DNA of 64,000 nucleotides, taken from assembly GCA_027487845.1 (NCBI GenBank), contig JAIYCV010000008.1, forward strand, positions 62,001-126,000. The letters are read 5' to 3'. This stretch comes from Flammeovirgaceae bacterium (GTDB lineage Bacteria > Bacteroidota > Bacteroidia > Cytophagales > Cyclobacteriaceae). Positions 1 through 64,000 of this stretch are shown here, one piece after another (position 1 is the stretch's first letter; the number at the start of each line of letters is the position of its first letter). The notes under the pieces were generated by a model. That model ran no database searches, was not told where the DNA came from, and saw only the letters and a list, made by a program, of their open reading frames with translations. Made by a program: the position numbers and the translations under genes.

Positions 1-688
1 GATAAAAAATAAAATCGGGCTCAACCTGATCAATCAGATTTTTCAAATGAGCATCTAACGCTTTTAGGTAAGCGAGGTCGTTGGTAAAATCGGGTAGACC
101 AATATCTAAATCTGATTCTTCTTTGACTAAAGGATAGTTGTTAGCTCCGTGCATTGAAAATGTAAAAACGCGAGGGTCGTTCTTGAAAACTTGAGCTGTA
201 CCATTGCCTTGATGAACATCTAAATCAACCACCAGAATTTGTTTTGCTAGTTTTTCATGAAGTAGGTAGTTCGCGGCAATCGCAATATCATTTAACAAAC
301 AGAAGCCTTCTCCCTTATTTGTAAATGCGTGGTGAGTTCCCCCGGCAATATTCATGGCAATTCGATGGGTCATCGCAAACAACGCACATTCTATCGTTCC
401 GTTCGCAATGGTTATCTCGCGATCGACTAACTCACGCGTCAGCGGAAAGCCTGTTCTTCGGATTTCTTGAGGCGTTAACAATAACGAGTTAAGTTTTTGC
501 CAATAACGGGTGTCATGAGTAAGTGTAATCCATTTTTCTGCCAAAGGCGTTGGGTTAAAGATGTTTTCATTGTTGATTGTTCCCTCGTGTAGCAATTGTT
601 GCGGAAGCACTTCATACTTGCTCATCGGAAACCGGTGGTTTGGAGGCAAAGGCAGAACGTACGATTCATTCCATGCTATTTTTAACAT
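1..688 (-). CDS. Histone deacetylase family protein (partial, C-terminus beyond left edge)
   Basis: This is a zinc-dependent deacetylase of the arginase/HDAC fold. Bacterial members act on acetylated small molecules or proteins; the substrate cannot be told here. Reading from the ATG at 688, 229 residues are visible. The active-site signatures are GGTHHAF (about residues 116-122, paired His) and DLDVHQGNGT (about 155-164, with the Asp and His zinc ligands). The family is usually about 300 residues, so roughly 70 residues, including the last zinc Asp and catalytic Tyr region, lie outside the window. It sits 93 bp downstream of the MOSC gene on the same strand, and the gap carries a heptamer array (735-783). 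Family assignment is firm; role unknown. Confidence 0.93.
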   Translation of the reverse strand, partial: MLKIAWNESYVLPLPPNHRFPMSKYEVLPQQLLHEGTINNENIFNPTPLAEKWITLTHDTRYWQKLNSLLLTPQEIRRTGFPLTRELVDREITIANGTIECALFAMTHRIAMNIAGGTHHAFTNKGEGFCLLNDIAIAANYLLHEKLAKQILVVDLDVHQGNGTAQVFKNDPRVFTFSMHGANNYPLVKEESDLDIGLPDFTNDLAYLKALDAHLKNLIDQVEPDFIFY

Positions 689-734
689 ACTTAGGTTAAA
701 TGTTAGTGGATACTTTTTGCCTTCGCTAACTAGT

Positions 735-783
735 TAGGTCTTACGTCTTGATACTTACGTCTTATGTCTAAATACTTACGTCT
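735..783. repeat. Seven-unit heptamer array between MOSC and deacetylase genes
   Basis: On the + strand the stretch divides exactly into seven 7-mers: TAGGTCT, TACGTCT, TGATACT, TACGTCT, TATGTCT, AAATACT, TACGTCT. Three are identical and all end in CT. The array starts inside the stop codon of the MOSC gene (minus strand) and runs towards the deacetylase start. It adjoins a 12-bp palindrome (CTAACTAGTTAG, 726-737). The opposite arm seen at other loci is poorly formed here. It belongs with the arrays in the leu operon and before lipA. Confidence 0.75.
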
Positions 784-1255
784 ACTTCAAAACCACCACT
801 GCATCATTTTGTTTTAAGATTCCGCTTTTGATGACTTTTGCTGTAATCCCACCATGGCCACGCATAGCATTGTAACCTCCAGTGCCAAGTGCTTCTTCCA
901 TTCGCGAACACGGATGGCATTCGCCAGAATATTCAAAGACGGCCTCCCCGATGGCAAACCGGTTGCCCTTTAAAGCAAGTAAGTTGATTCCTGAAATTAA
1001 AATGTTGCGCCTTGTAAGTGTGAAGTCAAGCAGTTGTTTTCCCAGATAAGAGGCTATTGCCAAGATATGTTCGTGCTGGATAAAAGTAACCTGCCGATTT
1101 CCGCCTTTGCTCCGGTCGCCATTCAGTCCTTTGTTTACTATCGCCTCTACTTCGGTTAGCAAGCTTGCTGGTTTTACCCTGTCTGGTCTCACGGAAATAG
1201 ATATCACTGTTCCATTTTGCGAATAGAACTCAACTAGCTGTTTTATTTCCATCAT
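782..1255 (-). CDS. MOSC domain-containing protein
   Basis: The 157-residue protein is essentially a single MOSC domain, the sulfur-carrier fold found at the C-terminus of molybdenum-cofactor sulfurases and in YiiM/YuaD-type proteins. Visible signatures are GLNGDRSKGGNRQVTF (about 43-58), TRRNILISGINLL (81-93), the conserved Cys113 and Cys116 in GECHPCSRM, and RGHGGI (132-137). Stand-alone MOSC proteins are linked to molybdenum cofactor-dependent reduction or sulfur transfer; no moco gene is near, so the partner is unknown. The start could be the first or second Met. The stop codon lies inside the heptamer array that separates it from the deacetylase gene. Confidence 0.93.
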   Translation of the reverse strand: MMEIKQLVEFYSQNGTVISISVRPDRVKPASLLTEVEAIVNKGLNGDRSKGGNRQVTFIQHEHILAIASYLGKQLLDFTLTRRNILISGINLLALKGNRFAIGEAVFEYSGECHPCSRMEEALGTGGYNAMRGHGGITAKVIKSGILKQNDAVVVLK

Positions 1256-1311
1256 TTTTTTACACTTTTTCGTATTTCATCTTAATTTTAATCACAAATT
1301 AGAAACTCAGA

Positions 1312-2637
1312 ATGATAAGAACCTTACTGCTGCTGTTATTTTTATACGCCTTTCAATCTAATGCCCAGTTGAAGGCGTTGGTTGGGGGTACTTTGATCGA
1401 TGGGTTTGGAGGAAAACCGATTTTGAATTCGGTTATCGTCATTGATAGCGAAAGAATTAAAACGGTGGGTCAGCAAGGCCAAGTGGTAATACCCGCAGCT
1501 GCCGAAATCATTAGCACAGAAGGCATGACCATTATACCCGGCCTCTGGGATATGCATGTTCACTTATACATAAACGGGCATAGTGATTATCTGCATTGGG
1601 ATAAGAAATACCTGAAATCAGCGAAGGATATTATTATGCCTGCCTCGGCACACCAGTTGTTAATGGCTGGAATAACAAGTGCGCGGGATCTTGGCGGGCC
1701 GCTAGAAGCAAGTATTTCGGTACGGGATAGGATCAATAAGGGTGAATTGCCAGGCCCAACCATGTATATGGCTGGGCCCTTTATTCAGCATGCTCCGTAT
1801 CCAGGCACCGAGGCATTTCGGTGGGGTGTAAATGGCGTTGCAGATGCGAAAAGCAAAATACAACAATTAGTAAAAGCGGGAGTTAATGTGATAAAATTAA
1901 TTGATCAGGATGAAATGACGCAAGAAGAAGTTCAAGCGGTGGTAGACGAAGCCCATAAAAATAAATTGAAAGTAGTTGGGCATTCGCACAGGCCCGAGGA
2001 AATTCGAAGGGGTCTTAAAGCTGGAGTTGATTGCTTTGAGCATACCGGGTTGGCTGCCGCGCCTGAATATCCTGATGATATTATGGCTATGATTAAAGAG
2101 CGCACGGCTAAGATGAATTTAGGCCCGCTTTTTTGGACTCCCACGGTGGAAGGGCTGTACAATTTTGAATCCGTAAGGGATAATCCGGAGCATCTCGACA
2201 ACAACTCGTGGCATCTTGATTTACCAGATTCAATCATCCAAGACATTAAAAAATCGATTTCAAAACCCGGCCAATTGAGTTATTTCCAATTGAACCCGAT
2301 AAGAAAACCAACATTAGAAAGGAAAGTAAAGCAACTAAAAGAAGCCGGTGTCGTATTGTTGGTTGGCACCGATAGCGGAATACCCATGAAGTTTCACAGT
2401 CAAAGTACCTGGAATGAATTGGATGTTTGGGTAAACAAGTTGGGGTTCGATCCCATGTATACCATTAGGGCTGCTACTTATTGGCCGTCAGTCGCGATGG
2501 GGGTAGATAAGGATTTTGGAACTATAACTGAGGGGAAATTTGCCGATATTGTCGCGGTGAAAGGCGACCTGTTGAGGCATATCAACCTTCTTCAACGCGT
2601 AGATATTGTTATTAAAAAAGGCAAAAGATATAAATAA
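1312..2637 (+). CDS. Secreted amidohydrolase family protein (imidazolonepropionase-like)
   Basis: A 441-residue metal-dependent hydrolase with an N-terminal signal peptide (hydrophobic residues 4-17, SNAQ cleavage region). The amidohydrolase metal centre can be followed: HxH at His82/His84 (WDMHVHLY), Lys195 in NVIKLID as candidate carbamylated or bridging Lys, His224 or His226 (VVGHSH), His244 (CFEHTG) and Asp354 (VGTDSG). Relatives are periplasmic dipeptidases/prolidases or imidazolonepropionase-like enzymes; the substrate is unknown. It lies 32 bp upstream of the M16 peptidase on the same strand, which fits a co-transcribed pair for peptide breakdown in the envelope. Confidence 0.9.
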   Translation: MIRTLLLLLFLYAFQSNAQLKALVGGTLIDGFGGKPILNSVIVIDSERIKTVGQQGQVVIPAAAEIISTEGMTIIPGLWDMHVHLYINGHSDYLHWDKKYLKSAKDIIMPASAHQLLMAGITSARDLGGPLEASISVRDRINKGELPGPTMYMAGPFIQHAPYPGTEAFRWGVNGVADAKSKIQQLVKAGVNVIKLIDQDEMTQEEVQAVVDEAHKNKLKVVGHSHRPEEIRRGLKAGVDCFEHTGLAAAPEYPDDIMAMIKERTAKMNLGPLFWTPTVEGLYNFESVRDNPEHLDNNSWHLDLPDSIIQDIKKSISKPGQLSYFQLNPIRKPTLERKVKQLKEAGVVLLVGTDSGIPMKFHSQSTWNELDVWVNKLGFDPMYTIRAATYWPSVAMGVDKDFGTITEGKFADIVAVKGDLLRHINLLQRVDIVIKKGKRYK

Positions 2638-2669
2638 GAGACACAATTCGATTAAAAACAGCAACTATT

Positions 2670-5651
2670 ATGATGATGAAGAAAAGTTTTTACTCCCTAT
2701 CCGTTTTACTACTTGTTTTTGTTGGTTGTAGCAGGCCAGAAAAGTACGAAACAAAAAATGCAGAAAGTGGCGGCTATGCCTATGAATACGTTACCAACGA
2801 TCCGCTGAACGTAAGGATTTACACGTTAAAAAATGGGCTAAAAGTATATTTGAGCCAATACCAGGCTGAACCTCGGATTATGACATCGATAGCTGTGAAG
2901 GCGGGCGGAAAATTTGATCCGGCCAACGCAACGGGACTAGCGCATTACCTGGAGCACATCGTTTTTAAAGGTACGAGCGATTTTGGCACCCAAAATTGGG
3001 AGAAGGAAAAAGTTTTCATGGATAGCATCGAACACATGTTTGAACACTATCGCACGTTGACAGACTCTGTGGCGAGAACGAATTATTATAAATTGATAGA
3101 TCAGGTTTCAAATGAAGCTTCAAAGCTGGCAATCGCGAATGAATATGATAAGATGGTTTCGGAGATAGGAGCAAAGGGTACTAATGCCTACACGACAGAA
3201 GATAGAACTGTTTATGTTAATGACATTCCCGCCAACCAAGTTGAAAACTGGCTAACGATTGAATCGAACCGTTTTCGCACGGTGGTGGCTCGTTTATTTC
3301 ACACCGAGCTGGAAGCTGTATATGAAGAGAAAAATAGAAGTTTAGACAATGATTATTGGAAAACCTATGAAGCGATGTATGCTAGTGCTTTCACTAAACA
3401 TCCTTATGGCACGCAGACTGTCATTGGCACCATTGATCATTTGAAGAATCCATCCATTACTGAAATAAAAAAATACTTCTACAAATATTATAGACCCAAT
3501 AACGTAGCAATCTGTTTAAGTGGTGATTTGGATTTTGACAAAACAATTGCATTGATTGATAAAAGTTTTGGAAGCTGGGAGCCTAACAGTGAACTGAAAA
3601 ATTGGGAACCAGTTGCGGAGGACGAAATTACTAAGCCACGGCAGGTAGATGTATATGGGCCGGATGCCGAGTGGTTAAACTTAGCCTTCCGCTTTAAGGG
3701 TACTAGTTCAGATGAAGCGAAGTTGCTTAGACTAACAGACATGATTCTGTCAAATTCACAAGCCGGGCTCATCGATTTAAATCTAAAGCAACAACAGAAA
3801 GTTTTGGAGCCAAGCAGTTATGTAGATGCGTTAAATGATTTTTCGTTACACACTTTTTCTGCAAAACCGAGGGAAGGGCAAACACTTGATGACGTAAAAA
3901 AATTGTTGCTTGACCAAATTGAATTGGTAAAAAAAGGGCAGTTTGACGATTGGTTAATAGAGGCTACCATCAATGATTTGAAGAAGAACGCCATTCAACA
4001 ATCACAATACAATTGGTCGCGTGCGAATGACGAGGTAATGGCTTTTACAAACAGTATTCCTTGGAAAGACTATATTTCAAGAACAGATGATCTTAAAAGA
4101 TACACGAAAGAGGATATCGTTAAGTTTGCAAATGATCATTACAAAGACAACTACATTGCCGTGTATAAACGCAACGGCAAAGATGCCAATGCTAAAAAAG
4201 TCACCAAGCCATCTATCACAAAAGTATCCCTAAATAAAGAGGCCAAGTCTGCTTTCCACGAGAAGGTATTGGCTAATAAAGTAGAAAAGATACAGCCTAA
4301 GTTTTTGGATTATGATAAGGATATTCAAAAACTAAAAATGAATAAAGAGCTTGATGTATTGTACACTAAAAATTCAGAGAATGAATTATTTACGCTGTAT
4401 TATTTGGCGGATGTGGGGACCAACAATAACGCGAAGATAAAATCGGCAGTAGAGTACTTGCAATACATTGGCACGAGCGAGATGTCAGCCGAAGATGTCA
4501 AAAAGGAATTTTATAAAATCGGATGCAATTTTGGTGTTTTCGCGGCTGAAGACAAAACGTATGTGTACCTCAATGGCCTGAATGAAAATATGGATAAGGC
4601 CATCCAGCTTTTTGAAAAATTACTGGGAGATCCAAAAGCAGATGATGAGGCGTTGACTAAAATGATAGATGGTACTTTTAAACAACGCGATGATGTTAAG
4701 AAGGATAAGAGTGCTATACTTTGGGATGGCCTTATGAATTATGGTTTGTACGGTGCAAAGTCGCCCTTCACAAATGTATTGGCTAACAAAGAGCTACGAT
4801 CTTTAAAGGCAGCGGAATTGATTGAGTTAATAAAGGGCTTCACAAAAACGCAGCACCGCGTATTGTACTATGGCCCAAAATCGGAGAGCGATTTAATTGC
4901 CTCGCTAAATTCTTTCCATACATTGCCCGATCAGCTGTTGCCAGTTCCACAAGCAGTTGATTACAAGATTCAGAATATGGACAAACCTACGGTCTATTGG
5001 GCGAACTACGATATGGTTCAAGCGGAGATCATCTTTTTGTCGAAGGCTGATGAGTTTGATCCGAAACGTATTCCAGAAGCAAGAATGTTTAATGAATATT
5101 TCGGTGGCAGTATGAGCTCTCCAGTATTTCAGGAGTTAAGAGAGGCTCAAGGCCTTGCCTATGCAGCGTTTGCTTCATACGGTATTGGGCAGAAAAAAGG
5201 TGAGAATGATCGCTTCTTTGGCTACATAGGCACACAAGCGGATAAACAAGCTGAGTCAATGAAAGCAATGACTGATTTGATTCAGAATTTTCCGAGAAGT
5301 GAAGGCGGTTTTGAAGTGGCACGCAACTCACTTATGAATCAGTTGGAAAGTGAACGCATAACCAAAACGAGTATTCTCTTTAATTATGAAAATGCAAAGG
5401 CGCAGGGTCTTGACCATGACGTTCGCAAAGATGTTTATGAACAAATTCAAAATATGACGATTGAAGACGTTGCCATGTTCCAACGGGATTATATCAAGGG
5501 CAGAAAATTCAACGTGGTGTTGGTTGGTGATAAGTCGAAGTTGAACCTAAAAGAGTTGCAGAAATATGGTGAGGTAAAAGAGCTCACGCTAGACGAACTC
5601 TTCGGCTATGAAAAACCTCTAAAAGTAACTAAAGAAGGACTTAACCAATAA
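2670..5651 (+). CDS. M16 family zinc metallopeptidase, lipoprotein
   Basis: A 993-residue insulinase/pitrilysin-type peptidase with two tandem M16 halves. The N-terminal half has the inverted zinc motif HYLEH (residues 92-96), with the downstream Glu-rich EAVYEEKN segment supplying the third ligand. The C-terminal half, with the PVFQELREAQGLAYAAF region typical of M16C, lacks the motif and should be structural. The signal peptide ends in VGC (Cys20), so it should be lipid-anchored in the envelope. The start may be Met1 to Met3. The last 11 bp overlap the 3' end of the convergent oxygenase gene. Confidence 0.94.
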   Translation: MMMKKSFYSLSVLLLVFVGCSRPEKYETKNAESGGYAYEYVTNDPLNVRIYTLKNGLKVYLSQYQAEPRIMTSIAVKAGGKFDPANATGLAHYLEHIVFKGTSDFGTQNWEKEKVFMDSIEHMFEHYRTLTDSVARTNYYKLIDQVSNEASKLAIANEYDKMVSEIGAKGTNAYTTEDRTVYVNDIPANQVENWLTIESNRFRTVVARLFHTELEAVYEEKNRSLDNDYWKTYEAMYASAFTKHPYGTQTVIGTIDHLKNPSITEIKKYFYKYYRPNNVAICLSGDLDFDKTIALIDKSFGSWEPNSELKNWEPVAEDEITKPRQVDVYGPDAEWLNLAFRFKGTSSDEAKLLRLTDMILSNSQAGLIDLNLKQQQKVLEPSSYVDALNDFSLHTFSAKPREGQTLDDVKKLLLDQIELVKKGQFDDWLIEATINDLKKNAIQQSQYNWSRANDEVMAFTNSIPWKDYISRTDDLKRYTKEDIVKFANDHYKDNYIAVYKRNGKDANAKKVTKPSITKVSLNKEAKSAFHEKVLANKVEKIQPKFLDYDKDIQKLKMNKELDVLYTKNSENELFTLYYLADVGTNNNAKIKSAVEYLQYIGTSEMSAEDVKKEFYKIGCNFGVFAAEDKTYVYLNGLNENMDKAIQLFEKLLGDPKADDEALTKMIDGTFKQRDDVKKDKSAILWDGLMNYGLYGAKSPFTNVLANKELRSLKAAELIELIKGFTKTQHRVLYYGPKSESDLIASLNSFHTLPDQLLPVPQAVDYKIQNMDKPTVYWANYDMVQAEIIFLSKADEFDPKRIPEARMFNEYFGGSMSSPVFQELREAQGLAYAAFASYGIGQKKGENDRFFGYIGTQADKQAESMKAMTDLIQNFPRSEGGFEVARNSLMNQLESERITKTSILFNYENAKAQGLDHDVRKDVYEQIQNMTIEDVAMFQRDYIKGRKFNVVLVGDKSKLNLKELQKYGEVKELTLDELFGYEKPLKVTKEGLNQ

Positions 5652-6663
5652 ATTTTTTCCGAAGACGCACATGATCGGCCGTCATCTTCTCATAACTATG
5701 GGAAGGTGTTGTGAATTTGTTTTTGATGAAGATGATCTTGTTTATTCCTGAAAGTATAAGGTCTTTCAAGGGTTCTGATTCCAAACCGTTATAGGATGCT
5801 ATTTCCTTTCCGAGATAGTACCTTATTTGTGCTTCGATTACATCTGCTTGATGTTTGGGTAGAATTTCCCTGAAATAATTCATGAGTTCGGTGGTGAGTT
5901 CCACGCCTTCATTTGTTTTTCGGAAGTTTCTTTCTTTGATGATTTGGGTTAATAGTTGAGCTTCAGCAAACGAAGCCGGAAGTAGTTTTTCATCGATGTT
6001 CAATTGGTAGCCGATGTATCGCCATGTGAAAAGAAAGTCGTACTTTTCTTCATGTGAAATTCGGTAACCAGACTGTTGCATGCCCACCAAAATAATATAG
6101 GAGAAAGCCAAATTTGTTCCTGCCATATCCTCTTGGTTGATAGGCACGCCCCACTCATCATTCCAAACTGCTTTAAGATGATACCGAGCAATACTGTGTA
6201 TGAGCCTCGTTTTATTGATATGAATTTGGCCATCCTTTCCTTGCTCCAGACTGCCAGGAGTTAATGCATTAATAACGAAAGCGGCTGTTTCAATCAATCG
6301 TTTTCCGGTTGATTGCCTCATCTTTTCGGATAGGTACAAGGCCCTGTTTCCTGGCGAGGCCGCATAGCAGTAAGGCAATGACATAACACCTAACAGCGTC
6401 ATCATCTCTTGGGCGTACTTTTTGAAAACAAACTGCCCCTTCAATAGTCTTGTTTCATCATACCAAGAAGGCATTGGCCTCCATGAGAGTAGAAATTTTG
6501 TTAAGTCAGTTTCTTCTTGAGCACTAATTTCTGTCCCCCTCATCTTAAGAAGAGTGTAGATACTATTTTGTTTACCAGACTGGAATGCATTTTCAATCAA
6601 TGGATCAATTTCTTTATCCCCGGTGAATCGTTGTTGATCTAGAAAAATTTTATTTGTATTCAT
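5641..6663 (-). CDS. Oxygenase MpaB family protein (DUF2236)
   Basis: A 340-residue protein of the DUF2236/MpaB family, which includes the b-type haem latex-clearing protein Lcp and fungal MpaB. Recognisable segments are SPGNRALYLSEKM (about 103-115), the helix TRLIHSIARYHL (about 152-163), whose His156 is the likely haem ligand with flanking Arg residues, and GVPINQEDMAGTNLAFSY (172-189). There is no signal peptide, so it is predicted cytoplasmic or peripheral. The natural substrate is not predictable. It converges on the M16 gene with an 11-bp overlap at the 3' ends and has a 163-bp AT-rich upstream gap with no clear element. Confidence 0.87.
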   Translation of the reverse strand: MNTNKIFLDQQRFTGDKEIDPLIENAFQSGKQNSIYTLLKMRGTEISAQEETDLTKFLLSWRPMPSWYDETRLLKGQFVFKKYAQEMMTLLGVMSLPYCYAASPGNRALYLSEKMRQSTGKRLIETAAFVINALTPGSLEQGKDGQIHINKTRLIHSIARYHLKAVWNDEWGVPINQEDMAGTNLAFSYIILVGMQQSGYRISHEEKYDFLFTWRYIGYQLNIDEKLLPASFAEAQLLTQIIKERNFRKTNEGVELTTELMNYFREILPKHQADVIEAQIRYYLGKEIASYNGLESEPLKDLILSGINKIIFIKNKFTTPSHSYEKMTADHVRLRKKFIG

Positions 6664-6826
6664 TTACTAATAGCAGCTTATTAATGGAAATTACGTAAAA
6701 TTGTTTTAGTAGCATCGAATAATTTTGTGGAGATTATCTCTACTTGCAACCTGCTTAATGTAGAAGCTTAAGATCGTAGTTATAAGTTGGTTTCATGACA
6801 TGAATTTTTAAACGAACGCTTTTTCT

Positions 6827-7354
6827 ATGAAGTATGACCTTTTTGGACAACAGACCGAACGATTGATATTTCGGAAATTGAATGAGTCTGATTTTGAAGA
6901 ATGCCTGGAATTTTTTCTTGATCCAAGGTCAAACCGATATTGGAAAAGCGATACAACGAACTCCACGGCACTTGCTCACCAATGGTTTGATAGGCAACTG
7001 TGGCGTTATGAAAATAACAAAGGTGCTATCAACATCCTGATCAATCGCGAGACGGAATTAATTGTAGGATGGTGTGGTTTGATCGTGCAATCGGTAGATG
7101 GCAAGGAGGAACTAGAAGTAGCATATTCAATCATTCCAATCTATTGGAACTGCGGGTATGCCACTGAAGCGGCCAAGAGATGTATTGATTTTGCTATTGA
7201 AAACCGGTTGAGCGATTCGATTATATCGATTATTCATGTCGACAATGTTGAGTCTGAAAAAGTGGCGATAAAGAACGGATTGAAAGTAGAGAAGAGAACA
7301 ACCTATCATGGTAATTCAGTGAATATTTTTAGGAAAAATCTCTATTATGAATAG
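6827..7354 (+). CDS. GNAT family N-acetyltransferase
   Basis: A 175-residue acetyltransferase of the RimJ/RimL-like GNAT group. It starts with TERLIFRKLNESDFEECLEF (about 10-29), has a central beta-bulge (ELEVAYSIIPIYWNCGYATEA, in two parts about 94-115) covering the acetyl-CoA pyrophosphate-binding loop, and ends with a segment of the type SEKVAIKNGLK (about 149-159). In this fold acetyl-CoA donates to an amine of a protein N-terminus, antibiotic or small molecule; the acceptor is unknown. It is a single gene whose 3' end faces a decayed permease fragment on the other strand. Confidence 0.9.
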   Translation: MKYDLFGQQTERLIFRKLNESDFEECLEFFLDPRSNRYWKSDTTNSTALAHQWFDRQLWRYENNKGAINILINRETELIVGWCGLIVQSVDGKEELEVAYSIIPIYWNCGYATEAAKRCIDFAIENRLSDSIISIIHVDNVESEKVAIKNGLKVEKRTTYHGNSVNIFRKNLYYE

Positions 7355-7371
7355 ATTGCTCTTCCGATCAT

Positions 7372-7473
7372 CTACAAACAAGTAAAAACATCAATTTGTA
7401 TCTCCCCCAACAAATCCGGGCGGCAATACCATTGCAGAAATTTGTCTGCCCATTTTGGCGGAGAGATTTTCAT
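7372..7473 (-). pseudogene. Remnant of a second permease-prefix (FtsX) transporter gene, N-terminus only
   Basis: A 33-codon reading frame starts MKISPPKWADKFLQWYC and continues RPDLLGEIQ. This is nearly the same as the first 27 residues of the neighbouring 886-residue permease (MKQAPPKWADKFLEWYC, NPVLLEEIQGD). The similarity ends where the permease-prefix domain should continue; the frame then closes with TAG at 7372-7374, next to the end of the GNAT gene. I read it as what is left of a paralogous permease gene after deletion. The alternative is a short peptide that is still made. Confidence 0.7.
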
Positions 7474-7497
7474 TTTGGCGATTTGGATAATTAAAAC

Positions 7498-10158
7498 TTA
7501 TTCGATTCTCAATGAATTTACTGGATTAGCGTGCGCTGCCCGTATAGATTGATAGCTGATGGTCAACGAAACAATCATGAACACTACCAATAAGCTAATT
7601 GCGTATGTTAAAAAATCGATAGAGGTTCGATAGACAAAATTATCCAACCACTGGTTGATGAAATAGTAAGAAAGAGGCACGGCAATCGCAAAGCCTATTG
7701 CAATCAGTAGCGCAAAATCTTTGTAAACCAGTTTAAGAATACTTGGAACAGTTGCGCCAAATACTTTCCGCACTCCGATCTCTTTCACTTTTCGCTGCAC
7801 CGTAAATAGCACCAGCCCATATACACCTAAGCAGGCAATCAAAATCGCAATCCCAGAGAAAGTTTGTATGATGGTACCGAAGTTTTTGAAATCGGCATAC
7901 TGTTGGTTTAGCTGCTCATCTAAAAATGAATATTCAAATGCCTTTTCAGGAAATATTTTGTTCCACTCTGTTTCCAACTGCGTGATGGTTTTTTCCACGC
8001 TGGCATTTTCAAATTTTATAGAGAGTGTATTGAATTGATTTTGATCGATTGAAAGTAGCAAGGGCGAGATGGCCGTTGTAAGCGACATGAAATTAAAATC
8101 TTTGATCACACCTACTACTTTTCCTTTCTTCCCTTCTCGATTGATTTCTTTGCCCAGTGCTTTCTGAGGTGTCTCCCACTTAAACTCTTTAACGGCTGTT
8201 TCATTCACGATGAAAGCTTCCTTGGGGTCTGTACCATAGTCTTTACTGAAACTACGGCCTGCCACTAGTTGGATATCGAATACGTCTATGAAATTGTAAT
8301 CAACTGCTAAATTCCCTGAAAAGATATTGTCCTCTTTTGTAAATCCTTCTGGAATAGTGCCTCTGAATACAACTCCCGCACTTGGTGAACCTGAAGATAA
8401 AGTCGTTTGCCGCACGCCACTTTGTTGTTCAATCAAATCTCTAAAAGTTTGCAGTCTTACTTTAAAGGTAGAGTCGCCTTGCTGAAAATACCCATTAAGG
8501 TTTTGGCTTTGCAAAGGAATGTTAATGATGTGCTCCTTCTGGTAACCTAGAGGCCTGTCTTCTAAAAAGTTTAGTTGTTTAACAATCAGCAATGCGCCAG
8601 ATAATAGCATACACGCAATGGCCAATTGAAACACGACCAATGTTTTTCTGAAAATTTGTCTTCGTCCGCCTTTCTGGTTTCCACCTTTTAACGCATTTAC
8701 CGATTCAAATTTGGTAACGAATAAGGCTGGATAGCCACCTGCCAAGAAAGTGAGAACCAGTAGCATCGCGATGGACAGCGAGATAAGTTTCATATCCAAT
8801 ACACTGTTGAATAATAGATTTTTTCCAGTGAGAACATTTAACTGCGGCAGGGCGAAGTAGCAAACCAAATAAGACATTAACAAAGCAGCCAAACAAAAGA
8901 GGAAACTCTCAGCTAAAAATTGAGCAATCAGTTGACTCTTGGCGGAACCCAATATTTTTCGCAGCCCAATTTCTTTCATCCGGTTAAACGATTGAGCAGT
9001 ACTTAAATTGATGTAGTTAATGGCGGCAATCAATAATGTCAGAATGCCAACTCCAATAAAAATGTAGATGTTCGTCATAGAGTTAGTGGGTGTTGGTTCT
9101 CCTTGATGATCGCTCTTTAAGTGAAGATCAACCACCGGTGTTAAAGCAAAAACTTGTCCCACCAGCACATTTGGATTTGCATTCTTTTTTAGGAAATCAC
9201 CCATGGTAGAATTGATGTGCTCCGGTGTGTTTCCTTCCTTTAATAAGACATACGTATAGGAATGGCTGATGACAAAGTTCATCGCCAAGTTCGCTCGAAG
9301 CACTTGCTCTGTTTTTTCATCTTCCAAGTCAAACATGTCATCGTAGGGAACAAGCATGTTAAAGCGGATGTGCGAGTTTTCAGGAAAATCTTTTACCACA
9401 CCAATTACTTTAAAAGACTGTCGGCCGGAAAATATCAACGACTCACCAATGGGGTTTTTATCACCGAAATATTTGGTCGCCATTTTTTCGTTGATCAGCA
9501 CAGTGAATTTATCGTGCAATGCCTGCTTCGGATTGCCTTTCAAAAAGTCAAATGAGAACATTTTGGTGATCGTAGAATCGGCAAAAAACACATTGGTTTC
9601 TTCAAACGCTTCGGTGCTGTTCGGCATACTGATGCTTACATTGCGTCCATACAGGCGAGCTACTTCTTCTACTTCGGGATAGTAGTCTTTTAATACAGGT
9701 GCAATGGGTGGTGGTGTTGCTGCTATTTTCATTCCGTTGGATACAGTGTAGCCAAATCGATAAAGTCGAGCAGCATTTTTATGGAATTGATCATAACTTG
9801 TTTCGTTTCGGACATATGCGATGATGAGTAAGGCCAGAGCGAGCCCACAAGTCAACCCAACGTAATTGATGAATGAATAGGCTTTGTATTTGACAATATT
9901 TCGGATGGCGGTTTTAAAGAAATTTTCTAGCATGGCGACAAAATTGTTTGACTCATATTTATTTTTAGTTCGCTTGATATTTTTCCATTTAAAGAAACGA
10001 ATCACATTCCAGATGAAAAGCAAATCAGCTTTTCGTTTTGATTTTTTTATGGTTCTATCGAATAATTCGTATGTATCTCCTTGAATTTCTTCTAGCAACA
10101 CGGGGTTGCAATACCACTCTAGAAATTTATCGGCCCATTTGGGAGGAGCTTGTTTCAT
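7498..10158 (-). CDS. ABC transporter permease with permease-prefix domain (MacB/FtsX type)
   Basis: An 886-residue inner-membrane protein. Residues 1-60 form the cytoplasmic permease-prefix domain common in Bacteroidota (PPKWADKFLEWYC). Then come a first membrane helix near 95-115, a MacB-type periplasmic domain, and FtsX helices around 370-470 (FNRMKEIGLRKILGS marks the cytoplasmic coupling segment). A second MacB-like periplasmic domain spans about 500-730, and a second FtsX block about 770-880 carries the parallel motif RKVKEIGVRKVFGA. The layout is that of a fused pair of MacB half-permeases. No ATPase is encoded next to it. PadR and two small membrane proteins lie upstream on the same strand, so PadR is the likely regulator. 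Substrate unknown. Confidence 0.93.
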   Translation of the reverse strand: MKQAPPKWADKFLEWYCNPVLLEEIQGDTYELFDRTIKKSKRKADLLFIWNVIRFFKWKNIKRTKNKYESNNFVAMLENFFKTAIRNIVKYKAYSFINYVGLTCGLALALLIIAYVRNETSYDQFHKNAARLYRFGYTVSNGMKIAATPPPIAPVLKDYYPEVEEVARLYGRNVSISMPNSTEAFEETNVFFADSTITKMFSFDFLKGNPKQALHDKFTVLINEKMATKYFGDKNPIGESLIFSGRQSFKVIGVVKDFPENSHIRFNMLVPYDDMFDLEDEKTEQVLRANLAMNFVISHSYTYVLLKEGNTPEHINSTMGDFLKKNANPNVLVGQVFALTPVVDLHLKSDHQGEPTPTNSMTNIYIFIGVGILTLLIAAINYINLSTAQSFNRMKEIGLRKILGSAKSQLIAQFLAESFLFCLAALLMSYLVCYFALPQLNVLTGKNLLFNSVLDMKLISLSIAMLLVLTFLAGGYPALFVTKFESVNALKGGNQKGGRRQIFRKTLVVFQLAIACMLLSGALLIVKQLNFLEDRPLGYQKEHIINIPLQSQNLNGYFQQGDSTFKVRLQTFRDLIEQQSGVRQTTLSSGSPSAGVVFRGTIPEGFTKEDNIFSGNLAVDYNFIDVFDIQLVAGRSFSKDYGTDPKEAFIVNETAVKEFKWETPQKALGKEINREGKKGKVVGVIKDFNFMSLTTAISPLLLSIDQNQFNTLSIKFENASVEKTITQLETEWNKIFPEKAFEYSFLDEQLNQQYADFKNFGTIIQTFSGIAILIACLGVYGLVLFTVQRKVKEIGVRKVFGATVPSILKLVYKDFALLIAIGFAIAVPLSYYFINQWLDNFVYRTSIDFLTYAISLLVVFMIVSLTISYQSIRAAHANPVNSLRIE

Positions 10159-10254
10159 AACTGATGAGACCGATTCATTTCGTAATTCCTTTAACTTTTA
10201 GCATAGCACCAGATAATGCTGCTGTAGGCCACCACTTAGTATTGAAACTTCAAT

Positions 10255-10473
10255 TTATTGTTTTGAGATTTTATCAGTTTGTTTAATAACCATGCTAACT
10301 ACTCCCATTGAAATAATAATTATGGCGACTCCAGTTGCAGCCATTATTCCTCCTTCACGGGTTCCATGTGGTATTTCAACTATCTTCCTAGATAGAGATA
10401 AAATGATTAACACACTTGTCGTCATTGCAAACACGGATGCAAGTTTCGGTGACCCCTTTTGTTGATTTTTCAT
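10255..10473 (-). CDS. Small two-helix membrane protein, unknown function
   Basis: A 72-residue protein with two predicted membrane spans (about residues 10-28 and 43-62), a short basic N-terminus (MKNQQKGSPK) and a Lys-rich C-terminus. I do not recognise a family. It lies between the PadR gene and the FtsX permease, 96 bp before the permease start and on the same strand, so it may be an accessory subunit or share the PadR-controlled transcript. The helices and position are seen; the link to transport is inferred. Confidence 0.65.
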   Translation of the reverse strand: MKNQQKGSPKLASVFAMTTSVLIILSLSRKIVEIPHGTREGGIMAATGVAIIIISMGVVSMVIKQTDKISKQ

Positions 10474-10520
10474 TCTTTTTTATAGTGGTTATGCACTGTT
10501 AGAAATTTTGGTTACAGATT

Positions 10521-10652
10521 TTAATGCGATACTCTGTACAACCATTGCCCAAATTCATAACCGTTTCGCCAGAGCACAATAACCATTGCAAAACTCACTA
10601 CTGGAAAGAGAATTTTGAAGTAGTTTGATTTAAGAAATTCTTCTTTTGTCAT
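10521..10652 (-). CDS. Small single-span membrane protein (43 aa), unknown function
   Basis: An ATG at 10652 opens a 43-codon frame ending in TAA at 10521-10523. The product starts MTKEEFLKSNYFKILF and has one hydrophobic helix (about residues 13-28) followed by a Trp/Tyr-rich tail (LWRNGYEFGQWLYRVSH). This is a plausible one-pass membrane peptide, not random sequence. It lies 52 bp after the PadR gene and 47 bp before the 72-residue membrane protein, all on the same strand. No homology is claimed; support is the helix, the aromatic interface residues and the operon position. Confidence 0.55.
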   Translation of the reverse strand: MTKEEFLKSNYFKILFPVVSFAMVIVLWRNGYEFGQWLYRVSH

Positions 10653-10704
10653 ATCATTATCATTTTAAGTTACTCGATTATATTTATAGATACCGTAGGG
10701 GCGG

Positions 10705-11040
10705 CTAGTAATTAAACCGCAACGCCATTTTTGGTATCTGACTGTACAATTGATTGCGCAATTCATTCGCATCTTCCAGAGCCCTTTTACCTGCCGCTGT
10801 TAGCAAAAAAATCCGTTTGCGTCTGCCACCCCGCTCTTCGGTAGGGTCGCCCATTTTAGATTTTAAATACCCTTTGTCTTCCAAGCGTGTAAGCACAGAG
10901 TGAACCGCGCTGATATTAAGGTTGCGCCCTGCTTGTTTTTCGATTTCATCCATCACAGCCACGCCATACGCTTCGGGGTAGAGAATGCCCACATGCAAAA
11001 GCACCAATTCTTCTAATTCGCCAAGGTAATTTCCTTTCAT
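10705..11040 (-). CDS. PadR family transcriptional regulator
   Basis: A 111-residue winged-helix repressor of the short PadR type (PadR-s2). It shows LGELEELVLLHVGIL at the N-terminus, the recognition-helix region (ISAVHSVLTRLEDKGYL, about 43-59), the basic wing around GGRRKRIFLLTAAGKRAL (about 71-88), and a short C-terminal dimerisation helix. In Cytophagales this type often precedes permease-prefix FtsX genes, as here, and is expected to control its own operon in response to an unknown ligand. The 201-bp upstream gap shows no clear inverted ATGT/ACAT operator. Confidence 0.92.
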   Translation of the reverse strand: MKGNYLGELEELVLLHVGILYPEAYGVAVMDEIEKQAGRNLNISAVHSVLTRLEDKGYLKSKMGDPTEERGGRRKRIFLLTAAGKRALEDANELRNQLYSQIPKMALRFNY

Positions 11041-11241
11041 AGTTTACATAATTAGTTCTGCAAACGTGAAAGTAATAAATATGTTTCAGTTTTGTAGATG
11101 ATAGCTCAGAAAATGGAAGGAAATTGATTTTTGGTGTTCATCAATTAATCTTTCAAATTCAGGATTGGAGACTAAAGTAATTGATGTTTGATCCGACACA
11201 AATTTGGTAAATGTTGTTAAATTACCACACTAATGTAAACA

Positions 11242-11931
11242 ATGCGACCAGTAAGAATTCAAGAATCTACGTTTGTTTTTTTGAAAAACCTATCTAAGAA
11301 TAATACTCGCGATTGGTTCAACAAACACAAAGATGAATACCTGCAGGCGCAACTAAATGTTGAACGCCTTGTGGATTCGCTTATTGGCAAAATGAATATT
11401 CACGATCAAATCGAAACTACTTCGGGTAAGAAGAGTCTGTATCGAATTTATAATGATGTTCGGTTTTCAAAAGATAAATCACCTTATAATCCTCGCTTTG
11501 CAGGAAGTTTGCGGAGAGTAAAGCCTGCACTTCGCGGTGGTTATTATTATTGGATTAAGCCCGGTAGTTCGCGTATCGGCTGCGGCTTTACCTATCCTAA
11601 CGCTGACGATTTGATGCGAATACGATTGGACATCGAGCGAAACTATGAGGACTGGAACAAACTGTTGAAATCAAAATCCATTCAATCCAACTTCGGGGCC
11701 ATGTTTGGTGAGCAAGTAAAAACAACACCAAAAGGGTTTTCAAAAGAACATCCTGCCATTGATTTACTGCGTTATAGACAATTTTGGTTTGAACATCACT
11801 TTACGGATGTTCAAGTTTTAGCTCCCGACTTTTTATCTCAAGTAGATAAGAAATTCAAAGCTATTCGCCCATTTTTCAATTACATGAGCGAAGTGCTTAC
11901 TACTAATTTGGATGGCGAATCAATTGTGTAA
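11242..11931 (+). CDS. DUF2461 domain-containing protein
   Basis: A 229-residue protein that is one complete DUF2461 domain (TIGR02453 family). Signatures are FLKNLSKNNTRDWFNKHKDE (about residues 13-32), RIYNDVRFSKDKSPYNPRF (about 69-87) and GGYYYWIKPGSSRIGCGF (about 98-115). The biochemical activity of the family is not established. No signal peptide or membrane segment is present, so it is cytoplasmic. It ends 11 bp before the ankyrin gene on the same strand, so the two are probably co-transcribed. Confidence 0.92.
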   Translation: MRPVRIQESTFVFLKNLSKNNTRDWFNKHKDEYLQAQLNVERLVDSLIGKMNIHDQIETTSGKKSLYRIYNDVRFSKDKSPYNPRFAGSLRRVKPALRGGYYYWIKPGSSRIGCGFTYPNADDLMRIRLDIERNYEDWNKLLKSKSIQSNFGAMFGEQVKTTPKGFSKEHPAIDLLRYRQFWFEHHFTDVQVLAPDFLSQVDKKFKAIRPFFNYMSEVLTTNLDGESIV

Positions 11932-11942
11932 TGTATTAAACT

Positions 11943-12692
11943 ATGGAAGATAAAATTTGGAACGAACTTTACCTGGCTTTTGAAACTCATTCGGTTAAGG
12001 GAATCAAGAAATGTTTTGCGCAAGGTATAAGTCCAAATGAACACAGAGATAACAATCACATCTTTTACGAATTTTTAAGTTACTACATGCGTTCACCGCA
12101 GTTTAAAGAATGTGTGAAGGCATTTGTTGACGGTGGGCTAGATTTTGAAGATAAGCTCTTACTTTCTGTTTTATTAAAAGATGCCGAAACGCTGAAAATA
12201 CTTTTGGAGAATGATCTGTCATTGATCAATAAAAGATATTCTTTTAGGTCGTCATTTATACCAATGGAACAAGTTTCACTTCTGCATATTTGTGCCGAGT
12301 TCAATCATGTTGATTGTGCAAAGGTGTTAATTGGCAAAGGTGCGGATATAAATGCAACAGCTGGCGTGGACGAATATGGCTTTGGTGGACAAACGCCCGT
12401 ATTTCATTGTGTTAATCAGAATATGAATCAATCTAAAGACATGTTAGATTTTCTTTTAGCTCATGATGTAGACTTAACGTTTACCGTCAAAGGACTGATT
12501 TGGGGTAAAAGTTATGAATGGGAAACTTTGCTTCCTGCGGTTAATCCAATAAGCTTTGCCATGATGGGATTGCTACCGCAAATGCACAGAAATGAAACTA
12601 CTACTGCGCATATTGTTAGCAAATTACTAAAAGCGGCTTACGGAATTGATTATGTTCCTGCCAATGTTCCGAATAAATATTTGCAGATGTGA
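11943..12692 (+). CDS. Ankyrin repeat domain-containing protein
   Basis: A 249-residue cytoplasmic protein with degenerate ankyrin repeats. The clearest runs from VSLLHICAEFNHVDCAKVLI to GKGADINATAG (about residues 111-141). It is followed by GQTPVFHCVNQNMNQSKDML and FLLAHDVDLTF, and preceded by weaker units around 15-70. Ankyrin stacks bind protein partners; no catalytic domain is visible. It starts 11 bp after the DUF2461 gene. The partner is unknown. Confidence 0.85.
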   Translation: MEDKIWNELYLAFETHSVKGIKKCFAQGISPNEHRDNNHIFYEFLSYYMRSPQFKECVKAFVDGGLDFEDKLLLSVLLKDAETLKILLENDLSLINKRYSFRSSFIPMEQVSLLHICAEFNHVDCAKVLIGKGADINATAGVDEYGFGGQTPVFHCVNQNMNQSKDMLDFLLAHDVDLTFTVKGLIWGKSYEWETLLPAVNPISFAMMGLLPQMHRNETTTAHIVSKLLKAAYGIDYVPANVPNKYLQM

Positions 12693-12722
12693 TCGGCTGT
12701 TTGAAATCAAAACTAGAATACT

Positions 12723-13169
12723 TCAGTTACGAGTGGGCTCAGTTGAAAGAATGACAGTTTTCCGATAAGTGAAATTGTTTACTGTCAAGTCAAACCGATT
12801 ACTTCCTTTTAATTTTGATAATGACACTGGTATTGCTCCTACTTCAGGCGCGTAAAACTCCAATTCATTATCAATTATTTTCCACGTGCTATTCTTTAGT
12901 TTATTCGGATAGTCAGCTTGCCAACCATCTTCTATTGTTACGAGGAAGCCATTTTGAATCTCTATTGTTGGCACAGAATAAGAAAAGCCGTTGAGAATAG
13001 GTGGAGTGGACGCAATATTAGTCCAAATACCCACTAAGTCTATGGCGTTGATAAGTACCGTTTCATCTATTCCTTGAACTTCGACCCTTACTAAATTGTT
13101 TTCATTTGGAACCTGTGAAAATCCATCTAGACAAGAGATAGTGAAAATGATGGCTATTAGCTTGTTCAT
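12723..13169 (-). CDS. Secreted hypothetical protein
   Basis: Starting at the ATG at 13169, the product has 148 residues with a good signal peptide (MNKLIAIIFTISCLDGFSQ, cleavage after the FSQ region). A frame extension up to 13208 would place a charged tail before it and is less likely. The mature part is beta-rich with a central DLVGIWTNIASTPP segment, as in lipocalin-like or copper-resistance-type small secreted proteins, but I cannot assign a family. It lies 50 bp downstream of the S41 peptidase on the same strand and may share its transcript. Confidence 0.7.
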   Translation of the reverse strand: MNKLIAIIFTISCLDGFSQVPNENNLVRVEVQGIDETVLINAIDLVGIWTNIASTPPILNGFSYSVPTIEIQNGFLVTIEDGWQADYPNKLKNSTWKIIDNELEFYAPEVGAIPVSLSKLKGSNRFDLTVNNFTYRKTVILSTEPTRN

Positions 13170-13219
13170 ATCAATTTTTTTGATTTTGGTGAGTACTTGT
13201 ACTTTCAACGGAGTTTAAA

Positions 13220-14188
13220 TTACTTTTGCAACCAATCAATGGCAGCTTTTACTGCACCACTCTGACCACCAAAGCCTGTTTCATCGGGCGGTATTGTGTT
13301 GCCAAATTTGTTTTTGTTTCTGTCGGCCATTACTGAAGTTGTCAGTACTAGGAGTGCTCCATTTGATAGAGTAAACACCGCATTTGCTGTAGATTTTCCA
13401 CAGGTAGGCCCCATACCAAAAAGCCTTGTGTTTGCGCGGCCAATAAAAGCTATTGTTATTGCCTCACCTGAGCTTACAGTGCCACCATCAATCAACACAG
13501 CCACTTTTGGGTTAGGCTTTATCACCGTATAAAAGTTTGTTACTGACGACAATACTGTGCCGTCAAGAATTGCAGCCCCATTTTGATATGAATAGGTGTT
13601 TACTGTATTATCTGGATAAATAAAATGTCCAGCCAAGCCCTCTCCTAGAATAGGTCCAACGCCCGACAACATAGGCCACATATTGCCGCCCGTGTTGCCC
13701 CTTAAATCGACTACCCATCCGATGAGCGCTGGACTATCTTGGTTCTTAATCATAGTTTGTAACGAAAGAGCAAAGGCGTCTGTCTCCACTGTAGAGGAAA
13801 ACCCTGAAAAACCTGGAATCCTCAAGTAACCCACATTGGCTGGTACTTCTGCATTGGGTGGGGAACTAACGTTACAACCAGTGGCTTGATTATACAAGTA
13901 TGTGCCATCAACCGCTTTATAGAAACTATGGTTATCATTTAGAGACCCCAGTGCGAAAGTGATGGACGCATAGGTTTCCTTGATTGTTTTAGCTGTGCCA
14001 GCAAGTTGGATAGCCTTTGTTCGCACTGCCGGCCAGTCAATCGTGTTTCTATTGATAGCATTCTTTTCCATAACATCCATTATTTCATTTACGTAGCTTT
14101 CAGCAACGGGCGAAATTGTATCGACATTTTCAGAACAACTAATGGCAACCAATGCAATGGCCATCTGGAGTAAGAATTTTGTTTTCAT
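13220..14188 (-). CDS. S41 family serine peptidase, lipoprotein
   Basis: A 322-residue peptidase of the C-terminal processing protease family. The signal peptide ends in AISC (Cys18), so it should be lipid-anchored. The S41 core shows VVDLRGNTGGNMWP (about 159-172) and GGTVSSGEAI (236-244), where Ser240 is the likely nucleophile. Lys265 in CGKST lies exactly 25 residues later, the same spacing as the Ser/Lys dyad of plant CtpA. No PDZ domain is evident between residues 80 and 120, so it resembles the short Bacteroidota S41 proteins rather than Prc. It lies 64 bp downstream of the STN-domain gene on the same strand. Confidence 0.9.
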   Translation of the reverse strand: MKTKFLLQMAIALVAISCSENVDTISPVAESYVNEIMDVMEKNAINRNTIDWPAVRTKAIQLAGTAKTIKETYASITFALGSLNDNHSFYKAVDGTYLYNQATGCNVSSPPNAEVPANVGYLRIPGFSGFSSTVETDAFALSLQTMIKNQDSPALIGWVVDLRGNTGGNMWPMLSGVGPILGEGLAGHFIYPDNTVNTYSYQNGAAILDGTVLSSVTNFYTVIKPNPKVAVLIDGGTVSSGEAITIAFIGRANTRLFGMGPTCGKSTANAVFTLSNGALLVLTTSVMADRNKNKFGNTIPPDETGFGGQSGAVKAAIDWLQK

Positions 14189-14252
14189 AGTATCAGTTTA
14201 AGCTAACACGACTTGAAGTCAGGAACATTACAAATCGAGCGAATTTTTTCGG

Positions 14253-16604
14253 TTAATAACTTCCGATCAAGGTTTCACTTACTGCCAAATAGTCTAGTGG
14301 AAGTTTGGGAAATGGTACAATTTTCCCTAATTGTCCAGTGATGGTAATATGACTTTCAAAAGCCGAAGCTAATCCATAACCAGAAATTGAGAACGGTTTA
14401 TCATTTACGTTGAAAGTTGAACTTCTTAATTCCCGGCCCGTTTGAAACTTTACAACAAATGGTATTGGACTAGTAACTGTATTTGTTGACGCTAAATAGT
14501 TTGGGATAACAATTTTAAAATTATCTTCTGAGGTTGTTAGCTGGAACCCTTCTTCATGATACCGCCCACTTAATAGGGCTCTGGACAAATGTAACAGCGA
14601 CTGGTCGTATTCCTCAAGTCTATTTTCTTCAACGCTACTATTCTTAAACAGCGTGTCTAGATTTTCAAAATACCCAAGGCCACGAATTTCTTTATCGTTT
14701 AAGGCTGTTCCTTTAAATATATCTGTTTGTTGAAGAAAGAGTTTGAATCGATATCCATAATTCTTCGACACAATTTCTATTGGCGTTTTTGAAGAATACC
14801 TCGTTTTGTTATTCACGCGATAAATATCCAATGCTTGTTCATTTTCAATTTTTAAATCGTTCCAGCACCCTTGGTTAATCAGGATATTTCTAAATTCATC
14901 GATATATCTTTTACGATCTTCGTTGGGTAAGTTATTTAAAATTGGTTCTTTCTTGGTTCTAAGAAATAGGGTGTCAACTTGCTCATGGTTTGTGCTAATT
15001 TTCTTGAGGGCGACCATACCATCCTTTTGAGCAACTATATTGTATGATCCTGTTGGAATATTCTTGAACATAAATTTTCCGTCAGTACCTGTCTTAACAT
15101 GGTTTGTTGAATAATTGATGAAGACTTCGGCATCGGCTATAGGTAGATGTGTAGATTCCTCCATCAAAACCCCATGAACGGTATCTCTAATTGCATTGTA
15201 AAAACCTTTAATTACTTCCATAGATTTTTCAGGTTCAAAATTAGTTGGCGTTAGGGCTGCTATTCTCAACCTATCCATCCAGCCTTCTCTGGAATAGTTT
15301 GATTTTTTATCAATGGATCCATCGGAGGCAACAATTATTGAAGGACTTCTTATTTGAATTAATGATGAAGCAAAGGGTATTTCTGAAATAAATCGCTTTC
15401 GCTTTGGAAGGATTTGGTTGGTATACTTAATTAAGAACTTTCCCTTTTTTAGTACTTCATAGCTATTGCCTTGTGATTCTTTCAATAGGCTATCGAGGTT
15501 TGTTAGCGGAGTCGAATAATCCGACTGAAAAACAAGGTGGGTTTCAGTTAGAAATACTTCGTTTTTTGCATTTTGCTTATAGATCTCAAAACCTTCTCCC
15601 CATAGGTCTTTGTCCACAATGGATTTAAATAAGTGTGTTTCCGATCCGAGGTAGGAAGTTAGGCGATTTGTTTCCCATCGTACTTTTTCTCGATCGTTTT
15701 CAGGTATTAATGAATCGTACTTGGTGTGGATTAGAAAGGAGTAATCTGTATTTGAAATAGTACAATTCTGTAATTCAATTTGTAGTTGATAGCCTAACGC
15801 TTGGTTCCTTATTTTGAGTGGCGCGATTGATTCTATTTTTAATTGATCTTCACCTTTTTTAAATCTCAAAACTTCTGGATTTAGAAAAGTGCACAAGTCT
15901 GCATAGGGAGTACCACCGAGAAACTCCCTTTTAAATACCTCAAAATTCTCCAACCATAGTTTATCTCTTTTTCGAGTTATGGTGACCTCTTCGAGTTCTT
16001 TAGTAAGAGGATTTAGCTTTATTAGAAACCTAGTGTGTGTGCCTAGTTTGTAGTTTAAATTTTGGATGAGCGTTTCGTAACCGAGGTATGAAATCACGAT
16101 TGTTTTTGCATTCTTTGGAGGATCTTTTATTTTGAAAAAGCCAAGTTGATTTGTGTACGTGCCACAAGATGTGTTGCTAAAATATACGCTCGCTGACGCA
16201 AGCGGTTTTTCTGTCTCACTATCTAACACTACTCCCTCAAGTTCAGTACTAACTGTTAGGTATTTGCTGCTAACTAGGTCTTTTTTTCTAATAACGATGG
16301 TTCCACTGATTGCTTCATATTCAAGATTCAATTTTGAAAGCGTCTCATTAAGTAATCGAGCGAGTGAGATATTGTTTTCAGAGACAACAATTGTTGAGTC
16401 AAGTGGCAACGCTTCTGTCACATATGAGAATTCAATTTTACTTTCTTTATTGATATAGTCTAGTAATGTTTTGAGAGATACTTTTTTAAAAGGAACAGTA
16501 ATCTGTTTCTGTAAATCTTGACCAAATATGAACGATGAGGTAAAAAGCAGTGCTAATACAAAAGAAATGAAATAAGAGCTAATTCTGGGCACATCCTTTT
16601 CCAT
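14253..16604 (-). CDS. STN and carboxypeptidase-regulatory-like domain protein, partner of FecR
   Basis: A 783-residue envelope protein with a signal peptide/anchor helix near residues 9-28. An STN domain (about 33-108, TVPFKKVSLKTLLDYINKES region) is the module that TonB receptors use to signal to FecR. It is followed by two carboxypeptidase-D regulatory-like Ig folds: one at about 123-200 (LEGVVLDSETEKPLASASVY) and one at about 480-545 (VHGVLMEESTHLPIADAEVF). Between them lies a region with FLGGTPYADLCTFLNPEVL, shared with Bacteroidota carboxypeptidase-like proteins. There is no plug or TonB-dependent barrel, unusual for the STN partner of a FecR. Its start overlaps the FecR gene by 26 bp, suggesting coupling. 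Confidence 0.85.
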   Translation of the reverse strand: MEKDVPRISSYFISFVLALLFTSSFIFGQDLQKQITVPFKKVSLKTLLDYINKESKIEFSYVTEALPLDSTIVVSENNISLARLLNETLSKLNLEYEAISGTIVIRKKDLVSSKYLTVSTELEGVVLDSETEKPLASASVYFSNTSCGTYTNQLGFFKIKDPPKNAKTIVISYLGYETLIQNLNYKLGTHTRFLIKLNPLTKELEEVTITRKRDKLWLENFEVFKREFLGGTPYADLCTFLNPEVLRFKKGEDQLKIESIAPLKIRNQALGYQLQIELQNCTISNTDYSFLIHTKYDSLIPENDREKVRWETNRLTSYLGSETHLFKSIVDKDLWGEGFEIYKQNAKNEVFLTETHLVFQSDYSTPLTNLDSLLKESQGNSYEVLKKGKFLIKYTNQILPKRKRFISEIPFASSLIQIRSPSIIVASDGSIDKKSNYSREGWMDRLRIAALTPTNFEPEKSMEVIKGFYNAIRDTVHGVLMEESTHLPIADAEVFINYSTNHVKTGTDGKFMFKNIPTGSYNIVAQKDGMVALKKISTNHEQVDTLFLRTKKEPILNNLPNEDRKRYIDEFRNILINQGCWNDLKIENEQALDIYRVNNKTRYSSKTPIEIVSKNYGYRFKLFLQQTDIFKGTALNDKEIRGLGYFENLDTLFKNSSVEENRLEEYDQSLLHLSRALLSGRYHEEGFQLTTSEDNFKIVIPNYLASTNTVTSPIPFVVKFQTGRELRSSTFNVNDKPFSISGYGLASAFESHITITGQLGKIVPFPKLPLDYLAVSETLIGSY

Positions 16605-17538
16605 TAATGTAATAAATGCCTTTTTTGTTTGTGTAGGTGATTTTTAAGCTGTATTTCAAAACGGAAAGTACGTCTCTTAAACTTGGATCGACAAACTTTC
16701 CACTAAAGTGACAACGAAGCAAATCTTGATCTACAATCTCAAATTTAACGTGAAAGTAGTTTTCTAGGTCATTAAACACGGAGCGCAATTCCACATTGTC
16801 AAATACCAATTGTTTTTTAAACCAAGCGGCTGTGTTGGGAATGTTATCTATCGATTTGGATAGAATTTTCGTGTCTTTTTCGTAGGCGATGGAGTTGCCG
16901 GCTCGAACCCCTACAGTGGAGTCAGCCCCAAACAGTACCATGCCACTTACAACGTCAAGTTGTATTGAATGATCATTCGCATAGCCCCTAAGGTTAAATT
17001 TGGTACCTACAACTTTCGTAGTAGTTTGAAAAGTGTGCACGATGAACGGGCGTTGCGCGTCTTTTGAGATGTTGAAAAATCCCTCACCTTCCAATGTAAC
17101 TTCTCGCGTATCCCTATCGAAGTTCTTTGGATAGGTCAATTTACTATCAAAATGGAGCGATACAACTGAACCATCTTGTAGCAATATTTCTTTTGTTGTT
17201 GCTGAATCGGTGGAAACCTCGATGGCCTGGTCGTTGATAGAATAGATCACGTAACTACCACCAGCCAGCAAAAGCAGGCTTGCGGCTAATCGCAATAGTT
17301 GATTTGAGAAAGCTTTTTGAAATAGAAACCCTTGATTTTTTTTGTTTAAATCCGCTACGAAGGGTTGTGTTGAAGCGGTGACCTTCAGTTCTTTAAAATG
17401 TCTAAACTGAGCTTTCTCCGATTGATACTGCTCAGAAGAATCAGCTAAAACTAATTCCATTAATTGATCGTCCTCTTCCAGTGAAGTTTCACCTAAGTAG
17501 TATTTCTCAATAAGCTCTTGAATTGCCATCTTATCCAT
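16579..17538 (-). CDS. FecR family anti-sigma factor
   Basis: A 319-residue single-span protein. The cytoplasmic part (about 1-84) should bind the ECF sigma factor encoded just upstream. The membrane helix is at about 85-102 (LAASLLLLAGGSYVIYS). The FecR periplasmic domain follows (EVTLEGEGFFNISKDAQRPF, about 145-164, then VVGTKFNLRGY), with a C-terminal DUF4974 module (NVELRSVFNDLENYFHVKF, about 249-267) that contacts the STN domain. Its start overlaps the sigma gene by 8 bp and its end overlaps the STN gene by 26 bp, so the three are one operon. Known FecR proteins hold or activate their sigma factor when the STN partner senses a ligand. Confidence 0.94.
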   Translation of the reverse strand: MDKMAIQELIEKYYLGETSLEEDDQLMELVLADSSEQYQSEKAQFRHFKELKVTASTQPFVADLNKKNQGFLFQKAFSNQLLRLAASLLLLAGGSYVIYSINDQAIEVSTDSATTKEILLQDGSVVSLHFDSKLTYPKNFDRDTREVTLEGEGFFNISKDAQRPFIVHTFQTTTKVVGTKFNLRGYANDHSIQLDVVSGMVLFGADSTVGVRAGNSIAYEKDTKILSKSIDNIPNTAAWFKKQLVFDNVELRSVFNDLENYFHVKFEIVDQDLLRCHFSGKFVDPSLRDVLSVLKYSLKITYTNKKGIYYINGKGCAQN

Positions 17539-18034
17539 TGTTGTAATGCCGTTGATAAATTTCGTTAATGCTTTTTCTTGCTCTGGAAAGAGTAACTCTG
17601 ATTACGTTGATGTTAAGCTCGGTAATGGCTTCTATTTCTTCGAAGCTTAGCCCTTCGACATTTCGCAAGTGAACAATTAGTTGCTGTTGTTCGGGAAGCA
17701 TTTTTAAGATGTCAAAAAAGGTTGCAACCGTGTTGGCTGTTTCCAATATCTCTTCCGGATTCCTATTCTGAGAGATAATAGCCATGTTCTCAATTTCGCC
17801 CACAACTTTCTTTCTTAGTTTGATTTTATCGAGGCATAAATTTTTGGTGATTTTAAGAGCAAAGGCTTTAAGGTTGTCTAATTCTTCTAAGGACTCTTTC
17901 CTTTTCCAAAGTCGAAGCATAATCTCTTGCGCTACATCTTCCGCTTCTTCTTTATTGTGAAGCATGGAGTATGCAAGTCGCAGGAGATTATCTTGCAACG
18001 GATAAACCCTAGCTTTAAAATCGGTTGAATGCAT
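17531..18034 (-). CDS. ECF RNA polymerase sigma factor
   Basis: A 167-residue sigma-70 family ECF factor. Region 2 spans about 15-80 (LAYSMLHNKEEAEDVAQEIM, with the conserved AEDVAQE helix). Region 4 spans about 105-160 (LPEQQQLIVHLRNVEGLSFE, the -35 recognition helix). It is first in the sigma-FecR-STN operon, and such factors usually autoregulate. The gap to the serine hydrolase gene upstream is only 71 bp on the same strand; I see no confident promoter in it. Confidence 0.94.
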   Translation of the reverse strand: MHSTDFKARVYPLQDNLLRLAYSMLHNKEEAEDVAQEIMLRLWKRKESLEELDNLKAFALKITKNLCLDKIKLRKKVVGEIENMAIISQNRNPEEILETANTVATFFDILKMLPEQQQLIVHLRNVEGLSFEEIEAITELNINVIRVTLSRARKSINEIYQRHYNNG

Positions 18035-18105
18035 TCGAGTTCATAGACGAGCGGACGACACGTTCATTACAACCGTTGAAAAAGAATTTTCTTAGTTGCC
18101 TCTTC

Positions 18106-19368
18106 TCAATCCACAATTGCCTGATAAACGAGTGTCTTGTAGCGGTCGCCAACATGCCAAGCGGGCACTCCATAAGTATTCATGTAAATCAGTCCAACCA
18201 ATTTTTCCTTCGGGTCAGCCCAATAGTGCGTATTAAAGGCACCGCCCCAGGAAAAAGAGCCAATGGAATAAATAGATTTATAATCGTTCGCAATGGTCTC
18301 AAGTCCAAAGCCCAGTCCAAGTTGTTCGGTAATTGGCAACTGTGTTTGATTTGTGAGAATTAATTCTATCGTTTTGCGGCTGAGCAATCGCGCCCCGTTG
18401 TACTCTCCTTTGTTCAAAAAAAGTTGAAGAAATTTTGCGTAGTCTTCCACAGTGGAACTTAGTCCAGCACCGCCTGAAAAGAAAGTGCCATTGGTTGCAG
18501 GGTATTGCGGATTAAAGCTTTTGCCAGAAGGAACGGGCACTTTTGAAAGTTTGCCTTTCACGGCAGTGTATAATGGAACTAGGCGAGCGTGCTTTTCTTT
18601 CGGAAGAAAAAAATACGTGTCGTTCATACCCAGCGGTTGAAAAATACGTGTTTTAAAAAATTGATCGAGTGGTTGACCAGATAGCACCTCCACAAGATAA
18701 CCGAGCACATCAATATTGAGACCATAGGTGTAAGCTTCACCGGGATGATGTTTCAATGGAAGCGAACCTAACAGTTTTATCTTATCAGCCAGTTTTAAAT
18801 TCTCCATTGGCATGCCAATCCCGCTGGGTATTTTTGACTTTGCATAGATGGCCTTAAAATCCTGACTACCTATTTCGGCATAGTCAATACCCGAAGTGTG
18901 GGTGAATAATTGACGGATGGTAATTTCGCTTTTGGCGGGAATGGTCGTGTACGTTGTGTCTGCCCAGTTTATACTGCCCAATACCTTAGGATTTTTGAAT
19001 TCAGGAATATAATAGTGGATAGGATCATCCAGCGAGAATTTTCCTTCTTCAAAAAGCATCATAGCGGCTAAACTGGTGATTGCTTTTGACTGTGAAGCAA
19101 TCCGAAAAATATCTTCTTTTTTTAGTAGGGTCTTTGCTTCCACATCGCTATATCCATAGGCTTTGTGAAGAATAATTTTTCCATTTCGGGCAAGAAATAC
19201 AACCGCACCTGGAAGCAAGTTGTTGGCTACCTGTTCGTTCATGAACTGATCTATCCGCGCAAGGCGTTCAGAGGAAAGGCCGTTTTCTTTCGAATTGCTA
19301 GGGATAAGATTTTGTGCAAAACTGAAAGACGCAGCTAAAAGTAAAGCGATTGTAATTATCTTTTGCAT
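18106..19368 (-). CDS. Serine hydrolase (beta-lactamase/class C-like)
   Basis: The start at 19368 gives a signal peptide (MQKIITIALLLAASFSFAQ); an upstream extension to 19410 adds a non-signal tail. The 420-residue product belongs to the beta-lactamase-related serine hydrolases (EstB/AmpH group). The SxxK motif is Ser92-Gln-Ser-Lys95. The Tyr motif is in the YTYGLNIDVLGYLVE segment (about 213-227), and the C-terminal SFSWGGAF replaces the KTG box, as is typical for esterase-like members. It should act in the periplasm on esters or D-amino peptides; the substrate is unknown. Confidence 0.92.
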   Translation of the reverse strand: MQKIITIALLLAASFSFAQNLIPSNSKENGLSSERLARIDQFMNEQVANNLLPGAVVFLARNGKIILHKAYGYSDVEAKTLLKKEDIFRIASQSKAITSLAAMMLFEEGKFSLDDPIHYYIPEFKNPKVLGSINWADTTYTTIPAKSEITIRQLFTHTSGIDYAEIGSQDFKAIYAKSKIPSGIGMPMENLKLADKIKLLGSLPLKHHPGEAYTYGLNIDVLGYLVEVLSGQPLDQFFKTRIFQPLGMNDTYFFLPKEKHARLVPLYTAVKGKLSKVPVPSGKSFNPQYPATNGTFFSGGAGLSSTVEDYAKFLQLFLNKGEYNGARLLSRKTIELILTNQTQLPITEQLGLGFGLETIANDYKSIYSIGSFSWGGAFNTHYWADPKEKLVGLIYMNTYGVPAWHVGDRYKTLVYQAIVD

Positions 19369-19477
19369 AGAATATGGATTATTGAAATAAATATAGTAAT
19401 AATTGTCCAAGCACCAAAAGAAATTATTTAGACGATAAATTCTTGCAACTTCATGTTAGGTTGACTAATCTTATGAC

Positions 19478-21145
19478 ATGAGATTTGCATTCAAATTTTT
19501 AACAACGCCATTTGCGTTATTCTTTCTTCTACTTTCTGCCCATGCTCAAGATGAGCCGCTAACAAAAGACGATACGTTACGCGGATCAATTACACCCCAA
19601 CGCATTTGGTGGGATCTTACCTACTACCACTTAAACGTCAAACCATCGCCAGAGAAGCAATCAATCAGTGGCAATGTGCTGGTGAATTATACGGTGCTTG
19701 CGCCTTATCAAACAATTCAGATCGACCTTCAACCACCACTTACAATTGACAGTGCCGTTCAAGATGGCAAAAAGTTGAGTTTTAAGAAGGAAGGGAAGAA
19801 TGCCTACATGATCAATCTTCGAAAGGAACAACTAATAAAAAGTAATGAATCTGTTACTATTTATTATTCGGGCAAGCCAATAGTCGCAACAAATCCACCT
19901 TGGCAAGGCGGAGTGCAGTGGGCGAAAGATGCGGTTGGCAATATGTTTATAGCTACCTCTTGCCAAGGCCTTGGCGCCAGCGCATGGTGGCCTTGCAAAG
20001 ATCATATGTATGACGAGCCAGATAGTATGTTAATCAGTGTTACCGTTCCCGAAAAGTTAATGGACATTTCGAATGGAAGACTAAGGAAAGTAGTTGACAA
20101 TTATGACGGAACAAAAACGTTCAACTGGTTTGTGGGTAATCCAATCAACAACTATGGCGTCAATATGAACATCGCAAATTATGTACACTTTGCCGATACT
20201 CTTAATGGCGAGTTGGGCAAGTTGAACTTGGATTATTATGTGTTGCCATACAATCTTGAAAAGGCCAAAGAACAGTTTACGCAAACCAAGAAAATGATAA
20301 AGGCATTTGAGTATTGGTTCGGGCCGTATCCGTTTTACAAAGATGGGTTCAAGTTGGTTGAGGTGCCTTATCTGGGAATGGAACATCAAAGTTCAGTTAC
20401 CTATGGAAACGGTTTCAAAAATGGTTACCTCGGTCGTGATCTTTCCGGCACCGGCTGGGGACTGAAATGGGATTTTATTATTGTACATGAGTCAGGCCAC
20501 GAATGGTTTGCCAACAACATAACCTATAAAGACATGGCCGACATGTGGATTCATGAGAGCTTCACTAATTATTCGGAAAGTTTATTTACTGAATATTACT
20601 ATGGTAAGGAAGCGGCTACCGATTATGTGAACGGAACCCGTAAGAATATTCGTAATGTTAGCCCGATTATCGGAATATATAATGTTAATAAAGAAGGGTC
20701 GGGCGATATGTACTATAAAGGTGGCAATATGATTCATACCCTTCGCCATAGTATGAATGATGATAAATTGTTTAGGGAAATTCTGAGGGGGTTGAATAAA
20801 GAATTTTATCATCAAACCGTAACCACTCAGCAGATTGAGAATTATATTTCCGCGAAAGCGAACTTTAATTACTCTAAAGTCTTCGACCAATATTTAAGAA
20901 ATACTAAAATTCCGAAGCTAGAGTTTTATTTTGACGGAAAGAAAGTGTTTTTTCGTTGGATCAATTGTGTAGATGGGTTCAATCTACCGTTATCATTGTC
21001 CGATGGCAAAGCTGGACTTAGAATCGAGCCAACCACCAAATGGCAAAGCAAACGACTTGCCGAAGGCGAAAAAAAATTAGTTACTACGAATCTACTCGAA
21101 CGGGCTTACTATATTTCAACATCACTCGTAGCGAACCAGCAATAG
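19478..21145 (+). CDS. M1 family metallopeptidase (aminopeptidase N-like)
   Basis: A 555-residue secreted peptidase with a signal peptide (hydrophobic 5-20, SAHAQ cleavage site). The zinc site is His337-Glu338-x-x-His341, with Glu360 exactly 18 residues after the second His, the classic gluzincin spacing. The exopeptidase loop reads LGMEHQSS instead of the usual GAMEN, as in other Bacteroidota M1 proteins. It lacks the C-terminal ARM-like domain of full-length aminopeptidase N (about 850 residues), so it is the short form. It ends 3 bp before the methyltransferase gene on the same strand. Confidence 0.94.
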   Translation: MRFAFKFLTTPFALFFLLLSAHAQDEPLTKDDTLRGSITPQRIWWDLTYYHLNVKPSPEKQSISGNVLVNYTVLAPYQTIQIDLQPPLTIDSAVQDGKKLSFKKEGKNAYMINLRKEQLIKSNESVTIYYSGKPIVATNPPWQGGVQWAKDAVGNMFIATSCQGLGASAWWPCKDHMYDEPDSMLISVTVPEKLMDISNGRLRKVVDNYDGTKTFNWFVGNPINNYGVNMNIANYVHFADTLNGELGKLNLDYYVLPYNLEKAKEQFTQTKKMIKAFEYWFGPYPFYKDGFKLVEVPYLGMEHQSSVTYGNGFKNGYLGRDLSGTGWGLKWDFIIVHESGHEWFANNITYKDMADMWIHESFTNYSESLFTEYYYGKEAATDYVNGTRKNIRNVSPIIGIYNVNKEGSGDMYYKGGNMIHTLRHSMNDDKLFREILRGLNKEFYHQTVTTQQIENYISAKANFNYSKVFDQYLRNTKIPKLEFYFDGKKVFFRWINCVDGFNLPLSLSDGKAGLRIEPTTKWQSKRLAEGEKKLVTTNLLERAYYISTSLVANQQ

Positions 21146-21148
21146 ACC

Positions 21149-21916
21149 ATGGAGGAAATACCCCATTCGCGCCAGCCAACAATAGACTACTTTCAAAAGT
21201 ATGTGGAGGCTCACAAGCATGATCTCGTAGGCAAAAAAGTAATTGACTTATCGGCAGGCAGTGGCTTCATTGCAAATCTGTTCTTAGAGCGAAGCGCGCA
21301 TGTGTTGTTATTTGATTTATTCCCAGATCAGAATAAATTTTGCGCACAACCTTGTCAATTTATCGATTTGCAGCAACCCTTTCCAATCGAATCTGGTTCA
21401 GCGGACCTTGTTATTTGCTCGGAAACCATGGAGCATTTGCCCAACCAATATTTCTTTTTTCAAGAAGCGGCACGCATCCTCAAACCAAATGGCACCTTAC
21501 TTATTACAACTCCGAATGTTTCTTCGTTACGCAGTCGTTTCTCACAGTTTATTGGTGAAAGCGAACATTATAGTACTCCTTTGCCAAATGAGCTAAACGC
21601 CTTTACCAAATGGCCGGGCAGTCGCGAAGGTTATTTCAGTAAAATATTTTTGAGCGGCATTTTGCGATTGCGTTTATTGGCCGCTCTGCAAGGGCTGACC
21701 ATTAACCAGATTGAAAAGACAAAATCTAGCTCAACATCTAGTTGGCTGATGGTTTTTTACCCTGTGATTTACTATTTCAGCTTGAAGAATTATCAGAAGC
21801 AACTCCGTTTAAATCCAACACATCAAAAACCACTAGATGAGATTTTTAAATGGAACACCTCATTGAAGATACTTTTGAGCAAACAATTGATAATTGAGTT
21901 TAAAAAGAAATCATAA
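21149..21916 (+). CDS. Class I SAM-dependent methyltransferase
   Basis: A 255-residue Methyltransf_11/23-type enzyme. SAM-binding motif I is VIDLSAGSGFIANLFLE (about 31-47). The acidic end of strand 2 is LLFDLFPDQ, motif II is SADLVICSETMEHLPNQ (about 85-101), and the post-II segment is AARILKPNGTLLITTPN (about 107-123). The substrate is unknown; the overall look is that of methylases acting on glycans, quinones or small metabolites. It follows the M1 peptidase by 3 bp, so it is probably translated from the same mRNA. Confidence 0.92.
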   Translation: MEEIPHSRQPTIDYFQKYVEAHKHDLVGKKVIDLSAGSGFIANLFLERSAHVLLFDLFPDQNKFCAQPCQFIDLQQPFPIESGSADLVICSETMEHLPNQYFFFQEAARILKPNGTLLITTPNVSSLRSRFSQFIGESEHYSTPLPNELNAFTKWPGSREGYFSKIFLSGILRLRLLAALQGLTINQIEKTKSSSTSSWLMVFYPVIYYFSLKNYQKQLRLNPTHQKPLDEIFKWNTSLKILLSKQLIIEFKKKS

Positions 21917-21994
21917 AATAATCTGCGCCCCTTGTCCGAAATTGTAAACACCGTTCGTCTTAGGAGAAATTAATTCACTTAAACTTTAAATCGT

Positions 21995-22342
21995 ATGGAA
22001 AAATTTATGTTAATTTTTCATGGTGGCAGCGATGTTGCCCCTGAAATGCAAGCTCCTGAAGCAATGCAAGCACACATGCAAAAATGGTTTGCCTGGATAG
22101 ATCAGTTGAGGAAGGAAGGCCGCTACGTTGGAGGTGAACCTTTGCAACCAACTGGCAAATTTATTGTTGGCAAAAACAAGGTTGTTACTGATGGGCCATT
22201 TGCTGAAGGTAAGGAGCTGGTGGGCGGGTATTTCATCATTGAAGCAAAAGATTTGAATGAAGCTATTCAGATTTCAAGTGATGGTTATCCTGATTTTATT
22301 TTTGATGGAAAAGTAGAAGTTAGGCCAGTTCAAAAAATGTAG
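21995..22342 (+). CDS. YciI family protein (DGPF domain)
   Basis: A 115-residue ferredoxin-like fold protein of the YCII/PhnB-like group. It has the DGPF signature (TDGPFAEGKELVGGYFIIEA, about 66-85) and N-terminal MLIFHGG. Such proteins are commonly paired with a SigJ-like ECF sigma factor, and here one starts 18 bp downstream. A role in sensing or transcription control through that factor is inferred from this pairing; no enzymatic activity is established. Confidence 0.93.
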   Translation: MEKFMLIFHGGSDVAPEMQAPEAMQAHMQKWFAWIDQLRKEGRYVGGEPLQPTGKFIVGKNKVVTDGPFAEGKELVGGYFIIEAKDLNEAIQISSDGYPDFIFDGKVEVRPVQKM

Positions 22343-22360
22343 TATGTTTTTTGAAAACGC

Positions 22361-23623
22361 ATGAGCAACCTGCCTGAAGTAAAGCAGTTAGTAGGCCATC
22401 TTTTTCGCCACGAAGCGGGAAGGATGGCCGCTGTGCTTTATAGAATGTTGGGTACTGCAAATCTTGAAGTGGCAGAAGACATTGTGCAAGATACCCTGCT
22501 TAAGGCGATGGAGACGTGGAGTTATCACGGCCTGCCCGAAAACCCGCAAGCTTGGCTTTACACGGTTGCCAAGAACAAGGCACTCGATTTTGTGAGAAGT
22601 AAAAAGAGGCATGAACTGATTCACTCACAGCTTGCCGATGTGGTTCATTCGGGTTGGGCGTTATCGGCTTCGGTCAATAATTTGTTTTTAGAAAATGAAA
22701 TTCAGGATAGCCAGTTGCGAATGATTTTTGCCTGCTGCCATCCGAGCCTATCAGAAGAATCGCAAATAGCGCTTACGTTGAAGGTGTTGTGCGGATTAAG
22801 CACCCTTGAAATTGCTGCTGCCTTTCTTACTTCCGATGAAACCATTCAAAAACGAATTTTTCGCGCGAAAGAAAAATTAAGAGAGCAACAAATAAAATTG
22901 GAAGTACCGAATCCAGAAGTTTTTCCCTTGCGCCTCGATTCAGTGCTAACAATACTCTACTTGCTTTTTAACGAAGGGTACCATACCACCAATGAAAGTA
23001 AAGTTCGCTTGGATTTATGTGAGGAAGCAATGCGTCTAAATTACTTGCTTTTGCAATCACCTACCTTGCGGTTGCCGAAAGTTCAAGCCCTCATGGCGTT
23101 GATGTGCTTGCAAGCCTCGCGTTTTCCTTCGAGGCAAGATAACAATGGAGCCAACGTGTTGCTGGAGTATCAAGACCGTTCACTTTGGAATCGGGAATTA
23201 ATCAATCGTGGTTTTTTATATCTTAAAGAAGCTTCAATGGGGAAAGAGTTGAGCGATTACCACGTAGAAGCTTCTGTTGCCGCGGTTCATGCCACCGCTA
23301 AAACATTTCAGGAAACCAACTGGAAGCAACTAGTGAGTTTGTATAAATTACTTTACGAAATGAGGCCATCAGCCATCATCGCCATGAACAAAGCCATTGC
23401 CGTTGGCTATGCCGAAAATGCCGCGAATGCAATTGAAGAATTGCTTTCGATAAAAGGGTTGGAGCAAAACCATTTTTACCATGCTGCACTCGGGAACTTC
23501 TATCAGCAGAATGGCGATAAGATGGAAGCGTTGAAGTGGTATGAGAAGGCTTTATTATTGGTTAGATCATGTAACAACATTACGATATTGAAAATGAAAA
23601 TCGACAGTTTAGATAATGGATGA
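22361..23623 (+). CDS. Sigma-70 family factor of the YciI-linked long ECF type (DUF6596)
   Basis: A 420-residue sigma factor. Region 2 is at about 15-80 (VAEDIVQDTLLKAMETWSYH) and region 4 at about 115-175 (LTLKVLCGLSTLEIAAAFLT). A long C-terminal DUF6596 domain follows (about 185-290, VLTILYLLFNEGYHTTN), ending in a TPR-like tail (HFYHAALGNFYQQNGDKMEA). This C-terminal extension replaces an anti-sigma factor as the proposed regulatory module in the family. It is co-oriented with the YciI gene 18 bp upstream. Confidence 0.94.
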   Translation: MSNLPEVKQLVGHLFRHEAGRMAAVLYRMLGTANLEVAEDIVQDTLLKAMETWSYHGLPENPQAWLYTVAKNKALDFVRSKKRHELIHSQLADVVHSGWALSASVNNLFLENEIQDSQLRMIFACCHPSLSEESQIALTLKVLCGLSTLEIAAAFLTSDETIQKRIFRAKEKLREQQIKLEVPNPEVFPLRLDSVLTILYLLFNEGYHTTNESKVRLDLCEEAMRLNYLLLQSPTLRLPKVQALMALMCLQASRFPSRQDNNGANVLLEYQDRSLWNRELINRGFLYLKEASMGKELSDYHVEASVAAVHATAKTFQETNWKQLVSLYKLLYEMRPSAIIAMNKAIAVGYAENAANAIEELLSIKGLEQNHFYHAALGNFYQQNGDKMEALKWYEKALLLVRSCNNITILKMKIDSLDNG

Positions 23624-23635
23624 ATGATTAATAAA

Positions 23636-24415
23636 TTACTTTGACACGGTTCTACCTTTCAAAAAACCACTTACTGCGTTATTGAATTCATCCGTTTGCT
23701 CGATCATCGGCAAATGCCCGCATCGGTCTATAAACTTTACCTCCGCATGCAGTAACAGATCATGAAAATGGAGGGCAACTTCGGGCGGGGTAACATTGTC
23801 TTGCAGTCCCCAAATCAATTGGATGGGCATTGTTAATTGACTTAAAAAAGATGAGACGCTACTTTGAAGCGAAGATCTAACAAACGAAGAAATGGCCAGC
23901 CGGTGCGGTATATTCCGAACGTTGTGATAGATTTCCTGTGCTAACTTGGCGGCTTCTTCAGGGCGATCATAAAAAGCTCGCTGAACTTTTTTACTGATGA
24001 AATCATAGTTGATTTCTTTCTCTTCAAGGGTATTATCAATGGGTGCGTGGTCGAAGAGCCCAGAACTTCCCGTCAATATTAGCTTATCTATTTTGTCAGG
24101 ATGATGATGTGCATAAAAAAGTGCTAGCTGCCCGCCTACCGCATGGCCTACTAGGGTGACGTTGGTTAATTGATTCCACTCGATAAAGTCATGAAGTACT
24201 TTTACCAAGTGCTTCATATTGGTTTGTTGAATTGGCAAATCAAAAATTGATAACCTGGGAACAATTACCCTAAAGTCTTTTTTTAAATGTTCAACCAATG
24301 GCTGCCACATGCTTAGGTTACCAAACAAACCATTTAACAAGACTACAGCTCTGCCGTTGCCAACATTAACATAGGTTTGGATAAATGGGGCTGATTTATT
24401 TAGGACTATTCCCAT
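23636..24415 (-). CDS. Alpha/beta-hydrolase fold protein with Ala in place of the nucleophile
   Basis: A 259-residue alpha/beta-hydrolase. The nucleophile elbow reads LVGHAVGGQLAL, with Ala92 (codon GCG) where the family has Ser (GxSxG). The remaining triad positions are intact: Asp206 in WGLQDNVTPP and His234 in DRCGHLPMIE. The oxyanion region near NGLFGNLSMWQPL is normal. Loss of the Ser suggests a non-hydrolytic role, as in some other fold members with Ala at the elbow such as E. coli RutD. A single base change (TCG to GCG) would account for it. It is divergent from the dioxygenase gene across a 167-bp gap that holds a bipartite hairpin. Confidence 0.9.
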   Translation of the reverse strand: MGIVLNKSAPFIQTYVNVGNGRAVVLLNGLFGNLSMWQPLVEHLKKDFRVIVPRLSIFDLPIQQTNMKHLVKVLHDFIEWNQLTNVTLVGHAVGGQLALFYAHHHPDKIDKLILTGSSGLFDHAPIDNTLEEKEINYDFISKKVQRAFYDRPEEAAKLAQEIYHNVRNIPHRLAISSFVRSSLQSSVSSFLSQLTMPIQLIWGLQDNVTPPEVALHFHDLLLHAEVKFIDRCGHLPMIEQTDEFNNAVSGFLKGRTVSK

Positions 24416-24444
24416 ATACCGAATTATTTAAAATTATTTTTTAC

Positions 24445-24473
24445 AAGTGGACGCCTATCGCGTCCTTCCACTT
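24445..24473. other. Bipartite hairpin in a divergent intergenic gap
   Basis: AAGTGG-ACGC, loop CTATC, then GCGT, a CCTT bulge and CCACTT, followed by TT. It gives a 10-bp stem interrupted on one side. It lies about 30 bp before the alpha/beta-hydrolase start and 113 bp before the dioxygenase start. Because both genes point away, it is not an obvious terminator for either. It could be a leader structure or operator; function unknown. Confidence 0.35.
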
Positions 24474-24585
24474 TTCCCACGAGTATAACTATTGATGCAA
24501 AAATAACAATTCTTAATAAAAATACTATATCGATAGAAATAATAGATTAATATTGTGCAAGATTTCATAATTAGATCCACTAGTG

Positions 24586-25392
24586 ATGGTTACAAATTAC
24601 CGAAGGTTCACTTTAACAGAAACCATTTCAACCGAACAGAAAAATTTCTTTGAAGAATATGGCTTTATCCATTTTGAAAACTTCATTAATGCCGATGCGG
24701 TCAAGGCGCTAATAACAGCCTCAGAAGAAGTTAAGAGGCGATGGCTCGTAAGTGATGTTCAAAAAGTAAATGGCGTTCCTATAAAATATGGAGTGGATCT
24801 AAGCGGCCAGCCCATTGTGCAGAGATTTGCTTTTATCAATCAGCACCATCCGGTTCTTGCCGAGTTTTTATTAGATCCACGATTTAACACTCTATTGGAA
24901 TTGGGGGGCATTGGGGCCAGACTTGGTGACTGCGAAAAAGACGGTATGGTGTTTAACCACTACGTAAACTCTCCTAAAAGCAAGTTCACCCAAATGGGCT
25001 GGCATGTAGACGGGCTGCGCGAAATATTTTACGGCAAAAAGTTAAACCCAATGCTCAATGTAGGCATCCATCTCAGCGACCTTAAGCTGGAAAATGGAGG
25101 GCTTAGAATTATACCAGGCACTCATAAGCAGGGTCTAGCAAGCATGTTGTTCAAAAAGGCTCACTTTCTAAACAACGAACCTGATGCTAATGAACTAGCG
25201 ATCATTCCCAAGGCAGGAGATTTAACGATACACGATGGTAGGCTTTGGCATCGGGTGGGCAAGTCTTCTGTGGTAGGGGAGCAAAGCCGAAGGCGCGTGA
25301 TTTACATCCCGATTGTAACCGGGAAATATCAACCTAAAGATGAAAACAGCCCAACATTGCTTTACCAGCGTTTTGCGGGTCTTGTAAAGTAA
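24586..25392 (+). CDS. Phytanoyl-CoA dioxygenase family protein
   Basis: A 268-residue Fe(II)/2-oxoglutarate oxygenase of the PhyH type. The iron triad is His-x-Asp (MGWHVDG, about residues 140-142) and a distal His (HDGRLWHRVG, about 222). Arg residues in GEQSRRRVIYIP are positioned to bind the 2-oxoglutarate carboxylate. GTG lies directly before the ATG; I chose the ATG at 24586. The hydroxylated substrate is unknown; relatives act on lipids, ectoine or natural products. It is followed by tRNA-Cys and a membrane hydroxylase gene, all on the + strand. Confidence 0.92.
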   Translation: MVTNYRRFTLTETISTEQKNFFEEYGFIHFENFINADAVKALITASEEVKRRWLVSDVQKVNGVPIKYGVDLSGQPIVQRFAFINQHHPVLAEFLLDPRFNTLLELGGIGARLGDCEKDGMVFNHYVNSPKSKFTQMGWHVDGLREIFYGKKLNPMLNVGIHLSDLKLENGGLRIIPGTHKQGLASMLFKKAHFLNNEPDANELAIIPKAGDLTIHDGRLWHRVGKSSVVGEQSRRRVIYIPIVTGKYQPKDENSPTLLYQRFAGLVK

Positions 25393-25400
25393 AAAAATTT

Positions 25401-25472
25401 AGTCTCGTGGTCGAGTTGGATAGGCAGAGCTCTGCAAAAGCTCCTACAGCGGTTCGAATCCGCTCGAGACGT
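25401..25472 (+). tRNA. tRNA-Cys (GCA anticodon)
   Basis: The stretch folds as a cloverleaf. The acceptor is AGTCTCG with CGAGACG. The anticodon stem GAGCT/AGCTC encloses the loop CTGCAAA (anticodon GCA), and the T arm is AGCGG-TTCGAAT-CCGCT. The discriminator is T, the identity base of tRNA-Cys, and the 3' CCA is not encoded. Base pair 1-72 is A-G, a mismatch, and the D stem is short and has one mismatch. It begins 9 bp after the dioxygenase stop codon, so it may be processed out of the same transcript. Confidence 0.88.
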
Positions 25473-25509
25473 CAAAGGAAAAAGTCGAAAAACAATAAGT
25501 CAATAACTA

Positions 25510-26739
25510 ATGCCTACGTATTTAAACCCAATCGCTTTTATCATTCCTGCATTCTTTACCTTTCTTGGGTTGGAGTATTTGATCGCTATTCACAAGAAAA
25601 AAACCACCGTTTTTAAATATGAGAGTTCTATTGCCAACATCTCCATAGGCATTGCCGAACGGCTATTGAACCTATTCATTACTGGAAGCTTTTACTCGCT
25701 TTACTATTTTTTGTATGAACACTTCTCCCTTTTCAGAATTCCTTCACACTGGTGGGTGTGGATTTTATTACTTCTTGCCACCGATTTTGTTTGGTATTGG
25801 TACCATCGATTAGGACATGAGGTAAATCTTTTTTGGGGCGCTCATATTGTGCATCACCAAAGCGAAGAATTCAACTACACAGTATCAGCCCGCATTACTA
25901 CCTTGCAAGCTCTGGTTCGCAATGTTTTTTGGATTGTGCTTCCGCTAATAGGGTTTCAGCCAAGTATGGTGGTAGGTATACTTGTAGTACATGGCACATA
26001 TTCATTTTTTACACATACACAATTGATTGGAAAACTGGGTTGGGCAGAGTATATTTTTATAACACCCTCACACCATGGCGTGCACCACGCTTCCAATGAA
26101 AAATACCTTGACAAGAACTATGGTGATATTTTTGTTTTTTGGGATAAACTATTTGGCACATTTCAAGTAGAGAACGAGAAGCCAGCATACGGCCTTACCC
26201 ATCCGTTGAAACGCGAAAGCTTCTTGTGGCAGCATTTTCATTACTATTTTGAATTGGCTGAAGCGTGCAGACGCAGCGGTTCTATTTGGCAATCTATAAA
26301 AATAATTTTTGGCACGCCAGATAGGTTGGACGCAACCATTCGCCCCTACTTAGAAAAGAAATTGCTCCTTACCAAAGTGGCTTTCAAATCGTCCTTTCGA
26401 TTCAAGGCCTATTTAAACGTTCAGTTAATAACTTGCCTAATCTTATTGTTTATTTTTACGCTATTTGTTAACGTGCTATCGGCTTCACACCAATGGTTTT
26501 GCATAACCTTTATCCTAGTCACCCTAATCAATTGTGGGGCACTTCTTGAACAGCAAAAGTGGGTGTACAATATTGAGGTGGGTAGATTGCTTATTCTTGT
26601 GGCTTACATTAGCGCAATCAAGGAAAGCGTTTGGTTTTTTGCATTGAGTTTAACTGCGATACTGTTTGTTTCTACGCTCGAATCCGTAAAGCATTATTAC
26701 TTCAGATTTATTTACAATCGCGAAGATTTAGCAGTATAG
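25510..26739 (+). CDS. Sterol desaturase / fatty acid hydroxylase family protein
   Basis: A 409-residue membrane di-iron hydroxylase. The histidine clusters are HRLGH (about 102-106), HIVHH (about 115-119) and HGVHH (about 195-199), with hydrophobic segments around 5-22, 50-75 and 80-98 before them. Extra C-terminal helices (about 305-385, for example LITCLILLFIFTLFV) lie beyond the usual 250-300 residue core. Members insert oxygen into or desaturate lipids and carotenoids; the substrate is unknown. It starts 37 bp after tRNA-Cys. Confidence 0.92.
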   Translation: MPTYLNPIAFIIPAFFTFLGLEYLIAIHKKKTTVFKYESSIANISIGIAERLLNLFITGSFYSLYYFLYEHFSLFRIPSHWWVWILLLLATDFVWYWYHRLGHEVNLFWGAHIVHHQSEEFNYTVSARITTLQALVRNVFWIVLPLIGFQPSMVVGILVVHGTYSFFTHTQLIGKLGWAEYIFITPSHHGVHHASNEKYLDKNYGDIFVFWDKLFGTFQVENEKPAYGLTHPLKRESFLWQHFHYYFELAEACRRSGSIWQSIKIIFGTPDRLDATIRPYLEKKLLLTKVAFKSSFRFKAYLNVQLITCLILLFIFTLFVNVLSASHQWFCITFILVTLINCGALLEQQKWVYNIEVGRLLILVAYISAIKESVWFFALSLTAILFVSTLESVKHYYFRFIYNREDLAV

Positions 26740-26856
26740 CAGCCAATCATTTAAACAAAAACTAATCTAGGTTGGCGTTTTATTTTCATTTTCATAACTA
26801 AATAGACTTATTTCTTGGTTACCTTGGCTGATCACAAAAAACAAAAAATTATTTTT

Positions 26857-27267
26857 ATGAAAAGAACAGCATCTGCCCATTGGTCAGGCGATTTAAAAAC
26901 TGGCAAAGGGACAATTTCCAGCCAAAGCACCGTATTAAATCAAACCCAGTATTCATTCAAAACCCGTTTTGAAGATGGTATCGGAACTAACCCGGAAGAA
27001 TTATTAGCGGCAGCTCATGCAGGTTGTTTTACCATGGCGGTAAGCGCGGGGCTCGCGCAGGCGGGCTTTACTGCCACAGACTTAGATACGGTGGCAACAC
27101 TTACATTAGAAGGACTTGACGTTACGGGTATACATCTTTCTATTAAAGGAACCGTACCCAACTTAACGGTTGAGCAATTCACTGAGTTTACAAAAGGTGC
27201 TGAGAAAAATTGCATTATCTCGAAAGCATTGAAAGTAGCAATTACTTCTGACGCTACATTAGTTTGA
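26857..27267 (+). CDS. OsmC family protein (organic peroxide/osmotic stress)
   Basis: A 136-residue OsmC/Ohr fold protein starting [11 protein letters not shown] at 26857; the frame runs further upstream but the family start is at this Met. The two redox Cys are in [12 protein letters not shown] (about Cys49) and KNCIISKAL (about Cys114). Conserved elements are TGKGTISS and [16 protein letters not shown]. Members reduce organic hydroperoxides using a lipoyl or thiol donor in the cytoplasm. It stands alone, upstream of the leu operon on the same strand; a 6-bp perfect hairpin (27277-27293, GACGAT/ATCGTC) follows its stop. Confidence 0.93.
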
Positions 27268-27344
27268 TTGTTCATGGACGATACATCATCGTCTGGAACA
27301 GATAGCTACTATTGAACATCGCTCTAAATTTTTTTTTATTCCCT

Positions 27345-27373
27345 TTGAATTAGCATACAATTTTTTACCTTCG
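27345..27373 (+). promoter_or_regulatory. Candidate promoter of the leu operon
   Basis: TTG at 27345-27347 and TACCTTCG at 27366-27373 are 18 bp apart. They fit the Bacteroidota -33/-7 pattern (TTG, about 19 bp, TAnnTTTG) with one mismatch in the -7 box. Transcription would start only a few bases before the terminator-like hairpin at 27384, which is unusually close. Not verified. Confidence 0.4.
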
Positions 27374-27383
27374 TGCTTTACAA

Positions 27384-27422
27384 AGAACCGCCTCGATAAC
27401 CTCGGGGCGGTTCTGTTTTTTT
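27384..27422 (+). terminator. Strong hairpin plus T-run ahead of leuC (terminator or attenuator)
   Basis: A 13-bp stem (AGAACCGCCTCGA with TCGGGGCGGTTCT, one T-G wobble), a 5-base loop (TAACC), then G and seven T. It ends 26 bp before the leuC start. It has the form of an intrinsic terminator. It may end the osmC transcript or, if the promoter at 27345-27373 is real, act as a leader structure for leuCDBA. I found no leader peptide rich in Leu codons. Confidence 0.75.
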
Positions 27423-27448
27423 ATAACATAACCAAACTAACGATTGTT

Positions 27449-28861
27449 GTGAGTGATCAAAAACCAAAGGCAATTTTTGAAAAGATATGGGATAGCCATG
27501 TAGTAAAACGAGCAGATGGGTATCCAGATGCTTTGTTTATCGACAGGCATTTTATTCATGAAGTAACAAGCCCACAAGCATTCGATGGATTGAAGAAACG
27601 AGGAATCAAAGTTTTTAATACCAGCAGAACATCGGCTACAGCTGATCACAATGTTCCCACCAAAGATCAACACCTTCCTATAAAAGAAGCATTGTCGCGC
27701 CATCAGGTAGAAACGCTCAGAAAAAATTGCGCTGAATTTGGCGTAGAATTGTATGATCTCGGTCATCCGTACCAAGGCATTGTCCATATCATTGGGCCGG
27801 AGTTGGGGCTAACATTGCCGGGAATGACAATAGTATGTGGAGATAGTCACACCAGTACGCATGGAGCTTTCGGAAATATTGCTTTCGGAATTGGCACCAG
27901 CGAAGTTGAACAAGTGTTAGCCACACAATGCATTCTTCAATACAAGCCTAAAACCATGAAGATTGAAATCAATGGTAAATTGGCCAAAGGTGTTTTAAGC
28001 AAAGACATTATTCTCTATGTGATCTCAAAGATTTCAGCAAGCGGGGCAACGGGTTATTTTGTTGAGTATGCGGGCGATACAATAACCAATCTGTCCATGG
28101 AGGCACGCATGACTATTTGTAACATGAGTATTGAAATGGGTGCGCGTGGCGGATTGATTGCACCTGATGAAACAACTTTCAATTATATAAAAGGAAGAAA
28201 GTTTGCTCCGCAAGGTGAAGCATTTGATAAGAAGGTGGCTGAATGGAAGAAATTAGTTACCGATGAAGGTGCAGTTTACGACCATGTATTGAGGATCAAA
28301 GCGGAGGATATTGGCCCCATGATTACCTACGGTACAAATCCGGGGATGGGTATGGTTATCAATGATCGAATACCAACCGTAGCCGAACTGAAAGAAATTA
28401 ACGAGCAAGCCTCGTTTTCGAAATCGCTTGATTACATGGGGTTGGAACCAGGTTCGCAGCTATTGGGAAAGGCAATAGATTACGTGTTTATCGGTAGCTG
28501 CACAAATGCACGTATAGAAGACTTGCGGTTGGTAGCCGAAATAGTGAGGGGCAAGAAGAAGGCCGAGGGAGTTGAGGTGTGGGTAGTGCCAGGCTCTAAG
28601 CAAGTAGAAGTGCAAGCAAAGGCAGAAGGGCTCGATAAAATTTTTGAAGCCGCAGGCTTTGAGTTGCGCAGTCCAGGATGCTCAGCTTGCTTAGGCATGA
28701 ATGAAGACAAAGTGCCAGCGGGTAAGTATTGCATCTCTACTTCCAATAGAAATTTCGAAGGAAGACAAGGGCCCAAGTCAAGAACATTTTTGGCTAGTCC
28801 ATTGAGTGCAGCCGCAGCGGCAATCACAGGTAGGGTTACAGACGTGCGAGAATTAGTTTAA
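27449..28861 (+). CDS. leuC: 3-isopropylmalate dehydratase large subunit
   Basis: A 470-residue aconitase-family subunit that isomerises 2-isopropylmalate to 3-isopropylmalate with LeuD. The [4Fe-4S] ligands are visible: Cys in [14 protein letters not shown] and the pair in [13 protein letters not shown]. Other family blocks are [17 protein letters not shown] and the N-terminal IWDSHVV. The start is GTG, encoding SDQKPK next. First gene of leuC-leuD-leuB-leuA; the gap to leuD (71 bp) is filled by a heptamer hairpin. Confidence 0.98.
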
Positions 28862-28864
28862 TAA

Positions 28865-28925
28865 TCGTTGGTCGTTGTTGGTTAATCGTTGATCGAACAA
28901 CCACTAACGAGCAACTAACAACGAT
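28865..28925. repeat. Heptamer hairpin element in the leuC-leuD gap
   Basis: Left arm: TCGTTGG, TCGTTGT, TGGTTAA, TCGTTGA, then TCG. Right arm: ACAACCA, CTAACGA, GCAACTA, ACAACGA, T. The right arm is the reverse complement of the same unit (TnGTTrn), so four units face four units around a centre near 28895. The invariant GTT and T positions pair; the variable second and seventh positions mostly do not. It occupies almost the whole gap, from 3 bp after the leuC stop to 7 bp before the leuD start. Confidence 0.88.
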
Positions 28926-28932
28926 GCAATAA

Positions 28933-29517
28933 ATGAAAGAAAAATTCACAACATTAAAATCCACTGCAGTACCGCTTCCTGTGGAAAATATTGATACTGA
29001 TCAAATAATCCCCGCAAGGTTTTTGAAGGCCACTACGCGCGAAGGCTTTGGTGACAATCTTTTTAGGGACTGGAGGTATGACGCCAACAACAAGCCCACT
29101 AAAGAATTTGTCTTAAACCAACCAAACTACTCGGGCAAGATTTTAATTGGAGGAAAAAACTTTGGATGTGGTAGCAGCCGCGAGCATGCTGCTTGGGCGC
29201 TATACGATTATGGTTTTCGGGTAGTGGTCTCCAGTTTTTTTGCAGATATCTTTAAGAACAACGCCCTAAATAACGGTTTGCTCCCGTTGGTGGTTTCAGA
29301 TGATTTTTTGAAAAAGTTATTCGAAGCAATTGCGGCAAATCCTGCTACGGAAGTAGTGGTTGATTTAGAGCAGCAGACTGTTTCCTTAAACGGGATGAGC
29401 GAGCATTTTGAAATCAATACGTACAAGAAAACCTGTATGATCAATGGCTACGATGATATCGATTATCTGTTGAGTTTGAATGATGAAATAAGGCAGTTTG
29501 ATTTAGCGCATAGTTAA
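28933..29517 (+). CDS. leuD: 3-isopropylmalate dehydratase small subunit
   Basis: A 194-residue swivel-domain subunit of isopropylmalate isomerase, of normal length. Signatures are [16 protein letters not shown] (about 17-32) and [17 protein letters not shown] (about 75-91), the loop that closes the active site formed with LeuC. The ATG at 28933 follows the heptamer element by 7 bp. Its stop codon lies directly against the next heptamer element (29518). Confidence 0.98.
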
Positions 29518-29579
29518 TCGTTATTCGTTGCTGGTTGTTCGTTAGTCGCGTTCAACCTGCAACGATCAACCAGCAACGA
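29518..29579. repeat. Heptamer hairpin element in the leuD-leuB gap
   Basis: Left arm: TCGTTAT, TCGTTGC, TGGTTGT, TCGTTAG, TCG. Right arm: TCAACCT, GCAACGA, TCAACCA, GCAACGA. Four units face four, as in the leuC-leuD gap, with the same core (TnGTTrn and its complement) but a different series of variable bases. So it is not a copy of that element. It starts on the base after the leuD stop and ends 6 bp before the leuB ATG. Confidence 0.88.
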
Positions 29580-29585
29580 AATAGA

Positions 29586-30689
29586 ATGAAGAAAAAAATA
29601 GTAATACTGCCGGGAGACGGAATAGGAAAAGAAGTAACAACAGAAGGCAAGCGTGTGCTTGAAACAATTGCATCACTCTTCGGCCATGAGTTTGAATATG
29701 ATGAAGCAGTTATTGGACATGATGCCATAGAAGCCACTGGCAATCCTTTGCCTGATGAAACGTTAGCTAAACTAAGAAACTGTGATGCGATTCTTTTTGG
29801 TGCAGTTGGCCATCCAACGTACGACAACGATCCTTCCTTAAAAGTAAGACCAGAACAAGGCTTGCTAAAAATGAGAAAGGAACTTGGCTTGTACGCTAAC
29901 CTTCGCCCGATAAAATTATTTGATGAATTGCTTCAAGCTTCTGCTATCAAACCGGAAATACTAAAAGGTTCTGACATTCTTTTCTTCCGCGAACTTACTG
30001 GTGACGTTTACTTCGGTGAGAAAGGTAGGAAAGATGATGGCAACACCGCGTATGATGTCATGATCTATCAACGTTATGAGGTGGAACGCATCGCCCACAA
30101 AGCATTTCTGGCAGCAAGAACAAGAAAGAAAAAAATTACTTCTGTTGACAAGGCAAATGTGCTTGAAAGCTCGCGCTTGTGGAGGGCGGTGGTTCAAGAA
30201 ATAGGCAAACAATATCCCGATGTAGAGTTAGAGCATCAGTTTGTTGATTCAGCGGCCATGAAGCTGATTCAGAACCCAAGGAGTTTTGATGTGGTACTAA
30301 CTGGCAATTTGTTTGGCGATATTCTCACGGACGAAGCTTCTCAAATTGCCGGATCAATGGGCATGCTTGCATCCGCTTCTGTTGGTGATACAGTTGGGCT
30401 GTACGAACCCATCCACGGAAGTGCCCACGATATTACTGGTAAAGGAATTGCCAACCCGCTAGCGTCCATTTTGTCTGCCTCTTTGTTACTCGATATTTCT
30501 TTTGGCTTGAAGAAAGAAAGCGAAGCAATTATAAAGGCGGTGGAATCTACACTTAAAGCGGGGTATCGCACAGGCGATATTGCCGATGCCAATTCAGAAA
30601 AATCAAAAATATTGAATACGCAGGCAATGGGCGACCAAATAGTGAAGCAATTGATAGCCAACAACGAACAACGATCAACCAACAACTAG
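29586..30689 (+). CDS. leuB: 3-isopropylmalate dehydrogenase
   Basis: A 367-residue NAD-dependent beta-decarboxylating dehydrogenase that makes 2-oxoisocaproate. Starting at MKKKIVILPGDGIGKEV (29586), it shows the substrate Arg segments (LGLYANLRPIK, FFRELTGDVYFG), the NAD/metal site TGNLFGDILTDEASQIAGS and the adenine-binding GSAHDITGKGIANPLA. An upstream frame extension would be made of heptamer repeat and is rejected. The last residues (about NNEQRSTNN) are encoded by another heptamer array (30661-30688), so the C-terminus appears extended or replaced by repeat sequence. Confidence 0.97.
   Translation: MKKKIVILPGDGIGKEVTTEGKRVLETIASLFGHEFEYDEAVIGHDAIEATGNPLPDETLAKLRNCDAILFGAVGHPTYDNDPSLKVRPEQGLLKMRKELGLYANLRPIKLFDELLQASAIKPEILKGSDILFFRELTGDVYFGEKGRKDDGNTAYDVMIYQRYEVERIAHKAFLAARTRKKKITSVDKANVLESSRLWRAVVQEIGKQYPDVELEHQFVDSAAMKLIQNPRSFDVVLTGNLFGDILTDEASQIAGSMGMLASASVGDTVGLYEPIHGSAHDITGKGIANPLASILSASLLLDISFGLKKESEAIIKAVESTLKAGYRTGDIADANSEKSKILNTQAMGDQIVKQLIANNEQRSTNN
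30661..30688. repeat. Heptamer half-element at the leuB-leuA junction
   Basis: Four units, ACAACGA, ACAACGA, TCAACCA and ACAACTA, match the right-arm unit of the two elements upstream (nCAACnA). No left arm is present. The array is coding for the end of LeuB and supplies its stop codon (TAG, 30687-30689). leuA starts 4 bp later. It is the third array in three consecutive leu gaps. Confidence 0.85.
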
Positions 30690-30693
30690 TACT

Positions 30694-31854
30694 ATGAGCA
30701 ACAAAATTCAAATCTTTGACACAACGCTCCGTGATGGTGAGCAAGTACCAGGCTGTCAGTTAAGGACGGAAGAAAAGGTAATTATTGCTAAAGAACTGGA
30801 AGCATTGGGCGTTGATGTGATTGAAGCTGGTTTCCCAATTTCAAGTCCCGGTGATTTTCTTTCTGTGGTTGAATTGTCGAAAGCAATTAAAGGTGCTACA
30901 ATTTGTGCACTCACACGCTCAAAGAAGGAAGATATTGATGTTGCGGCTGAAGCACTTCATCACGCGAAGAATGGGCGAATACACACTGGAATTGGCTCCT
31001 CAGACGTTCACATTAAACATAAATTTAAGTCAAGCCGCGAACAAGTGTTAGAGCAAGGCGTTTGGGCTGTGAAGTATGCAAAGGCAAAAGGATACGAAGT
31101 AGAATTCTTTGCTGAAGATGCTGGTCGTGCCGACCTTGCTTTCTTAGCCCAATTGACCGAGGCAGTAATTGCAGCAGGTGCAGATGTAGTGAATATTCCT
31201 GATACGACTGGCTATTGCTTGCCTCACCTTTACGGAAAACGCATTGAATACCTATTTGAACACGTAAGCAATATTCACAACGCAATTATATCGGTTCATT
31301 GCCATAACGATCTTGGCTTGGCAACTGCTAATACCATTGCCGGCCTTGTTGGTGGCGCACGCCAAGCAGAGGTTACAATCAATGGAATAGGAGAGAGAGC
31401 AGGCAACACTTCGTTGGAAGAAGTGGCCATGATATTACAAGTGCATAAAGACCTCGACCTACATACTAATATAAAATCAGAACGTTTATACGACATCAGT
31501 AAGTTAGTTGCCGAGATGATGCGCATGCCCGTGCAAGCGAACAAAGCGATTATAGGTGCCAATGCATTCGCGCATTCGTCAGGCATTCATCAAGATGGTT
31601 TTTTGAAACATGCCGAGAATTATGAAATCATCAACCCTTCTGATGTGGGTGTTCCTTCTTCATCCATCGTACTGACGGCTCGCAGCGGTCGGGCAGCATT
31701 AAAACACCGGGTGGAGTTATTGGGATACAAAGTGGAAGGCCAGGAGCTAAATACACTTTATGAAAATTTCTTGGTTCTTGCCGATGAGAAAAAGCAGTTG
31801 GAGAATGATGACCTTGAATACCTGGTCGCAAATACGCTTGTGATGGCGAAGTAG
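30694..31854 (+). CDS. leuA: 2-isopropylmalate synthase, short form without regulatory domain
   Basis: A 386-residue HMGL-type synthase that condenses acetyl-CoA with 2-oxoisovalerate, the first committed step to leucine. The catalytic start is IFDTTLRDGEQVPGCQL. The metal-binding HxH is in SVHCHNDLGLATAN, with the neighbouring GIGERAGNTSLEEV, and the subdomain has NAFAHSSGIHQDG. The C-terminal LeuA dimer domain, which binds leucine in the usual 500-520-residue enzyme, is absent, so classical feedback inhibition is not expected. The SGIHQDG sequence is typical of both LeuA and homocitrate synthases; the operon fixes it as LeuA. It ends one base before the end of the convergent T9SS gene. Confidence 0.95.
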   Translation: MSNKIQIFDTTLRDGEQVPGCQLRTEEKVIIAKELEALGVDVIEAGFPISSPGDFLSVVELSKAIKGATICALTRSKKEDIDVAAEALHHAKNGRIHTGIGSSDVHIKHKFKSSREQVLEQGVWAVKYAKAKGYEVEFFAEDAGRADLAFLAQLTEAVIAAGADVVNIPDTTGYCLPHLYGKRIEYLFEHVSNIHNAIISVHCHNDLGLATANTIAGLVGGARQAEVTINGIGERAGNTSLEEVAMILQVHKDLDLHTNIKSERLYDISKLVAEMMRMPVQANKAIIGANAFAHSSGIHQDGFLKHAENYEIINPSDVGVPSSSIVLTARSGRAALKHRVELLGYKVEGQELNTLYENFLVLADEKKQLENDDLEYLVANTLVMAK

Positions 31855-34566
31855 CTAATTACGAACCGAGATAGTTCCTTTGAATTCTTTATCCGAAAAT
31901 TTTAACGTATAGTAATACACCCCAGCGGCTTCGTTTAATGCGTACCATCTGAATTTGCGGTCGGTGCTTTTAAAAACCTCCCCGCCCCAGCGGTTATAAA
32001 TGCTAACGCCTTGAAATTGTCCTGTACAATTGTCTAGTGGTAGACTTACCTGTGCATCAATATCCAACCCTTTGTAAATCTTACTCTCGCATTTGCCATC
32101 TTCAAAGCCCTCTACTGCAAAGAAATCGTTACAGCCATCTCCGTTAGGTGTAATCACATTGCCTGGAGCGAACTCCCTACCTGAGTTATCAATGTCTTTG
32201 ATATTGATGGTAATCAACGTGCTATCCGCTTTTGCAGTGTAGCAATGGTCGTCAGAAAGTTTGAATTTAAACAAGTAGGAATTTGAGTAGATGCCGTCTT
32301 TGAATATCGAACAATCGGGCGTCCAGCGGAATACACTGTTTACTTTTCCTTGTCCTGTTGCCGCTGCGAAATCATAGCCGTTCGGCTCTACTTTGCCTGT
32401 GGCTTGGGTGAGTGCAAGTTGTAGGTTGTCTTTGGTGGGGTTTACATCGGTATCCGTTCCCGCTAAGGTCAGCTCTATGGATTGGCCAAGCGTAACGTCT
32501 AGCGAGCTATTTTTGATGACTAAGTTATTCAGGCTGGCAATCGTTAAAACGGGTTTGTTGTTTATTGGAGGTAATACTTTTACGTTTACATCTACGGTAT
32601 CTGCTTTATTAAATTTGCATTTGTTGGTATTATCGGAGGCGATAAATTGAAAAGTGAAATTGCTTTTCTTTGCAGGATCTACCGCAGGGCATAGAAGATC
32701 CCAGTTAAATTTGGAGGACACCTCTTTCTTACCAGACACGTCTGTAAACTTGATCCCGTAAGGAGAAAACGAAGTCAAGTTAGTAAGCTTTAGATTCATG
32801 GTATTTTGATCGGTAAGTTCGGTGGCGTACACGTTGAAATTTAACTTTTCATTCACGCGCTTTTCTAGGTTTATTATTCGTGTTCTGGTTTTAACTAGAT
32901 CTGTAAAAATTACGGGTGTGTCCGAAGGCGGCAGTAACACCCCCAAGTTAAAAATCCGTTTGACGGGCTGGTTAAATTTACAGACGTCATTATCATCTGC
33001 TTGAATGGTTACCAGAAAATCGGTTCTTTTTGTGAAATCATAGATATCGCAATAAGCATCCCAACTTAAGGTGCCTTTTACTAACCCCTTCTTTTGCTCA
33101 GAAATTGAAAACACCATTCCAGCGTTGCTTGGCAAAAATCTAGCGACTGTGATTTCATCTCCTTGGTCATCCACAATCTCGACAGGCCAAGATGCTTGGT
33201 CACCCTCTTTCAACACACTGGTTATGTTAGCCGTGGGTGTTTTAAAATAGGGGTCGGTGTTAAATGGGGGCTCGGTATCCACCGTTACTTTTAGTGTGTC
33301 TGTCAGAGGCAAGCTACAGGCATCGTCAAAAGCGATAATGCCAATTTGATAGGGGCCTTTTACAAAAGGGCACTGCGGAAAACAAATTCTAAAGTCGGTG
33401 GTGCTGCCGTTTTTTAGAACGGTAGTTTTTATCGATGGAAGAATGGAGTCGAGATTTTTACTTTTAAAGTTTAGGCCTACTACCCGTATCGTTACGTTTT
33501 CTTGAAATCCATCGCTTGAGCTTTTCGAGTCATCGTCTGCTACTCTTACTTCAATGCACCGGTCTTCATTTTTCACCGTGTTTCCAAACCGCAACGTCAT
33601 GGTGTTGTCGTAGGTAAAGTCGGTCTCGGCTAGTTTCTTACCCGTTATTTGAGGTGGCACTGCTACGGGGCAATCCACCACCAGCATCTGAAAATCTCTT
33701 CGGCTTTCACCTATCTTAACTTTATCACGATATTCTTCCACTTTAACGGCAAATACGAAAAGGCCAATCGTTCCGGGCGTACCTGTTAATAGGCCATCTT
33801 TGCTTATTCTCAGGTCAGGTTTTCCATTGGTAATACTCGAAAGGCTAAAACCCGGTCTCCATGTAACCTCGGGGTAGGGGCGCGGGGCGGCAGCGGGAAG
33901 CGCAATGGAAGTCTTAGTGTTTAAAGGTGTTACCATCGAATATACGAGCGAGTCCCCGTCATCATCTGTCCCTGCAAAATCGACATAGTAGGGCTTGCCC
34001 TTACATGCGTAATCATTTAGTGGTGGAAAAAGCTTAGGAGTGGAATCTATAAAGGGCTTTCCGTTTTTTACCACAGCCGGGAACTCCAAGTAGAACGTTT
34101 GCCCTGCAGAAATACTACCCACGCCTGGCACTTCGCTGAAAATGTTTTTTATCTGATAATTTCTACAGCACCGTTGCCAAGAGATGTAGTACCCTTGTGG
34201 ATCGCTATAAGCTGTCGGATCTAGCGTTAATTCTGCACTATATATCAACTTGTTAGTTCTTATTTCACCCTTGGAGCAGGAGGGCTGAGTATATGATATC
34301 TGGCTTTCAGAAGATAAAAACAAACGTTGGGTTGCTATTAGTTGATTATCGCTTTTGCTAAAGATGGACGCATCAGCAAACTGGTCTTTGGCTCCTGGAT
34401 TACCATCATTTAGATCAAAGTAGAGAATAAGATTAAGTCGGTAACGAGTGCCAGAAAGGTGCAACAGCTCAAATTCCCCGCCCACAATATGCGAAGCCAT
34501 CACTGGCAAAGCCATCACCATAAACACTGAAAGTAATACTCGTTTCATACGTTTTGCCCAATTCAT
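31855..34566 (-). CDS. Large secreted protein with T9SS type B sorting domain
   Basis: A 903-residue secreted protein. The signal peptide is MKRVLLSVFMVMALPVMA, preceded by six residues from the ATG at 34566, followed by the mature start SHIVGGEFEL. The body is a series of Ig-like or cadherin-like beta modules; several have PV/PPINNKPV linkers and Asp-rich turns such as GTDDDGDSLVYS. The C-terminal 100 residues form the gliding-motility-associated domain (VITPNGDGCNDFF, then YNRWGGEVFKS and ending KGTISVRN), the type B signal for export by the type IX system. It is likely a surface adhesin or gliding factor. SprA for the same system is encoded at 42402. Confidence 0.92.
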   Translation of the reverse strand: MNWAKRMKRVLLSVFMVMALPVMASHIVGGEFELLHLSGTRYRLNLILYFDLNDGNPGAKDQFADASIFSKSDNQLIATQRLFLSSESQISYTQPSCSKGEIRTNKLIYSAELTLDPTAYSDPQGYYISWQRCCRNYQIKNIFSEVPGVGSISAGQTFYLEFPAVVKNGKPFIDSTPKLFPPLNDYACKGKPYYVDFAGTDDDGDSLVYSMVTPLNTKTSIALPAAAPRPYPEVTWRPGFSLSSITNGKPDLRISKDGLLTGTPGTIGLFVFAVKVEEYRDKVKIGESRRDFQMLVVDCPVAVPPQITGKKLAETDFTYDNTMTLRFGNTVKNEDRCIEVRVADDDSKSSSDGFQENVTIRVVGLNFKSKNLDSILPSIKTTVLKNGSTTDFRICFPQCPFVKGPYQIGIIAFDDACSLPLTDTLKVTVDTEPPFNTDPYFKTPTANITSVLKEGDQASWPVEIVDDQGDEITVARFLPSNAGMVFSISEQKKGLVKGTLSWDAYCDIYDFTKRTDFLVTIQADDNDVCKFNQPVKRIFNLGVLLPPSDTPVIFTDLVKTRTRIINLEKRVNEKLNFNVYATELTDQNTMNLKLTNLTSFSPYGIKFTDVSGKKEVSSKFNWDLLCPAVDPAKKSNFTFQFIASDNTNKCKFNKADTVDVNVKVLPPINNKPVLTIASLNNLVIKNSSLDVTLGQSIELTLAGTDTDVNPTKDNLQLALTQATGKVEPNGYDFAAATGQGKVNSVFRWTPDCSIFKDGIYSNSYLFKFKLSDDHCYTAKADSTLITINIKDIDNSGREFAPGNVITPNGDGCNDFFAVEGFEDGKCESKIYKGLDIDAQVSLPLDNCTGQFQGVSIYNRWGGEVFKSTDRKFRWYALNEAAGVYYYTLKFSDKEFKGTISVRN

Positions 34567-34625
34567 TTCATTCTTCGCAATTCGCCAGCAAAGTTTATGT
34601 ATTTTGGAACTTTAATTATAGTGAC

Positions 34626-34653
34626 TTGACGTTTAAAAACCAAAATACGTTTG
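34626..34653 (+). promoter_or_regulatory. Candidate rlmD promoter
   Basis: TACGTTTG at 34646-34653 is a perfect match to the Bacteroidota -7 box TAnnTTTG. A TTG at 34626-34628 lies 17 bp upstream as the -33 element. The start codon of rlmD is 40 bp further on. Assigned by pattern only. Confidence 0.5.
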
Positions 34654-34693
34654 GTAGTAAAGGGATGATTTTAAGTAAATTTTAGAGTAAAAC

Positions 34694-36106
34694 ATGAAAA
34701 AAGGCGACCACTTGACTAATTTATACATCGAGACAATGGCTGCTGAGGGCAAAACGTTAGCCAAGGTGGATGGAATTGTAATCTTTTTGCAAGGGGGTGC
34801 GCCAGGCGATACGGTTACCGCTACCCTAACCAAAATAAAAAAAAGCTATTTGGAGGGCCGTGTTGTTTCGGTAGAGAAGTACTCGGAAAAAAGATCCAAC
34901 CCTTTTTGCGAGCACTTTGGCCTCTGTGGGGGATGTTCGTGGCAGCATGTCAATTACGACACTCAGCTGTATTACAAGCAACAACAAGTGATCGATAATT
35001 TGGAGCGGATTGGCGGGTTAGAATTACCTGCGCTAAATCCCATTATCCCTTCGGAGCAGATTAAGAATTATCGCAACAAGTTGGATTTCACCTTTACTGC
35101 CAGTCGGTGGCTCACTTTCGAGGAAATGAAAGCAGGCATTGCTTTTGGCGAACCAGCTCTTGGCTTTCACATCCCCAAAACATTTGATAAAGTATTTGAC
35201 GTAAAGCAATGCCATCTGCAGCCAGCTCCGTCTAATGCTATTCGGCTGCATCTGAAAAAAATAGCCTTGCTGCATAATATTGATTTTTTCGACCTCAGAA
35301 ATCAGACGGGGTATTTGAGAACAGTAATGATTAGGACGGCAAACACAGGGGAGGTAATGGTTATCCTTCAAGTGGCTTATGACAAACAAGATTGGCTCGA
35401 GCTGATATTGAATAGCCTGTCAGAAGAGTTTCCAACCATCACGTCCTTGCAATATGTGATAAATAAAAAGCGGAATGATACTTTTGCCGATTTAGAAGTT
35501 CGTTGCTGGAAAGGGAAGCCCTACATAACAGAAACGATGCCTAAGCCAACTGGAAGTGGAACCTTGCAATTTAGGATTGGGCCTAAGTCGTTCTACCAAA
35601 CCAACTCCGCACAAGCCTCCAAGTTGTATAAAGCAGCGTTTGATTTGGCTGAATTAAAAGGAACAGAACTCGTGTATGATTTGTATACTGGCGCAGGCAC
35701 GATCGCCAATTTTATTGCCAACCATGCTAAGAAAGTGATTGGCCTTGAATATGTTGAATCGGCCATCGAAGATGCAAAAGTGAATGCAGAAATAAATGGC
35801 AGAACTAATTGTAATTTTTACTCAGGGGATATAAAGAGTCTTTTAGACACTAATTTTCTTCAAATAAACGGCCAGCCAGACATTATCATCACAGACCCGC
35901 CTCGGGTTGGAATGCACGAAGATGTTTGTAAAATGCTTCTTCAGGCGGCTGCCAAAAGAATCATATACATCAGTTGCAACGCAGCTACTCAGGCGCGCGA
36001 TTTAAAAATTCTCTGCGAAAGTTATCACATCACGGCAGTCCAACCAGTAGACATGTTTCCTCAAACTGCCCATGTCGAAAACATTGTTAGACTGGATAAA
36101 AAATGA
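34694..36106 (+). CDS. rlmD: 23S rRNA (uracil-5-)-methyltransferase RlmD
   Basis: A 470-residue RNA m5U methyltransferase of the TrmA/RlmD family. Order of parts: TRAM RNA-binding domain (about 1-60, GGAPGDTVTATL), the [4Fe-4S] cluster cysteines Cys72, Cys78 and Cys81 (CEHFGLCGGC) with the fourth at about Cys177 (VKQCHLQP), and the SAM-binding domain (LVYDLYTGAGTIANFI, about 321-336). Then come TDPPRVGMHEDV and the catalytic Cys in IIYISCNAATQARD near the end. It methylates U1939-type sites in 23S rRNA; the exact position is by family. Confidence 0.95.
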   Translation: MKKGDHLTNLYIETMAAEGKTLAKVDGIVIFLQGGAPGDTVTATLTKIKKSYLEGRVVSVEKYSEKRSNPFCEHFGLCGGCSWQHVNYDTQLYYKQQQVIDNLERIGGLELPALNPIIPSEQIKNYRNKLDFTFTASRWLTFEEMKAGIAFGEPALGFHIPKTFDKVFDVKQCHLQPAPSNAIRLHLKKIALLHNIDFFDLRNQTGYLRTVMIRTANTGEVMVILQVAYDKQDWLELILNSLSEEFPTITSLQYVINKKRNDTFADLEVRCWKGKPYITETMPKPTGSGTLQFRIGPKSFYQTNSAQASKLYKAAFDLAELKGTELVYDLYTGAGTIANFIANHAKKVIGLEYVESAIEDAKVNAEINGRTNCNFYSGDIKSLLDTNFLQINGQPDIIITDPPRVGMHEDVCKMLLQAAAKRIIYISCNAATQARDLKILCESYHITAVQPVDMFPQTAHVENIVRLDKK

Positions 36107-36183
36107 AGAGCTATCATTCCCATTTCCTTGGTTAGAGAAAAGAATAATAATTTTATACCTTTACTGTTCTAAATAATAATCTC

Positions 36184-36393
36184 ATGAATGCTATATTTTT
36201 GCTAGGGATGCCGGGCGTGCCTGAAATGTTTGTGATAGGCCTTTTTGTGCTTGTTTTTTTTGGTGCTAAAAAGATTCCTGAATTTGCGAAGGGACTTGGA
36301 AAAGGCATTAGAGAATTTAAAGATGCCGTGAAGGATGTTGAAAAAGAGGTGAAAGATGCAAGTAAAGAAGTGCCAAAGATTGACGGAAAGTAA
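36184..36393 (+). CDS. tatA: Sec-independent translocase TatA/TatE subunit
   Basis: A 69-residue TatA-type protein with a single N-terminal membrane helix (about 11-27, VPEMFVIGLFVLVFFGA). The hinge and amphipathic helix follow (KKIPEFAKGLGKGIREFK, about 29-46), with the conserved Phe-Gly at the hinge, and a Lys/Glu/Asp-rich tail. It forms the pore of the twin-arginine pathway for folded proteins. TatC is not in the window. The stop is 5 bp before the gatA start, so they form a transcription unit. Confidence 0.95.
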   Translation: MNAIFLLGMPGVPEMFVIGLFVLVFFGAKKIPEFAKGLGKGIREFKDAVKDVEKEVKDASKEVPKIDGK

Positions 36394-36398
36394 CAGTT

Positions 36399-37826
36399 TT
36401 GAGGCAGTACGCTGATTTAGAAGAGATACAAAGAAATCTAAATGCAGGCCAGCTTAGCTGCGAAGCCATAGTTTCTGATTATTTATCTCAGATTTCAAAA
36501 AAAAGTCATTTAAACGCTTTTTTAACGGTTTATAGTGAAGAAGCCCTGACGAGGGCTTCTTTCATTGACACCAAAATACAAAATGGTAATGCGGGCAAGT
36601 TGGCGGGCTTGGTGGTAGGTATCAAAGATGTTCTTGCCTTTAAAGATCACCCACTCCAAGCTGGTAGCAAAATATTAGAAGGGTTTGTTTCACAATACAC
36701 GGCCACTGTCGTTCAGCGTTTGTTGGATGAGGATGCAATAATTATTGGCAGACAAAACTGCGATGAGTTTGCGATGGGTTCTTCTAATGAGAACTCGGCT
36801 TTTGGTCCTGTACTTAATGATATAGACAACACTCGGGTTTCGGGCGGTTCATCGGGCGGTTCGGCAGTAGCAGTAATGGCCGATATGTGTAGAGTTTCGA
36901 TTGGTTCAGACACGGGAGGTTCAGTCAGGCAACCCGCTTCTTTTTGTGGCGTATTGGGCCTTAAGCCTACTTATTCGAGGATCTCTCGGTATGGTTTAGT
37001 CGCTTATGGATCTTCTTTCGATAGCATTGGAATATTCGGCAAAAGTTTGAAAGACGTGGCTCTTGTGCTTCAAGTTATTTCAGGAGCGGATGAGTTTGAC
37101 AGTACAGTTTCAACTACAGCTGTTCCTGCATTTTCATCGAAACTCAACCAACCAACTCTAACGTTTAAAATCGCCTGTTTTCGGGATGCAATCGAATCAA
37201 ATGGATTGCAGCTAGAAATAAAAGAAACTATCCAAAGCAAGATTTCCGCACTTAGGCAATCAAATCATCAAGTTGATATTATCGATTTTCCGCTTACGGA
37301 ATTTTTACTACCGACTTATTACATATTGGCAACGGCCGAAGCTAGTTCAAATTTGTCTCGCTATGATGGAGTGCGCTATGGCCATAGAAGCCAGCAGACG
37401 CACGACCTTCAAAGCATGTATAAAAAATCAAGGTCAGAAGGATTTGGGAAAGAAGTTCAACGTAGAATTCTACTCGGCACCTTTGTGTTAAGCGCTAGCT
37501 ATTATGATGCCTATTATACAAAAGCGCAGAAAGTACGGAGAATTATTCGAGATAAAACAAAAGAACTGTTTTCTCAGTATGACTTTATTCTTTCGCCAAC
37601 AGCACCCACCACTGCTTTTAAAATAGGAGAAAATAGTGATGATCCTGTTCAAATGTACTTGGCAGATATCTATTCTGTTCATGCAAATGTTGCTGGTATT
37701 CCGGGTATTTCTGTGCCTTGCGGAGTTGATAAAACGGGATTACCTATAGGCCTTCAACTAATGGCAAATGATTTTGAAGAATCCAAACTCTTTCAGTTTG
37801 CAGAATTGTTGAGTACTTTGCATTAA
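36399..37826 (+). CDS. gatA: Asp-tRNA(Asn)/Glu-tRNA(Gln) amidotransferase subunit A (amidase)
   Basis: A 475-residue amidase-signature enzyme. The Ser-cisSer-Lys triad is complete: Lys76 (VVGIKDVLAF), Ser151 (SGGSSGGSAVAV) and Ser175 (GSDTGGSVRQP). These are the same spacings as in S. aureus GatA (Lys79, Ser154, Ser178). The core GlyGly-rich signature and the C-terminal GIPGISVPCGVDKTGLPIG fit GatA. It releases ammonia from glutamine for transamidation of misacylated tRNA. The start is TTG, 5 bp after tatA; no ATG fits. GatB and GatC are not present here. Confidence 0.93.
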   Translation: MRQYADLEEIQRNLNAGQLSCEAIVSDYLSQISKKSHLNAFLTVYSEEALTRASFIDTKIQNGNAGKLAGLVVGIKDVLAFKDHPLQAGSKILEGFVSQYTATVVQRLLDEDAIIIGRQNCDEFAMGSSNENSAFGPVLNDIDNTRVSGGSSGGSAVAVMADMCRVSIGSDTGGSVRQPASFCGVLGLKPTYSRISRYGLVAYGSSFDSIGIFGKSLKDVALVLQVISGADEFDSTVSTTAVPAFSSKLNQPTLTFKIACFRDAIESNGLQLEIKETIQSKISALRQSNHQVDIIDFPLTEFLLPTYYILATAEASSNLSRYDGVRYGHRSQQTHDLQSMYKKSRSEGFGKEVQRRILLGTFVLSASYYDAYYTKAQKVRRIIRDKTKELFSQYDFILSPTAPTTAFKIGENSDDPVQMYLADIYSVHANVAGIPGISVPCGVDKTGLPIGLQLMANDFEESKLFQFAELLSTLH

Positions 37827-37849
37827 TTTTTTGCGTTAAGTAGTTTATC

Positions 37850-39259
37850 ATGAACGTTTTTTGCTTACATCGAATACTATTTTTTCTATTACCGATTACC
37901 TGTCAGATTGCTTTTGCGCAACAGAAATCAGAGATCGATTCGCTAAACATAATGGCCGAGGTCAAAACAGATTCGGTCAAGTCGGTAGTTCTTTCCATGC
38001 CGACTGAATACATTCCAGGCGATGATACACCAGAACTCGTTGCGGATCGTTTAAGCTGTCTGCAAATGACAATCGCGCTGCCATACAATGATAAAGTACA
38101 CGCATTTATCAATTATTTTACAGTCCGTGATCGCGACTATACACGAATGATTTTAAGGAGACGACAGCTCTATTTTCCGCTATTCGAAAAGCATTTATCC
38201 GACTTTAATCTGCCAATTGAATTGAAATATTTATCAGTCATTGAATCGGGGCTAAACCCTCGTGCAGTTTCTGGTGCCCGTGCTGTGGGGCTTTGGCAGT
38301 TTATGTCAGCGACAGGAAAATATTTTAACCTCAATAATGATGTGTATGAAGATGACCGGATGGATCCAGAAAAATCGACCATCGCAGCGTGCAGATATTT
38401 AAGTCAATTGTATTCCATATTTCACGATTGGCACTTGGCCCTTGCGGCCTATAATTCAGGACCAGGCACGGTCAGTCGTGCCATTAAAAGATCGGGTGGT
38501 AAGAGATCGTTTTGGGAAATTTATGACCTTCTTCCGGCTGAAACCCGATCTTATGTTCCACAATACATTGCAATTGTTTATGCGTTGAACCACGCAGAAG
38601 ATCATAATATTATTGAACACTATCAAGAAGAGAATCTGCCAAATGATACGCTTTTAGTTACCAAGTACCTTCACTTTGAAACCCTTGCAAATCTCACAGG
38701 AACGTGCAAAGAGGATTTACAGAAACTTAATCCAGCTTTTCATAGAGGTGTAATTCCTGATGGTAAGTCAGCCATTATGCGCCTTCCACTTCTAGCCAAG
38801 AGAAATCTAAATCAGAATAGATTTTTGATACTTGACTCAGCCTCGAAAGTTGGCAGGCAGGAGCTGGATGAGTCGTTGAAAAGTGTAATAGGTAGTACCT
38901 ACGGAAAAGAAAAGGTAACCTATCGCGTGCGATCAGGGGAAGCATTGGGGACAATAGCAAATAAGTTTGCGGTGAGAGTAGAAGACATAAAAAAATGGAA
39001 CAATTTGAATACTAGCTTAATTCATCCAGGTAAGAGTTTGTCGATATGGGTTGTTCTAGGAAGAAAAAACGTAGCGACTTCATTGGCGAAGATCCAAACA
39101 ATAATTGACAAGGAAGGAAAAACCTACACGGTTCAGCCTGGCGATACGTTGTGGGAAATCACACGAAAATTTAATGGCCTTACGGTCGAAAAAATTAAAA
39201 GCCTTAACAAGATGAAGAGCGTAAAGCTTCAGCCCGGGCAAAAGTTAATTGTCGGTTAA
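37850..39259 (+). CDS. LysM-containing lytic transglycosylase (MltD-like)
   Basis: A 469-residue secreted enzyme with a signal peptide (about 1-23, FLLPITCQIAFAQ). The transglycosylase core has the catalytic Glu132 in SVIESGLNPRAVSGARAVG and then LWQFMSATGKYF. The second SLT block is AACRYLSQLY, followed by LALAAYNSGPGTVSRA. Two LysM peptidoglycan-binding modules follow, at about 353-397 (YRVRSGEALGTIANKF) and about 423-467 (YTVQPGDTLWEITRKF). It cleaves the glycan strand with 1,6-anhydro formation at the cell wall. It follows gatA by 23 bp on the same strand. Confidence 0.93.
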   Translation: MNVFCLHRILFFLLPITCQIAFAQQKSEIDSLNIMAEVKTDSVKSVVLSMPTEYIPGDDTPELVADRLSCLQMTIALPYNDKVHAFINYFTVRDRDYTRMILRRRQLYFPLFEKHLSDFNLPIELKYLSVIESGLNPRAVSGARAVGLWQFMSATGKYFNLNNDVYEDDRMDPEKSTIAACRYLSQLYSIFHDWHLALAAYNSGPGTVSRAIKRSGGKRSFWEIYDLLPAETRSYVPQYIAIVYALNHAEDHNIIEHYQEENLPNDTLLVTKYLHFETLANLTGTCKEDLQKLNPAFHRGVIPDGKSAIMRLPLLAKRNLNQNRFLILDSASKVGRQELDESLKSVIGSTYGKEKVTYRVRSGEALGTIANKFAVRVEDIKKWNNLNTSLIHPGKSLSIWVVLGRKNVATSLAKIQTIIDKEGKTYTVQPGDTLWEITRKFNGLTVEKIKSLNKMKSVKLQPGQKLIVG

Positions 39260-39394
39260 TATGCACTGCGCGCGCTATTAATTGATTTTACAAAAGCGCA
39301 CAAAATCACCATTCATCGTTATTTATCTGACCTTGCAGCCTTAAATAAAAAGCCCTAATTTGTGGTTTAGTAGTTTTTAACTAATCTATTTGTA

Positions 39395-41665
39395 ATGTCA
39401 ATTAAGATAAGAAAGCAAGATGCACTTGATTACCATACGCAAGGGCAGCCAGGCAAGATTGAAGTAGTGCCCACCAAGCAGCTAAGCACGCAAATTGATT
39501 TGGCTTTGGCATATTCTCCTGGGGTAGCCGAACCTTGCAAAGAGATAGCCGCCAATAAAGAAGATGTTTATAAATACACAGCCAAAGGGAACTTGGTGGC
39601 TGTGATTTCGAATGGCACGGCTGTGCTGGGGCTGGGTAACATTGGCCCTGAAGCCTCTAAGCCAGTAATGGAAGGCAAGGGAGTATTGTTTAAAAAATTT
39701 GCCGGCATAGACGTTTTTGATATCGAGATTGATCAGGAAGACCCCGATGAATTTATAAAAATTGTTAAGGCGTTAGAGCCAACTTTTGGCGGGGTTAATC
39801 TAGAAGATATTAAGGCACCTGAGTGTTTTAAAATTGAAACTGAGTTGCGTGATAAGATGAATATTCCCATTATGCATGACGATCAGCATGGAACGGCCAT
39901 CATCTCCAGTGCCGCACTTTTAAATGCGCTAGAACTTGTTGGAAAAAAAATTGAGAACACAAAAATGGTAATGAATGGAGCTGGTGCCGCAGCTATTTCA
40001 TGTTCTCGATTATACATTGCGCTGGGGCTAAAGCAAGAAAACTTAATCATGTGCGATAGCAAAGGCGTGATCAAAAAAGGAAGGCCCGATTTAGATGACA
40101 CCAAGAGAGAATTTGCTACCAGCCATAATGTTTCCACGCTACAAGAGGCAATAGTGAGTGCAGATGTTTTTGTGGGGTTATCAAAAGCAGACGTGCTTGT
40201 TCCAGCGGACATCATGGCAATGGCAAAAGATCCCATCGTTTTCGCGTTGGCAAACCCAAATCCAGAAATCGCCTATGACGTTGCCAAGAGAACACGGCCT
40301 GATTTAATAATGGCTACTGGGCGATCAGATCACCCTAATCAAGTTAACAATGTGTTGGGCTTTCCTTACATTTTCAGAGGAGCACTGGACGTAAGGGCAA
40401 CCGAAATAAATGAAGCAATGAAATTGGCGGCTGTGAAAGCATTGGCAGAGCTCGCCAAAGAAGCAGTGCCGGATACAGTAGCCAAAGCATATGAAGTAAA
40501 CAAAATTGAATTTGGTAGGGAGTACCTTATACCCAAGCCCTTAGATCCGCGATTGATAACCACCGTTTCGCCAGCGGTTGCAAAGGCAGCGATGGATTCA
40601 GGCATCGCGAAAAACCATATTAAAGATTGGGGGCAATATCATAAGGATTTATTAAAACGAATCGGCATCGATGAGAAGCTCACCTCAAGATTGATAGAAC
40701 AAGCAAAACAAAGTCCTAAAAGAGTTGTGTTTGCCGAGGCCGATAACATTAAATTGTTGAAGGCAATCCAGGTTATTCAGGATGAAGAAATAGCGAAGCC
40801 GATTTTATTAGGCAGCAGGAAGGAAATTGAAAGATTGATTGCCGAGTTTAACCTTGAGCTAAACGAGTGTAAAATTGTAGACCCCTCGGAGGAAGTGGAG
40901 CTTTGCAAAAAATTTACGCAAGCCTACTACATGAAGCGACAGCGGAAGGGTGTAACTCAAGCCGATGCCGAGAAGATGATGCAAGATAGAAATGCCTTTG
41001 GTGCGATGATGGTTGAATTTGGTGAAGCCGATGCATTGATATCAGGTTTAACGCGCGATTATTCCAAAACCATTCTTCCCTCATTACAAATTATAGGCCT
41101 TGCACCAGGAGTAAAAAAGGTAGCGGGTATGTATATTATCCTAAGTAAAAAAGGTAACTTTTTTGTGGGTGATTGCACCGTCAATGTTAATCCAACGGCT
41201 GAAGAACTAGTGGGTATTATTGGGCTTGTCTCTCGCGGAGCGAGGGTCTTTGATACAGAGCCTCGTGTGGCCGTGTTGTCGTATTCAAATTTTGGTTCCA
41301 GTAACGGAGAAATTCCAGCTAAAACGAGAGAGGCAGTTCGTTTGGCAAAAGAAAAATATCCTTCACTTATTATTGAAGGAGATATACAAGCCAATGTTGC
41401 CTTGGATGTGGAACTTCAGCGGGAAATTTACCCGTTTAGTTCGTTGGCCAAAGAAGGCGCTAATACATTAATCTTTCCTAACCTTGAATCGGGAAATATT
41501 GCATATAAATTGTTAATGGAAATTGGAGGGGCAGAAGCAATTGGCCCTATTTTATTGGGCATGAAAAAGCCAGTTCATATATTACAATTGGGTAGTTCAA
41601 TTCGTGAGATTGTAAGTATGACTGCGATAGCCGTTGTAGATGCACAATTGAGAATTGATTCGTGA
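39395..41665 (+). CDS. maeB: NADP-dependent malic enzyme, fused to phosphotransacetylase-like domain
   Basis: A 756-residue fusion of the MaeB type. The malic domain (about 1-420) has the Tyr/Lys region [20 protein letters not shown] (with [10 protein letters not shown] after it), the metal-binding [12 protein letters not shown] and the NAD(P)-binding [20 protein letters not shown]. The C-terminal part (about 430-756) is a phosphate acetyltransferase-like domain ([16 protein letters not shown], then [16 protein letters not shown]), usually catalytically inactive and regulatory, binding acetyl-CoA. It converts malate to pyruvate and CO2 and supplies NADPH. The 3' side has an octamer array before ruvA. 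Confidence 0.95.
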
Positions 41666-41802
41666 TTTGATGATGCGGTGATTTAAAAATGATGTTTTGC
41701 TCAAACGTTAATTGACGATCTTACTTTGTTTTCAAATCGGCTTATTTTCAAATCTTCAAATTAATTGACACATTACCGAAGTAACCAATTATCGAATTAA
41801 AA
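41662..41802. repeat. Octamer array between malic enzyme gene and ruvA
   Basis: The left arm starts inside the malic enzyme stop region: GTGATTTG, ATGATGCG, GTGATTTA, AAAATGAT. The right arm, 41731-41802, is nine 8-mers in register: TTCAAATC, GGCTTATT, TTCAAATC, TTCAAATT, AATTGACA, CATTACCG, AAGTAACC, AATTATCG, AATTAAAA. The GATTTG of the left arm pairs with CAAATC of the right. It resembles the heptamer elements but has a period of eight. It ends 2 bp before the ruvA ATG. Confidence 0.75.
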
Positions 41803-41803
41803 A

Positions 41804-42394
41804 ATGATTTCATTCTTACGCGGAAAATTAGTTCATAAAGATCCGACTCACGTAATCATTGATGTGGGCGGAGTTGGCTATCAAGTAAGTATATCGTTAC
41901 ATACTTTTTCAGAAATCAAGGATAAAGAAGACCTAAAATTGCTTACCTATTTTCATGTAAGGGAAGATAGCCAAGTGTTGTTTGGTTTTGCCACCGCAGC
42001 AGAGAAACAGATGTTTCAATATCTTATTTCTGTTAATGGGGTGGGCCCAAGCACAGCGCTAGTAGTACTTTCATTTTTGCCTCCTGACGAACTTCGGGCT
42101 GCTATTATTCGAGAAGATGCTGCTGCCCTTCAGGCGGTGAAGGGGATTGGAGGTAAAACAGCCCAGCGATTGATTTTGGAATTGCGCGATAAGGTAAAAA
42201 AAGACGGAAGCGATCAAGCCTTTGGAATTCCTGGCTTTGTGGGCAATACTGTTCGCAATGAAGCGTTATCTGCCCTGATAACTTTAGGAATTGCAAAGCC
42301 GGTTGCTGAAAAGAGTATTGACTCCGCGCTGAAAAAATCCGGAAATACCTTTAGTTTGGAAGAATTGATTAAACAAGCACTAAAAAACGCCTGA
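41804..42394 (+). CDS. ruvA: Holliday junction branch migration complex subunit RuvA
   Basis: A 196-residue protein of normal RuvA length. Domain I is an OB fold (MISFLRGKLVHKDPTHVIID then VGGVGYQVSIS). Domain II has two helix-hairpin-helix motifs (LISVNGVGPSTALVVLS, about 72-88, and LQAVKGIGGKTAQRLILE, about 107-124). Domain III is a short C-terminal RuvB-binding helix bundle (EALSALITLGIAKPVAEKSI). It binds four-way junctions as a tetramer and recruits RuvB. The stop is 7 bp before the sprA start, so they are co-transcribed. Confidence 0.97.
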   Translation: MISFLRGKLVHKDPTHVIIDVGGVGYQVSISLHTFSEIKDKEDLKLLTYFHVREDSQVLFGFATAAEKQMFQYLISVNGVGPSTALVVLSFLPPDELRAAIIREDAAALQAVKGIGGKTAQRLILELRDKVKKDGSDQAFGIPGFVGNTVRNEALSALITLGIAKPVAEKSIDSALKKSGNTFSLEELIKQALKNA

Positions 42395-42401
42395 CATACG
42401 T

Positions 42402-45400
42402 TTGACGATCACCAATTTCAGGAATCAATTCATAGTTGTATTCGGCATATTTTTGATGATGTGCTGCCATTATTCATTTGCCCAAAAACAACCTAAAAAA
42501 GACACTACAAAATTAGCTCCAGCAGATTCCGCCAGACGACCCACGTTTCGTCTGCGAGACAGATACGGTGATCCGTTCTCTAACTTCACATCTTATTCGC
42601 CCCTTTTTCTTAAAGATCCTAAAAGCCTAAACCTAGATGTACAGATTGACACGGGAATGAATTATAGCATTTATGAAAAAATAGGGAAGATAAATTTCAG
42701 GCCCACTTCTTCTATGTCTTTTAAAGAATTTAGCCTACAGCAAGACAGGGTTAACATGAAGGAATATTGGAAGAACAGAAGTCAAGCGTTGGATGGGGAA
42801 AGCGCGGTGAGCGGACGCAATCTGTTGCCGAAAATTTATGTCAGTCCTCTATTAGATCGGATATTTGGAGGAAGCTTTGTTGAAATAATTCCGCGCGGGA
42901 ATGTGGCGTTAGACTTTGGGGCATCTTTTCAAACGATAAAAAATCCGGCTATTCCTATCCGTCAGCAAAGCAATGGTGGCTTTGAGTTTGATCAGCAGAT
43001 CAATTTAAGTGTTACTGGCAAAATAGGGGAGAAGCTTAAAGTAGCTACCAATTTTGATAACAATAACTCATTCGATTTTCAAAATAGCATGAAGATTGAA
43101 TACACTGGTTTTAAAGAAGACATACTACGCAAGCTCGAGTTGGGTAATGTGAGTTTGCCATTAAACAACAGCTTGATAACGGGTGCCTCTAATCTGTTTG
43201 GTGTAAAAGCACAGATGCAATTTGGGAAACTTTCTGTAACCACCGTGGCAAGTACACAGCGCGGCAAACAAACTTCCATTGAAATACCCGGAAGTACAAG
43301 CGGCACCTCACAGGGGCGACAATTTGAAGTAATAGGTTCTAATTATGATGATAATCGACACTTCTTTCTTGCGCAATTTTTTAGAGATCAATTTGAAGGA
43401 TGGCTGAGCACGTTGCCACAGATCACATCGGGCGTGAACATAACTCGAGTAGAAGTGTATTTATTGAATCGCAATAACGATACGCAAACGCTCAGAGACG
43501 TGGTAGGCCTCATGGATATGGGCGAATCGAAAAGACTTTATAGAAAGGACGCGAAAGATGGGCAAATACCGTTAGCCAATAGAGATTACATCCGCCCCAA
43601 CTTCCCTGCTTCCAATGAGGCCAACAATTTTTTTACAAAGGACGCTTATTTAAGAAGAATATCAGCCGTTTCAGATGAAATAAATGCCGGCCTAGAGGGT
43701 CTTGGTTTTGTTAACGGACTTGACTTCGAAAAAATTACAAGTGCTAGAAAGTTATCGGCAACAGAGTTTAGTTATCACAAAGAACTGGGGTACATAACTC
43801 TTCAGCGAAAGCTTCAAAATGACGAAGCGTTGGCGGTAGCATTTGAATATACTTATAATGGGCAAGCCTATAAAGTGGGTGAACTTACAGAAGACTATTC
43901 TAATAAACCCGATAAAGAAGTGGTGTATTTAAAGCTCCTTCGCCCCAGAAAAGTAAGTGTTAAAGATCAATTTAATAAGATTTTACCCACTTGGAATTTG
44001 ATGATGAAGAACGTGTATAATCTCAACCTCAATCAAGTAGCCAAAGAAGGTTTTCAACTAAAAATTATTTATCGGGATGACGCGACCGGAAAAGATAATC
44101 CTCAACTTCAAGAGTCGGGCGTTGCGGGCACTAGGCAATTAATTTCCATTGCTGGTCTTGATAAATTGAATCCCTACAACGATCCATTGCCAAATGGAGA
44201 TGGAAATTTTGATTTCGTTGAGAATGTTACCATTAACACAACTAATGGCTTGGTAATTTTTCCGTTTCTGGAACCATTTAATAAACCATTTCGAGATCTT
44301 TTTAAAACAGATCCACCAAATACAGATCGCCTCAACAATAAATATTTATACGATACTCTCTACAATACTACGAAGGCGGAAGCCGAATTGGTGGCAACCA
44401 AAAACAAGTTCTTTATTGTAGGTACTTCAAAATCGGGTTCAGGTAAAGAAATTAGTTTGCAAGGATTTAATGTGGCGCAAGGATCAGTAAAAGTATTTGC
44501 CGGAGGAACACCGTTGCGTGAGGGAGCAGACTACCAAGTAGATTACAATCTCGGAAAAGTGACAATTTTAAATGAAGGGGTATTAAGCTCTGGCAAAAAC
44601 ATTAGCGTTACTTATGAGCAGCAAGATCCTTTTGCATTTCAAACGCGGTCGTTGCTGGGCACACGGTTAGATTATAAACTGTCCGATGATATTAACATTG
44701 GTTCTACGCTACTCTATTTCAACGAAAGGCCACTGATTTCGCGCAATGCCATTGGCACAGAACCAGCCAGAAATATTCAGTATGGCCTGGATATCAATTT
44801 ACGAAAGGATTCCAGATTGTTAACTAAAATGGTAGATGCATTGCCCTTTCTTCAAACCAAAGAAAAATCGTCTATCACATTTAATGCAGAGTTTGCTCAG
44901 CTTTTGCCAGGCACATCAAATTCAATTAATGGAGATGGCACTTCATTTATCGATGACTTTGAAAATACAGCAACCCCGTATAGCCTAATAAATCCTGCTA
45001 GCTGGAAACTTTCAAGCGTGCCTTCTAAAGAAGTGCGCTTTGATCTTACGGGCGGTGGCGCTGATGACATTAGGGCTGGCTATCGAAGAGCTAAGTTGGC
45101 GTGGTACCAAATTGACAATTTGTTTTATAGAACAGGTGGAGCATTTAAGCCAACCAATATTTCAGAAAAGGACTTGGAAAATCACTACATACGTCCGGTG
45201 CTGCCAAAGGAGATTTTCCCCGGCCAAGATGTTGCGCTCGGAAATTTCTTTCAACCCATTTTTGACGTTGCCTACTTTCCTAAAGAACGAGGTCCTTACA
45301 ACTTCAATCCCGACCTTAATCCAGATGGAACACTCAAAAACCCAGAAAAGAATTGGGCAGGCATTACAACGGCCATTCGCACGGAAGTGGACTTTGACAA

Positions 45401-48400
45401 GGCCAACGTGGAATACATTGAATTTTGGTTGATGGACCCTTTTATAAATTCTGCCAATGGGAGAATCTTAGATGGAAATCCTAATCCCCAATCAAACCAG
45501 TCGGGAGGTAAATTGATTTTTCAATTGGGCAGTATTTCGGAAGATTTAATGCGCGATGGCAAGCATGCGTTTGAAAACGGCCTTCCTGCCGATGGCGACT
45601 TGACGAAACTAGGCCCTCCAAAAGCTTGGGGCTATGTTACTTCTCAGCAGTATTTGAACAATGCGTTTGATAACTTAAGCGAGTCTCGCAGAAATCAAGA
45701 TGTGGGTTTGGACGGAATCGGCAACACAAAGGAATCTGATTATTTTAAAGATTTCATTAACGCGGTACCGTCTAACTCTGCCAAAGAAATAGTAAGGCAA
45801 GATCCCAGTGCTGACGACTTTAAGTATTTCTTAGGCGATGACTTAGATGCTAAAGATGCGAAAGTACTAGAGCGTTACAAGAATATTAATGGACTTGAAA
45901 ACAACACGCCAATTCCTAATGCTGGAGATGCTTTTGCGAGGTCCGGCACTACTATTCCAGATAATGAAGATTTGAACCAAGATAACACCTTGAGCGACTT
46001 GGAGGAGTATTACAGTTACAACATCGACTTGTTGCCTGCTGGGCCTAAAAAATTGGATGTTGGAAATCGCTTTGTGGTAGATAAAATAGTGAATTCGGTC
46101 TCTGGCGATCCAGTTACTTGGTATTTATTTAGAATCCCAATCAAGCAATTTGACGACCAAGTAGGTGCAATCAACGGTTTTAAATCGATACGATATGCCC
46201 GTATGTTACTAACGGGATTTACGCAGCCCGTAGTATTGCGTATGGCAAATTTTAGAACGGTAGGCAATCGGTGGAGGCAATACACATCCAATCTACAAGA
46301 GCCCGGCCTCACCAAACCGCCTGAGCCCAACCTGGATAACTTTTCTATTTCTGTAGTGAACGTAGAAGAAAATTCAAAAGGCAATGATATTAAGCCGCCA
46401 TATGTGCCAGCGTTAGCGCGCGATCGTGATAATACCTCCACCATTGTAAGAAGACTTAATGAACAATCCGTTCAAATGTGTGTGAAAGACCTAGCCGATG
46501 GTGATGCCCGAGCCATTTATAAGAACGTGAGCATGGATTTTTATAATTATGGCAGAATAAAAATGTTTGTAAGTGCCAATAGCAGTGGGCTAAAAGACAA
46601 TGAACTTACTGCCTTTATGCGATTTGGTACAGACTTTGACCAAAATTACTATGAAGTGGAGATACCACTAAAAATTACACCGAATGGCGAAACCGTGCCA
46701 GACGATGAGATTTGGCCAGAGCAAAATCAATTTGACATTGATCTCAACGACCTATACGCGTTAAAAGCTAAACGCGATAGGGAAGGGGCATCACTTAACT
46801 CGTTGTACCCGCTGAATGGGCCTCAGCAAAGTGGAAAACATGGGTTACGGATTTTTGGTAGGCCTGACCTCAGCGGTGTGAGACTCATTATGATAGGTGT
46901 TCGCAATCCTAAAAGCACCGATACAAAGCCACTGAGTGTTTGTATTTGGGCAAACGAACTTCGGCTAACGGACTTTGACCGGCAAGCAGGCTGGGCCGCA
47001 AATGCAGTGCTAAACGCTAAGTTGGCCGACCTAGGAAATATTACTGCTTCCATCAGACATAGCACGCCTGGGTATGGAAATGTACAGTCTAAAATTTCTG
47101 AACGTACGAGGGCGGAAGCTACCACCTTCGATATCTCTGGCACTATCAACATCGACAAGCTATTGCCTCCAAAGCTTGGGCTTAAAATACCCATGTTTGC
47201 GAGTTACGAAAGCATCATTAGCAATCCCAATTTTGACCCCGCCAATCCTGACTTGCGTATAAAGGCGGCACTTGCTTCATTCAACACAGATGAAGAGCGA
47301 TCGGGTTATCTAAAAATAATTCAGGACAAAACCATTAGGCGAAGTTTAAATTTTACCAACGTGAAGAAGGTAAAGCTAGACCCAAAGGCCAAAAGTCATA
47401 TTTACGATGTGGAGAATTTCGCTTTCAGTTATGCATACAGTTCGTCCGAACAAACGAATTTTAACTTGAGCGAGAATACTAGACGCGGGTATAAGGGCTC
47501 GGTCGCTTGGCAGTATTCTTCTTCCTTCAAAGGAATTGAGCCATTCAAAAATGCAAAATGGCTTTCTTCACCATTTCTCCAACTGATAAAGGATTTCAAT
47601 TTTAATCCTGTCCCCATGTCCATTTCCGTAAGGGGAGATCTGGATCGTGCGTTTAGCAAAATAGTAAATCGCAACAGCAGCACCGATGCGTTGAACTCAC
47701 AACCCAACTTTTCTAAATACTTTATCTTCAATAGGTCATATAATGTGCGATGGGCACTTACCAAATCAATTTCGTTGGATTACAGTTCGCGCGTTAACGC
47801 CATTATTGATGAACCAGATGGAGATCTCGACACGCAGAAAAAGCGCGATTCGGTGATCAACAACTTAAAACGCTTCGGACGAATGAAGGCTTTTGATCAA
47901 AACATAACAGCAAACTACATGTTGCCGCTCGATAAACTGCCCTTGACCAATTGGTTGGGAGCCGACTACCGGCACAACGTTGGCTACTCGTGGAGGGCTG
48001 GGCCGCTTGAAAAGATTGATAGTTTGAAACTAGGAAACATCATCCAAAATACGCGCGATCAAGCCGTGAACGGAAAAATAGACTTAATAAAGCTCTACAA
48101 CAAAGTGGGCTTTTTAAAGGAAATCAACAATCCTAAGCCAAAACCAACCGCAGCTGAACTTGCTAAGAATAAATCCAACAGACCAGATACCATTAAACGC
48201 CCTCCTGAACTTTCAGGAATAAAAAGTCTTCTTCGTTTAGTAATGACAGTTCGCAGTGTAACTGGAACATATTCTGTGACTTCTGGAACATCTTTACCCG
48301 GATTCATGCCGTCACCCTATCTGGTTGGAAACAGCAAAGGATGGCAAGCACCCGGTTGGGATTTTATTTTAGGTGGCCAAGATGCAGATATCCGCTTTAA

Positions 48401-49577
48401 AGCTGCTGAAAACGGATGGCTTTCTAATAGTAAGAAGCTTACCACTCCTTTCACGCAAAATCAGACTAAAGATTTAAGTTTAAAAACGACCCTTGAGCCT
48501 TTTCCCGACTTTAAAATCCAGTTGGATGCCAGAAAGACCTCCACCTCCGCATTTCAAGAAATCTTCAGAGACTTAACAGGCAATGGGGATTATGCGGGGT
48601 TAAGCCCCAGCAGAACGGGTTCGTACAAAATTTCAATAGCCACATTTGCTACCGCATTTGCAAACAATAGCAGTTTAACTTCTACTGTTTACGAGGAGTT
48701 TAAAAACAACATTCAAGTAATAAAAGAACGGTTTAGGAATGCCACTAACCAAGGCTACGAAGACCAATCGCAAGATGTTCTGATTCCAGCCTTTATTGCT
48801 GCCTACTCGGGTAAGTCAGCTGGGAAAATCAGTTTGTCTCCGTTTCCAAGTATTCCAATACCTAATTGGCGTCTAGATTATGCTGGCCTATCAAAAATTC
48901 CCGCATTAAAAGAAATTTTTCAAACAGTTTCGCTTAATCACGCCTACAATTCATCTTACTCTGTTTTAAACTTTTCAAATTCACTGCAATACAGCGATGT
49001 ACCAATTTCAAATCCTGTCGAAGACTATAATGTCCGCACTTTTGGCGGGTTACGAAATTCAAGTGGAGTTTTAGTGCCTGTCTACGTCATTCAGAATGTG
49101 ATTATTTCGGAACAATTTGCTCCATTGATAGGCATCAATGTGTTGACAAAAAGCAAAGTGTCGATGAAGTTTGAGTATAAAACCAAGCGCGATTTGTCAT
49201 TGAATGTGTCAAACGCACAAATCACCGAAATGCTGGGTACTGATTGGTCTTTTGATTTGGGGTTTACCAAAAATAACATGCGGCTGCCATTTAAGGAGAA
49301 CGGGAGAACTATTACGTTGAAAAATGACGTTACCTTTAAACTTACCATGAGCCTTCAGGATACACGCACTATTCTGCGAAAGCTGGAGGGTGAAAGTGCC
49401 ATTACAAACGGCAACGTAAATTTTCAGTTGAGGCCAAATGTTAGCTATATCGCCAACAAAAAATTGACCGTTCAAGGTTATTTCGATTACAATACAAACG
49501 AACCGCTGGTAAGTAATTCGTTTCCGAGAGCTACTACGCGGGCTGGATTTAAAATCTTGTATAATCTTGCCCAATAG
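42402..49577 (+). CDS. sprA: Cell surface protein SprA, type IX secretion translocon
   Basis: A 2391-residue outer-membrane barrel protein, of the size expected for SprA, the large pore of the type IX secretion system. The start is TTG at 42402; the signal peptide FIVVFGIFLMMCCHYSFAQ follows. Recognised SprA segments are SPLLDRIFGGSFVEIIPRG (about 149-167), VATNFDNNNSFDFQN, the C-terminal repeat region LGADYRHNVGYSWRAGPLE and LGTDWSFDLGFTKNNMRLP, and the terminal strand ATTRAGFKILYNLAQ. It needs partners such as Plug and PorV that are not in the window. ruvA ends 7 bp upstream. Confidence 0.95.
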   Translation: MTITNFRNQFIVVFGIFLMMCCHYSFAQKQPKKDTTKLAPADSARRPTFRLRDRYGDPFSNFTSYSPLFLKDPKSLNLDVQIDTGMNYSIYEKIGKINFRPTSSMSFKEFSLQQDRVNMKEYWKNRSQALDGESAVSGRNLLPKIYVSPLLDRIFGGSFVEIIPRGNVALDFGASFQTIKNPAIPIRQQSNGGFEFDQQINLSVTGKIGEKLKVATNFDNNNSFDFQNSMKIEYTGFKEDILRKLELGNVSLPLNNSLITGASNLFGVKAQMQFGKLSVTTVASTQRGKQTSIEIPGSTSGTSQGRQFEVIGSNYDDNRHFFLAQFFRDQFEGWLSTLPQITSGVNITRVEVYLLNRNNDTQTLRDVVGLMDMGESKRLYRKDAKDGQIPLANRDYIRPNFPASNEANNFFTKDAYLRRISAVSDEINAGLEGLGFVNGLDFEKITSARKLSATEFSYHKELGYITLQRKLQNDEALAVAFEYTYNGQAYKVGELTEDYSNKPDKEVVYLKLLRPRKVSVKDQFNKILPTWNLMMKNVYNLNLNQVAKEGFQLKIIYRDDATGKDNPQLQESGVAGTRQLISIAGLDKLNPYNDPLPNGDGNFDFVENVTINTTNGLVIFPFLEPFNKPFRDLFKTDPPNTDRLNNKYLYDTLYNTTKAEAELVATKNKFFIVGTSKSGSGKEISLQGFNVAQGSVKVFAGGTPLREGADYQVDYNLGKVTILNEGVLSSGKNISVTYEQQDPFAFQTRSLLGTRLDYKLSDDINIGSTLLYFNERPLISRNAIGTEPARNIQYGLDINLRKDSRLLTKMVDALPFLQTKEKSSITFNAEFAQLLPGTSNSINGDGTSFIDDFENTATPYSLINPASWKLSSVPSKEVRFDLTGGGADDIRAGYRRAKLAWYQIDNLFYRTGGAFKPTNISEKDLENHYIRPVLPKEIFPGQDVALGNFFQPIFDVAYFPKERGPYNFNPDLNPDGTLKNPEKNWAGITTAIRTEVDFDKANVEYIEFWLMDPFINSANGRILDGNPNPQSNQSGGKLIFQLGSISEDLMRDGKHAFENGLPADGDLTKLGPPKAWGYVTSQQYLNNAFDNLSESRRNQDVGLDGIGNTKESDYFKDFINAVPSNSAKEIVRQDPSADDFKYFLGDDLDAKDAKVLERYKNINGLENNTPIPNAGDAFARSGTTIPDNEDLNQDNTLSDLEEYYSYNIDLLPAGPKKLDVGNRFVVDKIVNSVSGDPVTWYLFRIPIKQFDDQVGAINGFKSIRYARMLLTGFTQPVVLRMANFRTVGNRWRQYTSNLQEPGLTKPPEPNLDNFSISVVNVEENSKGNDIKPPYVPALARDRDNTSTIVRRLNEQSVQMCVKDLADGDARAIYKNVSMDFYNYGRIKMFVSANSSGLKDNELTAFMRFGTDFDQNYYEVEIPLKITPNGETVPDDEIWPEQNQFDIDLNDLYALKAKRDREGASLNSLYPLNGPQQSGKHGLRIFGRPDLSGVRLIMIGVRNPKSTDTKPLSVCIWANELRLTDFDRQAGWAANAVLNAKLADLGNITASIRHSTPGYGNVQSKISERTRAEATTFDISGTINIDKLLPPKLGLKIPMFASYESIISNPNFDPANPDLRIKAALASFNTDEERSGYLKIIQDKTIRRSLNFTNVKKVKLDPKAKSHIYDVENFAFSYAYSSSEQTNFNLSENTRRGYKGSVAWQYSSSFKGIEPFKNAKWLSSPFLQLIKDFNFNPVPMSISVRGDLDRAFSKIVNRNSSTDALNSQPNFSKYFIFNRSYNVRWALTKSISLDYSSRVNAIIDEPDGDLDTQKKRDSVINNLKRFGRMKAFDQNITANYMLPLDKLPLTNWLGADYRHNVGYSWRAGPLEKIDSLKLGNIIQNTRDQAVNGKIDLIKLYNKVGFLKEINNPKPKPTAAELAKNKSNRPDTIKRPPELSGIKSLLRLVMTVRSVTGTYSVTSGTSLPGFMPSPYLVGNSKGWQAPGWDFILGGQDADIRFKAAENGWLSNSKKLTTPFTQNQTKDLSLKTTLEPFPDFKIQLDARKTSTSAFQEIFRDLTGNGDYAGLSPSRTGSYKISIATFATAFANNSSLTSTVYEEFKNNIQVIKERFRNATNQGYEDQSQDVLIPAFIAAYSGKSAGKISLSPFPSIPIPNWRLDYAGLSKIPALKEIFQTVSLNHAYNSSYSVLNFSNSLQYSDVPISNPVEDYNVRTFGGLRNSSGVLVPVYVIQNVIISEQFAPLIGINVLTKSKVSMKFEYKTKRDLSLNVSNAQITEMLGTDWSFDLGFTKNNMRLPFKENGRTITLKNDVTFKLTMSLQDTRTILRKLEGESAITNGNVNFQLRPNVSYIANKKLTVQGYFDYNTNEPLVSNSFPRATTRAGFKILYNLAQ

Positions 49578-49621
49578 TTTCTAACTTATAACTATTTTTG
49601 ATGCTTATTAATCAAAAAAAC

Positions 49622-49996
49622 ATGACAATTCCAGCAGAACTCCTGTACACAAAAGATCACGAATGGGTTAAAATTGATGGCAACATAGCGACCATCGGAA
49701 TTACTGATTTCGCGCAAAGCGAATTAGGTGATATTGTGTATGTAGATATTTCGTCTGTTGGAAAAGAACTGGCTGAACATGAGGTGTTTGGTACGGTAGA
49801 AGCGGTGAAAACGGTATCGGATTTGTTTATGCCAACGGCTGGAAAAATAGTTGAATTTAACAAGCAATTAGATACCGCGCCTGAAAAAGTGAACTCTGAC
49901 GCTTATGGCGATGGGTGGATGATAAAAGTTGAACTAAAGGGTACTGCCGCGGGTTTATTATCTGCTGATGAATATAAGGCTTTGATTGGAAAATAA
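49622..49996 (+). CDS. gcvH: Glycine cleavage system H protein
   Basis: A 124-residue protein with the lipoyl domain of GcvH. It starts MTIPAELLYTKDHEWVKIDG at 49622; the TTG-initiated frame extension at 49598 is unlikely. The lipoylated residue is Lys63 in FGTVEAVKTVSDLFMP. The protein carries aminomethyl groups between the P, T and L proteins of glycine cleavage; none of these is in the window. It lies directly upstream of lipA, which makes its lipoyl group, across a heptamer hairpin gap of 83 bp. Confidence 0.97.
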   Translation: MTIPAELLYTKDHEWVKIDGNIATIGITDFAQSELGDIVYVDISSVGKELAEHEVFGTVEAVKTVSDLFMPTAGKIVEFNKQLDTAPEKVNSDAYGDGWMIKVELKGTAAGLLSADEYKALIGK

Positions 49997-49998
49997 TC

Positions 49999-50077
49999 TG
50001 AGATATGAGTAGTGAGACTTGAGTAGTGAGAGCCACATCTCACAGCTCACATCTTACATCCCACATCTTACATCTCA
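49999..50077. repeat. Heptamer hairpin element in the gcvH-lipA gap
   Basis: Left arm, five units in register: TGAGATA, TGAGTAG, TGAGACT, TGAGTAG, TGAGAGC. Right arm after a 2-base spacer, six units: CATCTCA, CAGCTCA, CATCTTA, CATCCCA, CATCTTA, CATCTCA. The right arm is the approximate reverse complement of TGAG-type units. It starts 3 bp after the gcvH stop and ends 2 bp before the lipA ATG, so all of the usual ribosome-binding region lies in the repeat. Confidence 0.88.
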
Positions 50078-50079
50078 AA

Positions 50080-50967
50080 ATGATCGAACTTCCCACCCTA
50101 TCGCCCACTGAAGTACGTAAGCGCAAGCCAGATTGGCTTCGTGTGAAGTTGCCAATCGGGCCAGAGTACGCCAGCGTTAGGCAATTGGTAGATAAGCATA
50201 AGTTACACACCATCTGCGAAAGCGGAAATTGCCCAAATATGGGTGAATGCTGGGGTGCGGGCACGGCTACCTTTATGATTTTAGGAAATGTGTGCACACG
50301 AAGTTGCACCTTCTGTGCAGTGGCCACGGGCAAACCAAAAGAGTACGATGTAGATGAACCAAGGCGTGTGGCAGAAGCAATAAAGCTGATGGGAGTAAAG
50401 CATGCCGTTATTACTTCTGTGAATCGCGATGAATTGAAAGACAGAGGCGCTGAAATTTGGTATCAAACAGTCATTCAAACAAAAGAGCTTAGCCCAACTA
50501 CCACCATTGAAACGCTTATTCCTGATACAAAAGGGAATTGGGACGCACTTTTTAGAATGATAGAGGGTGGGCAAGAAGTGGTTTCGCACAACATGGAAAC
50601 GGTTGGACGACTTTATAAAATTGTGAGGCCACAAGCAAAGTACGAGCGGAGCTTGGAGCAGATAAAAAGAACCAGAGAAGCTGGTAAAAGGACTAAATCG
50701 GGTATTATGCTGGGAGTAGGGGAGACTGCCGAAGAAGTATTTAAAGCCATGGATGATTTGGTGGCGAATGGCCTGATGATTTTAACACTTGGTCAATATC
50801 TGCAACCCACCAAAATGCACTTGCAAGTGGCCGAATTTATCCACACCGATACATTTGAAATGTATAAAGAAGAAGGGCTAAAAAGGGGTTTAAAGTATGT
50901 AGAATCAGGACCACTCGTCCGCTCTTCCTATCATGCAGAAAGGCACGTAAATGTGCCTTTAGTTTGA
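50080..50967 (+). CDS. lipA: Lipoyl synthase
   Basis: A 295-residue radical SAM enzyme that inserts two sulfurs into octanoyl-lysine. Auxiliary cluster cysteines are Cys46, Cys51 and Cys57 ([14 protein letters not shown]). The SAM cluster is Cys72, Cys76 and Cys79 ([14 protein letters not shown]). The C-terminal auxiliary-cluster Ser is in [11 protein letters not shown]. The start is Met at 50080 ([17 protein letters not shown]); an upstream frame of low-complexity SHSSHLTSH is encoded by the heptamer array and rejected. The last codons form a small hairpin (AGGCAC/GTGCCT, 50940-50957), a weak terminator candidate. Confidence 0.97.
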
Positions 50968-50973
50968 CAGCAC

Positions 50974-51975
50974 CTATTCAAAAGGAGTATGCCTCAAAAA
51001 GGCCTTTCCGCCTTTTCCCCATACTTCGAATGTAATAGAAGGCGTAATTTTGCTCCAGTCGATTAAAATCATTCCGAAATTTTTTTGGATGATGTTTACT
51101 CCGACCCTGTATCTATTGGACTCGCCAAAATCCTTAGACCAAGTGTGTGTAAGCCCACTAGAAGTAAAATCGTATAGCTGGTAGCCAAGGCCCGTCACAT
51201 CGGTTTTAGAAATTTCAGCTATGTGCCTGTCGCCACTTATTACAAATGCATTTTTCGGCTGCGTCTTTTTTAAGAGGTAAAAGAAACGGTCTCTTGCTGC
51301 CGGAAAGTTTGCCCACTTTTCAAACCCTTGCTCTTCGGCCACCAGCTGAATGCTTGAGCCGATGATATGAACGGCTGCATCCGATTCGGTGAGTTCGTCT
51401 TCAAGCCATTGCCATTGTTTTTCTCCTAATATATCGCCCTTCTCATTTACATCATACCGTTTGCCTTCCACTTTCGATGCCAACAGAGTATCTCTAAAGT
51501 AGCGCGTATCGAGCAAAATGACTTTGACTTTCTTATCGCCCGTGCCGTAACTGTAAGATGAATAAACACCTTCGTGTTTTCTTACCAAAGCGGTGGAAGG
51601 AACATCCAAGAACTCTAGTAATGTTTCTTTGATGATCTTTTTTTTAGGATTGAACTTTCCACCATCGTTCACTCCATAATCGTGGTCGTCCCAGGTGCCG
51701 ATCACGGGCATCGTTTTCAGAAGGAGCTGATAATCGGGATTTGACTTTTGCCGCTTGTACTTAGCTCTCAGCACCGAGGTGTCTTGGCTATCGCCATAAA
51801 TATTATCTCCAAGCCAAATCCACAATTGGGCTTTTTGGTCTACTACCTCTCTCCACAACTGCTGTTCTTCATCTTTGCTACAAGAGCCAAACGCAATTCG
51901 GGTAATTGCGCTATTCTGACCTATTGCAACGGTTGCGCTGGAGAATAAAAGGCAAAGCAAAAAGTATCGTTTCAT
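50974..51975 (-). CDS. PhoD-like alkaline phosphatase family protein
   Basis: A 333-residue secreted phosphoesterase with a signal peptide (MKRYFLLCLLFSSATVAIGQ) from the ATG at 51975; the longer frame to 52008 adds a non-signal tail. Metal-site segments are FGSCSKDEEQQLW (near 30), WLGDNIYGDSQD, GTWDDHDYGVNDGG and FVISGDRHIAEIS. These are typical of PhoD/purple acid-like phosphodiesterases. The family hydrolyses phosphodiesters such as teichoic acids in other bacteria; here the substrate is open. Its 3' end is 6 bp from the end of lipA (convergent). Confidence 0.92.
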   Translation of the reverse strand: MKRYFLLCLLFSSATVAIGQNSAITRIAFGSCSKDEEQQLWREVVDQKAQLWIWLGDNIYGDSQDTSVLRAKYKRQKSNPDYQLLLKTMPVIGTWDDHDYGVNDGGKFNPKKKIIKETLLEFLDVPSTALVRKHEGVYSSYSYGTGDKKVKVILLDTRYFRDTLLASKVEGKRYDVNEKGDILGEKQWQWLEDELTESDAAVHIIGSSIQLVAEEQGFEKWANFPAARDRFFYLLKKTQPKNAFVISGDRHIAEISKTDVTGLGYQLYDFTSSGLTHTWSKDFGESNRYRVGVNIIQKNFGMILIDWSKITPSITFEVWGKGGKAFLRHTPFE

Positions 51976-52062
51976 TGTTTTGCTAAATTGAATTGCTAAT
52001 TTAGACAAATCGTTTGGGTCTCGTAGTAATTCCCATATTTAGAAGTCGCAAAGGGTCAATTT

Positions 52063-54000
52063 ATGATAAAAACAATAAGGAAAAATTTTATAGCGATAGC
52101 ACTTTCAGTTGTAATTGCCTTGGTGGTGATCAATGTCGGTTTAACCGTGTATAATCGGTCGGTAATGATCGCCAACAATGAACTGAAACTTCAAACGGAG
52201 CAAGTAAAGTTTAGATTGAACAATATTTTTGAAAGTATTTTAAGACGAATCGACCTTGGTCTCAGAGGGTATGCGCTCACTAAAAACAAACAATTACTCG
52301 ATCCTTACGATGGTGCCATTAAAGACAATACTACCAATCTCGCCAAATTAGACAGTCTTTTTGAAGTTCAAAAACTAGATACAACCCTCGAGCAATTCGC
52401 AAAAATTAAGAAAGGTATTGACGACTATATCGTTACTGCCAAGCAAATGAAATTGCTTGCCGAGCAAGATAGCATAAGGGATTTTGTGAGGATACTGAAT
52501 GAAGATAAAGGCTACGATCTTTGGAAATTGTTTCAGCCTTTTTATGAGAAAACATTGAGATACGAAGATACATTGATTAAACAAGCGATTGACGACTATG
52601 TGGCTGCCCAGAATAGAAATGTGATTTTTCAGGTGATTCTTCTTTTAGTCGGTTTGCCTACGCTGGTATTGGTGATACTAAAGCTAGGTAAGGAGGATAA
52701 ATCAAGAAAGAAAATCATCAATGATTTCGATGAGAGTATTCGCTACTACCTATATAATTCTGGTGAAGAACGAGCAAAAGAAAGCGATGCGCGAACAATC
52801 ATTTCAGGATCAATAGAGAACTTAAAAAAAGCCTCTCAATTTGTCAAAGAAATAGCATCGGGCAATTTTCAAGTTTCATGGGAGGGTCTTTCTTCCTCAA
52901 ATGCCATACTCAACAAGGAAAATTTGGTAGGCGATTTATTGAAGATGCGAGACGACATGCGAAAGATTAAAGAGGCTGACGAAAGGCGGCTTTGGTCGAC
53001 CGAGGGGTTATCGAAGTTTTCGGAGATAATTAGAAATAACCAGGCACAGAAAGAAAAGCTATTGGACGAAATCGTGCGATTCCTAACAAAATACCTCGAG
53101 GCAAATCAAAGCAGCATATTTGTTTTAAATGAAGAGGACGACCAAGATGTTCACTTAGAATTGGGAGCTTGCTATGCATTTGATAAGAAAAAATTCCTAC
53201 AGAAAAGAGTCGATATAGGATCGGGCATGTTGGGCCAGGTGTATTTGGAAGCGACTACAATGGTCTTAAAAGAAATTCCTGCTGATTACGTCCAAATCAC
53301 TTCTGGTTTAGGTAAAGCCACCCCAAAATTCTTGGTGATTACACCACTAAAATACAATGAAAAGGTGCAGGCACTTTTAGAAATGGCAAGCTTTACGCCC
53401 TTTGAAGAACACCAGATTTTGTTCTTAGAAAAGGCCGGAGAATTTGTTGCCAGTGCAATTCATGCTGCTAAAACATCCGAAAAAACAACCCAGCTATTGA
53501 CGCAATCACAAGAACAGGCAGAGATGATGCGCTCACAAGAAGAAGAGCTGAGGCAAAACATGGAAGAATTGCAGGCTACTCAAGAAGGAATTGAACGGAA
53601 AATCCGTGAGTCTGAGGGTATGATTGACACAGCGATAGGAATTTTAGATAAACTTCCCCAAAAGATTTTCTTAAAGGATAAAGATGGCAAAATGGTGCTA
53701 GCTAACAGTGTTGTTGCTAAAGCCCATAATATGAGCGTTTCCGAATTGATAGGAAAAAGCGACTTCGATTTTGTGGATGCAAAGACTGCGCAGGATTGGC
53801 GAAACCAAGAGTTGGAGATTATCAGGAAAGGCAGCCAGACCTATATTTTCGAGGAGAATTTACACGGCCAAAAGAAAATACTAGAGAGTACAAAGATGGC
53901 ATTTCATATAGCTCACCTAAATCAAACAGGCTTATTAGGAATACAAACTGATATAACCGAGATAAGTGAACTAAAGAGCTTGGTCAAAAAGAATTCTTAG
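52063..54000 (+). CDS. CHASE3-GAF-PAS sensor protein without a transmitter domain
   Basis: A 645-residue membrane sensor. TM1 is at about 9-30 and a CHASE3-like extracytoplasmic helical domain at about 35-185 (ILRRIDLGLRGYALTKN). TM2 is at about 188-207, then a HAMP-like linker and a GAF domain at about 325-470 (LEANQSSIFVLNEED, then VDIGSGMLGQVYLEATTMVL). A coiled coil at about 480-520 (EEELRQNMEELQATQEGIE) and a PAS domain at about 525-640 (IFLKDKDGKMVLANS) follow, ending ELKSLVKKN. No histidine kinase, GGDEF, EAL or methyl-accepting domain follows. It overlaps the convergent DsbA gene by 4 bp. Confidence 0.85.
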   Translation: MIKTIRKNFIAIALSVVIALVVINVGLTVYNRSVMIANNELKLQTEQVKFRLNNIFESILRRIDLGLRGYALTKNKQLLDPYDGAIKDNTTNLAKLDSLFEVQKLDTTLEQFAKIKKGIDDYIVTAKQMKLLAEQDSIRDFVRILNEDKGYDLWKLFQPFYEKTLRYEDTLIKQAIDDYVAAQNRNVIFQVILLLVGLPTLVLVILKLGKEDKSRKKIINDFDESIRYYLYNSGEERAKESDARTIISGSIENLKKASQFVKEIASGNFQVSWEGLSSSNAILNKENLVGDLLKMRDDMRKIKEADERRLWSTEGLSKFSEIIRNNQAQKEKLLDEIVRFLTKYLEANQSSIFVLNEEDDQDVHLELGACYAFDKKKFLQKRVDIGSGMLGQVYLEATTMVLKEIPADYVQITSGLGKATPKFLVITPLKYNEKVQALLEMASFTPFEEHQILFLEKAGEFVASAIHAAKTSEKTTQLLTQSQEQAEMMRSQEEELRQNMEELQATQEGIERKIRESEGMIDTAIGILDKLPQKIFLKDKDGKMVLANSVVAKAHNMSVSELIGKSDFDFVDAKTAQDWRNQELEIIRKGSQTYIFEENLHGQKKILESTKMAFHIAHLNQTGLLGIQTDITEISELKSLVKKNS

Positions 54001-54641
54001 TTTTTCATGCCAATTTCCTTAAATGCCTGAATAAAAGTATCGGAAGATTGTGCTCCTGAGATCCCATACTTTCCATCTAAAATGTAAAAAGGGACTCCGC
54101 TAACACCGCGCTGCACGCTCAGCTTTTCGGCAGTGATTACCTCAGCAAGCCCTTCTTCGGAATTGAGTACTTTTTCAACTTTTGCACGATCTAATCCAAC
54201 TTGGCTTGCCACGTTAAGTAGATTTTCAGTTTTTGATAAATCTACCCCATCTTCAAAGTACGCTTTCATAAACGCTTCTTTTGCTTCATTTTGCTTATTC
54301 TCTTTTTTTGCGAGCCAGATGATTCGGTGGGCGTCTCTCGTATTTGGTGAAACATGCTGTTTGGAGAAATCAAACGCCAGACCTTCATCGGCAGCCACCT
54401 TTGTGGTGTTACCAATGATCTTTTCATATTGAGCTTCGCTACCAAACTTTGCAATTAGATATTCCCTTTGGTTTCTGCCCTCTTTGGGCTTGTCAGGGTT
54501 TAGCTCAAAAGGATGGTATTCGACTTCAAAATCAAAAGAATCTTCCATCGTTTTCATGGCTTTTTCTAGTCTTCGTTTGCCGATGTAGCACCAGGGACAA
54601 ACCACATCTGATACGACTTCAATTTTTATTATGGGTTTCAT
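53997..54641 (-). CDS. DsbA family oxidoreductase (FrnE-like)
   Basis: A 214-residue thioredoxin-fold protein with the active-site CPWC at Cys15 and Cys18 (VVSDVVCPWCYIGKRRLEKA). The helical insert and the cis-Pro loop RGVSGVPFYILDGKYGISGA are typical of the FrnE group. No signal peptide is present from the Met at 54641, so it is cytoplasmic, as for FrnE of Deinococcus and polyketide clusters. It acts as a disulfide isomerase/oxidoreductase. The longer TTG-initiated frame to 54674 adds 11 residues and is less likely. Confidence 0.93.
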   Translation of the reverse strand: MKPIIKIEVVSDVVCPWCYIGKRRLEKAMKTMEDSFDFEVEYHPFELNPDKPKEGRNQREYLIAKFGSEAQYEKIIGNTTKVAADEGLAFDFSKQHVSPNTRDAHRIIWLAKKENKQNEAKEAFMKAYFEDGVDLSKTENLLNVASQVGLDRAKVEKVLNSEEGLAEVITAEKLSVQRGVSGVPFYILDGKYGISGAQSSDTFIQAFKEIGMKN

Positions 54642-54679
54642 TTTTATTTTTTTGCTGGCCTTTTCAACAAACAAATCGT

Positions 54680-56353
54680 TTATTTAATTCCCTCATATAA
54701 ATCAAGTTTATAACCCCGATAATAAAATGCCCCCAAATTATTAATATCGGCATCAAATTTAATCTGATTGTTATTGTCTATTTCTACGATTTTTGGGACA
54801 GCCGCGCCTATCCCCGCCATATATGCTATTACTCTATTTGAATTGGAGAGCTGTTGAACGGAACCTGTATAGGGTGTAAACTGAGATTTGTTGTTGTTAA
54901 ATTCCCACACAAGTCTAATGGTTTTTGCTTGCTCATTTATAGCATATTCTACTGCCCGGGTATAACTCGATTGAGGGACACTTTGATTGTCATAATAGCC
55001 TCTATAGTCGCCATCGTCATACATTATGATATTGCCATTTTGTAATCGCTTCGCAGTATGCTGGCCATATGCCCAAAAGTCTTGACCCGATACATCCATC
55101 TTCGTGCCTGTAGCGTCAACAGGAGTAAACAAATAGCCAGAGAACGAGTCATTCCAAAAATTAGGATTGCCTATAATCCACTTTAAGTTGCCAGACGCAT
55201 AGTCAATTTTAACTACAGCCGATTGAGATCTTCCAGAAATGATGATGCTGTTGTCAGTAGCATCATAGAAAAGGCTATTCATGTGAAACCAATCATTGGA
55301 TTGCGCATCTGGTAAAGTTTTTCTTTTAGGATCCAGTATCGTATTCAAATCCCACGATTTTACAACCGATCCGTTTCTTCGATCAATTTCTACTACCAAA
55401 TCCTCAACAGAAATACCATTGTTCGAATTTGAAGCAACCAGGAGGTTGCCGCTTGGTAGTTCAATTACATCGTGGTGCAATCCATTTGGCACATTGTAAG
55501 TTTTAATACTTTGACCAATCATTGATAACTCGGTTATCTTAAATCCATCCGGTGAAACTCCAAGCATATTGCCGTTCGCGAGTTTTTGCAAAAATGAAAA
55601 GTGGGGGCTTGAGTCAGGTGTATAGCACCAACGCACTTCCCCTAGTTGGTCGAAACCTAAACGAAGACTGGTAATGATAAAGAGCCCATTGTAATCCGAT
55701 CCCAAATTATTTTTATTGATCTTGATGGTTGGGTTAGTGGGAATAGCATCGGTTTGTAGCGAAAGTGTTTGCGAAGTTCTTACCTGCCCATTTTGGTTAG
55801 TGAAGACAAATTGCACTTGATTCAAATAGTTTTGATATAAACCTAGAATAGGCAATTCATGAGCATATCCATAATCATTGAAGGATTTACCTATTGAGAC
55901 TCCGTCCGTTCCCTTTCCGCTTACAATTACATTGAAAAGCCCTTTGATTGGAGTTTCAATCTTGGCCAACGCAGTAAGAGGATTCTTCTCGAAAGGATTT
56001 AAGATAATATTTTCTTTGGTCAGGTTTAGCTTACCGATAAAGTAGGCGGAAACGTTCGTCTTATCTGTAAAATAAAAATAACTCACCCACTCGGTAGAGT
56101 CATTTTCAATGCGATCAATCTTATCGTTATCAAACGAAATAATCTCACCGTCTTCAAAAGTTACTTGAATAGTTGAAGGAGATGAATCAATTTTCAGGAT
56201 GGCGTTGTTTTGATCTTTTGAGTTGGCGAGCACAAGTTTGGTTTGATTGAAGCTCAGCTGTTTCTCAAGACCATTGATTTGATCGTTGGTAGAACACGAA
56301 AAGGCAATAAAGCCAACCCAACAAATTGCTAAACCATGACATATTTTTTTCAT
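54680..56353 (-). CDS. Arylsulfotransferase (ASST)-like lipoprotein
   Basis: A 557-residue beta-propeller protein. The signal peptide ends IAFSC (Cys20), so it should be lipid-anchored. The ASST active-site pattern is visible in the propeller: His in GLHHDVIELPSGN, His in NDWFHMNSLFYD, Arg in IISGRSQSAVVKI, and His in WAYGQHTAKRLQNGN, followed by the MYDDGD turn. Known enzymes transfer sulfate between phenols by a covalent His. Activity on phenolic sulfates in the envelope is inferred from the conserved residues; it may be an uncharacterised branch. It is followed by no obvious partner (DsbB-like or DsbL) apart from the DsbA/FrnE gene downstream. Confidence 0.87.
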   Translation of the reverse strand: MKKICHGLAICWVGFIAFSCSTNDQINGLEKQLSFNQTKLVLANSKDQNNAILKIDSSPSTIQVTFEDGEIISFDNDKIDRIENDSTEWVSYFYFTDKTNVSAYFIGKLNLTKENIILNPFEKNPLTALAKIETPIKGLFNVIVSGKGTDGVSIGKSFNDYGYAHELPILGLYQNYLNQVQFVFTNQNGQVRTSQTLSLQTDAIPTNPTIKINKNNLGSDYNGLFIITSLRLGFDQLGEVRWCYTPDSSPHFSFLQKLANGNMLGVSPDGFKITELSMIGQSIKTYNVPNGLHHDVIELPSGNLLVASNSNNGISVEDLVVEIDRRNGSVVKSWDLNTILDPKRKTLPDAQSNDWFHMNSLFYDATDNSIIISGRSQSAVVKIDYASGNLKWIIGNPNFWNDSFSGYLFTPVDATGTKMDVSGQDFWAYGQHTAKRLQNGNIIMYDDGDYRGYYDNQSVPQSSYTRAVEYAINEQAKTIRLVWEFNNNKSQFTPYTGSVQQLSNSNRVIAYMAGIGAAVPKIVEIDNNNQIKFDADINNLGAFYYRGYKLDLYEGIK

Positions 56354-56507
56354 AATATAAGTTGTAATTTTTAGAGAAAATAGGAATGGCCTTTTGACTT
56401 GTTAACCAGTTAATGGTTTAATTGGAGCAACAAACGGTTGAAAGCTGAGGACGAATAGCAACTAGAAGAGAGGAAAGGAATCGCTAGAAAAAATAGTTGT
56501 CTTTTAT

Positions 56508-56515
56508 TACTTTTG
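56508..56515 (+). promoter_or_regulatory. Candidate -7 box of ahcY promoter
   Basis: TACTTTTG is a perfect TAnnTTTG match, 21 bp before the ahcY ATG. No TTG is well spaced upstream, so only the -7 element is supported. Its position overlaps the TTG at 56513 that would extend ahcY, supporting the ATG at 56537. Confidence 0.4.
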
Positions 56516-56536
56516 CTGTTAAATAAAATTAACACA

Positions 56537-57841
56537 ATGGTATCTGAAAAAGCAGCTTATAAAGTAAAAGACATGGCGTTAGCGGCCTGGGGTCGAAAAG
56601 AAATTAAATTAGCGGAGGCCGAAATGCCTGGTTTAATGGCTTTGCGCGAAGAATTTGGAACAAAAAAACCTCTAAGAAACGCGAGAATCGCAGGTTGTCT
56701 TCACATGACTATCCAAACAGCGGTGTTAATTGAAACGCTTGTGGAATTGGGTGCCGAGGTTACTTGGTCGTCTTGTAACATATTTTCCACGCAAGATCAT
56801 GCCGCTGCAGCAATTGCCGCTGCCGGAATACCCGTTTATGCCTGGAAAGGTATGAATGAACAAGAATTTGACTGGTGTATAGAACAAACACTCCATGCTT
56901 TCAAAGATGGGAAAGCATTGAACATGATTTTAGATGACGGTGGTGATTTAACAAATATGGTGTTAGATCGTTACCCTGAATTGATCGGTGGAATCAAAGG
57001 TATTTCTGAAGAAACTACTACTGGGGTTCATCGCTTAATTGAGCGGATGCATGCCGGGAAATTGCCACTTCCTGCCATTAATATCAATGACTCGGTAACG
57101 AAGTCAAAGTTTGACAATAAATACGGTTGTAAAGAATCATTGGTAGATGCTATCCGCAGGGCCACGGATGTTATGATGGCGGGTAAAGTAGCCGTGGTGG
57201 CAGGTTATGGTGATGTTGGGAAGGGTTCAGCGGCCTCTCTCCGTGGAGCGGGTGCCAGAGTAATTGTTACTGAGATTGACCCTATCTGCGCACTTCAAGC
57301 TGCCATGGATGGATTTGCCGTAAAGAAAATGAAAGATGCTGTAAAAGATGCCGACATAGTAGTAACTGCGACAGGTAACGCAGGCATTGTGTTAGGCCAT
57401 CATTTTGAAAGCATGAAGGACAAGACCATAGTATGTAATATTGGCCACTTTGATAATGAAATTGATGTGGCTTGGTTAAACAAAAACGCATCGAAAGATG
57501 AAGTTAAGCCGCAAGTGGATTTGTATACAATGAAGAACGGTCGGCAGATTATCTTGTTAGCCGAAGGTAGGTTGGTAAACCTAGGTTGTGCAACAGGCCA
57601 TCCGTCTTTCGTAATGTCTAATTCGTTTACCAATCAAACATTAGCTCAGTTGGAATTGTGGACGAATACGGATAAGTATGAAAATAAAGTGTACATGCTG
57701 CCGAAGCACTTAGATGAAAAAGTAGCCAGATTACATTTAAAGAAAATAGGTGTGGAGTTAGAAGAGCTTACCGAAGAACAAGCAAAATATATTGGCGTAA
57801 CTGTAAATGGGCCGTTCAAGCCTGATTACTATCGCTATTAA
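56537..57841 (+). CDS. ahcY: Adenosylhomocysteinase
   Basis: A 434-residue enzyme that splits S-adenosylhomocysteine into adenosine and homocysteine. Starting at [19 protein letters not shown] (56537), signatures are [17 protein letters not shown], the catalytic [11 protein letters not shown] and [15 protein letters not shown]. The NAD-binding Rossmann loop is [20 protein letters not shown], and the C-terminus is KPDYYRY. Length is as expected for the family. It has its own terminator. In the cell it removes SAH, the product inhibitor of SAM-dependent methylases such as RlmD. Confidence 0.97.
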
Positions 57842-57874
57842 GATAATCTACTCTCTGCTTGCAAACTAGAGAGG

Positions 57875-57901
57875 CCCGAAGCAAACGCTTCGGGTTTTTT
57901 T
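57875..57901 (+). terminator. Intrinsic terminator after ahcY
   Basis: An 8-bp perfect stem (CCCGAAGC with GCTTCGGG), a 4-base loop (AAAC) and seven T directly after. It lies 34 bp after the ahcY stop and 39 bp before the end of dnaA, which converges. Confidence 0.92.
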
Positions 57902-57939
57902 ATTTCCATGTCGAGTGATTTCTTGAAAGTAAAGAGATG

Positions 57940-59373
57940 TTAAGACGCAACTCTTAGCTTTAATTTCTTACTCAGCTCATCCACCGAGTTTTTGAAATTA
58001 GCATCTGTCTTCATCATATCTTCTACTGATTCTAACGCATGAATAACCGTGCTGTGATCGCGGCCCCCAAAATTTTGTCCAATCAGCGCAAGCGTAAGCT
58101 GTGTATATCGTTTACAGAAATACATTGCCAATTGCCGGGGAATTACTATTTCACGCTTTTTAACCTTGGCTTTTAGCGATTCAATATCTACCTTAAAATA
58201 TTCAGCTACCATTTTCTGAATAAAATCCACGCTTACATCTGCTTGAATTTCTTTGACGATGTTGCGCAGCACTTCTTTGGCTAAATCAAGATCTATTCTT
58301 TTTTTGAGAAGCGTGGCATGGAAAATCAACGAGTTCAGTACACCTTCCATGTCACGAAGGTTGGTATCCACACTATAGGCGAGGTATTCCGCTACTTCGG
58401 ATGGGATTTCAATTCCGTCAGATTCCATTTTGTTATGGATAATTGCCAATTTGGTTTCAAAATCAGGTTCTTGCAAATCCGCAGTTAATCCCCACTTAAA
58501 GCGAGAAAGCAACCGCTCCTGAAAGCCCTTCAAATCGCGCGGGGGACAATCGCTGGTCATGATCACTTGCTTGCCCGATTGATGCAATTGGTTAAAGATG
58601 TGGAAAAATATCTCCTGCGTTTTTTCGCGCCCAGCTAAGAATTGTACATCATCCAAAATCAATAAATCTACTTGCAGGTAGAAATTTTGAAATTCCTGCA
58701 TTTTATGGTTCTGAAGCGCATTCAAAAATTGAGTCGTAAAATCATTTTGATCGACATACAATACAATCTTTGAAGGTAAGTTCTTTTTAATTTCGTTGCC
58801 TATTGCCTGCACCAAGTGTGTTTTGCCAACGCCTACTCCACCATAAAGCATTAATGGATTAAATGAAGTGGTTCCCGGCTTTTTCGAGACGGCAATACCC
58901 GCTGACCGTGCCAACCGATTGCAATCTCCTTCTACAAAATTCTCGAAGGTATAATGCGGGTTTAACCTTGAATTTACAGTTTGTGGATTTAATGCTTTGA
59001 AGCTAAAAGGAGAGTATTCTTCAATATTTCCATTTCCATTTTGTGTCTGTGCGTTGCTTCTTTTTATGCCCGCACCATTTGGGTAATTAACAACCAACGG
59101 TGGATTGCGCTGGTTTCCACTATCTACTACAACAGAGTACTCTAACCTAGCATTTTCCCCAATTATTGCATGGATGGCTTGTTTCAGAACTGGTACATAA
59201 TGCTCCTCGAGCCACTCATAGAAAAATTGGGAAGGAACTTGAATGGTTAACACATCGCCTTCAAGACGCAACGGGACAATTGGCTTAAACCAAGTATTGT
59301 AATTTTGTTCGTCAACGCTTTGTCCTATTATTTGAAGACAGTCTTTCCAGGCATTTGTAGCGTTTACTTCCAT
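57940..59373 (-). CDS. dnaA: Chromosomal replication initiator protein DnaA
   Basis: A 477-residue AAA+ initiator. Domain I is N-terminal (about 1-80, WKDCLQIIGQSVDEQNYNTW), followed by a short variable domain II. Domain III has Walker A GGVGVGKTHLVQAIG (about 178-192), Walker B LLILDDVQFLAGR and the arginine-finger region LLSRFKWGLTADLQEP. Domain IV is C-terminal (about 375-477) with the DnaA-box helix GRDHSTVIHALESVEDM. It binds DnaA boxes and ATP to open oriC. I see no cluster of TTATCCACA-type boxes in the flanking gaps, so oriC may lie elsewhere. Confidence 0.97.
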   Translation of the reverse strand: MEVNATNAWKDCLQIIGQSVDEQNYNTWFKPIVPLRLEGDVLTIQVPSQFFYEWLEEHYVPVLKQAIHAIIGENARLEYSVVVDSGNQRNPPLVVNYPNGAGIKRSNAQTQNGNGNIEEYSPFSFKALNPQTVNSRLNPHYTFENFVEGDCNRLARSAGIAVSKKPGTTSFNPLMLYGGVGVGKTHLVQAIGNEIKKNLPSKIVLYVDQNDFTTQFLNALQNHKMQEFQNFYLQVDLLILDDVQFLAGREKTQEIFFHIFNQLHQSGKQVIMTSDCPPRDLKGFQERLLSRFKWGLTADLQEPDFETKLAIIHNKMESDGIEIPSEVAEYLAYSVDTNLRDMEGVLNSLIFHATLLKKRIDLDLAKEVLRNIVKEIQADVSVDFIQKMVAEYFKVDIESLKAKVKKREIVIPRQLAMYFCKRYTQLTLALIGQNFGGRDHSTVIHALESVEDMMKTDANFKNSVDELSKKLKLRVAS

Positions 59374-59573
59374 TTAAGTAGTTAAAGTAAGTTGGTTTTA
59401 TTCTTTTGATTTTTGAGGGGTGACAAAGGTGTAAAAAAAAAGTTCAACAAAAAATAAATATTGATCTTGCATATTCAGATTTTTTTGAGCTGATAATCTC
59501 TATTGAAAAAAGAAAGATTGTTTTAATGAAAACTTAATTTCAATTTGAAAAAGTGTTCCCTTTTAATAAAATT

Positions 59574-62500
59574 ATGAGTTCGTTTCAAGATAATACATTT
59601 CAAATAGATGGTTTAGTAGCCACCTCTATGAGCCAATGGCTGGAGGCTGCAAAAATTGAATTACGCGATGAGCGGTTGATAGAGTCGTTAAGCCGAATTG
59701 AAAATGGAATTCGTGTTGAACCCTACTATGATGAGACAACCAGCTCGAAAATGGCCCATCCGCTGCCGGCATCTAACGATCTTTATTTGGGTAAACGAAA
59801 ATGGTATAATAGACCGCTGGTAATTGTCACTCAAGCCAAAGACGCGAATGAAGCGGCTTTGTTCAATCTCTTAAACGGTGCGGACGGAATTGTTTTTGAA
59901 ATCGATGCACCGACTGACTTTTCGATTCTTTTACAATCCATTGAATTAGAGCACTGCTCTGTTTCATTCATCGTTGATCCAACGAATTTTTCGTTCGCAC
60001 ACAACTTTCACACTTACTTATTAGAAAAAAGGTATTCGCCCGAAAATATACAAGGCGATATCTTTTGGAGGGGAAATCCCCAAAGCAGGGATGAAATTTC
60101 AACTCTTTTTTTGCCTTGGCATAATTTTAGGCCGCTAGGTATACTATGTGAGGAAACAAATTCTCCCGTAAGGGAAATTTTTTTCGCCATTTTAAAGGCA
60201 GTTGCATTGCTTGAGCAAGCGCCAAGTTCATCTAGCCAAATTGCCTTTCAAGTTTCCATTGGGAAAAATATTTTTCTTGAAATTGCAAAGTTTAAAGCAC
60301 TGCGGTTGCTGTGGTCTCAGATTTTAATCGACAGAGGATATCCTGATGAAAATGCTGTCTTCATTTCTGGTGTGTCAGCCCAAGAAAGGTTGGATCGCTA
60401 TGAGCCTCATAGCGTAATGTTAAGCAATACTTACGCTTGTATTGCGGGTATTCTTGGCGGGTGCGATAGTTTGACGATCAAAGCACAGAAGGGAAGTGAT
60501 ATGGAATTGCGAGTTGCCCGAAACGTGTCTTCGATACTTCGCGAGGAGTCATATCTTTCAGAAAACCCAGACCCCACTGCTGGCTCTTACTATTTGGAGC
60601 GCCTTGTGGCAGCTATCGCGAAGGAGGCTGGGGAAATGATTCAACCGCGCTTAAGTCAAAAATATTTAAACACGGAGTTGGATTTGTTTTCAAACCGTCA
60701 ACTAGGTAATAAATTCATTCGGTCGGCAGCTGGGCTTCCTCCGTATTTACGTGGACCTTATTCAACCATGTATACCGTTCGTCCGTGGACAATCCGCCAA
60801 TATGCAGGTTTCTCTACCGCCAGAGATTCAAATGAGTTTTACCGGAAAAACTTGGCGGCCGGCCAAAAAGGACTTTCGGTTGCTTTTGACCTGGCCACCC
60901 ATCGCGGCTATGATTCTGATCATTCTCGCGTAACAGGCGATGTTGGGAAGGCAGGTGTGGCAATTGATTCTGTGTTGGATATGAAAATACTCTTTGATCA
61001 GATTCCATTGGATAAAATGTCAGTTTCTATGACGATGAATGGAGCAGTACTGCCCATCATGGCTTTCTACATCGTAGCGGCAGAAGAACAAGGAGTTAAG
61101 CCGCATCAACTGAGCGGCACTATCCAAAATGATATTTTGAAGGAGTTCATGGTGCGTAATACCTACATTTATCCGCCCTCGCAATCCATGAAGATTGTGG
61201 CAGATATTTTTGATTATTGTTCTAAGCACATGCCTAAGTTCAATAGCATAAGCATTAGCGGATATCATATGCATGAGGCAGGTGCGCCAGCACATGTTGA
61301 ACTGGCATACACGTTGGCCGATGGATTGGAATATATTCGAACAGGTTTAAAAGCGGGCATTGCGATTGATGATTTTGCTCCCCGTCTTTCTTTTTTCTGG
61401 GGCATTGGCATGAACTTGTTTACTGAAGTAGCAAAAATGCGAGCAGGGCGGTACTTGTGGTCGAAAATAGTAAGTCAATTTAACCCAACAAACCCAAAAT
61501 CTATGGCGTTGCGCACGCACTGCCAAACCTCAGGTTGGAGTCTAACAGAGCAAGATCCCTATAACAATGTAACTCGCACCTGTGTGGAAGCGTTAGCCGC
61601 TGTGTTGGGCGGAACACAATCACTTCATACAAATTCGCTGGATGAAGCGATAGCTTTGCCGACCGACTATTCAGCTCGTATCGCGCGCAACACGCAACTC
61701 TATCTGCAAAATGAAACAGGTGTTACACACGTTGTCGATCCGCTAGGTGGTTCTATTTATTTGGAGTCCCTGACCGAGGACTTAATAGAAAAAGCTTGGA
61801 AATTAATAGAAGAAGTTGAAGCGTTAGGGGGAATGACAAAGGCAATTGAAAGCGGTCTCCCTAAAATGAGAATAGAAGAAGCGGCTGCTTTAAAACAAGC
61901 GAGAATCGAATCGGGCAAAGACGTGATAGTGGGCGTCAACAAATACCAAACTTCCGACAAACCCGATTTTGATACGCTTGAAGTTGATAACACCTTAGTG
62001 CTAAATGAACAACTAGATCGTTTAACAAAATTAAAACGAGCGCGCGATAATAAGGAAGTAGAGGAGTCGCTACGCAGGATTACAGAATGTGCCAAAAGCG
62101 GGGTTGGAAATTTGTTGGAACTGTCCATAAATGCAGCCCGAAAGCGTGCTACCTTAGGGGAGATTTCCACTGCCATTGAAAAAATTGCCGGAAGGTATCA
62201 GGCAACCATCAAGTCAATTGCAGGTGTATATTCAGGTGAGATGAAAAATAGAACGGAATTTACAGAGGTGCTTCAGCTTTCTGATCAATTTGCGAAAAGT
62301 GATGGAAGAAGAGCACGAATATTGGTGGCAAAGATGGGTCAGGACGGCCATGACCGTGGCGCAAAAGTAATTGCAACAAGTTTTGCTGACTTAGGATTTG
62401 ATGTTGATATCGGCCCATTGTTCCAAACGCCAGAAGAAGTTGCCATGCAAGCGGCTGAAAACGATGTGCATGTTATTGGCGCATCTAGCCTTGCCGGGGC

Positions 62501-62714
62501 TCACAAAACACTTGTCCCTGCCTTAGTAGAAGAACTTAAAAGAATCGGAAGGCCCGATATTCTGGTGGTAGTGGGGGGCGTTATCCCCGAAAAGGATTAC
62601 GACTATCTCTATTCAAAGGGTGCAACGGGCATTTTCGGGCCGGGCACTCCAATAACCGAGGCGGCTAAAGCAATTCTCCAGAAAATGCTTTTTATCCAGT
62701 CCGACCAAGGTTAA
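59574..62714 (+). CDS. Single-chain methylmalonyl-CoA mutase (MutA-like part fused to complete MutB)
   Basis: A 1046-residue protein starting [13 protein letters not shown] at 59574. Residues 1 to about 375 match the small, non-catalytic MutA subunit ([20 protein letters not shown], then [18 protein letters not shown] and [13 protein letters not shown]) but lack its own B12 domain. From about 388 ([14 protein letters not shown]) it is a full MutB. Active-site residues Tyr410 (RQYAGF), Arg528 (VRNTYIYPP) and His565 ([10 protein letters not shown]) correspond to Tyr89, Arg207 and His244 of the Propionibacterium enzyme. They mark specificity for methylmalonyl-CoA. The B12 domain follows, with His926 (DGHDRGAK) as the axial base-off ligand. 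Most Bacteroidota encode two separate genes. Confidence 0.92.
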
Positions 62715-62727
62715 AAGTATGTGTTGG

Positions 62728-62743
62728 CTAACCACTTGGTTAG
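62728..62743. promoter_or_regulatory. 16-bp palindrome overlapping the candidate promoter of the TPR gene
   Basis: CTAACCA, CT, TGGTTAG is a perfect 7-bp inverted repeat with a 2-base centre. It overlaps the TTG at 62736-62738 proposed as a -33 element and lies 13 bp after the mutase stop. It may be an operator; there is no T-run, so a terminator is less likely. Confidence 0.35.
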
Positions 62744-62764
62744 TAGTAAGTTTTTGTAACTTTA
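62736..62764 (+). promoter_or_regulatory. Candidate promoter of the TPR-like gene
   Basis: TTG at 62736-62738 and TAACTTTA at 62757-62764 are 18 bp apart, close to the Bacteroidota consensus (TAnnTTTG, last base differs). The downstream ATG is 57 bp further at 62822. Pattern match only. Confidence 0.4.
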
Positions 62765-62821
62765 GATTTGAAATTTTAATAGTAAGACACATTTAGTTAA
62801 ATTTCTTTTAAGCAAGAAGCC

Positions 62822-64000
62822 ATGAGAATATTCATTCACATTTTATTAGCCATCGGTCTGCCACTTTGCACTGTTATGGCGCAAAGTAAGTTTGATAAAG
62901 CGCTAGAGACAATTGAAGCGAGCTACGAACAGGGAAGTTATAGTAAGGCCTTAAAGGCAATTGAGAAATTTAAAATTGCAACTGAAAAAAAACTGGGGGC
63001 GGAAAATCAATATACACCTACGTATTTCCTTGTGTCAGCGAAGTTAAGAGTAGCGTCTGGCTTGGTCACCGAGTTTGAATCTATACTTGATAAAGCAATT
63101 CAGTCAAGTATAAAGATGAATGAAGAGAACAGTAAAAACCATGCTCTCGTGCTTATTCAGGTGGGTGAAATTTTCAATCAAAACGGTAGTTTTTATAAAG
63201 CAAAAATAAACCTTAAAAAGGCGAAAGAAATTTTAGTGAGCGGATCATTTTTCCAAGATGCGGTGAAGGCAAGGTGGCAAGTAGCATATGCTGAATCATT
63301 GGCGGGGCAAGGATTTTTTAACGATGCGATAGAACAGTTCACCGAGAGTGAAAGGTACTATATCACCCGAACTTCTAAGCAGCAGGCAATTGTGGACGCA
63401 AACGGAAATTTGGTTACCAAAAAAATGCCCCAAAAAGAATTAAATCAAGGTTATAATGAGTACGCTAAACTATTAACTCAGCTCGCTAAAACATATGGCG
63501 ATCAGGGTAAACTTAATAGTTCAGATTCGGTTTTTGGCTATGCCTCTCAATGGATTGGAAAGAATCTGGGGAGGACAAGTCTGGCATATGTAAAAAATCA
63601 AATTTACAATGCCGAAATGTTGGTACAAAACGGCAATGAATCGTTGCCAAAAGAGATGAGCTATATCCGTCTGCTAGGTTTCCTTAAAGCAAATCATCAA
63701 CCCTCTCACGTAATTGGAATTAAACTCTATGAAAATTACTTAACACAACTATTGGAAGATGGCGGAGCACCCTACTTTAATCTAAAGAATGAATATGAGA
63801 AAATGATCAATAAAAATTATGGCAACGGAAGTATTTATAAAGTGAGGTTAAAAGCCGTAGAATTTGATTCGAAATTGGATCGTGACAAGACTAAAAACTT
63901 GGAGAATGAGGCCAATGCGCTGATATCGCAAAATCCTAACTTGCCCAAGGACAATATTACACGAGCTGAAGTAATTGAATTCCTTTTTACTCTTGCCGTT
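62822..64000 (+). CDS. Secreted TPR-like helical repeat protein (partial, C-terminus beyond right edge)
   Basis: The frame from the ATG at 62822 is open to the window end (393 codons seen). It has a signal peptide (MRIFIHILLAIGLPLCTVMAQ). The mature part is a series of helix pairs of the tetratricopeptide type: ALETIEASYEQGSYSKALKA (near 25-44), VLIQVGEIFNQNGSFYKAK (about 102-120), ARWQVAYAESLAGQGFFNDA and KLLTQLAKTYGDQGKLNSSD. No catalytic domain is visible yet. In this phylum such proteins often precede CHAT or histidine-kinase domains, but nothing here shows that. Function unknown. Confidence 0.8.
   Translation, partial: MRIFIHILLAIGLPLCTVMAQSKFDKALETIEASYEQGSYSKALKAIEKFKIATEKKLGAENQYTPTYFLVSAKLRVASGLVTEFESILDKAIQSSIKMNEENSKNHALVLIQVGEIFNQNGSFYKAKINLKKAKEILVSGSFFQDAVKARWQVAYAESLAGQGFFNDAIEQFTESERYYITRTSKQQAIVDANGNLVTKKMPQKELNQGYNEYAKLLTQLAKTYGDQGKLNSSDSVFGYASQWIGKNLGRTSLAYVKNQIYNAEMLVQNGNESLPKEMSYIRLLGFLKANHQPSHVIGIKLYENYLTQLLEDGGAPYFNLKNEYEKMINKNYGNGSIYKVRLKAVEFDSKLDRDKTKNLENEANALISQNPNLPKDNITRAEVIEFLFTLAV

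Follow-up and report, generated by a model that had tools for sequence, protein, structure and literature searches.

Arrays of degenerate 7- and 8-base units between co-directional genes of Bacteroidota as candidate operon spacers

Dispersed repeats with a heptad unit are known from several bacteria, among them Calothrix and Nostoc, whose heptanucleotide repeats we take to be the STRR elements. The available portion of Rehm et al. 2015 (PMC4692102) describes these as a dispersed heptad unit, with few inverted pairs in Nostoc, and reports in Xanthomonas the heptamers GGGAATC or (GGGANTN)n, with convergent arms: two genomes carry 186 and 183 arrays and 70 and 75 convergent pairs, 89–93% of the arrays are intergenic, mostly between same-direction genes and near or overlapping the upstream stop, and the majority are transcribed. 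Direct repeats of TAACTGA occur in Beggiatoaceae, Cyanobacteria and five Bacteroidetes, often directly upstream of start codons, according to the part of MacGregor 2015 (PMC4679880) available to us; Gramella and Aequorivita have long TAACTGA arrays next to other heptads, and close relatives are without them. This repeat is a single exact word, and words close to it seldom occur in repeated form; that text counts 169 sets of direct repeats and a single indirect one, so that converging arms are not the rule there. The same text credits Mrazek et al. 2007 with the finding that, in most genomes rich in longer simple repeats, heptanucleotides outnumber the other classes, mentions a proposed polymerase-linked slippage step, and raises the binding of heptads by cold-shock proteins. 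REP and GTAG-tagged palindromes are another dispersed intergenic class (PMC3733652, in part). Degenerate heptads with convergent arms, in Xanthomonas, and heptamer arrays in some Bacteroidetes are, on these partial sources (PMC4692102, PMC4679880), already known.

The window, by which we mean the whole analysed stretch of 64,000 nucleotides from a Flammeovirgaceae genome, contains six sites that the initial annotation had described as gaps divided into in-register units, of seven bases at five sites and eight at one. The periods stand: against 1000 dinucleotide shuffles of each site, with any period from 5 to 12 allowed, period 7 is best at 735–783, 28865–28925, 29518–29579, 30661–30688 and 49999–50077 (reached by 0/1000 shuffles each) and period 8 at 41662–41802 (p = 0.003). 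So does the location against stop and start codons (Table 1). Two other statements need correction, as 30661–30688 is not a gap and lies within leuB (29586–30689), and clear arms, supposed to be present at most sites, are found at three of the six: an inverted repeat is reached by 0/100 shuffles at 28865, 29518 and 49999 only, the fractions elsewhere being 0.39 at 735, 0.20 at 41662 and 0.99 at 30661. The malic-enzyme-like/ruvA gap is the weakest of the six; its arms are not significant at the site itself, the entire gap 41666–41803 has an inverted-repeat z of 2.7, and GATTTG-like words follow the stop. Rfam covariance models at gathering score matched a tRNA at 25401–25472 and nothing else in the window, leaving the arrays unmatched, and a plasmid search with the leuC–leuB stretch returned leuD homologues only.

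Table 1. Arrays and arms in the window, in window coordinates
Feature	Positions	Strand	Remarks
Single-arm array, seven heptads	735–783	-	Sense words e.g. ACGTAAG / AAGACGT; arms not significant; overlaps TAG stop of minus-strand gene 782–1255
leuC-leuD-leuB-leuA run	27449–31854	+	TCGTTGn/CAACGAn array at all three junctions, the third within the leuB end
Left arm, TCGTTGn-type heptads	28865–28895	+	Starts 3 nt past leuC stop
Right arm, CAACGAn-type heptads	28896–28925	+	Precedes leuD start at 28933
Left arm, TCGTTRn-type heptads	29518–29548	+	Immediately past leuD stop
Right arm, CAACSAn-type heptads	29551–29579	+	Precedes leuB ATG at 29586
Single-arm CAACGAn-type array	30661–30688	+	Forms the 3' end of leuB, in frame; leuA ATG (30694) follows after 5 nt
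Malic-enzyme-like gene / ruvA gap, period-8 words	41666–41803	+	TTTTCAAA / TTCAAATC at 41729–41777
Left arm, TGAGnnn heptads	49999–50033	+	2 nt past gcvH stop
Right arm, CACATCT/TACATCT-type heptads	50034–50077	+	2 nt ahead of lipA ATG (50080)

The core observation is confirmed well beyond the window, and the comparison with shuffled intergenic DNA, on which the initial annotation had staked the pattern, gives a large excess across this genome and at Bacteroidota loci. With gene borders called in both scans by simple ORF and codon-usage criteria, the predicted intergenic DNA within 864 kb of this genome holds 25 period-7 and 7 period-8 arrays, against 0.2 and 0.4 in shuffles (threshold T = 4), and no other period between 4 and 13 stands out in the three-lag scan. 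Eighty Bacteroidota loci hold 58 and 22, against 2 and 1 in a single shuffle set (T = 5), with period 4, a divisor of 8, additionally visible; a single-lag scan is clear at 7, 14 and 21 and not at 8. The E. coli K-12 control, a small sample of 50 kb and 30 gaps, has zero arrays at any period from 4 to 13. The idea that stop codons in all frames cause periods indivisible by three was dropped because TCGTTGn contains no stop.

Genes on the two sides of an array usually run in the same direction. Co-directional gaps hold 86/95 arrays overall, 24/25 in this genome and 62/70 at the 80 Bacteroidota loci, with 66% of gap bases in either case (binomial p 5e-4 and 4e-5), and convergent gaps hold 4/95, against about 9 expected by their share of gap bases (small numbers). 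Arms begin a median of 3.5–6 bases past the stop and end 10.5–19 bases ahead of the start. A strong inverted repeat (z ≥ 3) is found in 33/86 of the arrays in co-directional gaps, to which the arm survey applies (86/95), that is, in 10/24 of this genome and 23/62 of the Bacteroidota set; arms are thus a property of between roughly one third and two fifths of the arrays, more than half have no strong arms, and single-armed arrays are many. When array gaps are set against other co-directional gaps of 25–300 bases, strong inverted repeats number 10/25 vs 8/253 in this genome (Fisher p 1e-7), 20/67 vs 39/444 in Bacteroidota (p 8e-6) and 7/16 vs 10/126 in the pair G008/G009 (p 6e-4). Across 37 arrays, a single register of pairing is preferred: the arms match at 84% as aligned, a figure inflated by construction because the arms were picked by that same alignment, at 59% when shifted by 7 or 14, and at 28% for other shifts.

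The arms also have a polarity. The left arm, after the stop, is usually G-rich, and the right arm, ahead of the start codon, rich in A and poor in G; G exceeds C in the left arm of 32/37 two-armed arrays, cases that are not independent (four, for example, are from one genome, L114), and the 57 array-free inverted repeats divide into 30 with G>C, 22 with C>G and 5 equal. In predicted folding, 26% of the first 18 nt past the stop are unpaired in 35 two-armed gaps, against 48% in 208 plain gaps (a random draw of about a third), and the start region (-18 to +3) is about equally open in the two sets, at 47% and 51% (p 0.36). Classical Shine–Dalgarno signals are rare in Bacteroidota. The landing zone before the start has 10% G and 43% A in two-armed gaps, against 14% and 37% in plain ones, and is predicted to be no more open than in its own shuffles (p 0.30). 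As to selection on the RNA, the wobble test is mixed, with GU:AC mismatches of 34:15 in this genome and 32:39 across the Bacteroidota loci; the sense strand has the better fold in only 13/24 and 34/62 arrays, respectively, and pair-breaking substitutions number 93 vs 127 expected (29 overlapping pairs, simple null).

Arms so close to stop and start in co-directional gaps, with a G-poor right arm adjoining the start, would suit a gate in which the left arm sequesters the downstream ribosome entry site until a ribosome completes the upstream gene and opens it, which would couple the two genes. We consider this unlikely, given that two-armed arrays and plain gaps hardly differ in the predicted openness of the landing zone, that arms occur between tRNA genes and that several congeners have so short a gap at the corresponding position that any insert there would adjoin both codons. 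The predicted folding likewise lends no support to static occlusion of the start codon.

Each site had been credited with its own core word, and this we can no longer uphold: TCGTTGn has 43 matches in this genome (at most one mismatch, overlaps counted, some apparently coding) against 16 for the control, and other array words likewise recur between loci. Several unrelated words coexist within one genome, and words of the GTTR kind come in genome dialects, with G fractions of 0.13 and 0.21 in two genomes and 0.66–0.83 in four, differences for which G+C, taken over a few kb from each genome, does not account. Dialects of this kind, together with invariant and variable unit positions, would be expected of binding arrays in which an RNA- or DNA-binding protein that reads repeats (S1, cold-shock, RRM or similar) places one protein on each heptad, and cold-shock binding has been raised for heptads (MacGregor 2015, PMC4679880, in part); with several unrelated words in one genome and different words at orthologous gaps, we find such arrays quite improbable.

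Recurrence of word families at many loci, patchily among congeners and with both filled and near-empty orthologous sites, could also point to mobile palindromes, scattered through the genome like REP/RAYT or MITE elements. REP-type palindromes are 20–40 bp long and associated with RAYT transposases, and an internal heptad period is not expected of them. Single arms are common here, and identical or near-identical cross-locus 21-mers were no commoner than in column-permuted arrays (five genomes, among the pattern-chosen matches listed); with no sign of block copying in this test, the earlier statement that the arrays are not copies of one mobile repeat is borne out. The Y1 transposase domain PF01797 was not found in 6/26 genomes, among them the array-bearing G003, G007, G010, G015 and G018; some of the six are incomplete (77% for G003 and 81% for G010), but G007 is 100% complete, and dependence of the arrays on this transposase is unsupported. 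A mobile origin is accordingly very unlikely in our judgement. Insertion of an array into lipB, whose coding loop bears CAACGAA heptads, is not supported, as the loop is as long as in this genome in 15/25 congeners (counted by eye) and the heptad-like DNA is in place in G004, G011 and this genome alike.

Comparison among relatives reveals both retention and turnover. In the best ortholog cases, the leuD–leuB gap is identical at 70/73 and 70/75 positions, against 77% and 49% at fourfold sites, and the leuC–leuD gap at 66/69, against 61%; the two leu gaps are equal in length between the sibling species G010 and G011. Conservation at these few loci is strong. Over 167 ortholog gap pairs, with or without arrays, mean identity is 51%, against 44% when shuffled, and most sites therefore turn over; in some orthologous gaps, the word is switched or the array is missing. 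The leuC–leuD junction has a gap of at most 5 bases or an overlap in 9 of the 18 congeners listed, and the array is therefore dispensable there; the listing covers loci with both flanking genes, matches of at least 40% identity and gaps of -20 to 260 bases, and the 355-base leuC–leuD gap of G008 thus falls outside. Stretches of G008 and G009 around two loci already known to contain arrays gave an excess identity over shuffle of 0.196 for 7 arrays vs 0.102 for 16 other co-directional gaps (p 0.089, not significant), superseding a smaller comparison with 69% in 6 arrays and 52% in 13 other co-directional gaps.

Such turnover would be natural if the arrays were a mutational by-product of replication or repair, created by slippage of 7–8 bases and template switching across short hairpins and persisting in operon gaps only because promoters and coding frames are less tolerant. 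The clear excess only at periods 7 and 8, the abundance of heptanucleotides and the polymerase-linked step proposed for them (Mrazek et al. 2007, as reported in the available part of PMC4679880), arrays that come and go with different words at orthologous gaps, the many single-armed arrays and the heptads in the lipB loop all agree with it. On the other hand, identity in three orthologous array pairs greatly exceeds that at fourfold sites, convergent gaps, where inserts should be well tolerated, are short of arrays, in small numbers, and neither the polarity nor the landing-zone composition would be expected. We hold a pure by-product to be not very likely, while giving it more weight than the gate, the binding arrays or the mobile palindromes.

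The reading that we prefer, tentatively and as possible rather than probable, is that the arrays are operon-spacer elements. A degenerate heptad or octad run would fill the space from one gene to the next co-directional one. Where there are two arms, the G-rich left arm of the RNA, a few bases past the stop, would pair unit by unit with part of the A/C-rich, G-poor right arm, giving a long imperfect stem between the cistrons. The last 10–20 bases ahead of the next start would stay largely free, A-rich and G-poor, as a landing zone for the ribosome; both this zone and the stem after the stop are features of predicted folding. By holding the untranslated gap in a folded state, the stem may guard it from nucleases, Rho or stray initiation and leave both cistrons separately readable. 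Pairing and composition, not one fixed sequence, would then matter, and the word could therefore change: new words would arise by slippage in 7–8 base steps and by copying, with the opposite arm or other arrays as the template, and useful arrays would be retained by purifying selection. Among the roles proposed by the initial annotation, the strongest support goes to RNA structure between operon genes, from the polarity, the pair-breaking deficit and the predicted folding, and we would still word it as a suggestion.

Several observations count against spacers. G007 and G021 have arms, recognised by eye and unscored, that flank a terminator-like hairpin between genes for tRNA-Gly and tRNA-Leu, where there is no translation; the G008/G009 arrays have no significant extra conservation; and the lack of strong arms in most arrays, the mixed wobble test, the turnover of most sites, the dispensability at leuC–leuD and a landing zone no more open than its shuffles weigh in the same direction. 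A broader proposal, that Bacteroidota keep a general class of operon spacers in genome-specific dialects of 7- or 8-base words, with a dedicated 7–8 base-step process (re)writing units across arms and loci so that the word is exchangeable and period, pairing and polarity are kept, strikes us as decidedly speculative and improbable.

Within one phylum, then, matched arms built of heptads are frequent in operon gaps, and sibling species display strong retention as well as whole-word replacement. Two questions become testable: the origin of the 7–8 base step and whether interchangeable hairpin spacers organise polycistronic mRNA. That no named family has this design, as first supposed, is partly wrong. 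As far as the available text of PMC4692102 goes, the Xanthomonas heptamers are, like our arrays, degenerate units joined head to tail, some of whose positions are conserved and others variable, and a substantial share of them likewise lies in convergent pairs. The TAACTGA repeats of PMC4679880 (in part) share the frequent position near starts; tandem TAACTGA (TAACTGATAACTGA) is absent from the window and from 303 loci. Calothrix and Nostoc repeats, as partially described to us, are alike in heptad unit and dispersal and differ in their words and cyanobacterial hosts, and REP/RAYT elements are alike as dispersed intergenic palindromes, whereas we found neither Y1 dependence nor block copying. 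From what the same partial sources report, one G-rich, quadruplex-forming word was studied in Xanthomonas, whereas several unrelated words without G-tracts occur in one genome here (TCGTTGn, TGAGnnn, TACGTCT, TTCAAATC and others, none of the form GGGANTN). Unlike the Xanthomonas heptamers in that account, some arrays have period 8, arms are fitted from stop to start, the word changes at orthologous gaps, and the arrays are spread across Bacteroidota.

The arrays of degenerate 7- and 8-base words are a real and abundant class of operon-gap elements, strongly conserved at some loci. A scan against shuffled intergenic DNA gave a large excess: in 864 kb of the source genome (51 contigs, 4.55 Mb; the window plus 40 stretches of 20 kb), a three-lag score run over predicted gaps at a threshold of 4 found 25 period-7 arrays where five shuffles averaged 0.2 and an equal length of coding DNA gave 0.7, and seven period-8 arrays where the corresponding figures were 0.4 and 0, with no clear excess at periods 4, 5, 6 or 9–13. 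In a single-lag scan of the genome, lags 7, 14 and 21 gave 10, 13 and 10 against 0.3 each, and lag 8 was not raised (1 against 0.3). Across 80 Bacteroidota loci of at most 20 kb, at a threshold of 5 and with one shuffle set, 58 arrays of period 7 and 22 of period 8 stood against 2 and 1; period 4 was raised too (13 against 0), as expected for a divisor of 8. Period-7 arrays occurred in 31 of these loci, the carriers including Chitinophaga, Niastella, Pedobacter, Mucilaginibacter, Sphingobacterium, Gramella, Spirosoma, Aquirufa and Bacteroidales MAGs; 50 kb of E. coli held none. With approximate gene borders, co-directional gaps, 66% of gap bases in both sets, hold 24 of the 25 own-genome arrays and 62 of 70 in the Bacteroidota set.

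Within the window, the fixed period that the initial annotation saw at six sites was upheld by 1000 dinucleotide shuffles of each, period 7 exceeding all of them at five sites. Converging arms, claimed for most sites, are clear at three of the six and fail at two single-armed ones, and one supposed intergenic gap is coding sequence (table). The array neighbours are leuC, leuD, leuB and leuA, a malic-enzyme-like gene with ruvA, and gcvH with lipA; a sprA gene is also present. Together with the nearest named loci of the 80, which are MAGs labelled Bacteroidetes, Cytophagales and Cyclobacteriaceae, it suggests that the source is a Cyclobacteriaceae-like member of the Bacteroidota. Judged from its sequence, LeuA (386 aa) seems to be missing the C-terminal regulatory domain, its match being confined to roughly the first 380 of the 494 positions of the leuA_bact model.

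Arrays, repeats and neighbouring features by position
Locus	Positions	Feature
Window	735-783	period 7; single-armed
Window	28865-28925	period 7; clear arms
Window	29518-29579	period 7; clear arms
Window	30661-30688	period 7; single-armed; coding 3' end of leuB
Window	30694-31854	LeuA
Window	41662-41802	period 8, p = 0.003
Window	49999-50077	period 7; clear arms
L177	20242-20313	period-8 array, convergent gap
L221	~125-215	single-arm CAACGAn array, CTCACGT-type array
L225	82-328	GGCCGAACARYG repeat
L226	29-80	GGCCGAACARYG repeat
L001	1613-1624	GGCCGAACARYG repeat
L250, L256 (congeners G007, G021)	tRNA-Gly ends 1488 / 1486; tRNA-Leu starts 1612	arms in tRNA gap

In line with the initial annotation, the arrays do not look like copies of one mobile repeat: over 89 TCGTTR loci of six genomes, with each variable column permuted within its genome, identical or near-identical 21-mers across loci were no commoner than after permutation in the five genomes tested. 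Y1 transposase occurrence does not follow array occurrence. Between neighbouring units the second base tends to change (G followed by C 29 times, by G five times). In the TCGTTR pattern, R is predominantly A in two genomes and predominantly G in four, and 9 of the 26 genomes in the genus lack the exact pattern. At one locus two words meet in one place, a CTCACGT-type heptad array closely following a CAACGAn one. This genome also has another, longer dispersed repeat, which carries GGCCGAACARYG in either orientation and lies close to single-arm TCGTTGn arrays. In lipB of congener G039 (L263, compared with L259), an in-frame 7-residue insert with palindrome-like CTGCCTACCGGACAGGCAG occupies the loop where others have CAACGAA heptads.

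Two-armed arrays start a median of 3.5–6 bases past the stop codon and finish 10.5–19 before the start codon. In all three data sets an array gap is several times as likely as another co-directional gap to carry a strong inverted repeat, but more than half of the arrays are without one. The arms match at 84% as aligned, a value inflated by construction as they were chosen by that same alignment, at 59% after a shift of one or two units and at 28% after any other; the drop on whole-unit shifts suggests unit-by-unit pairing, beyond mere word sharing. The left arm has more G than C in 32 of 37 two-armed arrays, which are non-independent, several having a word or genome in common. Because a palindrome reads identically on either strand, this polarity belongs to the words themselves, and it puts an A-rich, G-poor arm beside the start codon. 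The exceptions lie at L045, L177 (two), L191 and L195, all but the last resembling, by eye, ordinary inverted repeats adjoining an array; the tabulated array at L177 has a C-rich left and G-rich right arm, the reverse of most operon-gap arrays. Pair-breaking substitutions fall below expectation (93 against 127, over 29 overlapping pairs), which lends support, though not independently, and an RNA wobble test was mixed.

Tentatively, the arrays could be spacer hairpins, with a stem after the upstream stop codon and an open landing zone before the next start codon. In predicted folding, the post-stop region of 35 two-armed gaps is 26% unpaired, that of a sample of 208 plain gaps 48%; the landing zone is about equally open (47% against 51%), and in two-armed gaps not more so than in their own shuffles (p 0.30). 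Alternatively, the left arm would hide the downstream ribosome entry site until the upstream ribosome opens the stem. In two congeners, however, arms (by eye) also lie between tRNA-Gly and tRNA-Leu genes, flanking a terminator-like hairpin, which argues against such gating or any purely translational role, and we therefore rank it below the spacer reading.

At leuC-leuD, leuD-leuB and gcvH-lipA, congeners have same-word arrays, other-word arrays, plain hairpins or few-base gaps; the gcvH-lipA word is TGAGnnn in the window, TCGTTGn in G010 and G011, and TAGTCCn-like in G008, G009 and G020. Array gaps of G010 and G011 are identical at 70/73 and 66/69 positions, against 77% and 61% at fourfold sites of flanking genes, and one of G008 and G009 at 70/75 against 49%, these being the best of 167 gap pairs with or without arrays; over that whole set identity averages 51%, and shuffles give 44%. 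Orthologous gaps shared by G008 and G009 numbered 44, in stretches around leu and lip loci whose arrays were known beforehand, and nine of them have an array in one species or both (five in both, two in G008 only, two in G009 only). The seven comparable arrays are 68% identical and 16 other co-directional gaps 50%, the arrays' excess over shuffles not differing significantly from that of the other gaps (p 0.089; 7 vs 16); words differ at one shared site and apparently at a second. Some loci thus retain their arrays strongly, and others turn over fast.

The initial annotation knew of no named family with this design, which is nevertheless not unprecedented. MacGregor (2015, PMC4679880) describes TAACTGA heptads in Beggiatoaceae, Cyanobacteria and five Bacteroidetes, accompanied by other heptads in some genomes and missing in close relatives; that system uses a different word, tandem TAACTGA being absent from the window and from the 303 loci examined. 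For a multi-word, two-armed, word-switching form across Bacteroidota, we found no description in the open-licence literature searched, most subscription journals lying outside its scope. The Bacteroidota arrays are a variant of an already described heptad design: in Rehm et al. (2015, PMC4692102), degenerate heptads of Xanthomonas, including convergent pairs, are intergenic, lie mainly between same-direction genes near the upstream stop and have 83% positional conservation in a second species, and our arrays share with them the degenerate units, the convergent pairs, the same-direction gaps and the closeness to the upstream stop.
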